Shown one piece after another: positions 1 to 64,000 of a DNA stretch of 64,000 bases. This stretch comes from Dendrophyllia cribrosa. Its lineage: Eukaryota; Cnidaria; Anthozoa; Scleractinia; Dendrophylliidae. Positions within the stretch are counted from its first letter, which is position 1. The number at the start of each line of letters is the position of its first letter. The notes under the pieces are model-generated. The model was not told where the DNA came from. It searched no databases and saw only the letters and a program-made list of their open reading frames with translations. A program made the position numbers and the translations under genes. The stretch is from assembly GCA_024195265.1 (NCBI GenBank), contig JAJLRJ010000011.1, positions 24,416,527 through 24,480,526 on the forward strand, read 5' to 3'.

Positions 1-2
1 TT

Positions 3-1227
3 TTAGACGACGACCCTCCTGCCTCTATCGAACGACGAGTGTGGACTCGCGAGTGGATAAAACGACGAGAGGAATTGGGGGCCTATCATACCCTGTTTAG
101 AGAATTAGCGGCGGAAGACACCCTTGGGTTTGGCGAGTACATGAGGATGCCTCATGCCAAGTTCCTAGCATTAGTGGAGGCTGTAGGGCCCCTTTTAACA
201 AAGCAAGAGACTCATATGAGGACATCTATTGCGCCAAACGAAAGAGTTGCCCTCGCTATCAGATACTTGGCAACAGGAGAGACGTTTCAGTCCCTTTCCT
301 TCCAGTTTCGGATTGGCAAGAGTACTGTGTCTCAGATTGTAATGGAAGTATGCGACGCGATTTACCAAGTTTTGGGAAGACAACACTTAAAACGCCCAAC
401 ACCGTTGAAAACTGGCGCGGAATTGCAACTTCATTCCACTCTAAGTGGAATATTCCAAATAACATTGGCGCTATAGACGGAAAACGGATTTTGATCCAGA
501 AGCCCCCAAGTGCTGGTTCCCATTACCACGACTATAAAGGGAACGAAAGTGTTATTGCGTTGATCATGTCGGGACCGAGTTACGAGTGCCTCTACGCAGA
601 TGTAGGCACCAACGGGCGGAACTCAGACGGACACGCATGGGCACGGTGCTCACTGAAGAAGGCTTTGGACAGCCCAGACAATCCGCTTAACATACCTCCT
701 CCTTGCCCATTGCCCGGGGCTAGCAAGGCAGTTCCTTTTGTCATAACAGCAGACGAAGCGTTTTCTTTGGCGAGCTACATGCTGAAGCCGTTGTATCCTC
801 GAAAGAGCCTTACAGTCAGGAAAGAATTGCTAATTATCGGATATCTCGAGGACGAAGGATTTCCGAGAACATCCTGGGAATCTTTGGGAATAGATGGCGC
901 TGTTTCCGAGCCCCCTTCCTTTTAAGCCCTGCCAAGGTACAGAAAATAACGATGGCCGCACTCACGCTTCACAACTGGCTGAACAGCGACAGATTCAGTA
1001 GGAATGTGTACTGCCCTCCTGGTCTGATTGACAACGAAGATCCTGTCACCGGGGAAATCATCCAAGGCACTTGGAGAGACGACTCTCCTCTCGAATCACT
1101 CGTATCTCTTCAGCCATCCCTTCAGCACAATTACAACACAGGAGCCAAAGAAATGCGCCAGGAATATACAAGATGGTTTAATGACGAAGGCGATGTGCCA
1201 TGGCAAAGGAAAATGTGTGGACTTTAG
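3..1227 (+). pseudogene. HARBI1-like (PIF/Harbinger) transposase, frameshifted, 5' end outside window
   Basis: DDE-superfamily nuclease of PIF/Harbinger transposons, which cuts and rejoins transposon ends in the nucleus. The frame is open from the window edge, so the true start lies upstream. The first piece, to about 476, has the helix-turn-helix region (FRIGKSTVSQIV). A second frame (about 350-925) carries GAIDGKRI with the first catalytic Asp and YADVGTNGRNSDG with the second. The region of the catalytic Glu near 860 is scrambled by another shift. A third frame (952-1227) holds the usual C-terminus, ALTLHNWL and ending near the motif VPWQ. At least two frame breaks make it non-functional. 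Its opposite-strand MADF neighbour is the kind of accessory gene Harbinger elements carry. Confident on family, less on exact breakpoints. Confidence 0.85.
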
Positions 1228-2799
1228 TGGCTTTGAGTTCTAATCTAGATATAATTGTAATTAATATGTTGACTATGGCATTGTGACAGTTAACATGAAA
1301 TTTGCGTAGTATGCATTCAAGCGAGAGCAGAGTATGTAGTTTGCAAAAATAATGATCAGAACACAACATACAAACCGATTTATGTTAGAAATATCCGTGT
1401 GCTAGAAAAAAAAAACATGCAATCCAAATTTGTACCTTTTTCGTTAGAAAACCGACTCTTAATGGACCTTAATGAATTCTCTTGATTGTAAAATGATAAA
1501 TAATTATACAACTCAAAATCTGACAGTTAAATTTGGAATTGAAAAAAGTATCCACGAACTTTTGAAACAGAAACACAAATGGGGTCACTAAAACAAGGTT
1601 TGTTACTGGTTGCACCGTATGGAACTAAAACCCCAATACAACGCCGGTGTAGCCAATGTTGAGCCTCGTTGCTCATACTAAATTAATTAACATAGTGAAG
1701 AAATTGTTAACAAAAGCGCAAGAAGTCTTTGAAATGCTGCTTCAACACAGTTTTTTATTCATCAAATACAGGGCCTTAGCGCTTATAGGGGCCGGGTGCA
1801 TTTTTTTCAAAACAATATGGTGATCATAATAAAACTGTATAAAAAGGCACCTAATATGCCTCCCAATTTCAACTTGTGTCCCTCTATCCCCACCCCCAGT
1901 TTTCTCAGAGTCTTAATACGTTAAATGGCCCCGAATCTAGCCGTTAACCATACAAATTGGAAAAAATAAACGTTCAGGCGTAAAAAAGAAGGGCAAAAAC
2001 TAACCGTAATTGTTATTTTACAGTCACGCTTTTTGTCTTTTTAATGTCAATGTCACTTGTCGAGCAATGTAGTCATGCAACTGATTTTTAGGGAAATGCT
2101 CATTTCAATTAATTTCTACTTAGCTTGAATTAGATGAAATTCACCTTTTCCGCCCAAAAAGATGTGATGTTATTGTACTTTGCGCGCGTCAGTACCAATT
2201 GCTCCCTTACTACTAGACAGTCAGTGACCTACATTTTCACCACTTGAGTGCGAGGTTCCGAGCGCTCGGCGTTTTCCACTAGTTTTTCTTCCAGCAAAAG
2301 TGCTTTGATTTTCGTGAATGTTTTCATGTGTATAATTAAAAGGTAACCATACGACATTTCTCGTTCAATCTGAATTAATTTCTACTTGTGACTTTTTCAA
2401 AAAGCCCAAGATGGCTCGAGCAATTTTGACTTTTTTTGGAAAAACGCACTCAAATAAATTCCAAATTGAAGTCCAAGTCTTATGATTAACGACTATACAA
2501 ACGAACTAAGGCAATACAGGTTTCAAATTTGCATTAGCAACGGCTCATGATAGGTTAGGCGCTTGAACTTCAGGGTTGATATACGCCGGTCTACGCGAAC
2601 AATAGACAAGAATGGAAATATTCGACATGCGAAAATTTAAATTACGACGACTGAAAGCAAATACACGAGAAAAACGTTTGTTGTCATTTGATTTTTTAAT
2701 CAGTTAATTTACAGGAACAAATGCATTGCGCATAATAATCAGGGTATGCACTAAATGTAATCCTGGAATAGCCCGTTTTTACTTTGAATTTTTTATTTT
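1228..2799. other. non-coding gap inside probable Harbinger element
   Basis: AT-rich DNA between the transposase remnant and the MADF gene. I see no credible ORF, no RNA gene and no clear repeat. It is probably intergenic sequence of the same transposon. Confidence 0.5.
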
Positions 2800-4558
2800 C
2801 TAGTCGAAGTCCGGCAGGAGTGATTGGCTTCTGTGAGAGTTTTCAGCACCAAAGGATGGTCGTGACGGTAACTGTTCGGCAGACTGCATATGTGTACCAC
2901 CATGGAGATATGGATTAAACCCAGGCGGAGTGATGTTGGAAGCGCTAGCATAGCTGGTGTCACTGTAGCTCAAGCCAGAAGCGAGGCTTGAAGGATAGTC
3001 AACTCTACTGAATACACGCTGAGTTGAATTTCGAGCGAAACTGGTGCTGTTGGCCTTTTCTATCTCATCTTTTTCCTCTAATTCAAAAAGAACATCTGAA
3101 ATGCACTTCTTCGCTCGCCGAAATGTGGATGGAGCCAGTTTGGACAATGTCAATCCAACGTATTTTCCAAATACATGTGCTTCGTTGGTCTCGTGTGCAG
3201 AGGAGTCGCCTGTAGCAGGGAGGGGCGCTTTAATCGCCACTACTGCTTGCTCAAATAATTCTAGTTTCTTGTTTTCGATGTCATCTCGTTGTTTCTTTCT
3301 TTTTTTCGCTGACGAGTTACCGGCTATCGTGTCGATAGTGTCATCTGTGTCATCGCAAATGCTGTTGGTGAACTGAAGATGCGCGTAAAACTCCCATGAA
3401 GACTGATACACGTCATTGGTATCTGAACCGGATGGTTTCTTTTGGACTTTTCCGTGTTCTTGCCTATAGACCTTGAGCAGGTTCTTCCACTTTCTCTGAA
3501 TGCCACGGTCCTCTTTGGTATATTTATCCTCCAGCTCTTTAGCAAGGCAATCCAAGAGTAGGTCTTTGCTGCTGTTTGTGTGATACTTTGGGATATTGTG
3601 GTTCCATAGGCACTCGTTAGTCTGGTAAAAAGAAATTAGGGTCTCTGCAAAAAACAAATAAAATAGATTAATATCATTGCGTTACTTTTAAAATTGTCAA
3701 TTTAGGGGTGGACTATTACAAGTTAGGGGGAGGGGGGGTCCAGAACTTATAAGACAAGTAGCAAATAAATAGAAAATCAATCCTGCACATCCCTAGTAGC
3801 CCCCCCCCCCCCCCCCCCCCCCCACCCACCAAAAGAAACAATCCCACAAAAATATATTGCCATCCCCCCTTCAAAATTTGATCTTTACTTGAGTTGCACA
3901 CTCTGCCGCAAACAGTGCTACACTAGCCGCGGATGCTTAGCTTTCCACATAAACCAGAAATACACTAAAAATAAGATTCGGAGCTTAAAACTGAGCACTA
4001 TTGTAGGGGTGCCTGTATGTTGTTCGCTGTATGACTGGATTTGCATTTGCTCCCACAAAATCGAATCATAGGCATCCGCAATCTTATGCCTGTACATTTG
4101 TTGTAATTACATGTATATCGTTCATTAATTCAATCCGAATGACTGAATGGCTTACCTAGTTCTTCCGCCGTCCAAACCAGATTATCCTCGTCCGAATTTT
4201 GAAGCGATGCTCTTAAAAAGTTAAGGTCTTCCCAGAAAGGCCACTTTATTTCAATATCCTCTTCGTCCTTCTGCTTTTTCAAGTATCGCAACACTGAGCT
4301 CCTCAAACTGTGCCATTTCGCCTTCAAGTCTTGTGCAGACCTCGGAGGGTTGGTCTTTTCAAACTGAGCAATAAGTGGCATCATGGCTCTCTTTGTCTTT
4401 GTTTTGTTTCCATGTTCTTTCAATCGCTTGTCCCATAATATAGGATTTTTCTTGTAAAATGAAATCAGCATTCGTGTCGTGCTTGCACTCCACACCGAGC
4501 CGCTCGATATTTCAGCAACTTCTTCCACTTCCCTTCCCAGCTCTCCACTCTCCGCCAT
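2800..4558 (-). CDS. Double-MADF/BESS DNA-binding protein, two exons (Harbinger accessory protein)
   Basis: Predicted DNA-binding partner of a Harbinger transposase; in studied elements a Myb/MADF-like protein brings the transposase into the nucleus and onto the ends. Exon 1 runs 4558-4156 and exon 2 3644-2800. The donor (CTAG|GTAAGC) and acceptor (TTTTTTGCAG|AG) are canonical. Joining them keeps frame exactly (403+845 nt, 415 residues). MADF domain 1 lies about residues 28-110 and domain 2 about 135-230, each with spaced aromatics (LISFYKKNPILWD; LISFYQTNECLWN). A basic patch KKRKKQR follows, then a BESS-like helix about 292-322. The start MAESGELGRE is the only sensible ATG. It is intact although its transposase is dead, so it may act in trans or be host-adopted; that is inference. 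Confidence 0.75.
3800..3823. repeat. poly-C tract inside the MADF intron
   Basis: Twenty-four consecutive C residues, a simple repeat within the intron of the MADF gene. G or C homopolymers of this kind recur at 27.5, 58.85 and 61.53 kb. Confidence 0.95.
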
Positions 4559-4924
4559 AGCTCAACGGGGTAATAAATGGACTGACTTCGTTTTAAACGT
4601 TGCTTCCCTATTCACTGCATTTCAACACAATGTAATTATCCATCTATTTTCGTCCAATTGTGTGTTTATCACAAGTACGAAAGCATGAAAGTATTGTATT
4701 CCCGTTTTTCCGCTGCCTGTGATTGGTTAAATCTCTGAGTAAGCTGCGGGCGCACGCTCCCGAGCTGTTCACACGAGAAAAAACGTCCTTTTGGCAACAT
4801 TCGTTGCTGAAACATGCCGCATGAAGTTCGACCAAATGAACTTTGGCGGGACATGTTGCAGTGTCAAAACATCGTGTGAAATCGTGTTGCACGAAGAAAT
4901 CAGACAATGCGACACCTTGCGGCT

Positions 4925-5438
4925 GCATGTCCCTGGGACACGTAATAACTGAAGTTGCGAATGTGTGTGCGTAAATAAGTTTTGTCCCTACTGTGAGCTC
5001 CTTATAAAAGCGCCTGCTGCATTTCCACTGGTATGTATAGAACAGGATTTGACTGCGGCTTCATGTCCCCCGGACATGTAATGGCTCCAGTTGCGAATGT
5101 ATGTGAGCAATTTGATGTTGTCCCTGCTGCGCGCCTCCGATACAGGCGCCTGCTACAGCCCCCGTCATGTGAACGAAACAGAAATTGACCACAGCTACAC
5201 GTCCCCGAGACGTGTTCCCGCTGCTGTGTTTAATTGTCTGTGTTAGTTGTGATTTTGTCCCCGCTGCATGTTCCCGGTACACATGCCTGTAAAATGCCTC
5301 CTAGTGTGTGAGTAAAATGGATAGATGTCCCAGGGACATGCTTAGGGCGCAGTTTGTTCTGTGTATACATGTGATTTTGTCGGTGCTTCATGTCCCCGCT
5401 ATAGGTTCCCACTCTAAGCCGCGTTATATGTACGGAAT
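4925..5438. repeat. degenerate array of CATGTCCC/GGGACATG palindromes (left part)
   Basis: A run of diverged units of roughly 110-130 bp. Each contains a variant of the palindrome CATGTCCC-GGGACATG (clear near 4927, 5063, 5200 and 5327), followed by TGCGAATGT-like or GATTTTGTC-like segments. The pattern resumes at 19751 (TACATAATCCGGGGTCATG) beyond the L1-like insertion, so the array was split by it. Function unknown; no coding capacity. Confidence 0.6.
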
Positions 5439-5454
5439 ATGATTTTAAAACGGC
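5439..5454 (+). repeat. 16-bp target-site duplication, left copy (L1-like insertion)
   Basis: ATGATTTTAAAACGGC is repeated exactly at 19735-19750. The right copy directly follows an A-run, as expected at the 3' end of a target-primed LINE insertion. Confidence 0.85.
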
Positions 5455-6279
5455 GAAGTTGAATCATCTCCCAAATCCGTTTTATAAAGATTTTCATAAA
5501 AACTTCTTATTTCCTCGAAGATATCATCTTCATTGGATATTGTTGTTCCCCCTGCTACGGTAAGTTCAGTTATTATTTTCTTATTGTAGTTTCTACGCTC
5601 CGTATTAAAAAAATATTTGGTTGGTTTCTCTCCATGTTCAATCCACCTAATTTTTGAACGGAGGATAGCACCGTCTGCCCTCTCCTCGTAAATGTGACGT
5701 AATTCATTTTTGAGACGCTCATATTCTTGTTGTTCAGCGTCGGTGTCATTATCCGGATGAGTGTTTATCTTATTTTCTAGTGACTCAATACGTGATTCTA
5801 ACTGCTTTTCCAAATTTCTTACTTTTTTAGCTTTATTCTTGGCGTATGGAATAATCAAACTTCGGATCTCCATTTTAATCATCTCCCTGCCATTTTAAAT
5901 TTAAATTAGTCAAATATGCGTATTTGCTGCATATTAACGGATAGTTTATTGTAATAAGATCAACAAAGGTATCATCGTTCAGTAAAGAATTATTGAATTT
6001 CCATAGACCGGGGCCCCTTTTCTTGCATTCGAATTGTAGGTTAAGTCTAATGGCTTTGTGATCGGGTGCAATTGCAGTTTTAATATCAGCGGTTTTAGTA
6101 CTAGCGATTAGAGATTTCGGAATGAGAAAGAAATCAATTCTTGATTTCATTTTAAGTGCGCTGGATTCGTAAGTGAAACATTTTTTGCCAGGGTTCTTGA
6201 TTCTAAGAATATCAACAAGGTTTAGTTCATCCATAAACTGCACAAGCAGATCTCTATAAACACTGGGTTTCCACTGAAT
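5455..6279 (-). pseudogene. LINE ORF2: C-terminal endonuclease and endonuclease-RT linker
   Basis: Minus-strand coding remains of L1-type ORF2. The upstream part (6243-5875) has SRIDFFLIP and PDHKAIRLN, the last conserved blocks of the APE-type endonuclease that nicks target DNA. The next (5882-5455) is the coiled linker with RWIEHGEKPTKYFFNTERRN, typical between endonuclease and RT. A frame change separates the two. The segment stops at the twin-priming breakpoint, and the RT continues on the plus strand at about 16,263. Confidence 0.85.
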
Positions 6280-6291
6280 GCCACCTTTCTT

Positions 6292-7119
6292 TCTTTTTTT
6301 TTAAATTTTTTTTTTTATTATTATTATTATAATTATTCTGACCTTTCATTTACAATTTTACATTCACAAAATAGGTTAAAAAAGAAAAAAAAAAGGGTAA
6401 AAATGATACCAATTCGATATATTAACAATCTTACGCAGTTACTCTATTTTCAGCATAAGAAATTAAACAAATTAAACTAATTAAACTAATTGAACTAAAA
6501 AACATTACGTAAAAAAAAAAAAAAAAAAAAAAAAAACAGGATAAAAGGCAAGAATTTTTTTTTAAATTATGAACTATTCCTTTTCATTTGAATATCCATT
6601 TCTTTTCAAAGAAGTTTTTCCTATTTATTTTTCTTTCAATTTCATATTTGATAGCTATCTTGTTCTGATAACCTTGTATTTTAGGGTGTATTTGTTTTCT
6701 TCTGCGGTCCCACAGAAACAGTTTTCCGATAATAATAAAATAATTGAGTAGTGTATGTGAAGGGCAATGTGTTGAAAGCATTCCAAATAGAATATTTTCC
6801 AAAGTCAGGTGAACTACCTGATTTGACAAGCGGAACCAGTACAATTCGAAATCATTCCAGAACTGTCTCGCATAAGTGCATTGGTAAAGCAGGTGATAAA
6901 GCGTTTCTCGCTCAGCTTCGCAGAAAGTACATAAGTCATTAGCTCTAAAGCCAATTTTACACAATTTCGTGTTTGTGTAGAGTATATTGTTAAAGATTTT
7001 ATACTGAAAAGCCTTAACATAGGATTCAAGTGCAACGGAGTGAGGTAAAATGAAAGATTCCCTCAATAGATCATCTGAGATATTAAAGTCGCTTTTCCAT
7101 TTATGCACAATATTAGGAG
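6292..7119 (-). mobile_element. nested 5'-truncated LINE 3' fragment
   Basis: A separate small LINE copy inserted into the endonuclease gene of the larger one. It is bounded by the 12-bp direct repeat GCCACCTTTCTT at 6280-6291 and 7120-7131. It has an A/T-rich tail on the left (minus-strand 3' end, including A-runs at 6512-6535) and encodes the ORF2 C-terminus (minus, 7108-6584) with the CTFCEAERETLYHLLYQC zinc-knuckle block. 5' truncation is normal for LINE inserts. Confidence 0.8.
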
Positions 7120-7692
7120 GCCACCTTTCTTATCAACAGCTTCAAGAGTGACATTCCAGTCACCCACTACAATTAAATTACTGATATCAGCTTTTGAGAT
7201 TAATATTTCGGCCAGGTTTTCAATAAATACTTTCTGAAGAGCAGCGTTGTTTGGTGCGTAAATGTTGCGTAATGAAAATTTGAATGTCTTAAAATACGCG
7301 TTAATTAGCACAACTCTACCGTCTACATCCTCCCAAGAGTTTTCAATGATAATTTCAAACAATGGATTAATGAAGATGGCAACACCTTTTTGATGGTTGG
7401 AACCATGAGAGAAAAATATTTGTCCACGCCATTCTGTTTTCCAGATTAATTCATCTTGCGTCTGAGAGAAAGTTTCTTGAAGTAAATATATAGCACAGTT
7501 TTGATCTTTTAAATAGGAAAAAATACTTCGCCTTTTACGAAGGTTTCTCAGACCTCTAACATTTAAAGAAAATAATTTAAATTCTATGGTAATTTGGGAA
7601 ATTAAGTGTTTTAAAGGTAAATATTTACTTTGTGTTCGACTTATATAAAACAGAATAGTACAAAAATATAACAAAACATTACGAGTAGACAT
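7120..7692 (-). pseudogene. LINE ORF2: N-terminal APE-type endonuclease
   Basis: Contains the start of the endonuclease fold: FKLFSLNVRGLRN, the QETF motif with the catalytic Glu, HGSNHQKGVAIFI, and VVGDWN with its Asp-Asn pair. The frame is continuous until VDKKGG, where the nested LINE fragment interrupts it; the remainder of the domain is at 6279-5875. It belongs to the inverted 5' half of the twin-primed LINE. Confidence 0.85.
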
Positions 7693-7792
7693 TAAAGCGA
7701 CACAAAAAATGAAATAACATACGATTATACATACACTGGTCAGTCTGGTAAATCGTTCTGGTCTTTCTTGAAGTCGTTCTTCCCTTATGTTT

Positions 7793-8378
7793 TTAGAGTT
7801 CTTTTACATCTTCTATTGAAAACATTTGACGAGGGTTTCCCATCGGATTGGTTTTGATGAAGATTTTACCATCAAGTGTCCACACATTGTTAATCTTTCC
7901 ATCGTGCTTTTTTTCTACTGCAATACCCATCATCTCTTTGCGGTATAGAGTTAAATTCTCGTTAATATAGATTCCTTTTGGGCGAGCCGGCGTTCCTTCC
8001 ACCGAGGACACAGATGAGCCAGGGAAGAGACTTTGAACAGATACAGCTTTTAGCTTTGTACGGGCTTTATATACTTTCGATTTAACCTTGTGACTTGCGA
8101 AGTTCGCCAAGATCGGTTTGTCTCCTCTCTTGCGTCCGATTCGGTGCGAGATTTCTATGTCGTTCTCCTGTATTTCTATACCGATGGCTTGGGCAATTCT
8201 GCATACAACTTGGTCTGTTGACAAGTCAACTTCATCGGGAATACCGTGGAACTCCAAGGAGTTTTTCCTAGAATATTGTTCCAAATTATCGAGGTTTATT
8301 TGGATGTCTTGTAACTCCTCTGCGTGTTCTTTGACATACTTGCTTGTTTTCGTTAATTGTTTCTCCAGCGACGCTACG
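7793..8378 (-). pseudogene. LINE ORF1 (L1 ORF1p-like), C-terminal part
   Basis: RNA-binding ORF1 protein of L1-type elements. Visible blocks are EQYSRKNSLEFHGIPD, the RRM-like core with ISHRIGRKRGDKPILANF, and the C-terminal domain ending DVKEL. The N-terminal coiled coil is 7.5 kb away at 15901-16256, because the DIRS-type element inserted inside this gene. One copy of the flanking hexamer CGTAGC would keep the reading frame across the insertion point. Confidence 0.8.
8373..8378 (+). repeat. 6-bp direct repeat GCTACG flanking the DIRS-type element (left)
   Basis: GCTACG sits immediately outside the left terminal repeat and again at 15901-15906, immediately outside the right one. The coding frame of the interrupted LINE ORF1 is consistent with one pre-insertion copy. 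It could be a target duplication or a shared recombination core. Confidence 0.7.
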
Positions 8379-8436
8379 AGTAGTATATATAATAGGGGTT
8401 TTACGACGGGTGGATCATGTGGATCATGTGGATTTA
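8379..8436 (+). repeat. DIRS-type element left inverted terminal repeat
   Basis: Matches the reverse complement of 15843-15900 over 58 bp by eye. It contains a tandem GTGGATCAT. After removing the TA-flanked MITE at 15051-15842, similarity extends a few bases further (CAGCTATT). Confidence 0.85.
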
Positions 8437-8561
8437 CAGCTATTCATAGTTCATTAGCATTCCTGTGACGTCACTTAGCATTATATAAACCAAGCAGAAT
8501 TAATTAGGAGTATCAGTTGCTGCGAACGTTGCTCAAAGTCAGAGCGAAGCACAATTTTCCT

Positions 8562-9418
8562 ATGCCGCTCCCGACCGTCGATGGCCAGCAAAGGGACTCG
8601 GTTGTTGCTGCCTTACAGCCGGGTCCGGCAGCTCAAACTCCAGCTCAAATTCCAGTTTCTGCGTCTTCACCTGTTTCTGCGCCAGCCGCGGCTGTTGGGA
8701 ACGCTTTACCGCCGTCAGAGCATACCACGCCGGCAACAGTTGCAGCCAGTTCTTCGCAGGAACCGGGGAAAGAATCTTTAGAGGTAACTTTGTTATTGCA
8801 TTATTCGCGCGCCCGAGCGTTCGTCATTTCGAGTTCTTTTTCGCTTCATTGTTTTACGTTTTATGCTCAAGGACGCTTGTGTTTTGTCGGTGACGTGGTA
8901 TCGTTCTCGTGGTTCGCCTATTGCTCATACACAGCATTCGTCTTATTTTATTTTACCTTTATTTTATTTTTATTTGTCTGGTTTTTGCACGTTTTCATAT
9001 CAGGTTAATTTGTTATGCAGATTAGCGGGGCCTGATTCCGTGTTGGTCCCAAGGGGCTTGGCCGGTATTTAATGTTGTTCTTTTGTCGAGTCCCTGGGGT
9101 CCCGGGCAGTTTAGATAGCAAAATCTGCACATTAAGACTGCAAAGATCGCCAATCTTCGGGAAAGGATCGTGTAGGGCCTGGCATATAAAATAAATAGAC
9201 TGCGAAGGATCCAATAGCGGGATTGGATCGAGAAGGGTCTAGTGGATAAGATATAGATCGTGAAGGATCCAATAAACGGGGTTGGATCGAGAAGGGTCTA
9301 GCGGATATATAGACCGTGAAGAATCCCATTAACGGCGGGGATCGCGAAGGGTCTAGCGAATGGAATATAGACTGTCAAGGATCCGATAAAACAGGATTGG
9401 ATCGAGAAGGGTCTGGTG

Positions 9419-9450
<32 letters not shown>

Positions 9451-9975
9451 AGAAGGAGAAGGAGAATTTCATTTCTTTTCGCAATTTTCTATTTTCTTTA
9501 GCTGGCCAAACTTCTAAAGGAAGTGGAGACCTTACGTAAGTCTGCCGATGTTTCTAGTGTTGATACGGCCGTGTCGGTGCTGCAGACCCTATTGGCCAAA
9601 CCGTCCGAGTTGTTCGATCCCTATACGGCGATGGCAGCCTTGGAAAACTTAGTCGATACAGCCAGGGAAAAGGCCGATGCAAGGGCGAACCGCTTTGGGA
9701 TAGTGCTGCGCCAGTGCCGTCCTCTGATTACCGATGGCAATTTGCAGAATATCTTGATCAAGTTAATAGCGTCTAAAGAGGAGGCGGAAGTGGCTAAGGC
9801 GATTCAAAAAACACGTAAAGAGGCCAATGCTCTTAGGGGTGCCATCTCTGGTCGGTCGCGGCCCCCTTCACCGTACCACAAGAGGGGAGGAAGACGGCCT
9901 CGCCCCCCGACTAGGTGTTGGTCCTGTGGCCAGACAGGCCATTATGCTCGTGGATGCCCGAACAGACGCTTCTAG
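8562..9975 (+). CDS. DIRS-type gag-like nucleocapsid protein, two exons
   Basis: Predicted RNA-packaging protein. Exon 1, 8562-8783, encodes a Pro/Ala-rich leader (MPLPTVDGQQRDSVV...). It ends GAG|GTAACT, a phase-0 donor. Exon 2, 9502-9975, starts after a pyrimidine-rich acceptor (TTTTCTTTAG|CTG), also phase 0, and gives 231 residues in all. Exon 2 has a helical region (residues about 75-190), an Arg/Pro-rich stretch, and a terminal CCHC zinc knuckle, CWSCGQTGHYARGC, near residue 214. The intron contains a 66-bp minisatellite and an A-run. I chose 8562 because it is the first ATG in the frame reaching the donor. The splice model is inferred from sequence only. Confidence 0.7.
9155..9419 (+). 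repeat. ~66-bp minisatellite in the gag intron
   Basis: About four copies of a unit containing GGATCGAGAAGGGTCT and GAAGGATCCAATA (cores near 9166, 9225, 9285, 9340 and 9400), followed directly by an A-run of 29 at 9420-9448. It lies within the proposed intron of the DIRS-type element. Confidence 0.8.
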
Positions 9976-10262
9976 AACTAGAGTTATTGTATAGCTACAT
10001 GCTATTGGTTAAATGACCGTGTTAGCAAAATAAAGGATTGCCTCAGATTGTAATTGTTTGGTTATTTTGTCTCATAGAATCTTTTTCTGTCCCGGTTCGG
10101 TTTCTCTAGACTGACTTAAGTGACGGGAATTGACTCCACAAGCGCTTTGCCTTGTATGGCATGCCCTTGAGCTCGCTTTAGCGGGCTATGGCCGTCATTT
10201 TCCCTGGGCTTAATTCTGTCTCCCTCGTTGGTCTTACCCTCGGTTTTTCTCATTTGTTATAG

Positions 10263-12395
10263 GAGAACTCTCCCGACCCTGGACAAATATGTGAGAGCTT
10301 CTCGCCCCTAGAGGCGGAACTTCGAGCGCGTAGCCGAAGAACTACGTGGGCAACGTTGTCGGGAGACGTAAGCCCAGGGGAAATGCCAGTGATCGTACAA
10401 GAAGATATTATAGCTGAAGTAAACAGGATCATATCTGGGGACTCCGGAGATATTCAGAACCTCCTATTCAGGGATCCTTCGAGTTTCAAGGCGGGGGCTT
10501 TACATAATCATCTCCCTTTATGGGATGCGATATTAGCTGGAAACTCGGATAAAGCGCGCATTATTGGATGGCTAGCCAATGGTGTCGATATTAGATCTTT
10601 TATGAGGCCGTTTAAAGGGTGTTTTAAAGGTGTCATGTTCGATTCTCCAATGCCACCACGTAAGGTTTTCAAGAACCATCCAGTGTGTAAGCAGTTCGCG
10701 GAATTTATAACGCAGTCCTTACTGCAGCGGATATCTACCGGCGCGGTACGTGTGTGGGGTGAAGTGGCTAAAGTGACACCCCCCCTGGCTTGTTCTCCCC
10801 CTTACAGTTGAGCCGAACAAGCCTAGGCTATGTGTGGACGCAAGATTTTTGAACCTCTGGATGAAGAACACACCCTTTTCCCTCGAAACACTTGCCTTGG
10901 TTCCCCGATTTGCCTATCAGAACAGCCATTTTTCTAAAATAGACGACAAATCGGGATACGACCATATATTACTATCTGCTGACTCGCAACAGTTTTTTGG
11001 TGTGGAATGGAGGGGTTGGTACCTAGTTGCAGCCACTCTTCCCTTTGGTTGGAAAAACTCTCCGTTTGTCTATCAGACGGTGGGTCTGGGCCCTACTAGC
11101 TATTTCCGGAGCCTGGGAATCACCGGATCCCTGTATATTGATGACAGGCTAGTTGGAGAGATCTTTGCCCTGGAAGGTCATTGGTCTCGACCGATTGAGT
11201 TGAGGGGCCACGAATACAGTCATCAAGCAGCGTTAGCAGCTCTCTATGTGGTCTGCACAGTTTTAATCAACCTGGGATATTTTCTGGGTCTAAGCAAATG
11301 CATCTTGTCCCCCTCGACGCGCTTAACCTTCTTGGGAATGGTCATTGATACAAGCAGTTTGGCGTTCCTGGTGCCAAAGGAAAAGAGAATCAAGTTTGCT
11401 GAGCTACGCGAGTCTGTTCTGTCCAGAGTATCTACTATTCCGCTCAAGTCAATCCAGAAATTAATGGGAAAATGCATATACTTTTCCCTGGCGTTCCCTG
11501 GCGCTAAGTTTTATATCAGGGAAATGGGTGCAGCCATTGGCCAGGCTTCTAGAGGTGGAGAAGTCACCCTTTCACCACCGCTAAGGGAAGAGATTGAGTT
11601 TTGGCGGTTCCTTGATGACTGGCAGGAAGTTATTCCTTGGATCCATGAACGCCATGAGTCCATGTCTCTGTTAACTGATGCCTCGGCTTTTCGTTGGGCA
11701 GCCATCTTTCATCAACATCCAACTGACTCTAGTGTCGGTGACTACTGGGAGAGCGACTTGATGAACGAACATATCAACGTTAAGGAAATGCATGCGGTTC
11801 TCAAAGCTCTGGAATGTCTCCCTCCCAGTGTTAGAGACTGTAGGGTGGACATACAAGTCGACAATCAGGCTACGATTAACGCTTGGCAAGGTCGCGGGCC
11901 CAGGTCCTTAAAACCATGCTTAAAGCCATGCTATCTCCACGGTGCTGGGACATTGTGCAGACTGTCTTTGGTGGATCGAAGGGGCACACAATGGATCTTA
12001 TGGCGCTCGACTCGAATGCCCAGCACGATCGCGCAGGTATTCGCTTACCCCACTTTACGCCTTTCCCCACCCCAGGGTCGGCGGGTGTAAACGTTTTTAG
12101 CCAGGATTTGTCATCTTGTGATGGTACGATCACAAACGCCTACGCCTTCCCGCCATTCGTATTGATTGGTCCTCTCCTGCGTTTCCTACGTTCTCAGCGT
12201 GCAACAGTCACTCTGGTGGTGCCGGAACCCTCTCTTCTCCCTCCTTGGTGGCCAATGATCAATGCCATGGCCAGAAGAAGAGTACTCATTGCGCCCCTGG
12301 GTTGTACAGATGCGGTTCTTTTCCCGTCCAAGGCTGGTTTTGTGCCAAAGGCAGTTAATTATCCTCTCTGGACTTTCCGGGTGGGAGAGCTTTGA
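10263..12395 (+). pseudogene. DIRS-type reverse transcriptase / RNase H, frameshifted
   Basis: Copies element RNA into cDNA. The open frame starts directly after an acceptor (TCATTTGTTATAG|GAG) with no ATG nearby, phase 0. The N-terminal segment runs to about 10,785, where a C-run shifts frame. The RT core then follows with KIDDKSGYDHI (first catalytic Asp) and LYIDDRL (the YIDD box). RNase H has LLTDASAFRWAA, KEMHAVLKAL and IQVDNQATINAW. Near 11,900 another shift leads into the conserved C-terminal region (RAGIRLPHFTPFPTPGSAG...). Flanked by gag and the recombinase in the usual DIRS order. Two shifts make it a pseudogene here. Confidence 0.85.
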
Positions 12396-12436
12396 CTGCT
12401 AGGTTATGACTTCCCTCGTTTATTATCTCCTTTTAG

Positions 12437-13774
12437 CCCCTTCCGCTGGTGCCAAAGATCTTTGTGGCTTCCGTGGCATGTCCATCTTGTTCCTATTCGA
12501 ATGACAAAGACTTTCGATTTTGCCAGAGATGTGGGTACAAACGTCGGGAGCTCACACCCCACCGTGAAACCATGGGAACTTCTGGGTCTCCTGTCGATAT
12601 GGACGCCATTAAAAGACGACGGCAAGCTTTATTGGTGAAAACGGAATGCACTCCTTATTCGAAACAAAGGTCGTCTTTAGAAAAAGAAATGATGCAATTT
12701 CTTGCACAAGCTACGCCGGTAAGAGACATTACGACTGCTACTCCTGATGATGTTGTTAATTTCCTCATTTGGAAAGACAGGACTGGGAAAACTGTGGTGC
12801 ACGCTGACACTTGTGTTTATGCTGGTCTCAAATCCAAAGGAGGTTGCCAGTGCCCGAAGCGCCTAGCTTTTGGTACAGTGGACTCGCTGATCGGGAAGCT
12901 TAGATCCATATTCTCCGAGTGGGGTAGAACTCTCGATGATATCGCATTCCCGGGTTATGGTAACCCGGCGGCCTCTCGGAAAGTTAAATCCTACCTAACG
13001 GCGGTACGAGAAGAGCAACTTCAGGCCGGAATAGTTCCCTCTCAGGCAGAGCCACTGTTTTTACGAGACTTGGCAGCTCTTGCACAAGAGATTTTAAGAC
13101 GGTTGAAGGACACCAATACGTCCCCAATTCAGCTTTATGTTTGCGCTAGAGACCAAGCTTTCTTCAAGACTCAGTTTTTCGCGGGCGACAGGGCCGGTGA
13201 TTTAAGTCGAACGAAAACTAGAGAACTTCTCTATTTTCCTGGGAAAGATGGTATCTTGTTTAACCACACGCTTACAAAGTCCTTACGGGATGGTACCGTT
13301 AATATGTTTGCCCTCAAGCGCTATAAGGATCCAGCGTTATGCCCGATTACCGGAATTGAAACTTATATAAAACTGTGTGACTTGCTCCATGTCCCTATCA
13401 GACAAGGTTTTCTCTTTAGAGCAACGAATAGAACTGGTGATGTTACAGATCAGTCGTTCGACTCTGCGGCGGCTCAGGCCCGTTTGTCTTTCTATGCCCA
13501 ACAACTCCCTGGGACTTTTAGCAACCGGCGGGTGACTCTGCATGGCATGCGCAGTGGTTGTGCTGTTTCCCTTGCGCTAGCAGGTGTACCATTAGAGTCT
13601 ATTATGGCCCATGTTGGCTGGTGGAAGACCGCGGAAACTGCGAAACATTATCTTAAGATGAACCAAGTGATGGCTCCGGGAGGAATAAGCGATATTTTGG
13701 CTTGCCTCGCTTTGGACTTAAGTGAGGCTTACCAGAAACAAAACTCTTTAACACATTTCACCCAAGCGTTCTAA
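12437..13774 (+). CDS. DIRS-type tyrosine recombinase, intact frame
   Basis: Integrates the circular cDNA by site-specific recombination. The N-terminal part has a zinc ribbon (CPSC...FCQRCG). The catalytic Arg lies in GDRAGDLSRTK, the HxxR box in LHGMRSG, a conserved His/Trp in AHVGWWKT, and the nucleophile Tyr in KHYLKM. The frame is open for 445 residues from a splice acceptor (CCTTTTAG|CCC, phase 0). There is no ATG before the zinc ribbon, only a GTG at 12449, so a start from an upstream spliced exon is likely; the leader ending at 8783 is in the right phase. The next ATG (12571) would discard the zinc ribbon. Best preserved gene of the element. Confidence 0.85.
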   Translation, partial: PLPLVPKIFVASVACPSCSYSNDKDFRFCQRCGYKRRELTPHRETMGTSGSPVDMDAIKRRRQALLVKTECTPYSKQRSSLEKEMMQFLAQATPVRDITTATPDDVVNFLIWKDRTGKTVVHADTCVYAGLKSKGGCQCPKRLAFGTVDSLIGKLRSIFSEWGRTLDDIAFPGYGNPAASRKVKSYLTAVREEQLQAGIVPSQAEPLFLRDLAALAQEILRRLKDTNTSPIQLYVCARDQAFFKTQFFAGDRAGDLSRTKTRELLYFPGKDGILFNHTLTKSLRDGTVNMFALKRYKDPALCPITGIETYIKLCDLLHVPIRQGFLFRATNRTGDVTDQSFDSAAAQARLSFYAQQLPGTFSNRRVTLHGMRSGCAVSLALAGVPLESIMAHVGWWKTAETAKHYLKMNQVMAPGGISDILACLALDLSEAYQKQNSLTHFTQAF

Positions 13775-14058
13775 TCTATTATTAAAACCTGAGCTTCATG
13801 TTGCGAAATTCATTTAAATCTGTGTGTAAACTCTAGTGGTAGGGTTTAGGTATATCAAGAATAAAGATCTATTAGTAATGAGATAGAGGGATTGGCTATT
13901 CGGATAAGGTATGGATACGTGGAAGGAATGAGGTATGGGAGGTATATGAGGATGTGGGGATGCTTATTAACGGCACATCCGGTGAAGAAGCGCTGTCAGG
14001 GGTCACTACCCAATACTTAATGCTAATGAGTAAGCAGGGAGGATAATGTACTATTTCA
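13775..14058. other. 3' non-coding region of the DIRS-type element
   Basis: Region after the recombinase stop with no ORF. It leads into the stack of MITEs that fills the element's right end. Confidence 0.4.
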
Positions 14059-14657
14059 ATTAACGTTGTCGGATGAAAGCTTTAAGCCTACAAGCCAAGA
14101 CCGCAAGGTAGTATAGGATTTTTATGAATAAATTCACCATAATCAACAATAGGGAGCTAAAGCAGCTACGACAACAGCACCAAGGATTCTTTCCATAGAA
14201 ACTACTTTGCAGTTCTTCCTATTTGTTTAGTTTGTCTAACGTGACGGGATTGTCCGGGAGCTTAATTTGTAAGGACGGCTTTCAAGTTCAAATGGAAATT
14301 TGATCATTTGACGTTGTTGTTTTGCAGTGAACGGCAAAGAAAGGTACCAAAATGTAAAACGCACGTGCAGAGGCATTGTTTTAGCTAATTAAACCTATTG
14401 TTTTTGCAGTTCTCGCTGCCTCCGCCGTCGTGGCTGCTTAATTATCTTCCCACATAGTCAAATAAAGGAACGCTTCGAGGGCAAGATGATTCGTATCGGT
14501 TTTTGTTTTCTCCTTTAAAAAATGATGCAAACGTCTTTAATACTGTCGCCCATTTTCCGTCGCGCCCGCACTGACAACCGGAATCTAGTATGGTTATTTA
14601 CAACTACCCATACTGCCTTGCGGTCTTGGCTTTGCGCTTTCATCCGACAACGTTAAA
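14059..14657. mobile_element. MITE A with ~60-bp inverted repeats
   Basis: Left end AACGTTGTCGGATGAAAGC mirrors the right end GCTTTCATCCGACAACGTT. Internal blocks also pair (CCAAGACCGCAAGG near 14097 and CCTTGCGGTCTTGG near 14615). No coding capacity. Flanked by TTAA-like bases, but the exact target duplication is unclear. Confidence 0.75.
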
Positions 14658-14839
14658 GGCTGGTTTTCACTAGCGCATAAGCATAAGCACAAGCCAACAT
14701 ACGCAGACTCAGTAACGTGTTATTCATTAGTTCCAATTGTTTGAACAAAACAGAACAATAGGCACTAATGATCAACGTGTTACTGAGTCTGCGTATGTTA
14801 GCTTGTGCTTATGCTTATGCGCTAGTGAAAACCAGCCTT
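14656..14839. mobile_element. MITE B, hairpin with AAGGCTGGTTTTCACTAGCG ends
   Basis: Arms AAGGCTGGTTTTCACTAGCG and its complement enclose a second paired block (AACATACGCAGACTCAGTAA). Nearly the whole element can fold on itself. It abuts MITE A on the left and MITE C on the right. Confidence 0.75.
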
Positions 14840-15038
14840 AATAGGCCATTTCCGAGTTACCTTTAGCCTCTCTATCAAAGCGAGGCTAGGTGCGAAACCT
14901 TTCATATGAAAATGAGTCTTCATTCACATGCAAATAAGTTTTATTTGCATGTGAATGAAAACTCATTTTCATATGAAAGGTTTCGCACCTAGCCTCGCTT
15001 TGATAGAGAGGCTAAAGGCAACTCGGAAATGGCCTATT
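14840..15038. mobile_element. MITE C, near-perfect 199-bp palindrome
   Basis: AATAGGCCATTTCCGAG at the left mirrors CTCGGAAATGGCCTATT at the right, and the arms pair almost base for base to a centre near 14,938. Related arm sequence (TAGCCTCTCTAATAAAGCGA) recurs at 62,013, so this is a dispersed family. Confidence 0.85.
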
Positions 15039-15050
15039 GAAATAGCTGTA

Positions 15051-15842
15051 TGTGGATCTGCATAATAAGAGATGTAATATTCGAAAGTGACGTCATTGCC
15101 GTAGACAATAGGTGTTAGACGGCTTACCCGAGTCAGTAAAGCATGACGTAAGAGTTAACGTATGAGACATTTTAACTGTTTTAGCTGTTCAAACTGTGTT
15201 TTTTGTTCTGCTGTTTTCTATTGTCGATGAAATAATTGTATTGTACAATTGTATTGTACTACAATACGACATACAAAATACAACGTACGACGTATGAGAC
15301 ATTTTGACTGTTTTAGCTGTCTTGACTGTGTTTTTGATCCGCCGATCCGCCGATTGGTTAAAAGCGATTTTCACATCGATTTCAGTTTCCCACCCATCAC
15401 CTTCAAGTTTTAATTTCTTTAACCGTAGCTTCAAAGTTCAAACTTTTAATTATGCGAACTTACACTGAACTAAATTTGCATGAAAAATTAGCACCTCGGA
15501 AAAATAAACAAAGCAACCAATTACATGCGTTAATCAAACAATAAACCCACACTCTGTTTAAGTAAAAATATATTTAATAATAACAAAACGCATTAAGGTT
15601 TCATCAAATCATTATGTCAACAAAAGCTGTTTTATTTAGAACAACTTAAATCCATATACTACACAAATGATAAGGAAATCAAGAACAAAATGTTAGAATG
15701 AAATAGCTTTACGGACGTAGCGCGAATTCACTAACTAACTCTTACGTCATGCTTTACTGACTCGGGTAAGCCGTCTAACACCTATTGTCTACGGCAATGA
15801 CGTCACTTTCGAATATTACATCTCTTATTATGCAGATCCACA
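15051..15842. mobile_element. MITE D, 792 bp, >100-bp inverted repeats, TA duplication
   Basis: Ends TGTGGATCTGCATAATAAGA and complement. The arms pair for over 100 bp (15051-15160 with 15735-15842). Flanking TA at 15049-15050 and 15843-15844 suggests a Tc1/mariner-type duplication. It inserted into the DIRS terminal repeat. No real ORF. Confidence 0.8.
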
Positions 15843-15900
15843 TAAATCCACATGATCCACATGATCCACCCGTCGTAAAACCCCTATTATATATACTACT
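15843..15900 (-). repeat. DIRS-type element right inverted terminal repeat
   Basis: Reverse complement of 8379-8436. Followed by the hexamer GCTACG and then LINE ORF1 sequence. Confidence 0.85.
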
Positions 15901-16256
15901 GCTACGTATTTATTCTGTTTCACCAATTCTTCGCTAAGTTTTGACACCTCTTGCCTGTTCCTTTCCACGCTGTTTTTAAGTTCCGCAACGTCGGAGGTTA
16001 GCTGGAAACGTCTTGATAGAAGCTGTTTCATCGTGCCTTGAACTTCACTGAGTATTTTGTGGATGTCTCCTAAGCTTGGCTCGCTCACTTCCAACTCGGG
16101 TGACGAAGCGGTTTCTTCCGACGGAGACGCCATTACACGTGTGAACTTATGTTCTGGTGAAACTATTTCGTCAAAAGAGCCACGTTCGGTTCTTTTTTTT
16201 GTGTTCGTTTCTAACATTTGAGTTTCGAACGAAAAAACTTTCGAAGTGGCTAACAA
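15901..16256 (-). pseudogene. LINE ORF1, N-terminal coiled coil
   Basis: First part of the ORF1 split by the DIRS-type element. It has an acidic/Ser-rich N-terminus (MASPSEETASSPELE...) and then a heptad-rich coil (DVAELKNSVERNRQEVSKLS) as in L1 ORF1p trimers. The probable true start is the MASPSEE methionine near 16,132; an upstream in-frame Met is at 16,256. It marks the 5' end of the LINE, which abuts the plus-strand RT half at the twin-priming junction. Confidence 0.75.
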
Positions 16257-16262
16257 AAATCC

Positions 16263-19200
16263 TTGATTTTACATATCCGAGAAGAACGGATTGCGGAGCT
16301 CAACAAACACGTCCGTTCATCACGAGGCCCAGACTCCGAATTCAAAACTAAAACTTTAAAAACTAAACTATCTAAATTATCAGAGGACCAAAGGGATGTA
16401 ATCGAAGGAAAATTAACTTTGGAAGAGTGTCGGAAGGCCTTGATGAGTCTCCGGTGCGGAAAGTCACCCGGTGAAGACGGTTTTACTGTAGAATTCTACA
16501 AATTCTTCTTTGAATTATTGGGCCGAGAATTTCTTGACAGTATTAACGCCTCATACGACCAAAATGAATTAAGTATTTCTCAACGCAGAGGGGTAATCAC
16601 ACTTATCCCAAAAGAGGATGCAAATTTAAAAGACTTATCAAATTGGCGACCCATCACGCTTCTTAACGTTGATTTTAAAATCGCCTCCAAGGCCATTGCC
16701 ACTAGAATAGAAAAGGTCCTCCCACTACTTATTAATTCCAACCAGACAGGCTTTGTCAAAGGGCGTTACATAGGAGAAAATATCCGTCTAATAAATGACA
16801 TTTTAGAACAGACCAAAGCTCAAGACATCCCTGGAATTTTACTTTTGCTAGATTTCAGGAAAGCCTTTGACACGGTGGAATGGGGATTTATCCAAAACAC
16901 TCTAGATTTATTTAATTTTGGAAGTAATATTAAACAATGGGTGAAGACATTCTACAATAACACCGAGAGCTCTGTTCTTCACAACGGATTCACAACAAAT
17001 TATTTTAAATTATCAAGAGGTGTTAGACAAGGTTGCCCCCTTTCTCCCTACTTGTTTATATTGGGAGCAGAGATCCTTGCAGCAAGGTTAAGACTGGAGA
17101 GGAACATTGAAGGTATTACAATTTTCAAAACAGAGCACAAGATTAGCCAGTTTGCCGATGATACATCTTTATTTCTAAAGAATATTGACTCAATTACCAA
17201 CGCAATTGAAATACTTCGGTTATTTGGAAACATATCTGGACTCAAACTCAATTTAGGAAAAACCAAAGCAATTTCTCAAGCAGTTTAAGGCCTGGGTTTA
17301 AAGTGTGTTCGGAAAATATGGTCGACACTTAATATCTTCACCGAGAAAACCTAGATCAAAATGAAATTTTCCCTGAATGTTAATCTTGATGTTTTCTTTT
17401 GCCTTAACACAAAAGTTTGGTCACGTGACATGTCACGTGATCAAAATTTAAAAATTACGTAAATCGGCGATTTGGTAGCGAATTTTCTTTGTATAGTTAA
17501 ATAAATTAGCTTTTCCGATGGCGGCTTAACATATTTAACCTTCTACGTTTGGAATGATTGTCCTCGAGTCTTTATATTACAGTTATAAATAATTATTGGT
17601 TGAATTTTGGACTGAAAAATGACCTTTGTCCTCATAATTTTTTTTTAAGAGATTAATGGACACTCATTCCAAACGTGAAGGGCTGGAGATATTTAATCTG
17701 CATCAGAAAAGCATTTTAATTTGATGTTTTCTCTTAAACCCGTCACCAATTCGTCAAATATTTGCAATTTTAAGAAAAATGGCCACGTGACATGTCACGT
17801 GACCTATGCCAAAACTTATTATACTTAAAAATGTTAAGGACGATAATATCTTTCTATGTGCCAAATTTCGATTCAGTTCCATTCCATTTGTAAAAGTTAT
17901 TACGAATAAACCGTTTTTTTCCTGGCCAAGGCCCCTGACCCAGGCCTTAAACTACTTGAGTTGGCTAGGATCATGGAGGCATAAGGAAAACAAACCTTTA
18001 GGATTAAATTGGACGAAGGAGCCTGTGCGAGCCCTTGGAATTTTTATTTCGTACAATGAGCAAGAAAATGATAAGAAAAATGTGGCTAAAAAAATCGATA
18101 ATCTGAACATCAAACTAGACATATGGAGAGGGCGCAAACTTTGGTAAGTGCCTCATTGTTAAAACTCTGGGAATTTCACAAATTGTTTATTCAGCATCCA
18201 TGCTTGATATCAGCCCGAATGACACCTCCAGAATTAAGAAGTCTATTTTTAGTTTTATCTGGAACAAGAAACCAGATAAGATCAAACGAAACATTATGTG
18301 TTAGGACTATACAAATGGAGGGCTGCGGGCCCCCGATCCAGATGTTCTATTTAAATCTTTACGGTTATCCTGGATCTCAAGACTATTGATACCTGACGAA
18401 ATCACAACAGAATCTTGGAAAGCAATTCCATCTCATTTTTTCAAGAAGTATTTTATATTGCATTTTATAGGCAAATATTAGCAAATTTTCTGGAACTCAG
18501 AAATTTATATCAACATGACAATGGTCAAGACTTGATTCTCTTTAATAATAAAGATATCCTGATTGATGGGAAAAGTTTCTTTTTACAAAAATGGAAAGAA
18601 AAAGGCGTCACCTCAATTCAAGATATTTTGGACAATGATGGAAAGTTTCTAACATTTCAATCATTTCAGGACAAATTTAAGATCAAATCTAATTTCCTAA
18701 ACTACCTACAGGTTATTTCGGCAATTCCCAAACACTTATTATATAAGGCAAAATCTTTAGACAGGCGAGAAAGCCCTATAGTTGATGCAACAACCTTTTC
18801 CCTGACGCCGTCACAAATCATTGATCTTTACAAAATGAAATGTACGGACTTTTACTGGTTTTACATCAATGGTACTTGCTGCATTGCCACAGGACCCCGA
18901 AAATGGGAAAAAGATCTTAAATCAGGGAATATTGATTGGAAAACCAAATTAAAAAATATTGGTAAAATTTGTTGTGAAAACAGATTACGAGAATTTAATT
19001 TCAAGTTACTCCATAGGTTAACTGTTACTCAGAAAGAACTGCGCATCTATGGTGTAAACAAGGAAAACAGCTGCCCATACTGTAAAGAGCCAGACTCTAT
19101 TCTCCATACCTTCGTTGAATGCCACTACACTCAAACGTTCTATGTTAAAGTTGTTGATTGGTTTAATGCAAAATTCAACTCTTCTTTTTCTCCAACATCC

Positions 19201-19398
19201 CAGGAGAAGTTATTAGGAACAGACCTTATTACTTCAAGAAATAATGAGCTTAAACTTAATTATTGTTTACTATTTGCAAAATACTACCTATTTTATCAGA
19301 AATTGTACTATAAAGACTGTAATATTACTGAATTTGTGGTAAAGTTGGAACAGAAACTTCTTATTGAGAGTCGTCTTAAAAGAAATGTTCTTGTGTGA
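16263..19398 (+). pseudogene. LINE ORF2: reverse transcriptase and C-terminal domain, interrupted
   Basis: RT half of the twin-primed LINE. Motifs in order: KSPGEDGFTVEFYK, WRPITLLNVDFKI, QTGFVKGRYIGEN, LLDFRKAFDTVEW (first Asp), RGVRQGCPLSPYLF, and SQFADDTSLFL (catalytic FADD). At 17,274 a 686-bp MITE interrupts the thumb; coding resumes at 17,963 (WLGSWRHKENKP). Another frame change follows near 18,140, then the C-terminal part (18,415-19,398) with the zinc-knuckle block CPYCKEPDSILHTFVEC. Non-functional. Continues the endonuclease and linker found inverted at 7692-5455. Confidence 0.9.
17275..17960. mobile_element. 686-bp foldback MITE with TT duplication
   Basis: Terminal arms CTCAAG-AGTTTAAGGCCTGGG pair across the element, and inner blocks pair too (CTACGTTTGGAATGATTGTC near 17545 with a complement near 17665). 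Flanked by TT on both sides; one TT restores the RT frame. Both halves carry the same E-box palindrome TCACGTGACATGTCACGTGA or a one-base variant (17421-17440 and 17783-17802). No ORF. Confidence 0.8.
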
Positions 19399-19605
19399 AA
19401 TGCTTAATTTCTGCCTTATAATATATAATATGTCTTGTAAGTAATTATTGTATATTTTTATCAAATGGTTTTGTGTTTCGACCGCTCTATTATTTTATTT
19501 TTTTTATTATTTTTCATTACTTTATTCCTTGTTAGTAGTATTTCCTCCTTTTTATTTTATGTGTTAAAAAACGTAATGTAGTATGACTTATGTAAGGATT
19601 AAAAA

Positions 19606-19665
19606 AAAATATATATATGGAGAGCCAAAATTTCGCCGTTAATTAACAGCGAAATATTGCATCTG

Positions 19666-19702
<37 letters not shown>

Positions 19703-19734
19703 CAATCACAAACTGGAAAATTCGAAAAAAAAAA
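19606..19734 (+). other. LINE tail: A-rich run, ~115 bp extra sequence, second A-run
   Basis: The LINE's own A-rich end at about 19,600-19,610 is followed by unrelated sequence with a (TA)n tract (19,673-19,700). A second A-run at about 19,725-19,735 then runs into the target duplication. Two tails with sequence between suggest 3' transduction from the source locus; inference. Confidence 0.45.
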
Positions 19735-19750
19735 ATGATTTTAAAACGGC
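19735..19750 (+). repeat. 16-bp target-site duplication, right copy
   Basis: Exact repeat of 5439-5454, directly after the A-run that ends the LINE insertion. Beyond it the palindrome array of 4.9-5.4 kb resumes. Confidence 0.85.
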
Positions 19751-20250
19751 TACATAATCCGGGGTCATGTAGCTGCAAAATGACCCCTAGTGTGCGAGCA
19801 CCTTTAAACCTGTGTCAGAAAAGAGAGTCAGTCGAAGCGAAGAAATAAAAAAAGCAAAGTAACGTTATGCAAGTTATGATTTCACCCAAAACGCGATCGC
19901 GATCGTCTTTTGCCCAGTTAGCAAGTTTGGTATTTTTCCGGCCGGATGTTAAAGGAAAACGTTGTTTCTTCTTTTTACACACCTGGAAGTATGTACTTGC
20001 CTTTTTTAAAAATCAGCTAACAAGCTTCTTATTTTCCTATCAAAATACGTTGAATACTTTTCAGAGAAAAACAGTTTTTGCAGTTCCAGGTTCTCTCTTT
20101 TATAACTGAAGACAGTTATATTGCTTTTAACCCAGATAATATATTTTGTTTTTTTTGTTTGTGTAAACGTGCATGATCGATGCCCGCTGTCAATACGAAC
20201 ATTGCCATTTTATATTTACAGACCTGACAACTGTATGACAACTGGCCGGT

Positions 20251-20665
20251 TGTTAAACAATTCAAGTTTTATTTAAACCCGCATAATGGCAAGCAAATTA
20301 CTCCGGTTAAATTGAGATAAATACAGCAGCGCCTTATCTCAAGAAACTATTTGAATTTGTGATAGGAACAACAAACATGAACACAACAGTGGATGGATCA
20401 AGCTGCCCCGGTCTTCTTAAAATATCCCACAGCGGATAAAATCGGGCAGACCTTTGGTTACTGCCTTATTTTGGTTGCGTCGCTGGTCGGAAAACTTGTC
20501 TTGTCTTGAAAACGCCAGCCTTGAGAAAACCGATAAATGTTTTCATCGCAAACATGGCTATGTCTGACCTGTTGTATCCGATGTTCCTTTTTCCGCTCCA
20601 AATAACAGAGTTATACGCGGACTCCTCGATTATCGGTGGCTACCTTGGCCATAGGCCCGTAAACG
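20251..20665 (+). pseudogene. decayed 5' fragment of a class A GPCR
   Basis: Clear nucleotide copy of the start of the intact GPCR at 30,742, including about 120 bp of upstream non-coding DNA. The equivalent ATG is at 20,377. TM1 and TM2 coding (ATGGCTATGTCTGACCTG, then PMFLFPLQIT-like) is recognisable but has frame breaks around 20,410 and 20,500. Similarity stops near 20,665, within the first extracellular loop. A third, shorter copy is at 30,374. It shows local duplication of this receptor family. Confidence 0.8.
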
Positions 20666-21844
20666 AATTTTTTTTTTTTACTTGAGGTTGGACAAAAATG
20701 TTAACAAAGCTTTTTCACCTGGAATATGTTCCTTGGGGGTAGGTTAGTGCACACATAAAAGTCCACCCGAATCCAACCATGGCAACCTTGTTTTTACGTG
20801 ACCGTGGGAAAATTCAAGATGGCCACCAAATCCAAGATGGCCGCCATGACATAAATCACTCTTTCTTTGGAAAGGAATGACGGAAAAACACGCATGATAT
20901 GTCGAATCCCACTGAATCCGACATGCCCATTCGTTTAGTGATGTCTCCAGAGTCATTAGAGGTCAAGGTCAGGCTAAAAGGTCAAGGTCATGGTAAAAAA
21001 AAACAATTTAAAAGGAAATTAGAAATAGAATCAGATCTGATGGCAACAGTCTGCATGCAAAAAATAAACAAACAAAAGAATCAATTTATAAATCATGTTA
21101 AGTGGGCGAAAATCAGCACAATCATTTTTACAGCTTTGTACAAGGATATTTAGAGCTCCAGTTGATGAGTCAAGTCAGGATTATTTTGAAAAATAAATAA
21201 GAAGCAAAAGCCAAAAAATATCACGATACGTGCAAACTAATAAACTCAAAACGTCGCTTTGAGTTTTATCGAGAACAAATGTATTAAGTATATGTATTTG
21301 ATGCAAAAAGGGGACTGGGACTGAACGTGTTGTACTTTGGTCAGCGGTTATCTTTACATCATCAGAGTTTGTCAAGCTGGTGAGTGTCATAGGTGAGTGA
21401 TCTACATTTGCACGTATTTTCATCCACTTTTTTCTGATATTTAAGGTTGCTACATAATACTTGCATATTTTGTTTTCTTTTTAACTTTTTGAATGAATGT
21501 TTGTGTTTTTAAATGTGCAGTTAGACTCAAATCTCCGATAAGCATACTCTGAAGGCAGAGAAATGGAAATTCTTTCCATAACTTTTTCACCAGAAGAAAA
21601 CTTTTCTTAGCTAACTTATGAATTAGAACTTATCTACGGAGTCGAGTTAAACTTACTGCTAATAATATTTTGGAATTTGAGAGACATCTGTGATAACTTA
21701 CAGAGACTATAGTGAGGTTCGTCATCGTGAAAATGTAGCTTGGTAACCTCGCATGAAATTCTAAAGAGGTCTTCGTTTTAAGTAAACAACGACAGCTTAA
21801 TTAGTTTTCTTTTCTTTTCTTTCATAGTGAAATAGTGTATTGCT
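20666..21844. other. intergenic, no gene recognised
   Basis: Contains a short duplicated CAAGATGGC motif (20,815-20,845) and A/T-rich stretches. Short open frames here have no recognisable family or composition. Confidence 0.4.
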
Positions 21845-24103
21845 ATGGCCAGCTCAGATGTCTGTTTGATATGCATGGAGGGTTTATCGTGCCCTTCGAG
21901 TGAGTATTCGTGTGTAGGACAAAAAGGGCTTGATAAAATTAATGAGTATTCTGTCAAGCATAATAATGTGTATCCTGAAAATCCAATCCCAATTTACGTT
22001 TATGACAAAAATGAAACCGGTTTTACGTCCACATCAAGTGCCGAAAAGGTCACACCTGAATGAACTCTTGAAAAAGACTCAGCCCCAAAACTTCGTTCGG
22101 ATAAAACGACATTCAGTTTTCGCACTGACTGCTTTCTATGCGGAAAAAAACAGTAGATAAAGTCAAGGCTAGAAAGCATCCAAGCAATCAAGAATATGAA
22201 TACAGCAGTGCAACGACTGTGTCTGTTAAAGAAACGATTACAAAAAGATGTGCGGAACGTCGACAAAAAAAACAAAACAAGTGGATGAGTGGGCAGATGC
22301 GGTCTCTCATCGAATGTTATGCATTCACGATCTGCCAGCGGAGGAGGCTACCTACCATAGGAAATGCTTTCAGTATTTTATATCACCTAGAAATCTTAGT
22401 TTAGAAACGCTATCCGTTGTACCAAAGATGGAGTACCTCCAATAAAGTGGGGAAGACCTAGTGGATCTGTGGATGAGAGGAAGAACAATGCTTTTAAACA
22501 AGTAATTGATTATTTGGAAAAGAACGACGACGAAACAATAACACTGGACGAACTTTTTGAAATAATGCAAAGTCAGGCAGGTGACGAGGATACATATTCC
22601 AAGAAAATCACTTCAGCGACAGTTACGTGCCCATTAGGGAGACAAGGTATCGATTACGTCATCAATGCAAAATCCGCTCATAGTCACGTTATCGTCCAAT
22701 GTGAAGCAAATGATCCATGACACCCATACGAGAATGACTGAAGACTCGACATACATTAACACTATGATTGAAGTTGTCGGCGAACATATTAGAAGCGAAA
22801 TCAAGAGCACCGAAAAGCATAAAGGCGTATATCCAGAAGCATCTGAAATGAAGTCCATGGACCACAACCTTTCCTTATTGCCACCCTCTTTGAGTTTACT
22901 CTTGAGAACCATCATCAAACGCAAAGCTGCAGAGCTGCGCTGCGCATCTATCGGCCAAGCTATTATGAGCGCAACCTGTCCGAGACGTTTTTTGTCACCC
23001 TTACAAGTCGGCTTAAGTGTCACACTTGACCACAAGTACGGTCATCGTGATCTTATTGATTTGCTATATAATTTGGGGTTTTGCTCATCATATTCTGAGT
23101 CTACCATGGATCCCGGGCATCCTATCAGCGTCTGCTTGGGCGTTGGGGAAGTCCCTCTACCCGATCTCCTGAGATTTGAATTGTGCTGTTTGCCTGCATC
23201 ATTATTTGACAATAACATGCAAATGAGAACTGGAGACAAAGCAGAACTTATTAATTATCGTTTGAAGATTGCACCTCTTTGTATTGTCCCAACCCTTCCC
23301 GCAACTGGTTTACAGTACGTTGTTGATGGCGGAGGATTACTGCATACGTTCGCATGGCCAAAGCACATGACCTACTCTGAGATTTGTGAAATGTACGTTC
23401 GGCACGTGAAGGTTAGCTATGGGCAAGCGTTGGTCATATTTGATGGTTATCACGGACCAAGCACTAAGGACGAAGCCCATAGTCGGAGAACAGGGACTGA
23501 AGCCCGGGGACTGAAGTTGGTGCCTGTGTGTCCGTTTCAGGCGAAATGCGTCTTACCATGATCAAGAAAGCATTACTTGACAACAGCGCTAACAAGCAGG
23601 CCTTGATCTACTTACTACCCGAGGAGATGCAGAAGGAAGGAATCGCGGTTGAGCATGCAGACGAGGATGCCGATTTTACAATCTGTAAGATGGCTTGTAG
23701 CTCTTCAACTGAAAAGCCAACTGCTGTAATCGCCGACGATACAGACGTCTTCCAGTTATTGATACACCATGCCAATGCTGAGGATTTCGATCTTTATATG
23801 GTTATGTCCAAACAAACAGTGTCTATCAACATCTTGAAGAAAAAGCTGGATCCATTCTTATCACGAGGTCTTTTATTTCTTCATGCAATCAGCGGCTGCG
23901 ACACAACATCACGGCCTTATGGAATTGGTAAAGCGACGGTACTGAAGAAGGTTAGTGCCCTGAGAAACGCCATCGACACTTTCATGAGTCCATCATCCTC
24001 CAAGAAAGATGTGAAAACAGCGGGAGAGAAGGCCCTTCTTGAAATATATGGATGTCAACGGGCACCATCCCTGAATTCAGCTAGAGTGGAAAGGTTGAAT
24101 TAG
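21845..24103 (+). pseudogene. multicopy cnidarian-type protein, possible FEN1/XPG-like nuclease fold, frameshifted
   Basis: Pieces in several frames form one gene. The N-terminus has a Cys-rich segment (CLICMEGLSCPSS), a second Cys pair (CFLCG near 22,130), then DLPAEEATYHRKCFQYF (22,330-22,390) and a YLEKNDDETITLDEL region. The long C-terminal part (22,665-24,103, one shift near 23,545) has VIFDGYHGPSTKDEAH, DEDADFTI, VIADDTDVFQLLIHHA and SGCDTTSRPYGIGK. Spaced Asp residues followed by a GxGK helix-hairpin-like motif resemble FEN1/XPG nucleases, but that is only a motif-level inference. I know this family as a repetitive cnidarian protein without assigned function. At least four breaks, so it is dead here. 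Confidence 0.6.
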
Positions 24104-24630
24104 AAAGATAAGTATGAAAAATTCCTGCAGAAGAAATTGTTAAGAGAAAAAAAATCGTGCACAAGTAAGCATGTGAAAAAAAATTTCAGCATTTTGGTAA
24201 AAAAGAAAATTCTTGCAAATAGAGATGCTGAAAAAAAAAATCATACTCAGAAGAAATTGCCTAAGTATTAAAAATAAGTATTAAAAATCACGCGAAAAGC
24301 AACAAAAACTTTGGACTTGTTCTTCGTGCAATTTTCTATGCTGATTGTTATTATAATTGATTGGGTTGGCTTGTTTCCAAGCCTGCCCAATATATAAAAT
24401 GGACGCTGTTTCGTAGTCACTTATTGACACGCCGGGGGGGTCCGCCATATGAAAATGACGGGGTGTCCTTTTAGAATTTCGTTAGATGGGCATGGTTGAA
24501 AAGACGTTTTATCGTTAAGAGCTACTAATTGTAAATTTTAAGTGGAAGTCTCCCCCCCTCGGATTTTGGAGATTTGAGAATAGATAAGTTAATATGTGGA
24601 TGGGGATGTGCGTAGGCTAATATTAGCTAT
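24104..24630. other. intergenic, no gene recognised
   Basis: A-rich stretch directly after the nuclease-like pseudogene, then sequence leading to the THAP/SAP element. Nothing codable. Confidence 0.4.
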
Positions 24631-24803
24631 TAGCGCTGTGCACTATTTCTAAAAATAGATTTCGCCACATGAGACCCCCCGCACAGACTCAGACAAACAT
24701 TGCGACCCGCTACAAAGAAATGTATGAGCGTGAAGTGCGGTACCGACGGAAAAGAGCGAAAAACTTCGTCAAATTGTAGAGTTAGGTCCTAGAAAGACAA
24801 GGA

Positions 24804-25025
24804 ATGGTTGGTACCAAACACTGTTGTTGGGGTGAGTGTAATTCCGACTCGAGATATCCCGACAGATGGCCGAAATCTCTCAAAGAGTTGAACGAATCGG
24901 GAGAGAAAGTGTTCATACCGTTCCCTAAACCAACCGGCAAAAACATTGAGAAGTGTAAGCGTTGGATAGTCGCTTGTTCAAGAGTTTTGCTTAAAGACAT
25001 TAAATTATGTTCATTCCTTACTTAA
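24804..25025 (+). pseudogene. THAP zinc-finger N-terminal fragment
   Basis: Begins [15 protein letters not shown], with the first zinc ligands of a THAP-type C2CH domain, then FIPFPKP and [11 protein letters not shown], matching the THAP core. The second Cys-His pair and everything after are absent. THAP domains bind transposon ends in P-element and related transposases. The ATG is well placed 170 bp inside the left terminal repeat. The fragment stops at 25,025 and the following 800 bp is non-coding. Confidence 0.65.
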
Positions 25026-25369
25026 GGAAAGGACTGAAGAATTTACTAGCATCCGTGAGATTTACAAAACAGCAACTATGTTGCAGATTATCTGCTGGAT
25101 GCCAAATCATACGCTATGACAAAGCAACGGAGGTTCATCCTAGCTCCACTGAGACACACTACTCAACTACAGAACTAACTTAGGAGCTAAAAATTATTGC
25201 AAGAATTCATGATTTCACTGCAGTGGAATTATAGACTACGGCTTTTTGAGAGTCGGATCTAAGACGTCCACATCCGTGATACCGGAAACACTTTCTCTCA
25301 AGTCTTGCACGCCGCAGACTTTAGACATTTAATCACGGCCTGAGAAATTAAACGATCCTAGCACTTTCA

Positions 25370-25640
25370 AAGCGATAGATAGATAGAAACTTTATTTAAG
25401 TGTCAAAAGACCTTATAGCCTGGGTAAACCCATACTAATTTGGGGACACATAAAAAAGTATAAAATATCTAATATTAATCTAAAACCTAAAATATATTTA
25501 ATATTTAAAATTTATATAAAGCTAACAATTTATTAAATGATAATAAAAGCTAAAATTTAAAAAAAGAAAATGATAAAATTGTATTGTTATGATGAGCAGA
25601 GGGTACAATCCTAATAACAAACTTTAGCCGATAAGTATTT
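25370..25640. other. A/T-rich LINE-tail-like segment
   Basis: Starts with a GATAGATAGA run, then ACTTTATTTAAGTGTCAAAAG and A/T-rich sequence, resembling the 3' tail of a non-LTR element in minus orientation. No coding part is attached. Low-confidence identification. Confidence 0.3.
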
Positions 25641-25828
25641 ATCTTGCAACAAAAGTAAGCCAAAGAAACCACAATGTATGCCAATAGAGCTAGCACCGAA
25701 TAACGGCATAAAGAAATAAAATAATTCTAACGGCTCTGGACAGCATGAATCCTCCTATCAATCTGAGAGATAATCCGCCGAGATCAAAAGGTTTATATCA
25801 TCGAAAAGAACAAGTTCTCAACTGTGAT

Positions 25829-26350
25829 CTAAAGGCGCGATCCTCTCTGAAGTCTTACTGGGAAAGCTTTACACTTTAGGCTTTTAAAATACTTTTTGCG
25901 ACGAGTGGGAGTCGTGTTTAGCCTGTCCTTTTTTATAACACCATTTTGGATAGATTCCAACGCATAATAGTGGACGTGTCCATAGTTGAACAGCGAAGGA
26001 ATGTTCTGCGACGGAAAAACGCGCCAGCCGGTCGTAGGAATAACGGGAACAGAGTTTAAGGGGCGATTTCCTTGGATCTCTGAATTTTCCTTGATGATTT
26101 TAGCAGCGAACCATTTACCATTGTCAATGCTTGGATCGAGCGTGTGGTGATTTCCGCTCTTCAAACAGTCGCGTACACGTTTCACAAGCTCGTCTCGTTT
26201 CCCGTGCAATTTCAGCCCTCTACATCTCAGCCATCGTTTTAACTGTTCCACTGTATACTCCTCCGGCTCTCTTTCGAATTTCGACCCAGGTACGCCATCC
26301 TCATCCGTTAAAACAGTAAAACATTGCTGCGTACTACTCGCCATTCGCAT
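25829..26350 (-). pseudogene. SAP-domain exon (first exon of a transposon nuclease-type gene)
   Basis: The SAP motif is clear: YTVEQLKRWLRCRGLKLHGK followed by RDELVKRVRDCL, a helix-extended-helix DNA-binding unit at about residues 32-64. The rest (GNHHTLDPSIDNGKWFAAKI, YGHVHYYALESIQ) matches, from memory, N-termini of repetitive cnidarian proteins that continue into other domains. A donor (CCCA|GTAAGA) lies near the end, so the rest of the gene was in further exons now deleted. Start MRMASSTQQC near the right terminal repeat. Confidence 0.55.
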
Positions 26351-26754
26351 ACATTTCCCTTACTTCTCTTACAGAATTGGACTTTGTTTGTCTGAGTCTC
26401 GGCGGGGGTCTCAAATTTCGTGACGTCATTAGTGCACAGCGCTATTATTAAAAGGTTGTGTAAAGGGTAATCGTTTATAGCGGTGTGAGAGGAAAGCGTG
26501 AAGGGTGAATTGTCTTGTGAGCATTTAAAGAGGTTTTAAAAGACACTGACCTATTTCTAGTAGCTGGTATTAAAAGATTAAAAAGGGTGAAACCCGTACG
26601 AAAAATTATAGCCTGACATAGCGAGAATCCGGCCTGAAGTGATTTTTACGGCCTGCATTGAACGAGACAAAGTACGCCTAAAACGAGCCATTCTTCTATG
26701 TCTTGTCTCGGCGATAACTCTAGCCTGCATAACAGGCGTTATTGGGGGCGCTCA

Positions 26755-26812
26755 AGCGGGTTTTGGGGCGCGAGCGCGTAGCGCGAGACACGAGCGCGAA
26801 GCGCGAGAACAA
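26755..26812. repeat. GCGCGAGC-rich low-complexity repeat
   Basis: Alternating GCGCGAG/CGAAGCGCGAG units. Similar GC-rich runs occur at 29,385-29,425. No coding value. Confidence 0.6.
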
Positions 26813-27488
26813 AGAGGTCTCGATTCTGCAGAGAAGAGAGATTCTACACTAGATAGAGCAGGCTAAATTAGTGGAAAGCTTTCTGCTTTGTAATACATGC
26901 AGAATTTGGGAAAGTATTCCCTCAATTTTGTTGGATCATATTGATCATTTGCAATCTGATATTTCAACGAATTATGCTGATGGGGCCGTTTCCAATAACC
27001 AAGGGTAGACATCTGCCGTTGGGATCTCTAGTCTGTTGGGAAAAAAGGACTTATGGTTTATTTGATAACATAACGCCCCGAAGAGTGAGAAGGGAGAATT
27101 TGAGGTGAGCAATTACATTGTACATGGAACATTAATGAAACGTGATTTTCTTCTATCGTTCATTGTTCTTTCAGTGATGAGATTTGCTGCTAAAAGCATA
27201 ATCAATTTTGAATGACACAGGCTGGAAAACTTCAATTTTAATTAAATGAGAAATAGAACATGATCTTTATGTCAACAATCACTTTGACCGAGGTCATGTC
27301 AAGGATGCTTATATTAGTATTTGTTTTACACAGGAAAAAATGAAGTGGCATTTATTGAGATAACTTGTAATGCATTTGTTAAAGATGTTATGGCTTACAT
27401 GTTATAAGCTTATTAGTATTTTGTGAAAGAAGGGGTACGTGACTCAGACAAAGTTTGCTGTCAGCTCAAAGGCTTTGTATGAGCGTGA

Positions 27489-27928
27489 CTCGGGGGGGGG
27501 GGGGGGGGGGGTACTCCCTTATATGACCTATACGGGGACGTGCCGCTGGACAGGGTATGGTTTTTGGCATTTTTGTCCTGAAGGTATATAATTCAACGCG
27601 AGTCTCTCCTAAACAGGGTCTGAATCTGTCCTAAACAGGGTATGGTTCCAGTTAACGTAGCGCTTGTGGTGACTTCCCTTGTCGTGATTAGCATATTCAT
27701 GGCGAAGGTGAAGTCGTTTTCGTTTCAGATCCGTCTACCATTTTTTAAACCTCAGATTAATAACCACGCACGAGTCGTGTCCTAGACAGAGTCCTAAAAT
27801 AGAGGGTGTTGTTCTACACAGGGTACGTATTTTCGTTTCTTTTTTGTTCTAAACAGGGTCAGGGTCTCACACCTTCAGCGGCACCCCTATACCCAAATAT
27901 TGGTCAAGTACCCCCCTCCCCCCTCCAG
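27489..27928. mobile_element. G-rich MITE with 8-bp GAGCGTGA duplication (hAT-like)
   Basis: Flanked by exact GAGCGTGA at 27481-27488 and 27929-27936. Ends CTCGGGGG and CCCCCTCCAG are imperfect inverted repeats, with internal pairing CTATACGGGGACGTGCCGCT (27,528) to AGCGGCACCCCTATAC (27,876). An 8-bp duplication fits hAT-type transposition. The body carries several AAACAGGGT-like repeats. No ORF. Confidence 0.75.
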
Positions 27929-28340
27929 GAGCGTGATGTGTTTTGGATATGAAAAATCGGTGAAATCAGCGGTAAACGTGATTTGAACGTTTTGCGGGCT
28001 TCAAATACAATAAATACAAGGCAATGTTACATTAGGGAGTGAAAAACTGATTCAAGAAATGTAAATTTTGACTTAAAAATCAACAAATTATGTGACGAGG
28101 CTGCACGGTGAAATCCGATCATCGGACTTTGAATCTATTAGCCCTCAAGCGATAAGAAAACATTTCATGACTTGTGCCCAGAGGCAAAGACAGAAATATA
28201 TTTTTTTGTATTCTTCTTATATGACTTAGGTGTTTGCATCGCTAGCTTGAAAAGAGACGTGTAAATAGGTTCCAAATGATCTGTATTATCCCAAATTAAC
28301 TGCCGTGTAAACTTTATACTAATTAGCAGTAGCTAAAAAA

Positions 28341-28745
28341 ACCCGGGGGGGGCGGGGGGGTTCTCCCATATATAAGCTATACGGGTATGTGCCGCTGGAT
28401 GGGGTCGGGTTTTTGACCTTCTAGGTCTGAGATGGGATACTTTTTCCGTTCAATTTTCGAATTAAGTGTTTTGTCATTATTTTTCCGGTACATTTTTCAT
28501 CTCGAACCGTGCCTGTGGAAGTTTCACTCGATTCAATGAGCGTGTATGGGTTTGACGCCTAATTCTGTCAATTTGTGTAAACAAACCCCTTTTTTGTATA
28601 AAGAGCCTTTTTGCCATATTTAACTGTTTGGTCTGACATGGGGTAGCGAAAATAGAAATTTTAGGTCTGAGATGGGGTAGAGGTTCTTAGGTCCCAGCGA
28701 AACACCCCCACCTAAAACATTGCGGAGTACCCCGCTCCCCCCGGG
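28341..28745. mobile_element. second G-rich MITE related to the 27.5 kb copy
   Basis: Begins CCCGGGGGGGG and ends CCCCCCGGG. It shares the GCTATACGGGTATGTGCCGC block with the neighbouring element. Flanks CTAAAAAA and CTAAACAA agree at 7 of 8 bases. Contains two copies of AGGTCTGAGATGGGRTA. Confidence 0.6.
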
Positions 28746-29544
28746 CTAAACAACCGTATTTATATTACCTAACAATTAATTACAATTATATAAGCAAACG
28801 CCAACGTCTGATACCGGATGAATATTTTTAGATAAATCTTAACTTAAAGGGAGACTACTTTGTAAAAGCCCGCAAGGGTTTCTTTAGTCTTCCTCCCAAT
28901 TTTCATTTAATTATTAAAAATCTACCTGTATACATTTATTATTATGGGAATAAACTGTTACTGTGCCGTTTATCGACACGCGTTCATACAAGCAAAGCAG
29001 AACAAAAGGTCCTGAAGATGACAACGCGAATTTCTTTTTTATCAAAAATTCTGTCTTTGAGTCTATATTCTGAGGGATACTCAGTATATATTGTGAAGTT
29101 TGGAGAGTATATAGGCTGCAATTGGATAAATTAGAGAGCTGCTTACTTTCGAGTATTCGTCCAACGGTATAAACTTTACTATTACTACCTGCGGCCGCAT
29201 AAACAGCATTAATAAACGCATCTTTTCAGTAGAGCCGCAATGGACAGATTATCATTTCTTTTCACCATCATTGAAACCTGCCTTTTTTGGCCATGGACCA
29301 CTTTACCGCTTGGTTTTATATGCTTCGTTTCTAACGGCTCAGTAGCCTGCGTGGCAAGTGTTCGAAGGGAAAGGGGGAGAATTGAGGCGCGCGAGAACGC
29401 GAAGGGCGCGCGAGGAAGGGGGGAAGGGGTTTTGTGTGTCTTACCCTTAGTATCACTTGGAGTCTTATATCAATGCATTTGTCCCAAACAAAACAAAACA
29501 AAACAATCCTGGTCCATTTGGTGTAGATTCGTCTAAAACTATTT
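28746..29544. other. intergenic, no gene recognised
   Basis: Mostly A/T-rich. A 98-codon open frame at 29,240 has low-complexity Arg/Gly composition from a GC-rich repeat and is unlikely to be a gene. Confidence 0.4.
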
Positions 29545-30010
29545 GTGCTCCTTATAGCCAAGGAAATAGTGTTTTTTGGTTCTAATGCGGGTAGTCAGTG
29601 TGTAGCGATGAGTTTAACAGCTATATTGTATAATTTTAGTCGCATGATAACATGTGCGTCAGATCTTGTTGAAATTACGAATTTTGGTAATGAGTTTTAT
29701 ACTTATCTTTCTAATTTAACACAAAAAGAATGCCTTATGTTAACTGAAGTTCCTGATGTTGTTTGTACTGGGAGAGTTAACTTTCAATTTATTAGAGTAT
29801 AGTGAAAGTTATTATGGAAATGTACATTATTTAAATGACAGTATAATAGAAGAGAGCTGTTTACCTTTGTTTGAGGCTTATGAATCGTTATCACGTGATA
29901 ATTATAAGTCATTTATTTTGACAATAATAATTTATACAGTCGCTATTTTTGAGACAAGGGATGGTGTATTCAAAGTGTTTGATTCACATAGTAGAGATCA
30001 GAATGAATGA
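29545..30010 (+). pseudogene. fragment of a transposon-associated cysteine peptidase-like (OTU/C76-like) domain
   Basis: The first frame has FGSNAGSQCVAMSLTAILYN, the Cys-containing helix start of a deubiquitinase-like peptidase. After a one-frame change near 29,780 the second frame has YKSFILTIIIYTVAIFE and VFKVFDSHSRD, the strand-plus-His motif of the same family. Such domains are common in repetitive ORFs of cnidarian genomes. The Cys and His blocks are right for catalysis, but the frame is broken and the piece ends in a GAAT tetranucleotide run. Family call is from motif memory. Confidence 0.5.
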
Positions 30011-30025
30011 ATGAATGAATGAATG
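30002..30025. repeat. (GAAT)n microsatellite
   Basis: Six GAAT repeats immediately at the end of the peptidase-like fragment. Confidence 0.85.
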
Positions 30026-30373
30026 GTCCATGTGGGACGTGTGTATTGACTGAAGTTAGTTCTCTTGAAGAGTTCGAAGAGTTTGAAGTAAAAGGAGTGA
30101 AAATATCCTTAACAGCCCAATCATAGTACTCGCAGAGTTCTTGTTTCAACCCGTGAGGTATGTTTGAGTCTTTTACGTCACTTTCTCCCATTCGCAACCA
30201 AGCCTTGGAACAAGGTTTATTAACGGCGGCCGTAAATTCTCGGAAATAAATGTTAAAATTAAATGACTTCTGATGTTCGTAATGAATTGAAATTTGGCAA
30301 GATGAGTAAGGAAGTCTAGTAGTATACGAGAATGTAAAAAAAAAATCAAAATCAAAAATTTGATCATAGGGAC

Positions 30374-30553
30374 AATTCAAGTTTCAATGACAAGCAAATT
30401 ACTTCGGTTAAATTGACATAAATACAGCAGTGCGTCCTCTTAAAAAACTATTTGGATTTGTGATAGGAACAACAAACATGAACACAACAGTGAATAGATC
30501 AAGCTGCCCGCGGCGGTCTGCTTTAAATCCTACAGCGGATAAAATCGGGTAAA
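30374..30553 (+). pseudogene. partial duplicate of the GPCR 5' region
   Basis: About 180 bp matching the upstream region and first codons of the GPCR gene (AACAAACATGAACACAACAG), cut off after the equivalent of AAAATCGGG. It sits 190 bp before the intact gene and resembles 20,251-20,450 more closely upstream of the ATG. In-frame stops lie just before the ATG (GTGATAGG), which helps fix the start of the intact paralogue. Confidence 0.75.
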
Positions 30554-30741
30554 CCTTAGAAATCAAGAGCGAGATCATGAAGTCGCGCGTCGTGAATCAG
30601 ACTGGTGAAACTAAAATATGCGTGCATAAATTTTCATGCACAAATGTGACACAAAGAAAATCAAAGCCCTATTCAAAACTCCATAAATACAGCAGCGTCA
30701 TCTTGCGGAAACTATTTGAATTTGTAAGAGGGACAACAAAC

Positions 30742-31716
30742 ATGAACACAACAGTGAATGGATCAAGCTGCCCCAGTCTGATTAATCCTACAGCGAATAA
30801 AATCGGGCAAACCTTTGTTTACTGCCTGATTTTGGTTGCGTCGCTGGTCGGAAATTCTATCATCGGAATAATTGTCTACAAAACGCCAGCCTTGAGAAAA
30901 CCGATAAATTATTTCGTCGCAAACATGGCTATGTCTGACCTGCTGTATCCGATATTCCTGTTCCCACTAAGAATAACACAGTTGTACGTGGACTCCTGGA
31001 TTATCGATGGTCCCCTTGGCCAGGCTCTGTGTAAGCTTCTTCGTTTCTTACCAGATGTCTCGACCCTAGTGTCGATTCAGAGCTTAGTTCTGATAGCAGT
31101 GGATCGATTTGTAGCTGTGGTGTTTCCCTTACGTTCCCCGCTTATCCGTGCTAAGCTGTGCCGCTTATTCATTTCCGCAACCTGGTTCCTGGCAATGGCT
31201 GTAACGTCGCCATATTTTTTCGTCTTCAAACTTGTTGAATACCCAGGAAGACTTGTGTGTGAGGCTAAGTGGACCGAAGCTTTTGGAGACTACTCGGCCG
31301 AAACAAATTACTTTCTAGCAGAATATATTGTGTTTGTTTACATCCCTATTGTTGTGTTGATCATACTTTACTCCATCATTCTTATCAAGCTCAAGTCAAA
31401 GGCTCATCCAGGCGAGCAGTCGACCAACGCCGAGGAACAACGCACGAGAAGAAACAAAAGCGTGTTAAAGATGGCCATTGCTATCGTGTTAACATTTGTG
31501 TTTTGCTGGGTACCTTTCACCTTTGCCGTTCTACTCTATCCTTTTGCATGGGACAATGCCTCACTTCGATGTGACATCCTACGCTTTCGGACATTTTCCT
31601 TGTTTATGGCTTCCGCGAACTGTGCTATCAATCCTGTTATCTGCCTCATTTTCAGTAGCAATTATCGTCAAGGCATGAAGCGTCTTCTTAACTGTTTTCG
31701 TGTAGTGCAAGAGTAA
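30742..31716 (+). CDS. class A (rhodopsin-like) GPCR, single exon, 324 aa
   Basis: Seven-pass plasma-membrane receptor coupling to G proteins; ligand unknown, probably a peptide or amine. Seven hydrophobic segments are visible. TM1 has LVGNSIIGIIV (the GN pair), TM2 NMAMSDLLYP (Asp of the sodium site), TM3 ends AVDRFVAVVFPL (DRF in place of DRY), TM6 has FVFCWVPF, and TM7 has NCAINPVICLIF (NPVIC in place of NPxxY). Cys in QALCKLL and in RLVCEAKW can form the usual loop disulphide. I chose the ATG giving MNTTVNGSSCPS, with two N-glycosylation sites, because duplicated copies share that ATG but have stops upstream; a 55-residue extension is open but not conserved. The intronless form and nearby decayed copies suggest tandem or retro-duplication. 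Confidence 0.85.
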   Translation: MNTTVNGSSCPSLINPTANKIGQTFVYCLILVASLVGNSIIGIIVYKTPALRKPINYFVANMAMSDLLYPIFLFPLRITQLYVDSWIIDGPLGQALCKLLRFLPDVSTLVSIQSLVLIAVDRFVAVVFPLRSPLIRAKLCRLFISATWFLAMAVTSPYFFVFKLVEYPGRLVCEAKWTEAFGDYSAETNYFLAEYIVFVYIPIVVLIILYSIILIKLKSKAHPGEQSTNAEEQRTRRNKSVLKMAIAIVLTFVFCWVPFTFAVLLYPFAWDNASLRCDILRFRTFSLFMASANCAINPVICLIFSSNYRQGMKRLLNCFRVVQE

Positions 31717-34610
31717 CTTTTCCAAAACTACACACTGAATGGGCATCAATCGCTTCGTGGAAATGTCCACCCACAAACTGGCTAACAGCAAAAAGCAACT
31801 TATATCATCACACAAACAGATACAAAACTTGAATAAAATGATGAACTTAACAGACATCTAAATAACAGAGATAAAAGTTGCAGCCTTCACTGTGACACTT
31901 GCAAATGGTTAGATCTTCCGGTATCTCACCTAAGTGATGACCAAGTACTGCTTTCATTTTCATTTCGTTAGGACCACCTTCTACAGCATAATAAACAGCA
32001 CCGTTTAAAACCACTGCTATAGCTTTCATTTGGACAGTTTTATCAACGAACTGAAAGGTTACAACCATGCATATTTTATATGAGCGAGGGTATGATTCTG
32101 GGCTGAAGTGAGACGGTTAGGCTTGAAAACAAAACTACAACAAGACCCCATCTCGCATTCAAAATATAAAGAAGGTTAAGATCGTTAACGTTCTGGAATA
32201 TTTCTCAGTGTAAATGTCTATAATATAACTTGTAAATATATAAAATAATATGATATCGAAATTAAATTGAAATATTCCCGAAAGGAGTGTGTAATACCAA
32301 CTTCGCTGAACGGTTTTCTCTTCTTACGATGTTTGGTTTTGAATGAGAATGCACTTGTAGACTTGTAAATATATTTTAATCAATCGTGTAATGGATATAA
32401 GTATAAACTGTAAGCATGTACGCGACGCTGACTGTAATCCATTTCAGTCTATTATACATTTGTGACACCTTTGCTGACCAGATTTTCAACCGTCCTTTGG
32501 AAATCTACCTTTAGCTTCTTGCATTTGCATGGCGAACCATCGTTTAGAGCTTAGTTTATGAATTACAATTAACCGTACATGTCAGCTCTTATCGAGACTG
32601 TTATTGAAGCGGAATAGGTATGTTAAACTAAATCTCGATAAACAAACCGGTGCTAAGAGATCAAATAAGGGGACTTTCCTAGATAAGAACCACATGCCCG
32701 TTTTGCGACAACTAAAAAAGCATTGTTACCCTAGCTACACAAGAATAACTTTTAGCTGTACGTATTCCCGAGCCAGCTTTTTAGACATTTTTATTCTTGA
32801 ACATTTACTTAATGTGTATGTTATAAGCACCATGTGGTATGGTGCGTTAGATTGTTTGATAGTGAAATAAAGTTATCTATCCGTGATAAAACTGTTTAAC
32901 TTTTCGCTGATTATCAGTGATTATATAGGAAGGTAATTTATATCGTGTTTTAATGAAGATAAACAATGGCTTGCTTTAAGCTTGCTTTGTTATCTTGAAA
33001 TAGCTAAGCCGAAAAACTAACCAGAAGAGATGAAGTAAAGAAATTAAAAAAAGAGAGACAAATTAACGGGCAAAAAATCAATGTTCCAACAATTTATTCA
33101 CTTCCATCCTTGCAATCCTTCAATTTATTCCCAAACTACTTGTTTTGTTTAGTTCTATAAAATCTTTTATGCAATATAATTTAGTTAGCGTTTTATATAA
33201 AGTGGCAATCTGGCAATGTAACATGGAATCTTGCATGAGTAGTCTCCCTTTAAAAGCAATAATTCTCAGATAATTATGTTTGTGATAAGCGCTACAAGTG
33301 CAAGCATTGTTTCAAAACAAACCACTTTAGTTTGTTGTACAAATACTCAAATTATATCGTGTATGCAATATTTGTTATATACCGAATAATTATCAGCTCA
33401 TGACGCGTTGGCGTGACGAGCGGTTATCTTGGGTACACTATGCTTGCCAGGTTCGAGCAAGACAGGGTTTCATGAACATTAAAATTTATTTTCTGTAAAA
33501 TTGGGGCAAAATAAGCCATCTTCCAACACAATTTGTGAAAAAAAAAACTTTTGATGATTGAGAATGGGAAAGAGAGGGAGCTCAGTGACTAGTAAAGGAC
33601 AGTGGACAAAGCAATATTTCCTAATATGGTTTTCTTGGATATCTCTGCTACCATTTTGTAGCCTGATAAGGAATTACCGGATTAAATAAAGCTTTACTAG
33701 TAGTACTGAATATTTTTAGCCAGAACGTTCGTATTAATTTTCCAGGAGCATAATTCAAGCAAAATAGTACTTTTAGAGCAAATAGATCCAAATAAATATA
33801 TCCAAATAAATAAATAAATGTGTTGTTAGATATATCCAGCAAATAGATCGTTTCAGCCGACAATGAAGCCAGGCAAAATACCCGTTTTTTTCGAGCAAAA
33901 TTTTTCAAAAGACTTTATAAACCAGCGCCCACTCATTAGACATGAAATTTTTGCGACACGTTAATTTCGCGTATTTCGCGATTAAAAAAAAATCGCGAAA
34001 TTTAAGTGACGCGAACAATAAGTGTCGCGAACATAACATGACGCGAAAAAAGTGACTCATTATGTCAATAATCAATTTTGAAAGAACAAGTTCGCAACGT
34101 GGTATTCGGCAGAAGTCCTGTGACGATAGGTTTTTCGCCAATGGGACGATAATGAAAACTGGGAACTTGACGTTACTTCTTGAGTGAAAATGACTTTACG
34201 CGGGGAAACTTTTAGCTCTTGAGCGACCGCGCTTGCAGCGGAGAAAAGGCTCGCCACAACCTTGGTACACGGGAATCTACTAGCAGGGACTTCTTAGGAC
34301 TCAGCAAATACCACAGAACGTCAGCCAGCATAGGTTTTTTCGTCTCTGATTCTAACCTTGATATTAACCTTGATGTTCACCTTGCTTACGCGGCCTTGAA
34401 CGTAACCTGGATGTCAACCGACTAATGTTTACAATTGTGCTTCTATATATAGTGCAATTAGAGCAGAGTACAAGTTCCTGTATGTCCTGTATTGTTAAAG
34501 TAAAATTACAAGCACGCGATCGTGGCTTATGAGAACAAAAGAACTACTTAAAAATTCTAGGACACATAGCATTCTGCTTTGTTACTAAAGTTGATTGACA
34601 ACCTTGAACA
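31717..34610. other. intergenic, no gene recognised
   Basis: A/T-rich. A 73-codon minus frame at 31,847-32,068 (GEIPEDLTICKCHSEGCNFYLC) is Cys-rich and could be an exon, but has no family I recognise. A short self-complementary TTTCGCG/CGCGAAA cluster lies at 33,950-34,050. Nothing else stands out. Confidence 0.4.
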
Positions 34611-34615
34611 CTCCC
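34611..34615 (+). repeat. 5-bp target duplication CTCCC, left
   Basis: CTCCC directly precedes the element's terminal AG; the same five bases directly follow its terminal CT at 52943-52947. A 5-6 bp duplication is expected for an RVE integrase. Confidence 0.8.
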
Positions 34616-34888
34616 AGTAGTGAGTAGAGAGCTTCTCAAATACCGTTTTTTGCGCCGATTTACAATTTGTTGCACCGATAATCAATTTTTCCTCACTTCG
34701 CTCGAAAAAATTGATTATCGGTGCAACAAATTGTAAATCGGCGCAAAAAACGGTATTTGAGAAGAGCTCTCTACTCACTACTCGGGATCCTCGACCTCAA
34801 ACACCCGTAAGATGGAGTCAAATGCGTTTTCCCCGAGCCCACCCGCAACGGCAAGCGAGGCATCACCAATTGAAGAAAGCTAAAACCC
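34616..34888 (+). repeat. Polinton left terminal inverted repeat with hairpin and promoter
   Basis: 273 bp, repeated inverted at 52670-52942. The outer 167 bp (34616-34782) is itself a near-perfect palindrome: AGTAGTGAGTAGAGAG pairs with CTCTCTACTCACTACT, with a loop near 34,691-34,704. The inner 106 bp is unique and carries the CCAATTGAA box at 34,866-34,874 that precedes the first gene. Protein-primed replication normally starts at such ends. Confidence 0.9.
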
Positions 34889-34905
34889 CACCATATAACG
34901 TGACA
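34867..34905 (+). promoter_or_regulatory. class 1 (putative early) promoter in left TIR
   Basis: CAATTG starts 39 nt before the ATG at 34,906, and a TATAACG element sits 9-15 nt before it. The same arrangement precedes the genes at 35,319, 35,906, 36,364, 38,125(-) and 52,656(-). Confidence 0.6.
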
Positions 34906-35328
34906 ATGCCCCTCGTCAACGAACCAATGACTGCCGTTGCGTTTTTGAAAATGCGTGGGATTGAGTTGAAAGAAGGTGATGACTTATATGCAAAGAACAA
35001 AGGGACGTTCGAATACAACCCTTGCAGACATTGTGGTTTAAACTCCACCCAAGGCCATTCTCTTGTTGAGCATCAAAAATACGCTTGCAAGAATTTGCGA
35101 ACAGAACCACGACCGAAAGTGCTTTGTCCCGACTGCAATCGAAGATTGTCTATACAAACGGTTAACAGACACTTAAGAAATGGTTGCCCTCCCCCGAAAA
35201 ACACCCCTTGTGATATAAGCCTTGGCCAGTATGAACTGGCATTGTTTGACTCTAAATGGCTAAGCCAGGAGTATATGTCAATTGGACAAATCTCCTCCCC
35301 TGTTTATACCAAACCAACATGGCAATGA
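34906..35328 (+). CDS. zinc-finger protein, early-class gene 1 of the Polinton
   Basis: 140 residues, family not recognised. Two Cys/His clusters: CRHCGLNSTQGHSLVEHQKYAC (residues about 50-71) and CPDCNRRLSIQTVNRHLRNGC, each C-x2-C...H...C, likely zinc-binding. The second, followed by PPPK, resembles CLGCARRVCLSTIYNHKNNGC in the third gene of the cluster, so these two are probably paralogues. I chose the ATG at 34,906 because it follows the CAATTG/TATA pair; the frame upstream runs into the hairpin and is spurious. The stop overlaps the start region of the next gene (ATGA at 35,325). A DNA- or RNA-binding regulatory role is inference. Confidence 0.65.
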   Translation: MPLVNEPMTAVAFLKMRGIELKEGDDLYAKNKGTFEYNPCRHCGLNSTQGHSLVEHQKYACKNLRTEPRPKVLCPDCNRRLSIQTVNRHLRNGCPPPKNTPCDISLGQYELALFDSKWLSQEYMSIGQISSPVYTKPTWQ

Positions 35329-35792
35329 CGGCTCAAGGACTTGACTTCAATCCAAAGAATCAAGACTACTTCGGCGAAGGGCTGCTGTCTTTTGGGGAAT
35401 CCCATTGGGACTACTTACCAGACATGATCCAGGATTACATCCTTGAACTGGTTGAAAGGAGTATCCAGCGTGACTTGGCTGCCAGAACCCTTCATCAACG
35501 CAGGATGAAATCTGTATGCCATTCAATAAAAAATCATTATCACTGGGAACACCTTTGCCATTTCCGTTTATTCACTTCACAAACATGTGATGAATGTCAA
35601 GAACACTTCTCGCCAGAAGTGGACATGGGTATGCACAGAGCCATCTGTCCTGGTATGCCGCCTTATAGAGCTTTACAGCGGGCATTGATGTTTGCAGACA
35701 TCGGCAGTGATGACGAGGAAGACTATGACGAGGAAGACTATGACGGCCCAAGTGCTCACGAACGTTTCTATGGCATTGGTCACTCAACGTGA
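35319..35792 (+). CDS. F-box-like, zinc-finger acidic protein (early-class gene 2)
   Basis: 157 residues from the first ATG; the second ATG at 35,325 forms an ATGA overlap with the stop of gene 1 and may be the real start. The N-terminal segment SHWDYLPDMIQDYILELVER looks F-box-like (LP...I), hinting at a link to host ubiquitin ligases, which is inference. A single C-x2-C...H...C finger (CDECQEHFSPEVDMGMHRAIC) follows at about residues 95-115. The tail is very acidic (DDEEDYDEEDYD). Upstream: CAATTG 40 nt before the ATG and TTTATACC between. Transcribed with its neighbours in the same direction. Confidence 0.6.
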   Translation: MAMTAQGLDFNPKNQDYFGEGLLSFGESHWDYLPDMIQDYILELVERSIQRDLAARTLHQRRMKSVCHSIKNHYHWEHLCHFRLFTSQTCDECQEHFSPEVDMGMHRAICPGMPPYRALQRALMFADIGSDDEEDYDEEDYDGPSAHERFYGIGHST

Positions 35793-35905
35793 TCCAGTTA
35801 AGAGATAAGCCTGGAGGATCTCGACCCCTTACCCGGTCCGGTACGAGATCACCACCCCAGGGAGGTATTGCCAATTGAAGTAATGCGTACCTCTTGTATA
35901 TCACG

Positions 35906-36367
35906 ATGGCGATTGAACGAAGCCTTTTGTGGCTCATTGTAAATGCTGAAATGCAACAACACTCAACTGCGGAAATCAAGGCACGTCGACTAAAGATCAC
36001 TTGCCTTGGTTGCGCACGAAGAGTGTGTTTGTCAACGATTTATAATCATAAAAATAATGGCTGTCCGCCTTTAAAAAGAAACCATCGAGCTCTTATCAGA
36101 CATGAGGTGGATTTGGCGGTACCTCCAAGAGCTGTTCGAGATGTTTTTGCAAACATTAGCCAGCATGAGCTGAATGCCTGGCTTGACGAGCAAGAACAAG
36201 AACCATTTAAAAACAAAAACCTGGAGGCTCTCAACCCCTTACCCAGGATCCGAGATTTGAGCTTTGTTTCTGATTTCATCGAAGGCAAGTCATCACTCGC
36301 AGCTTTTCAAACAGAGTTGTGTGGTTATCACCAATTGAAAAAACATTCACCCTTCGTATACCAATGA
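35906..36367 (+). CDS. zinc-finger protein (early-class gene 3), paralogue of gene 1
   Basis: 153 residues. A C-x2-C...H...C finger, CLGCARRVCLSTIYNHKNNGC, at about residues 31-51, followed by PPLKRNHR. The middle contains helical ISQHELNAWLDEQEQE. The start is the ATG after GTATATCACG, with CAATTG 34 nt upstream. Its TGA overlaps the next gene's ATG as ATGA (36,364-36,367), a stop-start overlap that could allow coupled translation. Function unknown; nucleic-acid binding likely. Confidence 0.6.
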   Translation: MAIERSLLWLIVNAEMQQHSTAEIKARRLKITCLGCARRVCLSTIYNHKNNGCPPLKRNHRALIRHEVDLAVPPRAVRDVFANISQHELNAWLDEQEQEPFKNKNLEALNPLPRIRDLSFVSDFIEGKSSLAAFQTELCGYHQLKKHSPFVYQ

Positions 36368-37476
36368 TGGCGACAACACAAGAGTTCATGAACTTTCTCA
36401 AAGCGAGGAACACTGGCCTGAAACAAAAGAGTGCCGACTGGCTCTCAGCCAGACAAAATACAATTGGGGCCTCTGAAGTTTCTGCCTTGACAGGATCGTC
36501 GCCGTTTGAATCACGGCACAGCTTGCTCATGAAGAAAATTCAGCCAACACATATGCTCAACAATGTGGCTTGTACCTGGGGCAATCTGTTTGAGCCGATT
36601 ATACGCAAGTGTTTTGAGCAAAAACATTCTGTTTCTGTTTTTGGTCACAGCATTTCTCTTAATCTGTCAAGCGATCATCCGCTTTATCGAAAGGTCACTT
36701 GTAGTCCAGACGGATACTTCATGAATAAAGATAACACATTAAATTTATTAGAATTCAAGTGTCCGTTCAAGCGAAAAATAGCGATGAACAGAATCCCTAG
36801 CTATTATCGCGATCAGATACAAACAGGGCTTGCTTTGATTGGTGACATGGTCTCCAAAGGCTTGTTTGTTGACGGCTATTTCAGAATGTGTTCTTTAAAA
36901 CAGCTTGAACCAAGTTTAGCTCACAATTCTTTTCTAAACGCCGGGAGAACATACAAGACAAAAAATAAATCAACTCTTGCCTGGGGGGTCTGTTATCTAT
37001 TCAGCAGACAAAACATTAAGATCAATCAAGTCGAACTTATTGATCTTGGAGCAACGCAAACAATTGCTTTGTTTGAACATGTCATGGGTTTAATTGCCAC
37101 TAAAGAGATTTTGGTTTCATATGGCAAAATAAGAATGACGTTCACAGCCCGTGACGAAAATGCTGAATTTCTACGTTTAAACGCCATGAAAGAAGCGTTC
37201 TCTAACCCGCGTAGAGAAGGGCCAAAACCTGTTGCAATGTTCGCTTGGAAATTGCTCGATCTCACTGAAATTTGGGAGTTTAAAAAACCAGATTTATTGA
37301 GGGAAATCCAAAGGTCTGTTGAATGTTTTCATGATAATCTATCAAAGCTAAAAGGAAGAATCAGAAATTATACTTACACCGAGGACTCTGCCACAACTCC
37401 AAACACAGGCGATGACAAGGCCTTTTTGGAAGCCTTTTTAATGAAGCAAGCGGCAAAGCTTACTCCAGAGTTCTGA
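36364..37476 (+). CDS. YqaJ-type viral recombinase exonuclease
   Basis: 370 residues. A lambda-exonuclease/YqaJ-type nuclease in the PD-(D/E)XK superfamily that resects DNA ends for recombination or replication. Motifs: WLSARQNTIGASEVSALTG near residues 26-44, WGNLFEPI (Glu), SPDGYF (Asp), then LLEFKCP (the ExK pair) and YRDQIQTGL (the QxxxG helix). All catalytic positions are present. The start is the first ATG of ATGATG, just after TTCGTATACC, with CAATTG 32 nt upstream. It overlaps gene 3 by 4 nt and converges with the VLTF3-like gene (17-nt overlap of 3' ends). Such exonucleases are common in large DNA viruses and virophages. Confidence 0.85.
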   Translation: MMATTQEFMNFLKARNTGLKQKSADWLSARQNTIGASEVSALTGSSPFESRHSLLMKKIQPTHMLNNVACTWGNLFEPIIRKCFEQKHSVSVFGHSISLNLSSDHPLYRKVTCSPDGYFMNKDNTLNLLEFKCPFKRKIAMNRIPSYYRDQIQTGLALIGDMVSKGLFVDGYFRMCSLKQLEPSLAHNSFLNAGRTYKTKNKSTLAWGVCYLFSRQNIKINQVELIDLGATQTIALFEHVMGLIATKEILVSYGKIRMTFTARDENAEFLRLNAMKEAFSNPRREGPKPVAMFAWKLLDLTEIWEFKKPDLLREIQRSVECFHDNLSKLKGRIRNYTYTEDSATTPNTGDDKAFLEAFLMKQAAKLTPEF

Positions 37477-38125
37477 ACGCATTATGCCATAAATATTCGT
37501 TTTTGTTTATCATCGCATCAGACATCCCTTGTTGTCTCAGGTAATTTATAATCACTCGTTGTGGGGCTTCAAGCGGTGTTATAATGTTCAGGATTTTGTA
37601 GATCACAAACGTATAAGATATTCTCGGAAGCCGACCTTCTATTTGTTTGAAGACACGTTTCGTTTCATGGATTTGATCGAGAGTTAACTGCACAGGCAGA
37701 ATTTTGTGCTTTTTTATAAGCCTGTTCAGAGCATAACCAAATACATAACTTCGTCCCGGTCGATGGCTTTGTCTGTGGAAATTGTTTTGATGTGTACATG
37801 CCTTAGCATCATCGAGCACTTCCACACGGCCGCATCTTTTACAATAAAGTTCACAAGAATTGATTGATTGCAAAAAGGAACCACCACAGTCATAACAAGA
37901 CAGGAGTCTTCGGTCCAAGCGTTCAATCTCCATGTCATTGTAATGTTTTTGAAGATATTGCTGCCCAATCTCTGCCAACCCCACATCTTCGCATAACTGA
38001 TAAAGTTTTTCCGGCAGGCACAAGCGGTGTATTTCTTTTGTGTAATCGCTGCCGTATAGCGAGCGAAGGATGGCAAATTTGTGTTCTTTGTCAAGTTCAT
38101 TGAGCCGTGCGCCAAACTCAGTCAT
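37460..38125 (-). CDS. VLTF3-like late transcription factor
   Basis: 221 residues. Resembles the poxvirus/NCLDV VLTF3 family, which activates late viral promoters. A zinc ribbon occupies residues about 77-100 (CYDCG...CKRCG) followed by RVEVLDD. The C-terminal half has LPRISYTFVIYKILNIITP, matching the family's final conserved block. The middle is shorter than in giant viruses. TFIIB-like zinc ribbons are the alternative. Upstream on its strand: CAATTG 32 nt before the ATG and a TATAGAC element, the same early-type arrangement as the replication genes. That fits a factor made early to switch on late genes; inference. Confidence 0.6.
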   Translation of the reverse strand: MTEFGARLNELDKEHKFAILRSLYGSDYTKEIHRLCLPEKLYQLCEDVGLAEIGQQYLQKHYNDMEIERLDRRLLSCYDCGGSFLQSINSCELYCKRCGRVEVLDDAKACTHQNNFHRQSHRPGRSYVFGYALNRLIKKHKILPVQLTLDQIHETKRVFKQIEGRLPRISYTFVIYKILNIITPLEAPQRVIINYLRQQGMSDAMINKNEYLWHNAFRTLE

Positions 38126-38428
38126 GTCTATATTTAGAGATTACAATTTTTCAATTGGGGGTTTCCCGCGATTTCCGGTGTTGTGTCTCGGGCCGTATTT
38201 AGAAAATTACGACTTTTCGAAGCTTCTCGGACATACCGAAGCGCCCCACAAATACCGAAGCGCCCCAACTTTGTTGAAAAAAGTTTTTCTGGGGCGCTTC
38301 GGAATTTATTTTTTGAAAAAGTTTTTGTGGGGAGCTTCGGAATTTATTTTTTGAAAAAGTTTTTTGGGGGCGCTTCAGAATTTATTGGCGGGATTTTTCT
38401 TTCAAGATTTGTAGATTAAAACCTGAAT
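38126..38428. repeat. non-coding gap with five GGGGCGCTTCGG motifs
   Basis: The largest gap in an otherwise tightly packed element. CCGAAGCGCCCC occurs at 38,236-38,247 and 38,255-38,266. The inverse GGGGCGCTTCGG is at 38,291-38,302, with one-base variants at 38,329-38,340 and 38,367-38,378. The last three are spaced exactly 38 bp apart, within units containing AATTTATTTTTTGAAAAAGT. It could be a replication, packaging or enhancer site. Confidence 0.75.
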
Positions 38429-39115
38429 TTAATCTCTCAAATCGGACTTGGATGCTGCGGTGAGAAGACTTATCTTTTTTTGAAACTCTTGTTTGACTTC
38501 CTTGCGAAGTTCGTTTTTGAGTTTCTCGAGGTCTGGCGCTTGTGTTTGAGTGCCAACGTTTTTTTTAGCCTTAACACCATCCCTGATTGCGGCTTTGAGT
38601 TCGTGATATTTTTCAACCTCACGAGTAATTATGGTGAATTCTGCATCACTGATTCTCTTGTCTTCCAGAGCCTTTGAGACCAGTTCATAGACAGAGTTGC
38701 GTTTAGCCAGGGCCAGTGTGTAGATATTCTCGTGTTTGGTCACTTTTCGCTCCAATCGCTTGTTAGCAGCTGTGAAGCCAACTGATGACAGCCCACAGAG
38801 GGTCGCGACGCCGGCGAGTGCTGGACTTGCAATTATTCCGAACCCAGTCAATGCAGTTGCAAGGGCCCCTAATGAAAGCCCAACAGAAAGCGACCCAAGG
38901 CCATTCGCCGAGCCAAGGACTAATGATTGGGTTCGTTTGTATTTCTTTGCGACCTGACGGTAATGCTCGGCTTCGTCAGACAGCTCTTTAAGCAAGTCAG
39001 AGATCTTTTTGAGCCGGAAGTCTTCTGCATTGATTTGAGTGATCTCACGCATAGGGTATAGCTGTTGTGTCTCGCTGTATTCGGGGGCCGATGGTAGCAC
39101 ATTGGCAGAACTCAT
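38429..39115 (-). CDS. two-helix membrane protein with flanking coiled coils
   Basis: 228 residues. An N-terminal helical part ends DEAEHYRQVAKKYKR. A long Gly/Ala/Ser-rich hydrophobic stretch follows at about residues 65-115 (LVLGSANGLGSLSVGLSLGA, then ALAGVATLCGLSSVGF), which could form two membrane helices. A charged helical part (KLERKVTKHE-like, DKRISDAEFTIITREVEKYH) completes it. I recall this type of protein recurring in cnidarian repetitive ORFs, with no assigned function. The Gly-rich two-helix core is reminiscent of membrane-active peptides, but that is speculation. The TATATACC box 10 nt before the ATG places it in the late class. Confidence 0.6.
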   Translation of the reverse strand: MSSANVLPSAPEYSETQQLYPMREITQINAEDFRLKKISDLLKELSDEAEHYRQVAKKYKRTQSLVLGSANGLGSLSVGLSLGALATALTGFGIIASPALAGVATLCGLSSVGFTAANKRLERKVTKHENIYTLALAKRNSVYELVSKALEDKRISDAEFTIITREVEKYHELKAAIRDGVKAKKNVGTQTQAPDLEKLKNELRKEVKQEFQKKISLLTAASKSDLRD

Positions 39116-39141
39116 GGCGTGTGGGGTATATATATGATTTT

Positions 39142-39813
39142 TTAATTTAACTCAACTTCAAATTCCAAAGGCTCGCCATTGAAGTTGAAGAGGTTGTCAT
39201 CTTTATCCCTCACTGACAGCGTGATAGAGTTAACAAATTCGCCAGACGAGACGTCACGCAAGACGTTCTGTTGTGTTGTCTCATAAAACACCTTTTCAAA
39301 AGCTTTTCCTCGAATATCAAACCGAGCCAAAACTGTCGAAGGCTTCCCATTAAGGAGGTTTTGTTCTTTATCAACCAGATCACAGTGGATGAAGTAAGTG
39401 CTTGGTGCTCTTAAACGCTTGACGAAGGTTACTAGCATCAATGCAGGTCTTATGCCAAGCAATTCTGCCAGATTATTACTTAACTTCACACTGCCGCTGT
39501 TATTATGAATGACCATGGCTCCATATGGCCTGTTTGTTTCAATTGTTAGATTTAAACTTCTGTCAAAGTCTTTTAGGCTTTCAAAGTCTTTTGTTAAACT
39601 CTCAATAGTGTAATGCCCTTGAAGTAAGGTCGCCTCACGTGATGAACCATTAGTGGGAGGGTTTGCTGGTGAAATCTTTGCTTCTTCTTTCAAAGTATGC
39701 CAAGAGTTGAAAATTGAGCAAGAAACAAGACGGATATAACTCGGTTTCGGCAGTGGGTGGTCGAAGTAGATAGTGTGAGGATTCGAATGTGTGACGATTG
39801 TTAACACAACCAT
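39142..39813 (-). CDS. probable minor capsid (penton) protein, single jelly-roll
   Basis: 223 residues. Predicted vertex capsomer. The N-terminus is a strand-rich presentation (VLTIVTHSNPHTIYFDHPLP) and the C-terminus ends SITLSVRDKDDNLFNFNGEP before EFEVELN, the strand pattern seen at the end of Polinton/adenovirus-type penton proteins. STYFIHCDLVDKEQNLLNGK is another recurrent block. Lies near capsid and membrane-protein genes, divergent from the 607-residue gene. Start supported by TATATACC ending 3 nt before the ATG. Assignment is by pattern and context; no structure was checked. Confidence 0.6.
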   Translation of the reverse strand: MVVLTIVTHSNPHTIYFDHPLPKPSYIRLVSCSIFNSWHTLKEEAKISPANPPTNGSSREATLLQGHYTIESLTKDFESLKDFDRSLNLTIETNRPYGAMVIHNNSGSVKLSNNLAELLGIRPALMLVTFVKRLRAPSTYFIHCDLVDKEQNLLNGKPSTVLARFDIRGKAFEKVFYETTQQNVLRDVSSGEFVNSITLSVRDKDDNLFNFNGEPLEFEVELN

Positions 39814-39856
39814 GATGGTATATATAATGACATTTTAAAATATAATATATACAATC
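39814..39856. promoter_or_regulatory. divergent late-class promoter region
   Basis: 43 bp between two ATGs. The minus side reads TATATATACC-ATC-ATG, and the plus side AATATATACAATC-ATG. No CAATTG box. 5' leaders must be very short if this box is the TATA element. Confidence 0.6.
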
Positions 39857-41680
39857 ATGTTTGGCAGACGGCCTGGTGGATATAATCCTAATTCAAATCT
39901 TGGCATCTCCATCGGAGGCCACAATTATGGGCCCCCACCTCCTTTTAATTCAAACCTAAACGTCAATAGCCATCCTCCATATAAGCCACCACCCCCAAAT
40001 CCTGAAATTGCTTGGTTGAGTTCACCGGAGGCAGCAAAGCTCTACGCCGCGGCCAAGGCTAAGGCGCTTTCAGACTTCAAAAAGCGTTTCCCTCGCGCCG
40101 ATATGTCACACTTTGAAGTGCAAGTAGAGTATGGTGACGACCACAAAACCGCCACAGGGGAAGTGCTTTACAAAGAGGGCCAAGGCTCATTGGCACTTAT
40201 CAGAGAAATGTCCCACAAAGATTGGACTGGCGCCGAAAGAGATGCTCTTGGCCTCCATTATGATGGTGGTTTCCCTTATCAGTTATCGTTGGGGCAAAAA
40301 ATGTCATCAATCCCGGCTATTGCTTTCGACACAACAATAGACAAAGACATGATGATTGGCGCAATCTTGAATGACAAAGAGCAAAGGATTTACGTCACTC
40401 CAACTGAGTATTTCACAACGAAATACAGAAATATCTTCAGGGACACGCAGATATCCTTCACAACCGCCAAATATGGCCGAAAGTGGATGGGTCGCCCTCA
40501 TATGAGTTTCTGGCCGCAACAACTCTCTTTTGCCCTGTGGTGTGCAACAACCGGCTGTGGAATCTCGCGTGACATTCTATTCGATAAGAACTCCAGTCTA
40601 TCTCTAACCACACAGCTCCGGTCGTTTTACCGGTTTCACGTTTATTTCACAACAAGGCGAATACTCTACCAGATGGGTGGGGAACAAAGTATCAGTGCTT
40701 TGCCAGACGACCCTCCGTTCTCCCAGAAAGACAACAAATACAACATCGACGCGTACAAGAAGCTTTGCATCGAGTTCGGTATCGACCCCAGTTCTGACTT
40801 CCGTTATACATACGGCAAGAACCACGGTCTAGGGAATGTCTACATTTGGGTTTATGGAGATGGCCCAACATCTACCGATTACACTTATCCAGACTCTGAT
40901 CTAGCTCTGTTCGATGATGAGCGCGTCACTGACAGAAAAGACCCCAATTACCACGCCAATGGAATAACTTACGTCCGCAACGACCAAGGGGCGGACACCC
41001 AGTTCGAGCACTTTGTGCCAAATTATGCACAGGGGCTAACACAGCCAGGGCTCGCGCGTATGAACCAATCAATCGAGGCCTTTGTGTACTGCATTCTTGG
41101 TTCACAAGCCAAAACCCGCAGCAGCATCATTGGAAGAGGAGGCAGGGCTTTCGAAACGCAGAGAGTATTCTTGGTCCATCTAGAGGAGGCCATAATCCTG
41201 AACGACATCGCAACAAGCGTACAGCGATACCAGCTTGCCATCCAAGCAACGAAAGTTCGCCTGGACTTTGCGACAGCACCCGGAAGCTGGCTCATGCCCT
41301 CGCGCATGATTATCAACACAGAGAGCGTGATCGGGTATAACAACAATCTACAGGAGGCAACGCAAGGGATGAAGCTGGGCGTTAACAGTGGTGTTAATCT
41401 GGGCACGAAAAAAGCCTCCCTTCGCCACATGGACGGTGGCCCGACAAAGATTAATCCACCAAACAGTCACCCATCAAACCCGATACATACACAGGCCACA
41501 CAGGCACAGGGCATTGCGCCCAAACCAAGGACCACAACCCACACACCCACACCCACACCTGCACCAACCCCCGCACCCACACCAACCCCCGAGCCAGCAC
41601 CCGACCCGCATCACGTCTCCAAGGCAGTCGTTGCTGTTGGTGCGGTTGCTTTGGCAGGGCTTTTCGTTTGGGCCAGATAA
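39857..41680 (+). CDS. 607-residue virion-type protein with C-terminal membrane anchor, unrecognised
   Basis: The largest unassigned protein of the element. The N-terminus is Gly/Pro/Asn-rich (about residues 1-52). The central 450 residues are folded-looking, with ADMSHFEVQVEYGDDHKTAT, AIAFDTTIDKDMM, WPQQLSFALWCATTGCGISR and AYKKLCIEFGIDPSSDFRYT. A Thr/Pro repeat linker (about 555-590) follows, and a single C-terminal hydrophobic helix (VVAVGAVALAGLFVW). This layout (domain, stalk, anchor) suits a virion surface or spike component, which is inference. No protease or enzyme motif seen. Convergent with the coiled-coil gene, 6 bp apart. Late-class box upstream. Confidence 0.7.
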   Translation: MFGRRPGGYNPNSNLGISIGGHNYGPPPPFNSNLNVNSHPPYKPPPPNPEIAWLSSPEAAKLYAAAKAKALSDFKKRFPRADMSHFEVQVEYGDDHKTATGEVLYKEGQGSLALIREMSHKDWTGAERDALGLHYDGGFPYQLSLGQKMSSIPAIAFDTTIDKDMMIGAILNDKEQRIYVTPTEYFTTKYRNIFRDTQISFTTAKYGRKWMGRPHMSFWPQQLSFALWCATTGCGISRDILFDKNSSLSLTTQLRSFYRFHVYFTTRRILYQMGGEQSISALPDDPPFSQKDNKYNIDAYKKLCIEFGIDPSSDFRYTYGKNHGLGNVYIWVYGDGPTSTDYTYPDSDLALFDDERVTDRKDPNYHANGITYVRNDQGADTQFEHFVPNYAQGLTQPGLARMNQSIEAFVYCILGSQAKTRSSIIGRGGRAFETQRVFLVHLEEAIILNDIATSVQRYQLAIQATKVRLDFATAPGSWLMPSRMIINTESVIGYNNNLQEATQGMKLGVNSGVNLGTKKASLRHMDGGPTKINPPNSHPSNPIHTQATQAQGIAPKPRTTTHTPTPTPAPTPAPTPTPEPAPDPHHVSKAVVAVGAVALAGLFVWAR

Positions 41681-41686
41681 GTGTGT

Positions 41687-43087
41687 TCAAGACTTCGAAC
41701 GCTTGGTGATCCTTTCAACAAGGAAGGCCACCACGGCAAGGATGAGCAGCCAGGCGTGTTCGCCCAGAAAGGAGATGACCGACCCAGCCGTTTTGAAGAT
41801 GAAGCTAACAATTGTGCCAATGAGGCCAGGCAAGGCGCTGGCTGCCTTTTTGGCAAGCCCTTTAAGACCATTGCCAATAGCTCGTGTGGCCTTTGCCAGG
41901 CCGTTCAAGGTGGCGAGTACAACAGCACTGATGGTGATGCCAGCTGCCAGAACAATCGCTTGCAGGGTCCATCCGTATTTCTTGAAGATTTCTCTGACCC
42001 GCTCTCTCAAAGACAGGGCTTGTTCCCTTTCTTGAACCTGTGGTCGGAGCCTTTCCAGCTCTTCTTCTCGCTCAGCATCCCGGGCTTCCGCTGCTTCTCT
42101 TTCAGAGGGAGACGTGTTCTCGTCCTCTATGACGCGCTTGTCTTCAGCGTTCTGTCGTTCAAGCTCGGCTTCTCTTTCGTTTAACTCATCAAGGAGGAGA
42201 GTTGAGTTTAGCCCTGCTTCAACTTCATTTCTTTCCTTCACCATAGCAGAAAGGCGTGTTCTGGCTTTGTCAACCTTTGCCTGTACTTGGGCGCGTTCTT
42301 TGTCTGTTCGTTTTTGTATTTTTTGCAGGGCCCCTAATTCTTTTTTCTGGTTTTCAAGATCTCGGACAAGATTCTTTTCCAGCAGTTTTAGGCGGTCTAT
42401 CTCGGCTTGATTTTCAACGATTGAACCGTGTTCCTGCTCCAGAGCCTCCCTCCTCGCGTGGGTTTGCTCAATTTTGTTTCTGAGGTTTTGCACCTCATTT
42501 GCTGCTTGTTGTTTTTCCACAGCAGCCCTTTCATCCTCCTTCAGTTGTTTTTCTGTCTCCTTCAATCTTTGACTTTCTTCCCTTATTGATGCATTTTCTT
42601 CAGAGACAAGCTCTTCAGCGCTTGGGCCAAGGGATGTTTTGAACTTGTCTGTGAACGATTTAAGAAAGCTCCCATCTTGCTTGAAAATAAGAGATTCGCC
42701 GCCCTTTGGCCCAAAGGAAACTATTTTGCCAGAATTTGCTGGTTTTTTACCAAAACCAATTGGTCCTAATTTCGCGATGTCTAGTTTTGGAAAGTGCCTT
42801 TTGATCCAGTCAATGGCTTTATCGATCCTATCTGCTTTTTCATTTCCGTCCATGATTTCTCCAAGCAGAGGGACGGTTAAAGAATCATGTGGCAGACCAC
42901 TCTGCTCAGTAGGCATCGTATTCATTTCATGCTGTTCACCGCCATGGTATGGGGTGGATGCAGCGCCTGGTTGAAAAGGTGTTGTTGTGTCAACTTCTTG
43001 TTCGTCGTCGTCATCATCGTGGTCAATTCCATGGTCAACCCAAGGATTATCGGGCATATCTCCTGGATCAAAACCGCCTTCAGCCAT
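41687..43087 (-). CDS. long coiled-coil protein with C-terminal membrane segments
   Basis: 466 residues. The acidic N-terminus (DHDDDDDEQEVD) is followed by a region with SGKIVSFGPKGGESLIFKQD. A coiled coil follows from about 160 to 355 (Glu/Lys/Gln-rich heptads, EVQNLRNKIEQTHARREALE). The C-terminus has three hydrophobic segments (LQAIVLAAGITISAVVLATL; ALPGLIGTIVSFIFKTAG; AWLLILAVVAFLV) separated by basic Gly/Ala-rich loops. I recall similar C-termini in other invertebrate Polinton ORFs, with no assigned role. Extended coil plus membrane anchor could bridge capsid and membrane or act in entry; inference. TATATACC box 4 nt before the ATG. Confidence 0.7.
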   Translation of the reverse strand: MAEGGFDPGDMPDNPWVDHGIDHDDDDDEQEVDTTTPFQPGAASTPYHGGEQHEMNTMPTEQSGLPHDSLTVPLLGEIMDGNEKADRIDKAIDWIKRHFPKLDIAKLGPIGFGKKPANSGKIVSFGPKGGESLIFKQDGSFLKSFTDKFKTSLGPSAEELVSEENASIREESQRLKETEKQLKEDERAAVEKQQAANEVQNLRNKIEQTHARREALEQEHGSIVENQAEIDRLKLLEKNLVRDLENQKKELGALQKIQKRTDKERAQVQAKVDKARTRLSAMVKERNEVEAGLNSTLLLDELNEREAELERQNAEDKRVIEDENTSPSEREAAEARDAEREEELERLRPQVQEREQALSLRERVREIFKKYGWTLQAIVLAAGITISAVVLATLNGLAKATRAIGNGLKGLAKKAASALPGLIGTIVSFIFKTAGSVISFLGEHAWLLILAVVAFLVERITKRSKS

Positions 43088-43130
43088 CGTGGGTATATAA
43101 ATATAATTTTAAAAACACAAATATATACCA
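43088..43130. promoter_or_regulatory. divergent late-class promoter for coiled-coil and major capsid genes
   Basis: 43 bp. The minus side is TATATACCCACG-ATG, the plus side ATATATACCA-ATG. Same length and architecture as the 39,814-39,856 region. Confidence 0.65.
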
Positions 43131-44381
43131 ATGGCTGTGCAACCGAATCTACTTCCATCTCACAGTGAAAAGACACTGGGCGCCATGAAAGCAGAGCGAA
43201 CCGTCAAGCGCATCACATTTAACCCCTCTGAGGCCAACCCCGGCGAGACACTTTATGTCTCGGTGCCCAAGCTGGGCGAGCACGATGTCATTGTGTCCGG
43301 CTCGCTGGCCCTGGTGTTTAACCTCTCCCTAGCCGGCGGCCATGCAAACAACTTTCTCGTGCAAAATGTTTCTCGGACCCTGGTGGACAGGCTCGTTGTA
43401 AAGTTTGCAGCCACCACTGTCCAGGACACGGTTGGGTACGACATCTACAAGATCTTCGAAGATCTCTTCAGATCAACCGATGAGCGGGACAACATGCTTA
43501 TGGATGGCATCCAGAGTGTGGATTTGTGCAAGATCCGCTCTGGTGCTGGCGACAAAAAGAGCTCAGGCGTGGATGCAGAGAACAAGCTTGAGACAATATA
43601 CAAGAATAAGTATCGCATCAAGCTGGATCACCAAATCATAAGTGACCACGGTGTTATATATCCTCAAGCCCTGTACAGTGATCTGGTCTTCGAACTAACC
43701 CTCGCCCCCGCAAACCAAGTTGTCCGAGGCTCAGACACAAGCAAGCTCGTGTACAAGTTGGAAAACATCCAGCTGGAGTATGAGACGATCAGAAGTAAGA
43801 CACTGGCCGACGAAGCAACAAGCACTTACACCAGCGGCAAGGGGTTCGCTTATGACCTGGTAATGCGAGATCGGGTGCATCCATTCTCAAAAAGTGGTGA
43901 CACTCGGCTGAATCTTCGGGTTAACCCACAGCGCCGGTCTCTCAAGGGCATCCTCTTGCTGTTCATCAATCCCTACACGGCTGGCGCCAGGGACTCTGAG
44001 AACTATTTTAATCCCGACATCACCAAAGTGAAGGTCACAGTCAACGGTGTTCCAAACAGGCTTTACAATGAGGGCATCAGTGGTACAGACATGTGGAGAG
44101 AGATAACCCGGCATTTTACCCCACACACGGACGGCAGGCCTAACATGAACTTGACCAAATATCTCACAGGCAACAAGTTTGGCCTCTGGATTGACCTGCG
44201 GACCATGGCTGACACATCCCTGCACGGCGGCGGCCAACGGCTCGTCAACACACAAGATGGCGTGCAACTCGAGATCGAACGAAACGGTACAGGGTCGGGG
44301 AACGCACTCTGCCACATCTTCACCCTCTCAGACGCACAGATGAGCATCATGGACAGACAGCTGGAATCTGTACAGTACTAA
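43131..44381 (+). CDS. double jelly-roll major capsid protein
   Basis: 416 residues. Forms the trimeric capsomers of the icosahedral shell. Features typical of Polinton capsids: the N-terminal RITFNPSEANPGETLYVSVP, VSRTLVDRLVVKF, YPQALYSDLVFELTLAPANQ at the end of the first roll, and RRSLKGILLLFINPYTAGAR. FNPDITKVKVTVNGVPNRLY and FGLWIDLRTM complete the second roll. Length is at the short end for such proteins. Followed after 6 bp by the ATPase region, the usual capsid-ATPase neighbourhood. The start follows ATATATACCA. Strong assignment by family pattern. Confidence 0.85.
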   Translation: MAVQPNLLPSHSEKTLGAMKAERTVKRITFNPSEANPGETLYVSVPKLGEHDVIVSGSLALVFNLSLAGGHANNFLVQNVSRTLVDRLVVKFAATTVQDTVGYDIYKIFEDLFRSTDERDNMLMDGIQSVDLCKIRSGAGDKKSSGVDAENKLETIYKNKYRIKLDHQIISDHGVIYPQALYSDLVFELTLAPANQVVRGSDTSKLVYKLENIQLEYETIRSKTLADEATSTYTSGKGFAYDLVMRDRVHPFSKSGDTRLNLRVNPQRRSLKGILLLFINPYTAGARDSENYFNPDITKVKVTVNGVPNRLYNEGISGTDMWREITRHFTPHTDGRPNMNLTKYLTGNKFGLWIDLRTMADTSLHGGGQRLVNTQDGVQLEIERNGTGSGNALCHIFTLSDAQMSIMDRQLESVQY

Positions 44382-44387
44382 TATACC

Positions 44388-44582
44388 ATGGCCACAAGAA
44401 ACAAGATCAACTTCTATGCTAAGCCGGCTCCCCTGCCATCCACCAGACCATTATCACACAATGAAATACAAAGACTTCTGGCAAAGGCCCCCTCCCCGCC
44501 AGTTTGCAAACCAACTAATATAGGTGTTGGGTATGGAGCCAAGAAAGCTGCCATTCAATGCACTAATCGTGGGCCCCACTAA
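44388..44582 (+). CDS. 64-codon ORF overlapping the packaging ATPase start
   Basis: Begins MATRNKINFYAKPAPLPSTR right after AATATACC-ATGG, the element's late box and a good start context. Basic, Pro-rich, no known domain. Its last 50 nt overlap the ATPase frame in the +1 register. It may be a small separate protein, or the N-terminus of the ATPase reached by a +1 shift or broken by an indel. The ATPase itself has no promoter box, which favours a shared message. Confidence 0.5.
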   Translation: MATRNKINFYAKPAPLPSTRPLSHNEIQRLLAKAPSPPVCKPTNIGVGYGAKKAAIQCTNRGPH

Positions 44583-45132
44583 CTCTGGCAAGACACAGTA
44601 TCTTCTCTCCCAACTGGTGGGCCCCTTCCGGGGTTGTTTTGATTACATCGTTTTATTCTGCCCCACATTTTTTAAGAACAAGACATACGATGGCTTCGTG
44701 GACCGCAATCCGCACATCTTTGTGATTGTCTGCCAACAGCACGAGATCGAAGACTGGTTGAGGCTGGCGAGCTTCTTTTTCGCATGCACCAACACTTTAT
44801 TCATTCTCGATGACTGCGCCGCCTCCAAAGATGTCAAAGGCCGCACGGGCCAGCTGGTCAATCTTGGGTTCAGCGCAAGGCATGACGGCATATCCGTGTG
44901 GGTCTTGACCCAGCAGATCACCAGCATTGCCAAGCCATATCGTGACAACATTGCAGCGATCGTGCTCTTTTACACGCCATCCAGCAAGACAACCAAAGCC
45001 ATATTCGAAGATTATGCCGGCGAGCTCTCCCACGAGGAGTACAAAGAGTTTATCGCAAGGCTCAAATCCCGCAAGTTCTCCCACCTGGTTTTCTCTTTGA
45101 GACACCCGTATGGAATTGAGTACAAGATTTAA
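44533..45132 (+). CDS. A32-like FtsK/HerA DNA-packaging ATPase
   Basis: 199 residues from the ATG at 44,533. Pumps the genome into the capsid. Walker A is GPTNSGKT at residues 14-21, Walker B LFILDDC near 97, and a sensor-like VWVLTQQ follows. The C-terminal part has YTPSSKTTKAIFEDYAGELS. Only 13 residues precede the Walker A motif. The frame is open a little further up (GTG at 44,524), but no in-frame ATG lies earlier and there is no TATATACC box. Two ATGs in other frames lie between the upstream ORF start and this one. Expression may need a +1 shift from the 64-codon ORF or internal initiation. Confidence 0.85.
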   Translation: MEPRKLPFNALIVGPTNSGKTQYLLSQLVGPFRGCFDYIVLFCPTFFKNKTYDGFVDRNPHIFVIVCQQHEIEDWLRLASFFFACTNTLFILDDCAASKDVKGRTGQLVNLGFSARHDGISVWVLTQQITSIAKPYRDNIAAIVLFYTPSSKTTKAIFEDYAGELSHEEYKEFIARLKSRKFSHLVFSLRHPYGIEYKI

Positions 45133-45148
45133 AACACACATATATACC

Positions 45149-45388
45149 ATGAATGCGCCAACAAGTCTACACAAACTGTGTGTGCTTTCACAGCTTTTGG
45201 ATGAATTGCACAAACACACACTTGAGGTGCAAAACAAAATTATCAAAGCTGCTGGTGAGGAAGATCTGCGCCTCATGCTTCTGGCCAGATATCCCTTGCG
45301 GTTGAATTCTATGCCAGACACCATGGCGGGGGTGGTACGTGAGCTTGAAACCCTTTTGCCAGACATCAAGAGAATTATTGAAAAATAA
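45149..45388 (+). CDS. 79-residue helical protein, unrecognised
   Basis: Start MNAPTSLHKLCVLSQLLDE directly after ATATATACC, which overrides a longer open frame from 45,110. Predominantly helical (LHKHTLEVQNKIIKAAGEED), no membrane segment, no motif known to me. Part of a run of small late-class genes, spaced 15-40 bp apart. Confidence 0.6.
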   Translation: MNAPTSLHKLCVLSQLLDELHKHTLEVQNKIIKAAGEEDLRLMLLARYPLRLNSMPDTMAGVVRELETLLPDIKRIIEK

Positions 45389-45411
45389 AAAAACACATAT
45401 GTATACCCCTG

Positions 45412-46038
45412 ATGGCTGAAGCAGCTGAAGACCAGGTCGTTTTTGACGAAGTAATGCAGATGCTGGAGGCCACCCCTGGTGCCACACCTCCCACAGGGTT
45501 AGTTGTGGAGAATGACATTCCTGCCAAACAGGAGAAGCTGGCAATCCTTGTTTCAACTGGCAAGGCCAAAGAAGCTATCGGCGTGCAGCTAACACACGAT
45601 CATGTTAAGCGGTTGTCAGACAAGGACGTTGACAAGTACTGCAAACGGTACGAGGCATACATCGGCAACAAGACAACCGAATCCCTAGTTGATTCAGCCA
45701 TCATACTCATATCCAAAAGCGTTGGCATGGTGGCCCCAGTTGAGGATGTGGTGGAGTTGCAGAAAGAACTCAAGAACGACTACATCATCAACCAGGAGCT
45801 GTCAAATCTTGCTGGGGCTATTGCCGTGCGATGCGGACGATGGCTGGCGATTGCCAATGCTGCTCTCATCACAACAAAACACATCAAGTTTGAACGAGAT
45901 CCTGATCACAAGTCTAACTTGATAGAATTGGAACCCCAGCCCCAATCCACACATCCAACCAGAGACAGTGAAGGCTATCCACGCCAGGGACTTGATGAAG
46001 TTGGGTTGGGACCTGTGGCGACCTCTCAGCAACCTTGA
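45412..46038 (+). CDS. 208-residue virion-associated-type protein, unrecognised
   Basis: N-terminal acidic part, then a helical core: HVKRLSDKDVDKYCKRYEAY, LVDSAIILISKSVGMVAP, QELSNLAGAIAVRCGRWLAI. Two moderately hydrophobic segments (about residues 94-110 and 130-150) could be buried or membrane-associated. The tail is polar with Pro/Gln. I recall related proteins beside capsid genes in cnidarian Polintons, without known role. The box TATGTATACC ends 4 nt before the ATG. Confidence 0.6.
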   Translation: MAEAAEDQVVFDEVMQMLEATPGATPPTGLVVENDIPAKQEKLAILVSTGKAKEAIGVQLTHDHVKRLSDKDVDKYCKRYEAYIGNKTTESLVDSAIILISKSVGMVAPVEDVVELQKELKNDYIINQELSNLAGAIAVRCGRWLAIANAALITTKHIKFERDPDHKSNLIELEPQPQSTHPTRDSEGYPRQGLDEVGLGPVATSQQP

Positions 46039-46108
46039 ATAAACCTGGCAGCAACCTGTCAGCAACCTGGCACCTCTTGTAAAAAAATAAAATTCACATA
46101 TATACAGG

Positions 46109-46576
46109 ATGGCCACGCCACTCGAGACGATCCCTGAAGAAACTCCAACTCCAACACCAACACCTTACCGTGTTACCTCTGAGGCACCGAAAACAAAGCC
46201 TGCAACAGAAAAGAACCCTGGCCGCGTTGCTTCTGTCAAAAGGCTAGCAGAACGCAACCGCATGGCACGGGAAGCAAAGAAAAAGGCGCAAGCACAAAAG
46301 CCTGCACCCTCAACAAGCGAAAACAATTCTGCAACAAGCGACACAACAAGTGACACAACAAGTGACAGCAACTCAATCGTTTATATTCTGGGGGTTGGTG
46401 GGTTGATTGTCTCTGCTGCTGGTGTTTATTACCAGCGCGAAGCCATAATGCAAAGGCTTGGACGCAAATCAAACACATCACCAGCAAAAACAATCGCGAC
46501 AACCCCCGCTGCAACACCACCAGCAACACCACCATCTCGAATTCCGGTAAGACAAGGAATAAAAAATATGGAATAA
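46109..46576 (+). CDS. single-pass membrane protein with Thr/Ser-rich ectodomain
   Basis: 155 residues. Thr/Pro-rich N-terminus, a basic Arg/Lys stretch (VASVKRLAERNRMAREAKKK), repeated SDTTSDTTSDS, one transmembrane helix at about 92-110 (IVYILGVGGLIVSAAGVYY), then a Pro/Thr-rich tail. No known domain. CATATATACAGG precedes the ATG. Confidence 0.6.
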   Translation: MATPLETIPEETPTPTPTPYRVTSEAPKTKPATEKNPGRVASVKRLAERNRMAREAKKKAQAQKPAPSTSENNSATSDTTSDTTSDSNSIVYILGVGGLIVSAAGVYYQREAIMQRLGRKSNTSPAKTIATTPAATPPATPPSRIPVRQGIKNME

Positions 46577-46598
46577 AAAAACATATATATACCGCGCC

Positions 46599-46838
46599 AT
46601 GAATCCTTTCCAGGAGGTGATGAATGTTGCTGCAATCGGAGGCGTGGTTTTTCTTTGGTTTGGATTTAACGCGGTAGCCTTTCAAACAGTTTACAGATTG
46701 GCAATGAACAGGCACAACGAGCCCGAGTATGTGTACGTGTATGAGTCCGAGCCTGAGTCCGAGGCCGAGGCCGAGTCAGAGGCTGAGGTCGAGGAGCCCC
46801 GAGTCCGAGGCCGAGATCGAGGCCGAGCCCGAGTCTGA
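46599..46838 (+). CDS. 79-residue membrane protein with acidic Glu/Ser repeats
   Basis: The N-terminal hydrophobic helix (IGGVVFLWFGFNAVAFQTVY) is followed by YVYVYESEPESEAEAESEAE and an Arg-rich end. The GAGTCCGAGGCC nucleotide repeats at 46,745-46,830 make this tail prone to length change. ATATATACC lies 5 nt before the ATG. Confidence 0.55.
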   Translation: MNPFQEVMNVAAIGGVVFLWFGFNAVAFQTVYRLAMNRHNEPEYVYVYESEPESEAEAESEAEVEEPRVRGRDRGRARV

Positions 46839-46879
46839 GTCAGAAAAATAAAAAATCATATGTATACCGGACACAAACC

Positions 46880-47101
46880 ATGTCTGACAACAAGCTTGTG
46901 AAGTCTATCCTCGACGCCGCAACAATCACTGGCCTTGTCGCTGGTATTGGTTGGATTGGTAAAAAGACCGTCAAAGAGAACTTAACTGCCGACCCCAGTG
47001 CAAGCTTAATGAATTATGTCAAGTTCACAGCCGTCATGGCTGGCACCATCGCGCTGAAGAAATATCTCGAGGACCAGAAAATCCTCCCAGACAACTTGTA
47101 A
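46880..47101 (+). CDS. 73-residue membrane protein
   Basis: Two hydrophobic segments: ILDAATITGLVAGIGWIG and VKFTAVMAGTIALKKYL. No known family. TATGTATACC lies 13 nt before the ATG, the longest gap in the late class. Confidence 0.55.
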   Translation: MSDNKLVKSILDAATITGLVAGIGWIGKKTVKENLTADPSASLMNYVKFTAVMAGTIALKKYLEDQKILPDNL

Positions 47102-47118
47102 AACCATATGTATACACA

Positions 47119-47556
47119 ATGGCCTCGATTGCAATAATGGCTCTTGGTGCTGTTCTCAATGCAGCCGCTTTCACGGGTGGTAATTATCTCGCAAAATATC
47201 TGTCTGGTGATAACGGCAAGGCAGCAATGGATGAGAAAATCCGACATGACCACGCCCTGGAACAATACCAAGCGGCTTACGCCAAATACCAGAAGGACCG
47301 CACCAAGCTCCTCGACTGGATTGCAGCCAATGATCGGAAGGAACACCAAGCTAGCAAAAACTTTCAAACCACCGACCAAGCTCTGGTCTTGTATAACCAG
47401 ATGCACCAAACGCAACCAGATAAACAAATCAAAGACAACAAAGAGCCTGTCTTCTCGGACTTCTACAAGCCCAGCACACAACAGAAAAATGGCGAACTTG
47501 CGTTCATTGGAGGTTCTCTGCTTGCTGGTGGGTATGTGGCTTATCGCTTTCTTTAA
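47119..47556 (+). CDS. 145-residue protein with terminal hydrophobic helices
   Basis: N-terminal hydrophobic segment IAIMALGAVLNAAAFTGGNY, a polar helical centre (LEQYQAAYAKYQKDRTKLLD), and a C-terminal hydrophobic stretch (LAFIGGSLLAGGYVAYRFL). Hairpin topology across a membrane is possible. TATGTATACACA leads into the ATG. No family recognised. Confidence 0.55.
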   Translation: MASIAIMALGAVLNAAAFTGGNYLAKYLSGDNGKAAMDEKIRHDHALEQYQAAYAKYQKDRTKLLDWIAANDRKEHQASKNFQTTDQALVLYNQMHQTQPDKQIKDNKEPVFSDFYKPSTQQKNGELAFIGGSLLAGGYVAYRFL

Positions 47557-47586
47557 AAAATTAAAAAAAAAATCCATATATATACC

Positions 47587-47874
47587 ATGGCTGCACCCAC
47601 CTTTTCAAAAGAAGCGACATTTTTACCAGCATCCCCCTGGACAATGCTCGAATCCATCCCGGAAGAGCATTATAAATTGGGTTACTTGCTCAGAACAGCC
47701 ATAACGGCAGACCTTGAGGAATTAACTCAAGCGGTTCATGAATATTGTGAACTAGGCAGAAAAATTAATCCCGGGCGTTTCTTTGACGAAAATGAAGAAT
47801 ACAGAGAGATTGAAAAGCTGCGCAATTTATATGCACAGCTTATCCTTGAGTCAACAACACCTCCGGCCGCATAA
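47587..47874 (+). CDS. 95-residue acidic helical protein
   Basis: FLPASPWTMLESIPEEHYKL, then DLEELTQAVHEYCELGRKIN, ending in a helix rich in Glu/Leu. Soluble, no motif known. ATATATACC directly abuts the ATG. The last small gene before the integrase. Confidence 0.55.
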   Translation: MAAPTFSKEATFLPASPWTMLESIPEEHYKLGYLLRTAITADLEELTQAVHEYCELGRKINPGRFFDENEEYREIEKLRNLYAQLILESTTPPAA

Positions 47875-47921
47875 GACATTGGGCATATTTCACTGATTCA
47901 TAAACTCTATATATACCCCCT

Positions 47922-48911
47922 ATGGAGGCCAAACTCTCAAAGATCTATTACAGCCCGAAAGGCTACTGGAAAGGTCTTGCTGCTGTCAAAAAGCTAGCTG
48001 CAGCGGCCAAGGTCTCTGATGATGTCGCAAAGAAATGGCTGGTCAAACAAGCCCTTTGGCAAGTTTACCTCCCAGCGCCACGCCATATCCCTCGACCCAA
48101 GTTTGATGTCTCTAGACCCAATGCAGTGCATCAAGCAGATCTTCTCTTCCTGCCCCACGACAAACTTCCACACGGGAGAAAGGTTTACAAATACGCATTA
48201 ACCCTTGTGGATGTGGCTAGCCGATACAAAGCAGCAGAGCCTTTGGGTTCGAAAGAGTCTGAAGAAGTCTCAAGGGCTTTTGCACGGATTTACAGACGTG
48301 GGCCTTTGAAATGGCCGCAACTCTTGCAAGTTGACCCTGGGAAAGAGTTTATGGGGGTTGTGACAAAGACAATGGAAAACAACAAAACAACCATTCGTCG
48401 CGGGCGGGTTGATATCCACAGAGACCAAGCAATTGTGGAGAGATTCAATCGCACCCTGGCTGAAAGGCTGTTTGGTTATCAGTATGCCGTTGAAATGAAT
48501 ATGCCCTCTGGCCGTTCGACTGCATGGGTCAAAAGACTGCCAGATGTTGTCTCGGCCTTGAACAATGAAGTAACAAGACTCACTGGCAAGAAGCCCGCTC
48601 AAGCAATCAAAGAGAAAGCCGTTTCTGCCAAGCCTGCGACTCCATATGCTAGGCCTGTTGGGGTGAATGAGAAGAAGCTCCCACCCCGGGTGAGTGTGAG
48701 ATATTTGTATCAGCCTGGCGAGCTGGAAGGGGGCGGAAGGCGTGCGACTGATCCGATCTGGTCTTTGAAGGTCCACAACATTGAGAAGGTTGTCACCAAG
48801 CCAGATGCGCCTGTCGTTTATTACCTTTACGATGGCCCTAAGAGAGGGTTTGTTCGTGAGGAGCTGATGGTTGTGCCCTCGGGCACTCAGTTGCCCCCAG
48901 CTGGGTTGTGA
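47922..48911 (+). CDS. RVE-family (retrovirus-like) integrase
   Basis: 329 residues. Catalyses insertion of the element and makes the 5-bp duplication. Catalytic triad D73 (VHQADLLF), D138 (LLQVDPGKEF) and E173 (DQAIVERFN), with 34 residues between the last two. The N-terminal helical part lacks an obvious HHCC zinc site. The C-terminal beta-rich part (RVSVRYLYQPGELEG, VVYYLYDGPKRGFVREEL) resembles an SH3- or chromo-like DNA-binding tail. All active-site residues are present, so it may be functional. Late-class box TATATACC before the ATG. The 3' end overlaps that of polB by 25 bp. Confidence 0.9.
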   Translation: MEAKLSKIYYSPKGYWKGLAAVKKLAAAAKVSDDVAKKWLVKQALWQVYLPAPRHIPRPKFDVSRPNAVHQADLLFLPHDKLPHGRKVYKYALTLVDVASRYKAAEPLGSKESEEVSRAFARIYRRGPLKWPQLLQVDPGKEFMGVVTKTMENNKTTIRRGRVDIHRDQAIVERFNRTLAERLFGYQYAVEMNMPSGRSTAWVKRLPDVVSALNNEVTRLTGKKPAQAIKEKAVSAKPATPYARPVGVNEKKLPPRVSVRYLYQPGELEGGGRRATDPIWSLKVHNIEKVVTKPDAPVVYYLYDGPKRGFVREELMVVPSGTQLPPAGL

Positions 48912-50601
48912 AACTCGATCGGTTCTGTGTGGATGCCGTCTGGCAGCACCCAACGCTTGTCGTAATAAGCAGAAAGGCCCAGCTTGTGCTGCTCGTATGT
49001 GAACATGGCACCGTTGTGCATTCGGAAGCCCCTGTTGGTGGCCATGTCCCTGTGCCCCTCCAGGGCTCTGTCGTACCTTTCCCAGCGAAGCTCGTTCTGC
49101 TTCTTGTTGACGCCCTTGGAGGACATCTTGACCTCGCCGCTAGCCTCGTTTTCGACGTAATAACACTTGCTGCATAGGGCGATGGCCCGTGTGCCTTCCT
49201 TCTCAAGCTTGAACAAGCCCGGCTCTCTGCCGCTCCACTTGTCCCACGCCAACCAATTCTTCTTCTCCGCCTCGAACTGGGCGCGAAGTTTCGGGCGAAC
49301 GGCATCTTCCAGAGTGTCGTGCGAAAGAGCGAAATACATGCTGTCCGTGTCCATCTGGATGAGCTCGAAGTCGCGCCTGTCGATGAAGTAATCTAGGAAG
49401 TCGTAATAGAACTCCAACATGCGAAGCTTGGCAAGTTGGTACACAACAATGCCCACTTGAAAGGGACGGTCGATTGTGACCTTTTGCTTGCGCAGCTCGA
49501 TCTTGTAAGCATCTCCAATCTCTTCGAGGTCATCGAACAAGGGTGAGCGGAGATGCTTGTCGACCTCGTCCTCGTCAATTGTGTACAACGTTCTTGTCTG
49601 GCGCTCCACGGCTTCGATGAACTTGCCGTAAGCGCTGTTGCCAAGGAGCTTGAACACATCAGCAAGCAGGGCCTTCTCCCTGTCAACGTCACCTTTCCTT
49701 CGGTTGTCGGCTACCTCGCGGACGAACCAGGCGAAGAGCTTTTTGGGTATGTAATCGATCGTGCGGTAGACTGCCGTGATCTTGAGCCCGATGTTGAGAT
49801 ACCACTTCAAAAGGGGGGCGTAGATCAGCATCTTTTTCGCTGACAACACCCCTAGAAGCTTTTTCTGGTCGGGAAAGCGGGTTCGGCCACTTTCTTGGAG
49901 GTAATCGTGCATATGCTGTGGAACAAATTCGTCAGGCACTGCTTGGTTGATGAAGAGCGGGGGAAACTCTTTGAACTGCTCCCACAACTCTTGGGGGACT
50001 TCGATGTCCACCTCCGCAAACCCGAACCATCCGCCTGTATGCAGCCTCAGATTCATTTCAAGAGATCTCGCCGCCTGCTCCGGGGCGTTGTAATGCACAA
50101 CCTTCTCTTTACCACAGGGCATCCCCTGCAGCATCGTGCTTGGGTAAAGGGAGTTTGCATCGAACCCCACAATCCGTTTCGTAATGCGCGCTAAGTCGCC
50201 GTATTTGTGAGAACGTATGCGGGTTTCGCCGCGCACGTGTTTGCGGGTGAAGACCAGGCTTCGCCCGCCAACCACAGCCCCCTTCAGCATGGCGTAAGCT
50301 TCTGGGCCGGGGGCGTATAGGGCTGGAGCATTGCGTCCTCTCAATGAACCTCGCAAGACGTATTGCATTGATACTCCTGGCAAGGAGACCGCGTCTTTGA
50401 AGATGTCCACCCCGAGACCCGTGTAAAAGCCCTTCATCGTTTGGAGAGCTTCGAGGAAGGGAGACACGTCGAGATTGTTATAATGCTCAAGCCAGTCTCC
50501 GAATGTCTTCATACCTTCCTCGTGGAAGATGCGATTGCATTCTTCGTGCTCCTTGGGAGAAAGAACGAAGGCCGTTTTGAGTTGTGAGTACCAGCACTCT
50601 A
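48887..50601 (-). pseudogene. polB: protein-primed DNA polymerase B, polymerase-domain part (after frame break)
   Basis: Carries the polymerase active site. Counting from the methionine at 50,512: motif A GFDANSLYPS (D118), the palm/TPR regions, motif B KLLGNSAYGK (about 288-297), motif C QMDTDSMYF (D388 and D390), and a later KMSSKGVNKKQN. All catalytic residues are intact. The frame is open upstream of 50,512 to about 50,601, where it would meet the N-terminal part in another register. The break is consistent with a single-base loss. Overlaps the integrase 3' end. Replicates the element from its ends using a protein primer, as in Polintons and adenoviruses. Confidence 0.85.
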
Positions 50602-52656
50602 TGGAGGAAGCCCCGGGTAATCCAGCTTGTCAGCGCTGTCAAACCACTCGTATGGAAGCCAGGACTTGGTCTGTGTCGCTCCATACGTCTTGATCCACTT
50701 GTCGTACGTGATGCCTGGGGCCAAATAATTCATGATGTCCAAGAACTTGTAGCTGGGGGTGTTGATGAACATGATGCGCCCCTCTTTCTCCGCGGCGAAG
50801 ACCCCGTTCTCGCCAGCGAGATGAGTGACAAAGTACTTGCGGATAAGCTTGAGATCGTAATGACCTGAGTTGAAGCCGACCACAGGGACTTGGTTGCACC
50901 ATTTGTAGATGCGCGCCAGTTGCTTCTCAGGAAGATTCTCAAGGTCTGGGGGTATGTATTTTACAGCCACGTCTTCTCGGATGGCTGCGCTTCGCCGCTC
51001 CAGGGAGGCATAAAACAGCCTGATAAGCTCATCAGGATCTTTGGAGCAAATGTACTCAGGCTCAGTGTTCAACGTGTCTGCAATGGAGACTGAGATGGGC
51101 ACATGCTCGCTTTCATAAGAGAGAGCGTCTGTCGGCCGAGCTGCCTTGGTCTTGTCCTGGTACGCTTCGAAGTCATAGACGATCGCGTGGGGATATGTTT
51201 TGTTTATTTTCTGTGGGCAACGATCATTCCACCAGGGAGCAGGCCGTTCATGCTCCCACCTTTCCACAACGGTGTACCCAGCATCTCGAAGAAACTGAGT
51301 TCGTTGAAGAGTCTTTTGGTAAGCAATCGTCCTTGTGATTGTGTAGCCCCTTCGGTCAACATGAACCGCTTCGTCCCTCGTTCCCTCAGGGTAACATTTC
51401 TCGCAGCCGTGCCAGTGACAGCCGTGGAACTGAAAAACTGTCTTGCTTTCTGGGTGATAGCCGTCGACTGGAGCCCCACAGATATAGCTCTCACCACCAT
51501 GGCCGCATCTGTGATGGTGGATGTGAATGCCGGCCTGCTTCGCCTCCCACTCCAACCAGCACACGCCCTTGACACCGAAACCTCCTTCTGGGTAAAAGGC
51601 TTTGTCAAAAAATGACTCCGGAGGGAGGATACGTTTCCCGGGGCAGTCGATTTTGGTTTGACCACGAGTACACGTCTTGGAGTGGCGAGTTAAATTAGCA
51701 GCCCGCGTGAACCTCCCACCGCACTCGCCACAAGTGTAATTGTTTGTGACTTTATTGATGTTGGTGATCAAGAAGGAGTGGCCCTCATGAATACCGACAG
51801 TCATGGTTGGAGTGCCCACCTTGTCGTAATTCACAGGGGGGTGAAATAAAGTGAAGTCACCATTGCGGTGAACAAGATATGCGGCAATTCCTTGCTTGAA
51901 ATACCATTCGATTTTGGAGAAGTGCTGCAAATTTAGCTGGCCTCGAAGCCCCGGATAAACTGCGAAGAAGCTTTCCGCGAGTTCTGTGGATCTGCGAGTT
52001 GAACGATCTATACGAGCTCCTCGATGGACAGCCAAGCAACGAAAAAGACAAAGATTGTCGTTGAAAGTGTCAAGAGCAATGACTTCTCTTTTGTTGCGAA
52101 TCCAATCAGGAAGCCGCCCGAGCCCTATTTGCAAGGGTTGTCGGTCAAGAATGACTTTGACCTCGAGCAGGACGGTGCGTTCATAAACCCATTTAGTGTC
52201 AGGTCTTTTGAGTCTTGCGTTTTGAAGACGAAGCTCTTCCTGAGATTGCAACCACTGTCGTGTCTCGGAGAGAGTGGCTAGCCAAGGCCCGGTTTGATTG
52301 TTTTGATAAAAACTTCTCAACTCCTCGTTTTCAGTGTTTCCCAACTTGACTGTGGAGATTAACTTGATTGCGTGTCGTGTGTGAACATTTTGCTTGATTT
52401 TGTTCAAAATTCTGGCGACAAGAGAGTTTTCGAGCCCGTTTACAAACTGTAACGTGATTGTTCGTCTGCCATGTTCAATCTGTCGGTCAACCCGATCATA
52501 GATTTGAACAAATTGCTCAAAATCTAGCTCTGGCGGGTTGTTTTGAGGCTCGACCTCATCGGCAGGCTCGATCCGCTCGATATTTCCTGCCTGTTCGTCC
52601 AGCCAGGCAATCAACTCACGTTGCTCGTCATCACGCCGTCTTCGCCGTTGTGGCAT
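50599..52656 (-). pseudogene. polB: DNA polymerase B, N-terminal and exonuclease part (before frame break)
   Basis: Start MPQRRRRRDDEQ, 14 bp inside the right terminal repeat's inner edge, with TATATACG and CAATTG (35 nt upstream) in front: early class. Contains ALDTFNDNLCLFRCLAVHRG (OTU-like segment seen in Polinton polymerases), a C2H2 finger CGECGGRFTRAANLTRHSKTC at about residue 315, and VFQFHGCHWHGCEKCYPEG. The 3'-5' exonuclease motifs follow: IVYDFEAYQD (Asp and Glu) and VVGFNSGHYDLKLIR. It ends in a premature stop within the segment leading to the polymerase domain. Without the second part it cannot polymerise. Confidence 0.85.
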
Positions 52657-52691
52657 TGCGTATATATAAGGGTTTTAGCTTTCTTCAATTG
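52657..52691 (-). promoter_or_regulatory. class 1 (putative early) promoter of polB at right TIR
   Basis: CAATTG at 52,686-52,691 lies inside the terminal repeat. The TATATATACG box lies just inside its inner edge. Thus both repeats contribute the same upstream box to the first gene on each side. Confidence 0.6.
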
Positions 52692-52942
52692 GTGATGCCT
52701 CGCTTGCCGTTGCGGGTGGGCTCGGGGAAAACGCATTTGACTCCATCTTACGGGTGTTTGAGGTCGAGGATCCCGAGTAGTGAGTAGAGAGCTCTTCTCA
52801 AATACCGTTTTTTGCGCTTATTTACAATTTGTTGCACCGATAATCAATTTTTTCGAGCGAAGTGAGGAAAAATTGATTATCGGTGCAACAAATTGTAAAT
52901 CGGCGCAAAAAACGGTATTTGAGAAGCTCTCTACTCACTACT
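52670..52942 (-). repeat. Polinton right terminal inverted repeat with hairpin
   Basis: Reverse complement of 34616-34888, with two adjacent-region mismatches by eye. The outer 167 bp (52776-52942) is the hairpin palindrome. Loop orientation is the same as at the left end, so no flip-flop difference between the ends is visible here. Confidence 0.9.
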
Positions 52943-52947
52943 CTCCC
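52943..52947 (+). repeat. 5-bp target duplication CTCCC, right
   Basis: Same five bases as 34611-34615. Confidence 0.8.
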
Positions 52948-54330
52948 CTTGAAAGGAACTACATTCAAAATTTACGAGAGCAGAAGGACTTTGCTTCCGT
53001 AAGCAACTCTAACAAAGCATGCTGAGCTTTTTCTGATGAGTCGCGGAGATAACTACTTAAATATTCTTTTCATAAAACTAAGCTATTGAAAACGCACGTG
53101 GCGAGAGCTAGGCAGATGTACAACTTGTACACGTTTCAGTTTGAATACATTATTTGATACTATTGTTTACTAGACTATGCTTATGTAATATTTTTAAACG
53201 AACTTTACTTTCGACTGTTTTAAGAACATTGGAAAAGTCTCTCGTGACAGTCCAAAAGCAAGTGATAGTGAAGTTAACTTTGAAGATGTGAATGTCCACC
53301 TTAAACTATCGGTTTTGAAACCAATTCATGCAACTTTGTTGGTGGAAATATGTTACGTTTTCACCAGCCCACAGGGAAAGGTTCCTGTCTTGAAAGGATG
53401 GGGGAAAGCGGGATTAAAGGGTGTGATAACTGGAAGAGAAGTGTTATTGCCTATTGTTCCATATATAAAATGACTCGTAAGACTGGTTTTCATGTTTCTA
53501 AACGGCATTATGTTGATAAACGGCATCATCTTTTCTTCGTAGCCCCTAGGAAGGAATTTTTAGCGAAGCTCTGCGGGCCGAAGGCCCGCACAAAGCAGAG
53601 CCTCATTACTCATAGAACCTATGCCCTTCATTTTTCATGGTTATGGCTAGCGGAATGTTTCGCGGGCGCGTCGTGTGCCCGCCGGCCATCCGTCGCGCAG
53701 GACTAGCTCGCGGGCGCGTGTGACGTCGTAAAACATGCGCGTACGACGTCATGCAACGTCCGGATCTTAGTAATTTTGAAACCAAAGCGAGGCTTTGTTT
53801 TTCGCGCGGTTGCACGGCCGAATGTCACGTCAGCTGGGAAAACACTTCGATGTTTTGCTGTGAATTTACTAAGCGGAGAAAACCGTTTAAATTAAAGGCG
53901 TTATTTCCCTGAATATTTCGCGGTTTGCTACTCAAGACAGGGATACTAATTAAGGGATACTCAGAAGCCGCTTTAGTGGAAAAAGACGAGCTTTCAGGGA
54001 TAAAATCTAGCTTCGAGGAACTTCAAGTATTACGTTTTTATCAATGCGGGAGATGTTTGTTTTTTTACGGAATTCAGAACCAGAAGCGAAGAATTGAATT
54101 TCCAAACAAGCGCGGGACTTAAAGGTAAAACAGGTTACATTTTTCAGTGAGAATTTATGTTGATATCAATCTGTGATTGACTTTTTCTTTGTGTTATAAA
54201 CGTACTTAAATTCAGTTGTATCGATTTCTTAAATTTCATCGAAGGCAGCTCGAACTCGATGAGCTATAAACGATACGCGTTTTGCTTTTAAACATAAACT
54301 AATGGAGATTTGAATAAATTTTGGCTAAAT
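52948..54330. other. intergenic, no gene recognised
   Basis: Includes GC-rich palindromic bits (GCGGGCCGAAGGCCCGC near 53,574; CGTACGACGTCATG near 53,739) typical of dispersed repeats. Open frames of 60-120 codons here lack any recognisable composition. Confidence 0.4.
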
Positions 54331-54447
54331 TGCAGAATACCCCGCAAATGATATACACCTTATTGAGTAACAATAGTGCCTATTGTTTCATGCCTCGTTC
54401 TTTAAAGAGTTCCGACTAGATGCATATCATTTGCGGGGTATTCTGCA
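54331..54447. repeat. short foldback element with 24-bp arms
   Basis: TGCAGAATACCCCGCAAATG begins the left arm (54331-54354); its exact complement forms 54424-54447. About 70 bp between. MITE-like hairpin. Confidence 0.75.
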
Positions 54448-54620
54448 GTTGCTCCATTTTATGTAAACAAAACAAGACTTGGATTTTATAGTACAGTTCT
54501 ATCTTCACTCGCATCGCCTTATGCAAACGTTTGTTTATTTTTGCAATTTTGATTTTCAAATCAGTTTCTCGGGCAATTTTTGACAAGCAACAAGTGTATT
54601 TTATTCGGAAAGTAGTAGTT

Positions 54621-54708
54621 AACAACTATTCACCGCAGTGGAGGTGGGTAGCGAAGCGGCTCGGTAAATATCCACCACTACCCACCTACACTGAGGTGAA
54701 TAGTTGTT
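54621..54708. repeat. 88-bp hairpin repeat (CAACTATTCACC arms)
   Basis: The left arm (54621-54650) and right arm (54679-54708) pair with few mismatches. The loop is GCGAAGCGGCTCGG-like. MITE-like. Confidence 0.7.
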
Positions 54709-54821
54709 TTAGTATATACTGAAACAGTGAGATAATATAACGAAACTGATGCTTTTTAACTCGTTTATTCCAGTCAACGATTACATTTTTTGCGCGCAAA
54801 TTGCTGGGAGGTGAATAGCAC

Positions 54822-57022
54822 TTTTTTTTTTTCATAATTATTTTAATAATTTACTTCAATGATTACAAGCTTTTACATTTACATTTGCATAGAAAAAAAA
54901 ACAAGTTGACAAGATAATAGACAAAATCAACAAGGTATTAACTATTGATAAAGGGAATAAAGTAAACAAACATAGAAAGTATAATAACAAAACATTGAGT
55001 TGATGCTCAAAAACGTGGTGTTCAAAAATCAAACATAAAAGAAAAAGTGTCAGGTATATACCGGTAGTAACTGTTTGGATATGTGAAGCTTTAAGATGAA
55101 TCAGCGAAAAGGGACTGAGAGATGTAGTAGAAAAAGAAAAAGAAAAAAAGACGGAGCTAGAGATGGAAAGAGCAGCAATGTACTGTGAAAGAAGTTATTT
55201 TAAAAAATCACCAAGAAGTGACCATTTTTTTCGAATAAAGCTACCTTGTTTTGTTTCTATATCATATATAGATTTCGCATGTCGGAGAAAGCCCGTCATA
55301 CGAGGTAAAAGTTCTTTTGATTTGCAGAGCCAGATATAGTGTCTAGCTAGAAGGAAACAAAGATTGATTTGTCTCTGGTGTTTTGAAGAATCTGGTCTAA
55401 GTCCAAGTGCAACAGTGTTTTCTATAGAGTAATTTTCGGGAATAATTTTATAACATTTTTACCTTGTTGTTATGTTTTCCCAAAAAAAGGTTGTTTTAGA
55501 ACAAAGCCAGAAAAGATGAACAAGTGTTTCTTCTTTACAGAATGAGCATCGTGGATCATCGTTCATACCAATTTTAACCAGGAAGTCGTTTGTTGGAATT
55601 CGTCTGTGCAGGAGTTTGAATTGAAATTCTATGTGTTTAACATTTTTTGTACATTTGGAGGCCAATAAATAGGTAGCATCCCACTGGTAATTATCATTGC
55701 TTCTTACATTGCAATCTTTAAGCCATTTTTGTTGGCTTTGGGATGGAGCGGAGCATTTCATTGTAATAAGTTTGTTATACACAAATCTACTTGCATTTGA
55801 TGATTTTAGTAACGTTGTCAAGAGGCTTTCATATTCAGGGTCGTTGTTAAGTTGGGAATTAAGGTTGCATTTTTTCCTGAGAGTATTTAGTGCAGAAACT
55901 ATTCCATAGTAGGCTAGAGGCCTTACGTTTAGGTTGTATTTTGTCTTGACTTCAGATAGAGTAAGGAAGTTATTGTCGCAATCTTTTAAATGTTTGACCT
56001 TTCTTATACCTTTCAGCTGCCATTCTTTATAGAAAATAGGGCGTCCATCAATTCTGATGAGGGAATTGTGCCATAAGCTTAACTCTTGAAACTGGCTTTC
56101 TGAGGTTACACACTCTTTAAAATTGATTTCTGACCAGATTGAGAGGATTTCTTTTATAAAACTGTCCGACGTCTTAAAAACCTTTTCTGTGTCTTTCTTG
56201 TTGAGATTGCCTTCGAAAAGTACACTGTTGCCAAACTTTTCAAGTTCTAGGTCAAAGAAAAGTTTCTTTCTTTTCTAAATCCAGGTATTTCTTAATCCAC
56301 GTGGCCTTGAGCGATTTATTAAAGGACTGGATGTCAATCATTTTAAGGCCCCCGTCTGAATAGTCATTAATCAGTATGTTTCGTTTGATTTTGTCTCCTT
56401 TTCCATTCCAAATAAATTTATAAAAAAGTTCGTTTACCTCCTTAATAATATGATCGTTTGTACATAAAGGTGTCAGAATGTAGACGAGTTGGGAGGCGAC
56501 TAAGCTTTTCAAAACTGTTACTTTTCCAATAAGAGTTAGTCTACGGAATTTCCAGCAGCTCAATATATTCTGAACTTTTTCTAGTTTTTCTTTATAATTT
56601 AAGCTTACTGTTGTTTTAGGATCTAAAGAGAGCCAAACGCCTAGAGTTTTGACTTTAGTTGTTTGCCATTTAAAGTTTCGTTCCGGAAGTAGCACTTCAT
56701 CTTTTCTGCTATTTGTTATTGAGTCTGACACCAGAAAACTCACTGAAATCGTCTAGTAAGTCTATAGAGGCCGTTAAAGATTCTTTTGACCCATCTAATA
56801 TTAGGGTCGTATCATCTGCATATTGACTTAACTTAATTTCTTGTTGGTTTACATGGATGCCTTTAATGTCTTTGTTCTTCCTGATTGCTTTGGCTAGAAT
56901 TTCAACTGAGAGGACGAAAAGGTATGGTGATAAGGGGCAGCCTTGCCTAACTCCTCTTTTGATATTAAAAAAATTGCTTGCCCAGCCGTTATTTAAGACA
57001 CAACTTTCTGCATTGCTGTAAA
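54822..57022 (-). mobile_element. 5'-truncated L1-like LINE, degenerate ORF2
   Basis: The minus-strand element starts at its 3' tail (T-run at 54,822 on plus). Upstream: the zinc-knuckle block CSFCKEETLVHLFWLC (55,459-55,821), the thumb region with KVKTLGVWLSL (56,252-56,743), then RT with RGVRQGCPLSPYLF and SQYADDTTLIL near 56,820-56,960. Truncated in the RT at about 57,022, inside FYSNAESCVL. Several frame breaks. Related to, but clearly different from, the LINE at 5-20 kb. Confidence 0.85.
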
Positions 57023-57062
57023 AACATTTTATTCACTTTCTAATACTCACAGGATGAAATAA

Positions 57063-57245
57063 GACGTTTCCGTTTCGCGGAAACATGACGGAAACGTGAC
57101 GTTGGGCGTTTCCGTTACATTTCCGCAGAACGGATACAAACGGAAACGCGGTAACATAAATTCCTACATTTTTGTACGTTTCCGCAAAGTTTCCGTTTAC
57201 GGAAACCTGAGTTTACTGTTTCCGTGACGGCTACATTGCGGAAAC
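57063..57245. repeat. cluster of GTTTCCG/CGGAAAC motifs
   Basis: About fifteen TTTCCG or CGGAAA occurrences in both orientations within 180 bp, some as palindromes (TTTCGCGGAAA, TTTCCGTTTACGGAAA). Could fold into alternative hairpins. No regular period. Confidence 0.7.
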
Positions 57246-57925
57246 TATTTGGTTAAAAGCACTCTTTCGGTAATGACCTCAAGTTTCATTTTTGCCTCTG
57301 TAACGGCCTGGTTAGTGTTTAGAGCCTTATGAGCTCGTCTTCGTTTCAACCGCTTGCGGCAAATTTCATGCATATGTCGTTCTCGAAATTATGTTTCTCA
57401 TATCAAGAAATTGGGTACTCGGTTTAAGAGATGATCATGATGAAATGTTCCTTTTCTTTTTCGTCACATATAGAAGTATAAATTCGTGCATGTATACAAT
57501 TTACCGGTAATTTTTTGTGTTACATATTCGCCTAGTATTCAGATATTAAGAAATTTACTTCTGTGATTAACTACAAAAAATAAATATGTACACATGCTAT
57601 CAGTTCTTACCACACGACCTATCAAACTTTCTGAACCTTTCCAAATATTTTGGTGTTCCCATTGATGTCAATTACTACCGATATAAAAAAAAAGCTAAAT
57701 TGCTCTTTTCGACCGTTTACAGTTTAAAGGACTCACATTGGATTCTATACGGTAGATAGAGGCTCGTTCAGCAGTCGATGAACCTCATTAGACGTCGTAT
57801 TTAGAGGCTGCCAATTATAAATGGTTTAGTTGCTTTTCTGAAGGCAGGAAATTGTTGTTATTCTTATCAGGTTTTCCATTACCGTCAGTGTTGAATACAG
57901 AGATTACAGTGAATTCCGAAGATAA
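57246..57925. other. intergenic, no gene recognised
   Basis: A/T-rich sequence between the CGGAAAC cluster and the foldback element. Nothing recognised. Confidence 0.4.
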
Positions 57926-57952
57926 CTCGAGTACGAGTCTGGGTTTTGGTCG

Positions 57953-58063
57953 AGGGTCGAGGGTCGAGGGTCGAGGGTCGAGGGTACAAAGTCGAGGGTC
58001 GAGGGTAACATGTCGAGGGTCGAGGGTAATATGTCGAGGGTCGAGGGTAACATGTCGAGGGTT
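57953..58063 (+). repeat. TCGAGGG minisatellite at left arm
   Basis: TCGAGGG in tandem, then units TCGAGGGTCGAGGGTAACATG (21 bp) and one-base variants. The mirror image is at 59,719-59,839, with one extra unit there. Confidence 0.85.
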
Positions 58064-58403
58064 CTTAGAAAAAAAAATAAAAAAAAATATGTATGTATTT
58101 GAAATTTTCGTAATAGTGACCCGGGTCATAGTAAATTACTTTTATATCCTCACAAGAGTATTGATGTACCTTTATTTCCGGTTCACGCGTATACCAGATG
58201 CGTGACGTGACGAGCCAAAGGTCTGGGTTGGAGGATGACACCCAAATACGCGCGTATAAATACCGTGTAGGAGTTTAATTTTGCGGGGGTTAATTTTTGC
58301 GGATTTCTTTAGATCCGCAAAAAACTCCCGCAAAATTTTCCGCCGCAGAAAAGTTAGTAAATCTTGTTTTAATGGTGTGATCAGCGTAACAGGAACTTAC
58401 TTT

Positions 58404-58582
58404 TTATTTGACGTTCGCGTTCGCGGCTCGTTCCAAGGGTCTCTGACGGCGTTCAAATAGCCAAATGGCATGGTAATGTTTTTTTTTTTTTACAATCCTT
58501 ACGAAATGTATGCCATTTGGCTATTTGAACGCCGTCAGAGACCCTTGGAACGAGCTTGCCGCGAACGCGAACGTCAAATAAG
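58404..58582. repeat. nested hairpin within the foldback element
   Basis: TTATTTGACGTTCGCGTTCG begins an arm of roughly 67 bp that pairs with 58,510-58,582. The T-run at 58,479-58,490 lies in the loop. It looks like a separate small foldback insertion. Confidence 0.75.
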
Positions 58583-58841
58583 TTATCCGAAGACCCCAAG
58601 CGAAAGCACAAAACAGATATTGGAATGTTTGTTGTATGTTTGCTACCGTGTACGAGGAAATTTTTGCGGGAGAAAAATTTTGCGGATTGCCGACTGAATT
58701 TGTTTTGCGGGAGAAAATTTTTGCGGATCGAGACAGCTAAAATTACTGCTGGGAGGAAATGTTTGCGGATTTTTGATCAAGTATACATAAAATCCTGACC
58801 GGAAGTTTCTATAGTTCCTATTATGGTTGCGGTTCTACCCG

Positions 58842-59165
58842 AAGGGGGGGGGGGGGGGGGGGGGGGGGGGATTCCCTATAATGCGCTAATCCGGGGATGC
58901 TCCGCCCGAAAGGGGTACCTTTTTTAGGCTGGAGGTATATGAAAGGGTAAAAAAAACACGAATTGATGTATAAAAAAAGGTAAGGAAAACTGCCATTTAA
59001 CTATTATAAAAAGCGCCTTTCAAAATATATCAAACAGACCGTGACGTAAAGGCTATATGAAAGGGGTACCCTTTTCAATGACAGTTATATGAAAGGGGTA
59101 CCTTTTTTGGAAAAAAAAACGGTACATGAAAGGGTAAGGGTTTGGACCTTGGGGCGGAGCATCCC
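58842..59165. mobile_element. G-rich MITE copy nested in the foldback element
   Basis: Starts with a run of about 26 G. Contains GGGGATGCTCCGCCC, mirrored by GGGCGGAGCATCCCC at 59,153, and three GAAAGGGGTACC repeats. General layout resembles the 27.5 and 28.3 kb elements. Confidence 0.6.
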
Positions 59166-59860
59166 CGCAGCTCTGCTAGCGCCAACATGAACATCAACAA
59201 CGAGAAAACCTGAGTGAATTATTGTGCGTTCTTCTTAAAACTTATTAGTTGATTATGATAACGTCTCTGGTTCTTTTGAGGACGTGTCTGGAGTTGAATC
59301 GGGAATACAGATGACTGTTGTGCCGGTCGCTTCGGTGTGATGAGAGAAATATGTTCACTGTTAAAAAGTTCCTGTTGCGCTGATCACACCATTAAAACAA
59401 GATTTACTAACTTTTCTGCGGGAGTGTATTTCTGCGGCGGAAAATTTTGCGGGAGTTTTTTGCGGATCTAAGGAAATCCGCAAAAATTAACCCCCGCAAA
59501 ATTAAACTCCTACACGGTATTTATACGCGCGTATTTGGGTGTCATCCTCCAACCCAGACCTTTGGCTCGTCACGTCACGCATCTGGCATACGCGTGAACC
59601 GGAAATAAAGGTACGTCAATACTCTCGTGAGGATATAAAAGTAATTTACTATGACCCGGGTCACTATTACGAAAATTTCAAATACAAACATATTTTTTTA
59701 TTTTTTTTTTCTAAGAACCCTCGACATGTTACCCTCGACCCTCGACATATTACCCTCGACCCTCGACATGTTACCCTCGACCCTCGACATGTTACCCTCG
59801 ACCCTCGACTTTGTACCCTCGACCCTCGACCCTCGACCAAAACCCAGACTCCTTGAGTAC

Positions 59861-60502
59861 CAAGGTTTCATCTATCCCTACTGAGCGGCGTGGATCACTT
59901 AGAGAATTTAACCCGGGAATTATATGTCCTCTCGTTTCAATTAAGGGGGGTTCCAATTATATGCTGAGGCATGCATCTCCAAAAAGGCGGAAAATACGGT
60001 GCTGCATACTGAAGCGGCTTTTTATACAATGTAAAATGGACTTCGAATTTGAGAAAACAACAAAGGTCACGTTCACGTTGACAGCTAACTGCATTATGGA
60101 GTACAGATATATTTACGTATATATAATAAAGATATTGACGGGTTCAAATACAAAAAAGAAAACATTGAATACATTGTACACCGAATATAATCCTAAAACT
60201 AGTTCCTTGGACTCAGTAACTAAGTAAAAAAACTGACTAAGTAAACTGAAGATAAAGACAGCTTAGTCAAGATCGGCAGATCCTTTGCGGGGCTGAAATA
60301 TTTCAGCGATAACACCTATGGAATTCAATGCGCGATGGCACACCCATATAACTTATGTCTGTTACCACGCATGTGTTGACCTCGTTTTCATTTTAACCTT
60401 TTGTCTCCAGTTTTCGTCTGGCAATTTTATCAATTGATTTGCATTTTGGCGGTAAATTCGAGCAAGTTCGACCAACAGTTTTTACTCGGTTTGCATTGTG
60501 AG
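59861..60502. other. intergenic, no gene recognised
   Basis: A/T-rich region between the foldback element and the candidate small gene; a 138-codon open frame begins in the minisatellite and is not credible. Confidence 0.35.
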
Positions 60503-60930
60503 ATGGTAGATACACCAGTCACTACAGTCGATGATATCGAAGAAGAAACACGAGACGAAACACCAAATCCATTGGACGTCATAATGAGAGATTTAGCCGA
60601 AATGCGAAAGGAGAACGAACAACTCACTACGTACTACGTTCGTACGTTCGTACGTCTGAACGCAAGAAAACGCCTGTTTAAAACTCGAGAACGGACTGGA
60701 GTTGATCCGTCATGCTCGGTGAGTGAAGGAGTTCTCTTAAAATTATTTATTGAGCATTACTATTGTTAAAACCGTAGCTCAAAGGAGGAAGGCAGCTCTA
60801 GGTACGTACGAGATTGCGCTACAATAGCTCTGCGCATTATACATTGTAAACAAATAACTTATTCCGCGCATTGCAGGCATTGCAGGACGCCGTTCGAAAA
60901 TGCTACAAAGAACTCAAGAAAAACAGCTAG
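60503..60930 (+). CDS. possible small two-exon coiled-coil protein
   Basis: Exon 1, 60503-60718: ATG giving MVDTPVTTVDDIEEETRDET and a helical VIMRDLAEMRKENEQL. It ends TCG|GTGAGT, a strong phase-0 donor after exactly 72 codons. Exon 2, 60886-60930: after CATTGCAG, giving a short basic helix (DAVRKCYKELKKNS) and a stop. Total 86 residues; an alternative acceptor 9 bp upstream keeps frame. No family known. Supported only by splice signals, composition and phase. Confidence 0.3.
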
Positions 60931-61242
60931 GAGTTCAGGGGGATTTAAAACAGACGTTGGGTAAGACATTTTTTCGTCGTGTCATTTAGGCGATAACCAT
61001 GAAAAATATTGTTATAAAATATAATCAACATGCGCAGTCGAAACGTGACACTAGGAATGTCAAGAACCAATTTCCATTTACTCTCTAATTTGATTTGAAA
61101 CAAAGAGAAGATTAGCGAATATTTTAGTGATATAGCAACTTTTTAGAGTGGTTTTCATTAACCCGTGAAATACACTTTAGCGTATTTACTATTACACTCT
61201 AATTCTTTTCTTAACTATTGTATTCATCTGACTATTACACTC

Positions 61243-61373
61243 TATATTTCACATTTTAAAAGTCAGTATAGAGTGGTTTTCGTAAACCTGTGAAACAAAG
61301 TGTATTTAAAATACACTTTGTTTCACAGGTTTACGAAAACCACTCTATACTGACTTTTAAAATGTGAAATATA
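61243..61373. repeat. perfect 131-bp palindrome
   Basis: 65-bp arms around a single A at 61,308; by eye no mismatch. Related half-sequence (TAGAGTGGTTTTCATTAACC) lies just upstream at 61,145, so this is probably a foldback MITE next to an older relative. Confidence 0.85.
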
Positions 61374-61527
61374 ATAATGCCATGGTTATATTTAATATTA
61401 TTGTAAGACTAACAAACTCGATACTCCCCGGTCATTTCTTTTCTAAGTTCACCGGATTTTCTACAAGAAATCAACGATAGCAACAATTTTAGATCAATGC
61501 ATGGTTCAATTATTGCTTATACCATCC

Positions 61528-61529
<2 letters not shown>

Positions 61530-61559
<30 letters not shown>
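61530..61559. repeat. poly-C tract
   Basis: Thirty consecutive C residues; the surrounding sequence (GGCCTTCGGCC) is GC-rich and repeat-like. Confidence 0.95.
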
Positions 61560-61561
<2 letters not shown>

Positions 61562-62122
61562 CCTTCGGCCAATCCTCGGGACAAATCCGGTCCTTTTGGC
61601 CTGGGAGTAGGCCATTTTTTCACGCGTTCTTGTCCCGGGGGTACAATGGCACGGGGCAAATCGAAATAACTACTTGCGCGAAGGCTTGTGGGTTATTAAA
61701 CACAATGACCGCATAGATAAGTCGGCATTCTTTCTCCAGGTTTTTTTAAATATAGTGTTCGTCTTGAGGGTTAAGGAGAATTTATTCGCGCTATTTTAGA
61801 AGCATTTTTAATTGTTGTTAAACTTCAGGTTTTGTTAAAATACCCAAGGGGTGGGAAATAGAACGTCAAGTGAAAAAAGTTTTGGCAGATCCCCGGGGGT
61901 GTGCCCGGGGAGGGGGGGATGGTAACAGTTGGAATTGAATCATGCATAATCAAAATAAATGGGCTTTTCCCACTGTTTACACTTTAAACAAACAGACCAT
62001 TCTCGAGTGCTTTTTAGCCTCTCTAATAAAGCGAGGCTAAGTGTAAAACCTTTCAAATGACTGATGAGTTTTCATTCACATGTTCTTCGACTAACATGTA
62101 CATTACGTTTTATTGCTTTTAG

Positions 62123-63510
62123 CTACAAGCCGGGGTTATCCATCTTTGAGTGGGTAAATAGCTCTTGTATCAATACTTTGTCTTTCGTTTTATAAAAAAC
62201 CTATGTGGCTGCAGCAAAAAGTACACGTACTGATTCGGTAAAAGAGATTTTTCTTCGGCAGAGACTATTTTTTATGCAAACGTGAACCATATATTGCGAC
62301 TAGCAAGACTTTTTATTGCTACAAGCCGGGCTATCCGTCTTTGAGTGGGCAGCTCGATAGCGGTTTATCCATCTTTGAGTGGGCAAATAGCTCTTGCATC
62401 AATTAATACTTTGTCTTTCGTCAGTACAAAAACCTTAATGTAGCTGCAGAAACAAGTACACATAGGGATTCGGCAAAAGAGATTTTTCTCCGGCAGAGAC
62501 TATTTTTTATGCAAACGTGAACCATATATTGCGACTAGCAAGACTTTTTATTGCTACAAGCCGGGCTATCCATATATCTTTGAGTGGGCAGCTCGATAGC
62601 GGTTTATCCATCTTTGAGTGGGCAAATAGCTCTTGTATCAATACTTTGTCTTTCGTTTTATAAAAACCTATGTAGCTGCAGTAACAAGTACACATACTGA
62701 TTCGGTAAAAGGGATTTTTCTTCGGCAGAGACTATTTTTATGCAAACGTGAACCATTGCAACTAGCAAGACTTTTTATTGCTACAAGCCGGGCTATCCAT
62801 CTTTGAGTGGGCAGTTCGATCGATAGCGGTTTATCCATCTTTGAGTGGGCAAATAGCTCTTGTATCAATAGTTTGTCTTTCGTCAGTACAAAAACCTATA
62901 TATATGCGGCTGCAGCAACAAGTACACATACTGATTCGGTAAAAGAGATTTTTCTTCGGCAGAGACTATTTTTTATGCAAAGGTGAACCATATATTGCGA
63001 CTAGCAAGACTTTTTATTGCTACAAGCCGGGCTATCCATCTTTGAGTGGGCAGCTCGATAGCGGTTTATCCATCTTTGAGTGGGCAAATAGCGACTTGTA
63101 TCAATACTTTGTCTTTCGTTTTATAAAAACCTATGTAGCTGCAGTAATAAGTACACATACTGATTCGGTAAAAGGGATTTTTCTTCGGCAGAGACTATTT
63201 TTTATGCAAACGTGAACCATATATTGCGACTAGCAAGACTTTTTATTGCTACAAGCCGGGCTAACCATCTTTGAGTGGGCAGCTCGATAGCGGTTTATCC
63301 ATCTTTGAGTGGGCAAATAGCTCTTGTGTCAATACTTTGTCTTTCGTCAGTACAAAAACCTATGTAGCTACAGTAACAAGTACACATAGTGTACTCGGTA
63401 AAATATATTTTTCTTCGGCAGAGACTATTTTTATGCAAACGTTAGCCATATATTGCAAGACCTATGTATCTGCAGTAACAAGTGCACTGATTCGGTAAAA
63501 GAGATTTAGT
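62123..63510 (+). repeat. ~230-bp tandem array, about 5.5-6 units
   Basis: Units start with CTACAAGCCGGG at 62123, 62319, 62554, 62781, 63020 and 63249 (spacings 196-239). Each carries two copies of CATCTTTGAGTGGGCA, a CTTTGTCTTTCG segment, ACAAGTACACATA, and TTCGGCAGAGACTATTTTTT. The last unit decays after 63,430. No unit has a conserved ORF. Confidence 0.9.
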
Positions 63511-64000
63511 TATTGCTATGACTCACCCTCCCCTACCTCTACCCCCACTTTCAACCTCTGAACTGTGAACCGACGGCACATATTTCAGTGATTGGATAAA
63601 ACGTATACTAAGTTGCTGCGAAGCATCCTACTCGCTTATCGAAAATCACCTACTTACTTTACTTACTTTTTCTCCTTCTTTTTAAGTTACGAAGATGTTC
63701 ATAACAAAGCCATAGGAAAAACACTGATGACTGAAGTTCGGGGCCTGTTTGGTAGGAAAAAATGGGCCAAGGCAGAAATGAAAGGTATAACACATGTACA
63801 TCATCGGTAAATATCTTTCAGAGTAGTGTAGGTACAGTCAAAGTTTTCTGAGCGGGCACTGTCAGCTCTCCTTGTAGCCACATTGACAAAACCCAGTTTC
63901 TGTAGTTACACAATGTCCTAATCGGCCGCGGACACTTTTTAGGGGTACAACTTAGGTTTTTCTGTTGCTCTTAAGGTGCCCGGACGCCAGGGGTATTAAT
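63511..64000. other. intergenic, no gene recognised
   Basis: After the tandem array. A 72-codon open frame at 63,592 (SILLAYRKSPTYFTYFFSF) has no recognisable family. Confidence 0.35.

What the first reader, a model, noticed from the sequence alone, without database searches (positions are those of the whole stretch)
34866..52691. Two promoter classes inside one Polinton: CAATTG for replication genes, TATATACC for virion genes
Six genes (zinc-finger, F-box-like, zinc-finger, YqaJ exonuclease, VLTF3-like, polB) have CAATTG starting 39, 40, 34, 32, 32 and 35 nt before the ATG, usually as CCAATTGAA, with a TATA-like element between. Fourteen other starts (capsid, penton, membrane, small ORFs, integrase) have TATATACC, TGTATACC or a close variant 0-13 nt before the ATG and no CAATTG. 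The split follows function, as in early/late programmes of large DNA viruses. The very short box-to-ATG distance implies almost leaderless late mRNAs or a box acting as initiator. I know of no description of such a code in an animal Polinton.
Basis: partly seen in the sequence, partly recalled or inferred. Interest (0 to 1): 0.9.

Follow-up and report, generated by a model that had tools for sequence, protein, structure and literature searches.

The report
Two-class promoter code in coral Polintons
Virus-like DNA elements scattered through what is probably a coral genome mark nearly every gene start with a short DNA box and add one of two upstream signals, one for replication-side genes and one for particle-side genes, which resembles the early and late switches of large DNA viruses.

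Summary
In the element (34616-52942) the near-ATG box (TATATACC type, weak in two genes) stands before 20 starts of both classes; the ATPase ORF lacks its own. The classes differ upstream of the box. Replication/regulatory genes have CAATTG starting 23-25 nt before it; virion genes mostly have an A-rich tract ending about 7 nt before it, TTTTAAAA in two divergent promoters. The virion-class tract is clearly phased to the box, the early element less clearly. The window's own 627-Mb assembly repeats the rule: CAATTG lies upstream in 85 of 86 distinct replication-class upstreams and 0 of 63 virion-class ones, and the divergent promoter pattern occurs at 460 places against 0 for its reversed control. 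In 8 loci picked only by that pattern, the zinc-ribbon gene (32-34% identical to the window's, mostly one subtype) keeps CAATTG in 7. Best reading: a shared initiator-like box with early and late upstream elements. Start sites, timing and polymerase are untested. Nine searches of open-access papers showed no such description for an animal Polinton.

The parts
34616..52942 (.). whole Polinton-type element
   Evidence: terminal inverted repeats 34616-34897 and 52661-52942, 98% complementary; CTCCC flush with both ends
34616..34897 (+). left terminal inverted repeat; holds the CAATTG of the leftmost gene
52661..52942 (-). right terminal inverted repeat; holds the CAATTG of polB
34866..34874 (+). 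early element CCAATTGAA, zinc-finger gene (ATG 34906); weak box CATATAAC 34892-34899
35279..35284 (+). early element, inverted form TCAATTGGA, gene with ATG 35319; box TTTATACC 35303-35310
35871..35879 (+). early element CCAATTGAA, gene with ATG 35906; box TGTATATC 35895-35902
36331..36339 (+). early element CCAATTGAA, YqaJ exonuclease gene (ATG 36364); box CGTATACC 36355-36362
38150..38158 (-). early element CCAATTGAA, zinc-ribbon (VLTF3-like?) gene (ATG 38125); weak box AATATAGA 38127-38134
52684..52692 (-). early element CCAATTGAA, polB (ATG 52656); box TATATACG 52659-52666
39125..39132 (-). virion-class box TATATACC, gene with ATG 39115
39817..39853 (.). divergent virion-class promoter: box, TTTTAAAA (39833-39840), box; stands before ATG 39813 (-) and the 607-aa capsid candidate at ATG 39857 (+)
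43092..43129 (.). divergent virion-class promoter: box, TTTTAAAA (43107-43114), box; stands before ATG 43087 (-) and ATG 43131 (+)
44380..44387 (+). box AATATACC flush with ATG 44388 of a 64-aa ORF that overlaps, in another frame, the start of the packaging ATPase ORF (44533-45132)
45141..45148 (+). box TATATACC flush with ATG 45149 (79-aa ORF)
45400..45407 (+). box TGTATACC, ATG 45412
46099..46106 (+). box TATATACA, ATG 46109
46586..46593 (+). box TATATACC, ATG 46599
46861..46868 (+). box TGTATACC, ATG 46880
47109..47116 (+). box TGTATACA, ATG 47119
47579..47586 (+). box TATATACC flush with ATG 47587
47910..47917 (+). box TATATACC, integrase (ATG 47922)

Best explanation
A large lineage of Polintons in this (probably coral) genome uses a compact two-class promoter grammar. 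Nearly every gene has a start box, best form TATATACC, 0-11 nt before its ATG. The likely reading is that the box is an initiator at or around the transcription start, so that mRNAs have almost no leader. The class is set by what stands before the box. Replication-side and regulatory genes (zinc fingers, YqaJ nuclease, zinc-ribbon protein, polB) carry CAATTG starting about 24 nt upstream of the box, roughly where a TATA box would stand if transcription starts in the box. One such promoter lies in each terminal repeat and points inward, so both ends could start early transcription. Virion genes mostly carry an A-rich element ending about 7 nt upstream of the box; in two divergent promoters a palindromic TTTTAAAA serves two outward boxes. 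The ATPase probably shares the message of the boxed 64-aa ORF that overlaps its start. Proposed order: host RNA polymerase II reads the CAATTG class first; an early-class factor (zinc-ribbon or zinc-finger protein) then turns on the A-tract class. SHOWN: motifs, positions, virion-class phasing, class split and repetition across copies. INFERRED: that the box is the start site, the timing, the factors and the polymerase.
For: Motif enrichment. Own EM motif search on 20 upstreams returns TATATACC and assigns each a best site 0-11 nt before the ATG (two weak), LLR 79.3 against a maximum of 34.4 in 12 random sets. Held-out test for the early genes. Virion-class upstream sequence aligns better on the box than on the ATG, 11.47 v 8.39 bits, 0 of 3000 permutations as good; early class permutation fraction 0.022, or 0.035 without the TIR duplicate. 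The integrase start codon is the same column in 108 of 120 relatives. Own genome: class split 85 of 86 v 0 of 63, box in 60 of 63 virion-class upstreams; 68 of 69 early for loci found by YqaJ protein alone, the window's own copy L115 included. CAATTG to box is 22-27 nt in 58 of 63 segments, and 23-25 nt in 25 of 27 with a clear box. CCAATTGAAN{1,20}TATA has 3942 matches against 952 for the reversed pattern; the divergent promoter 460 places v 0. In loci chosen only by that promoter 7 of 8 zinc-ribbon genes keep CAATTG, and the neighbouring virion-class gene has the box without CAATTG in 8 of 8. Terminal-repeat sequence outside the motif looks unrelated between subfamilies (by eye).
Against: No RNA data: neither start sites nor timing are shown. 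The ATPase ORF lacks a box of its own. Early-class phasing is weak over all copies: spread of CAATTG-to-box 3.83 v CAATTG-to-ATG 3.93 nt in 63 segments, 3.99 v 3.49 in the 55 found by homology, 2.73 v 3.76 in the 27 with a clear box. Left-side early genes often have degenerate boxes (strict TRTATAC in 11 of 86, loose form in 75 of 86). AAAA lies within 14 nt before the box in 44 of 60 virion-class upstreams and within 16 nt in 12 of 14 in the window, but also in 4 of 6 early genes; in tandem genes it overlaps the preceding stop codon or an AATAAA. The capsid candidate's start is the same column in only 3 of 120 relatives. In divergent L151 two virion-class starts (45149 and integrase types) lack the box. 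Seven of the eight least-biased loci are one subtype. L001, outside this genome, has TATATACC 19 nt before a 451-aa ORF beside polB pieces and no CAATTG. The zinc-ribbon protein misses the VLTF3 cut-off. Confidence lowered from 0.68 on recheck.
Confidence: 0.65

Rival explanations
1. TATATACC is an ordinary TATA box of host polymerase II, with start sites about 25-30 nt downstream.
For: It is TATA-rich and oriented. The capsid candidate's annotated start is not shared by most distant relatives (3 of 120).
Against: The ATG follows within 0-11 nt, so a start 25-30 nt downstream would lie inside the gene; several genes (39142-39813, 39857, 47922, 37460-38125) have no further Met in the first 60 residues, and the integrase start is conserved in 108 of 120 relatives.
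Confidence: 0.06
2. The box is a translation-start context or a 3'-end signal of the preceding gene, not a promoter element.
For: ACCATG resembles a Kozak context (recalled); AATAAA lies at four tandem junctions.
Against: The distance to ATG varies 0-11 nt while the virion-class tract keeps its distance to the box. Divergent gene pairs, where no gene ends, have two outward boxes, at 460 places genome-wide.
Confidence: 0.06
3. The motifs are shared only because the copies are recent duplicates; there is no functional constraint.
For: YqaJ copies in the genome are 90-97% identical.
Against: Terminal-repeat sequence upstream of CCAATTGAA looks unrelated between subfamilies while the motif stays (that set was chosen by the motif). 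L151, with the capsid candidate at 65-76% identity, keeps most boxes. Zinc-ribbon genes at 32-34% identity keep CAATTG in 7 of 8 loci not chosen by it, in two subtypes. Enrichment inside the single window element does not depend on copies.
Confidence: 0.05
4. The two element types mark something other than time, such as strength, tissue, or a host silencing or replication-factor site at CAATTG, and all genes are expressed together.
For: No timing data exist here; CAATTG is a palindromic E-box-like hexamer (recalled) and sits in the terminal repeats.
Against: The split follows replication versus virion function in the copies examined, the pattern seen in early/late programmes of large DNA viruses.
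Confidence: 0.18

Closest known systems
[quoted passage not shown] passages read)
   Same: A TATA-type initiator at the start site (late Inr TA(+1)TA), an AT-rich motif 4-12 nt upstream of it for a part of the late genes, very short late leaders (median 9 nt).
   Different: That virus encodes its own RNA polymerase; none was recognised by Pfam in the 20 ORFs scanned here. Its early class differs (19-nt motif about 10 nt upstream). Here the initiator role is inferred.
Vaccinia intermediate/late promoters (PMC12917281, PMC5294985; passages read)
   Same: AT-rich core element, a spacer of fixed length, a short initiator motif, and class change by virus-coded factors.
   Different: TAAA/TAAAT initiator and viral polymerase; spacer about 12 bp in the intermediate class.
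Mavirus/EMALE virophage promoters (PMC8547959; passages read)
   Same: Small Polinton-related elements with motifs shared by many genes, found by motif search upstream of ORFs.
   Different: Motifs reported per element type (TCTA for type 4, matching the late promoter of the helper giant virus CroV); no two-class split in the passages read; protist host.
Kluyveromyces linear plasmid (VLE) promoters (PMC6211774; passages read)
   Same: Short conserved upstream sequence plus an initiator near the start site in a small linear element.
   Different: One universal upstream sequence (ATNTGA, 20-40 nt before the start codon) and a VLE-specific RNA polymerase.
Coral/hydra Polintons and adintoviruses (PMC11071308, PMC10120064; passages read)
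   Same: Same kind of element; a Stylophora coral polinton is described in the first, and the second notes that cnidarian capsid genes lie outside the main metazoan cluster.
   Different: The word 'promoter' does not occur in either main text.

Membership tests
Polinton/Maverick element | terminal inverted repeats of about 100 nt or more | tested here: met
   282 nt, 98%
Polinton/Maverick element | viral family B DNA polymerase | tested here: met
   PF03175 E 1e-11 in 48887-50512; the gene is split over two frames
Polinton/Maverick element | retroviral-type integrase | tested here: met
   rve PF00665 E 3.7e-6, but 27.6 bits, under the curated cut-off of 32.6; most of its 120 listed relatives carry PF00665
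Polinton/Maverick element | A32-type packaging ATPase | tested here: met
   PF04665 E 2.1e-13, 50.7 bits, in 44533-45132; a P-loop-like start was printed
Polinton/Maverick element | double jelly-roll capsid protein | tested here: inconclusive
   607-aa ORF has 1701 relatives at E <= 0.001 but no credible Pfam or PDB match and a poor model, pLDDT 38
Polinton/Maverick element | adenain-type protease | tested here: inconclusive
   no Pfam match in the 20 ORFs scanned, which leave out the 45149, 47587 and 44388 ORFs
Polinton/Maverick element | 6-bp target-site duplication | tested here: inconclusive
   5 bp CTCCC flush with both ends; sixth base differs
ASFV/poxvirus-type late promoter | initiator at the mapped start site | not testable with these tools
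   no RNA data
ASFV/poxvirus-type late promoter | AT-rich element a few nt upstream at near-constant spacing | tested here: met
   A at -10 to -7 of the box in 11-13 of 14; better alignment on box than ATG
ASFV/poxvirus-type late promoter | element codes its own RNA polymerase | tested here: not met
   no RNA polymerase domain in the 20 ORFs scanned
Virophage-like helper dependence | promoter motif shared with a helper giant virus | not tested
   no helper known; pattern scans of viral contigs gave scattered hits, with 26 of 593 TRTATAC sites at ORF starts
Pox_VLTF3 (protein at 37460-38125) | Pfam PF04947 over cut-off | tested here: not met
   13.4 bits v 25; profile comparison with copies of the same genome that pass the cut-off gives probability 0.5%

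The most novel reading that the evidence does not exclude
The promoters of this coral Polinton lineage are not read by host polymerase II alone. The A-tract plus TATATACC class, built like the late promoters of African swine fever virus and poxviruses, is read by the RNA polymerase of a co-infecting nucleocytovirus, so that an animal Polinton lives like a virophage: CAATTG genes run from the nucleus on host factors, virion genes wait for a helper.
Probability: 0.1. Interest if true: 0.93.

Novelty: new variant of a known kind. Interest (0 to 1): 0.74.

Why it matters
How animal Polintons time and drive their genes is, as far as my searches show, undescribed. A grammar this regular, present at hundreds of places in one genome, gives exact predicted start sites and two gene classes that a single cap-mapping data set can check. 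It also links Polintons to the bipartite late promoters of large DNA viruses, which bears on whether Polintons can act as viruses or virophages in animals, and it gives a simple sequence test for finding genes in divergent elements.

Tried and rejected
Relatives outside this genome: six protein or alignment scans of viral contigs found none, tblastn of the integrase against phages none, genome contigs one 5.1-kb piece, L001. Two pattern scans of viral contigs gave 67 and 38 stretches; used as a control, 26 of 593 TRTATAC sites in those 105 loci stand at ORF starts. Structures of the capsid candidate and the zinc-ribbon protein were both poor (pLDDT 38 and 39), so no fold search was run. Homologue search of the zinc-ribbon protein: 198 candidates, none at E <= 0.001. 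I first took the 916 VLTF3 candidates of the genome (150 scored) as support for VLTF3 in this lineage; the ten 187-216-aa copies fetched belong to another repeat family without CAATTG or TRTATAC, so I dropped that. I dropped an idea that a swapped polB in L147 keeps CAATTG: the terminal gene at that end (L157) matches the 35319 gene, not polB. I first read the ATPase as frame-broken; one search shows an intact 199-aa ORF overlapped by a conserved small ORF. Genome-wide spacing counts for CAATTG did not complete; instead the listed part gives 58 of 76 sites with the nearest TATA 14-18 nt away, 19 expected if uniform (only the 100 rows shown of 3942 matches). Rows dropped: only relatives whose match starts within residue 3 of the query, with an ATG within four codons and 75 nt of sequence before it, were counted; ATPase and the C-terminal polB piece were left out, and the 47587 gene gave none. 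In one search the six stretches quoted (63 of 75) leave out L149 (3 of 8) and L150 (1 of 1, no homologous gene); with them 67 of 84. L107-L114 and L153-L172 were chosen from the CAATTG list and are biased for it; L145-L152 were placed by distance from listed CAATTG sites, without looking at boxes.

Full report
What the element is. Window 34616-52942 is bounded by 282-nt terminal inverted repeats, 98% complementary, with CTCCC flush against both ends. It codes YqaJ nuclease, A32-type packaging ATPase, integrase and family B polymerase. polB is split over two frames in this copy; whether relatives share this was not checked. The ATPase ORF (44533-45132) is intact and its start is overlapped by a 64-aa ORF (44388-44582) in another frame; five of six relatives examined have a 63-72-aa ORF of like sequence at the same place, the sixth (L151) not. 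The 607-aa ORF at 39857 is a capsid candidate by size, position and 1701 relatives, but its fold was not confirmed. The window lies in a 627-Mb, 22-contig assembly. Named relatives of the integrase are from the coral Oculina patagonica, so a stony-coral host is likely but inferred.

Check of the observation. TRTATAC occurs 15 times in the element, 14 of them 1-12 nt before a correctly oriented ORF, the fifteenth being the reverse of a palindromic copy; outside the element 0 of 20 sites do so, and in 105 unrelated viral stretches 26 of 593 do. Shuffled element sequence gives 0.82 sites on average. All five CCAATTGAA in the window are at gene starts in the element. A motif search of my own on 70 nt before 20 starts returns TATATACC and gives each start a best site 0-11 nt before the ATG, weak in two, with a likelihood ratio of 79.3 against at most 34.4 in 12 sets of random element pieces. 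Those control pieces were not matched to the AT-rich composition of promoter regions. The starts at 34906, 35319 and 45149 are not the first ATG of their frames, and the ATPase start at 44533, which has no TRTATAC or CAATTG close before it, was not among the 20.

Correction of the rule. The box is common to both classes. A matrix built only from the 14 virion-class boxes finds its best site 1-8 nt before the ATG in all six CAATTG genes, combined p 7.6e-7, or 2.3e-5 without the two genes that share a terminal repeat. polB has TATATACG, YqaJ CGTATACC, the 35319 gene TTTATACC. What separates the classes stands upstream: CAATTG starting 23-25 nt before the box in the six replication-side genes, with a C-rich run next to the box, and an A-rich stretch at -10 to -7 before the box in 11 to 13 of 14 virion-side genes. 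An AAAA somewhere within 16 nt before the box is not exclusive: 12 of 14 virion-side and 4 of 6 replication-side genes have one. Two divergent gene pairs share a central TTTTAAAA between two outward boxes.

Phasing. If the upstream elements belonged to the ATG they would align on it. The virion-class tract aligns on the box: 11.47 bits against 8.39 on the ATG, and none of 3000 permutations of the offsets did as well. For the early class the window gives 6.66 against 4.63 bits, permutation fraction 0.022 (0.035 without the duplicate). Over copies the picture is mixed: the spread of CAATTG-to-box is 3.83 nt against 3.93 to the ATG in 63 segments and 3.99 against 3.49 in the 55 found by homology, but where a clear box is present (27 of the 55) it is 2.73 against 3.76, with 25 of 27 at 23-25 nt while the ATG lies 32 to 47 nt away. 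With the start codon of the integrase conserved in 108 of 120 relatives and no second Met early in several proteins, this argues that the box is tied to the transcription start and that leaders are very short, against an ordinary TATA box 25-30 nt before the start. The start of the capsid candidate is not shared so widely (3 of 120 in the same column).

Repetition in the genome. The YqaJ protein finds 111 scored copies (1385 candidates). From 30 of these (one, L115, is the window's own), eight 8.0-9.9-kb stretches placed without looking at boxes, 20 shorter pieces and the eight loci of the pattern search, I took every homologous gene start that met the rules given under Tried and rejected. CAATTG lies within 55 nt in 85 of 86 distinct replication-class upstreams and 0 of 63 virion-class ones; TRTATAC lies in the last 24 nt of 60 of 63 virion-class ones but only 11 of 86 replication-class ones, the looser TATA form in 75 of 86. 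Restricted to loci found by protein similarity alone, CAATTG is in 68 of 69. CAATTG to box is 22-27 nt in 58 of 63 distinct segments; in the other five the matrix picks another place. Several terminal promoters of other subfamilies carry CAATTG and a full TATATACC together, although by eye the repeat sequence before CCAATTGAA is quite different between subfamilies (set chosen by the motif). In the most divergent late stretch, L151, 7 of 10 TRTATAC sites stand at ORF starts and two virion-class starts lack a box.

Least biased test. The divergent promoter pattern has 460 places in the genome and 0 for the pattern read backwards; the pattern is its own reverse complement, so forward and reverse counts are the same places. 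From the part listed I fetched eight stretches, chosen without regard to CAATTG. The zinc-ribbon gene there, 32-34% identical to the window's (one 44-residue piece 52%), has CAATTG before its ATG in 7 of 8, the eighth reading CCAAACTG. Seven of the eight are one subtype, 72-94% identical to the copy in L171; L190 is a second one. The adjacent virion-class gene (39115 type) has TATATACC and no CAATTG within 50 nt in 8 of 8.

Mechanism. I think the box is an initiator, CAATTG the site of a host or early factor at about the TATA position, and the A-rich element the site of a late initiation complex. The terminal repeats place one inward early promoter at each end. The zinc-ribbon protein (37460-38125) is itself an early-class gene with four conserved cysteines in two relatives at 36% identity and could be the switch. 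Its VLTF3 identity is not established: 13.4 bits against a cut-off of 25, and a profile comparison with VLTF3 copies of the same genome failed. Factors, timing and polymerase are inference.

Comparison. [quoted passage not shown] a review places TATATA at -1 to +5 (PMC5294985, passages). Vaccinia intermediate promoters have an AT-rich core, a 12-bp spacer and a TAAA initiator (PMC12917281, passages). The architecture here works like these, but no RNA polymerase was recognised in the 20 ORFs scanned, so I do not file it in either system. Virophage-type elements can carry motifs matching their helper virus (PMC8547959, passages). That leaves the helper reading open, with no direct evidence. Nine paper searches on Polintons and adintoviruses (one search was on ASFV) showed no promoter description for an animal Polinton; I saw listings and passages only, and the 2021 adintovirus paper was not held.

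Limits. A single genome supplies nearly all copies. One relative outside it (L001) shows TATATACC 19 nt before a 451-aa ORF that lies beside polB pieces, and no CAATTG; that this ORF is the start of polB is not shown. CAATTG may thus not extend beyond this lineage. No RNA evidence was available.

Noticed in passing
L173-L182 (own genome): Another repeat family carries a full Pox_VLTF3 domain (150 of 916 candidates scored, all over cut-off, 0 of 14 control genomes). The ten copies fetched lack CAATTG and TRTATAC; 8 of 10 have AAAGAAA directly before the ATG.
   Followed up: partly
window 34626-34770 and 52788-52932: Each terminal repeat contains a 65-nt inverted repeat with a 15-nt loop, able to form a long hairpin; a 14-nt piece of its arm was not found in L112, the one relative searched for it.
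   Followed up: partly
window 48887-52656: polB is split over two reading frames, so this copy looks defective while its promoter boxes are intact.
   Followed up: no
window 44388-44582; L145-L148, L152: A 63-72-aa ORF overlaps the start of the ATPase in another frame in the window and five relatives; in the window it carries the box, the ATPase does not.
   Followed up: partly
L147 8587-9899 and L001 950-2955: polB pieces only 25-28% identical to the window's stand beside integrases 96% and 65% identical, which suggests swapping of replication modules between Polintons.
   Followed up: no
window about 39540: A CAATTG inside the 39142-39813 gene stands before an in-frame internal ATG (39516); it recurs in L185, L187, L189, L191 and L192 and might drive a shorter early product.
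   Followed up: no
window 34801-34811; L156, L158, L164, L165: CCGTAAG, resembling a 5' splice donor, is kept in the terminal repeat of the window and four relatives (not in L112), and an 11-nt match to that place occurs in L001.
   Followed up: partly
L001 (genome contig labelled Oligoflexia): A contig binned as a bacterium carries a Polinton integrase and polB pieces, so it is probably eukaryotic contamination.
   Followed up: no
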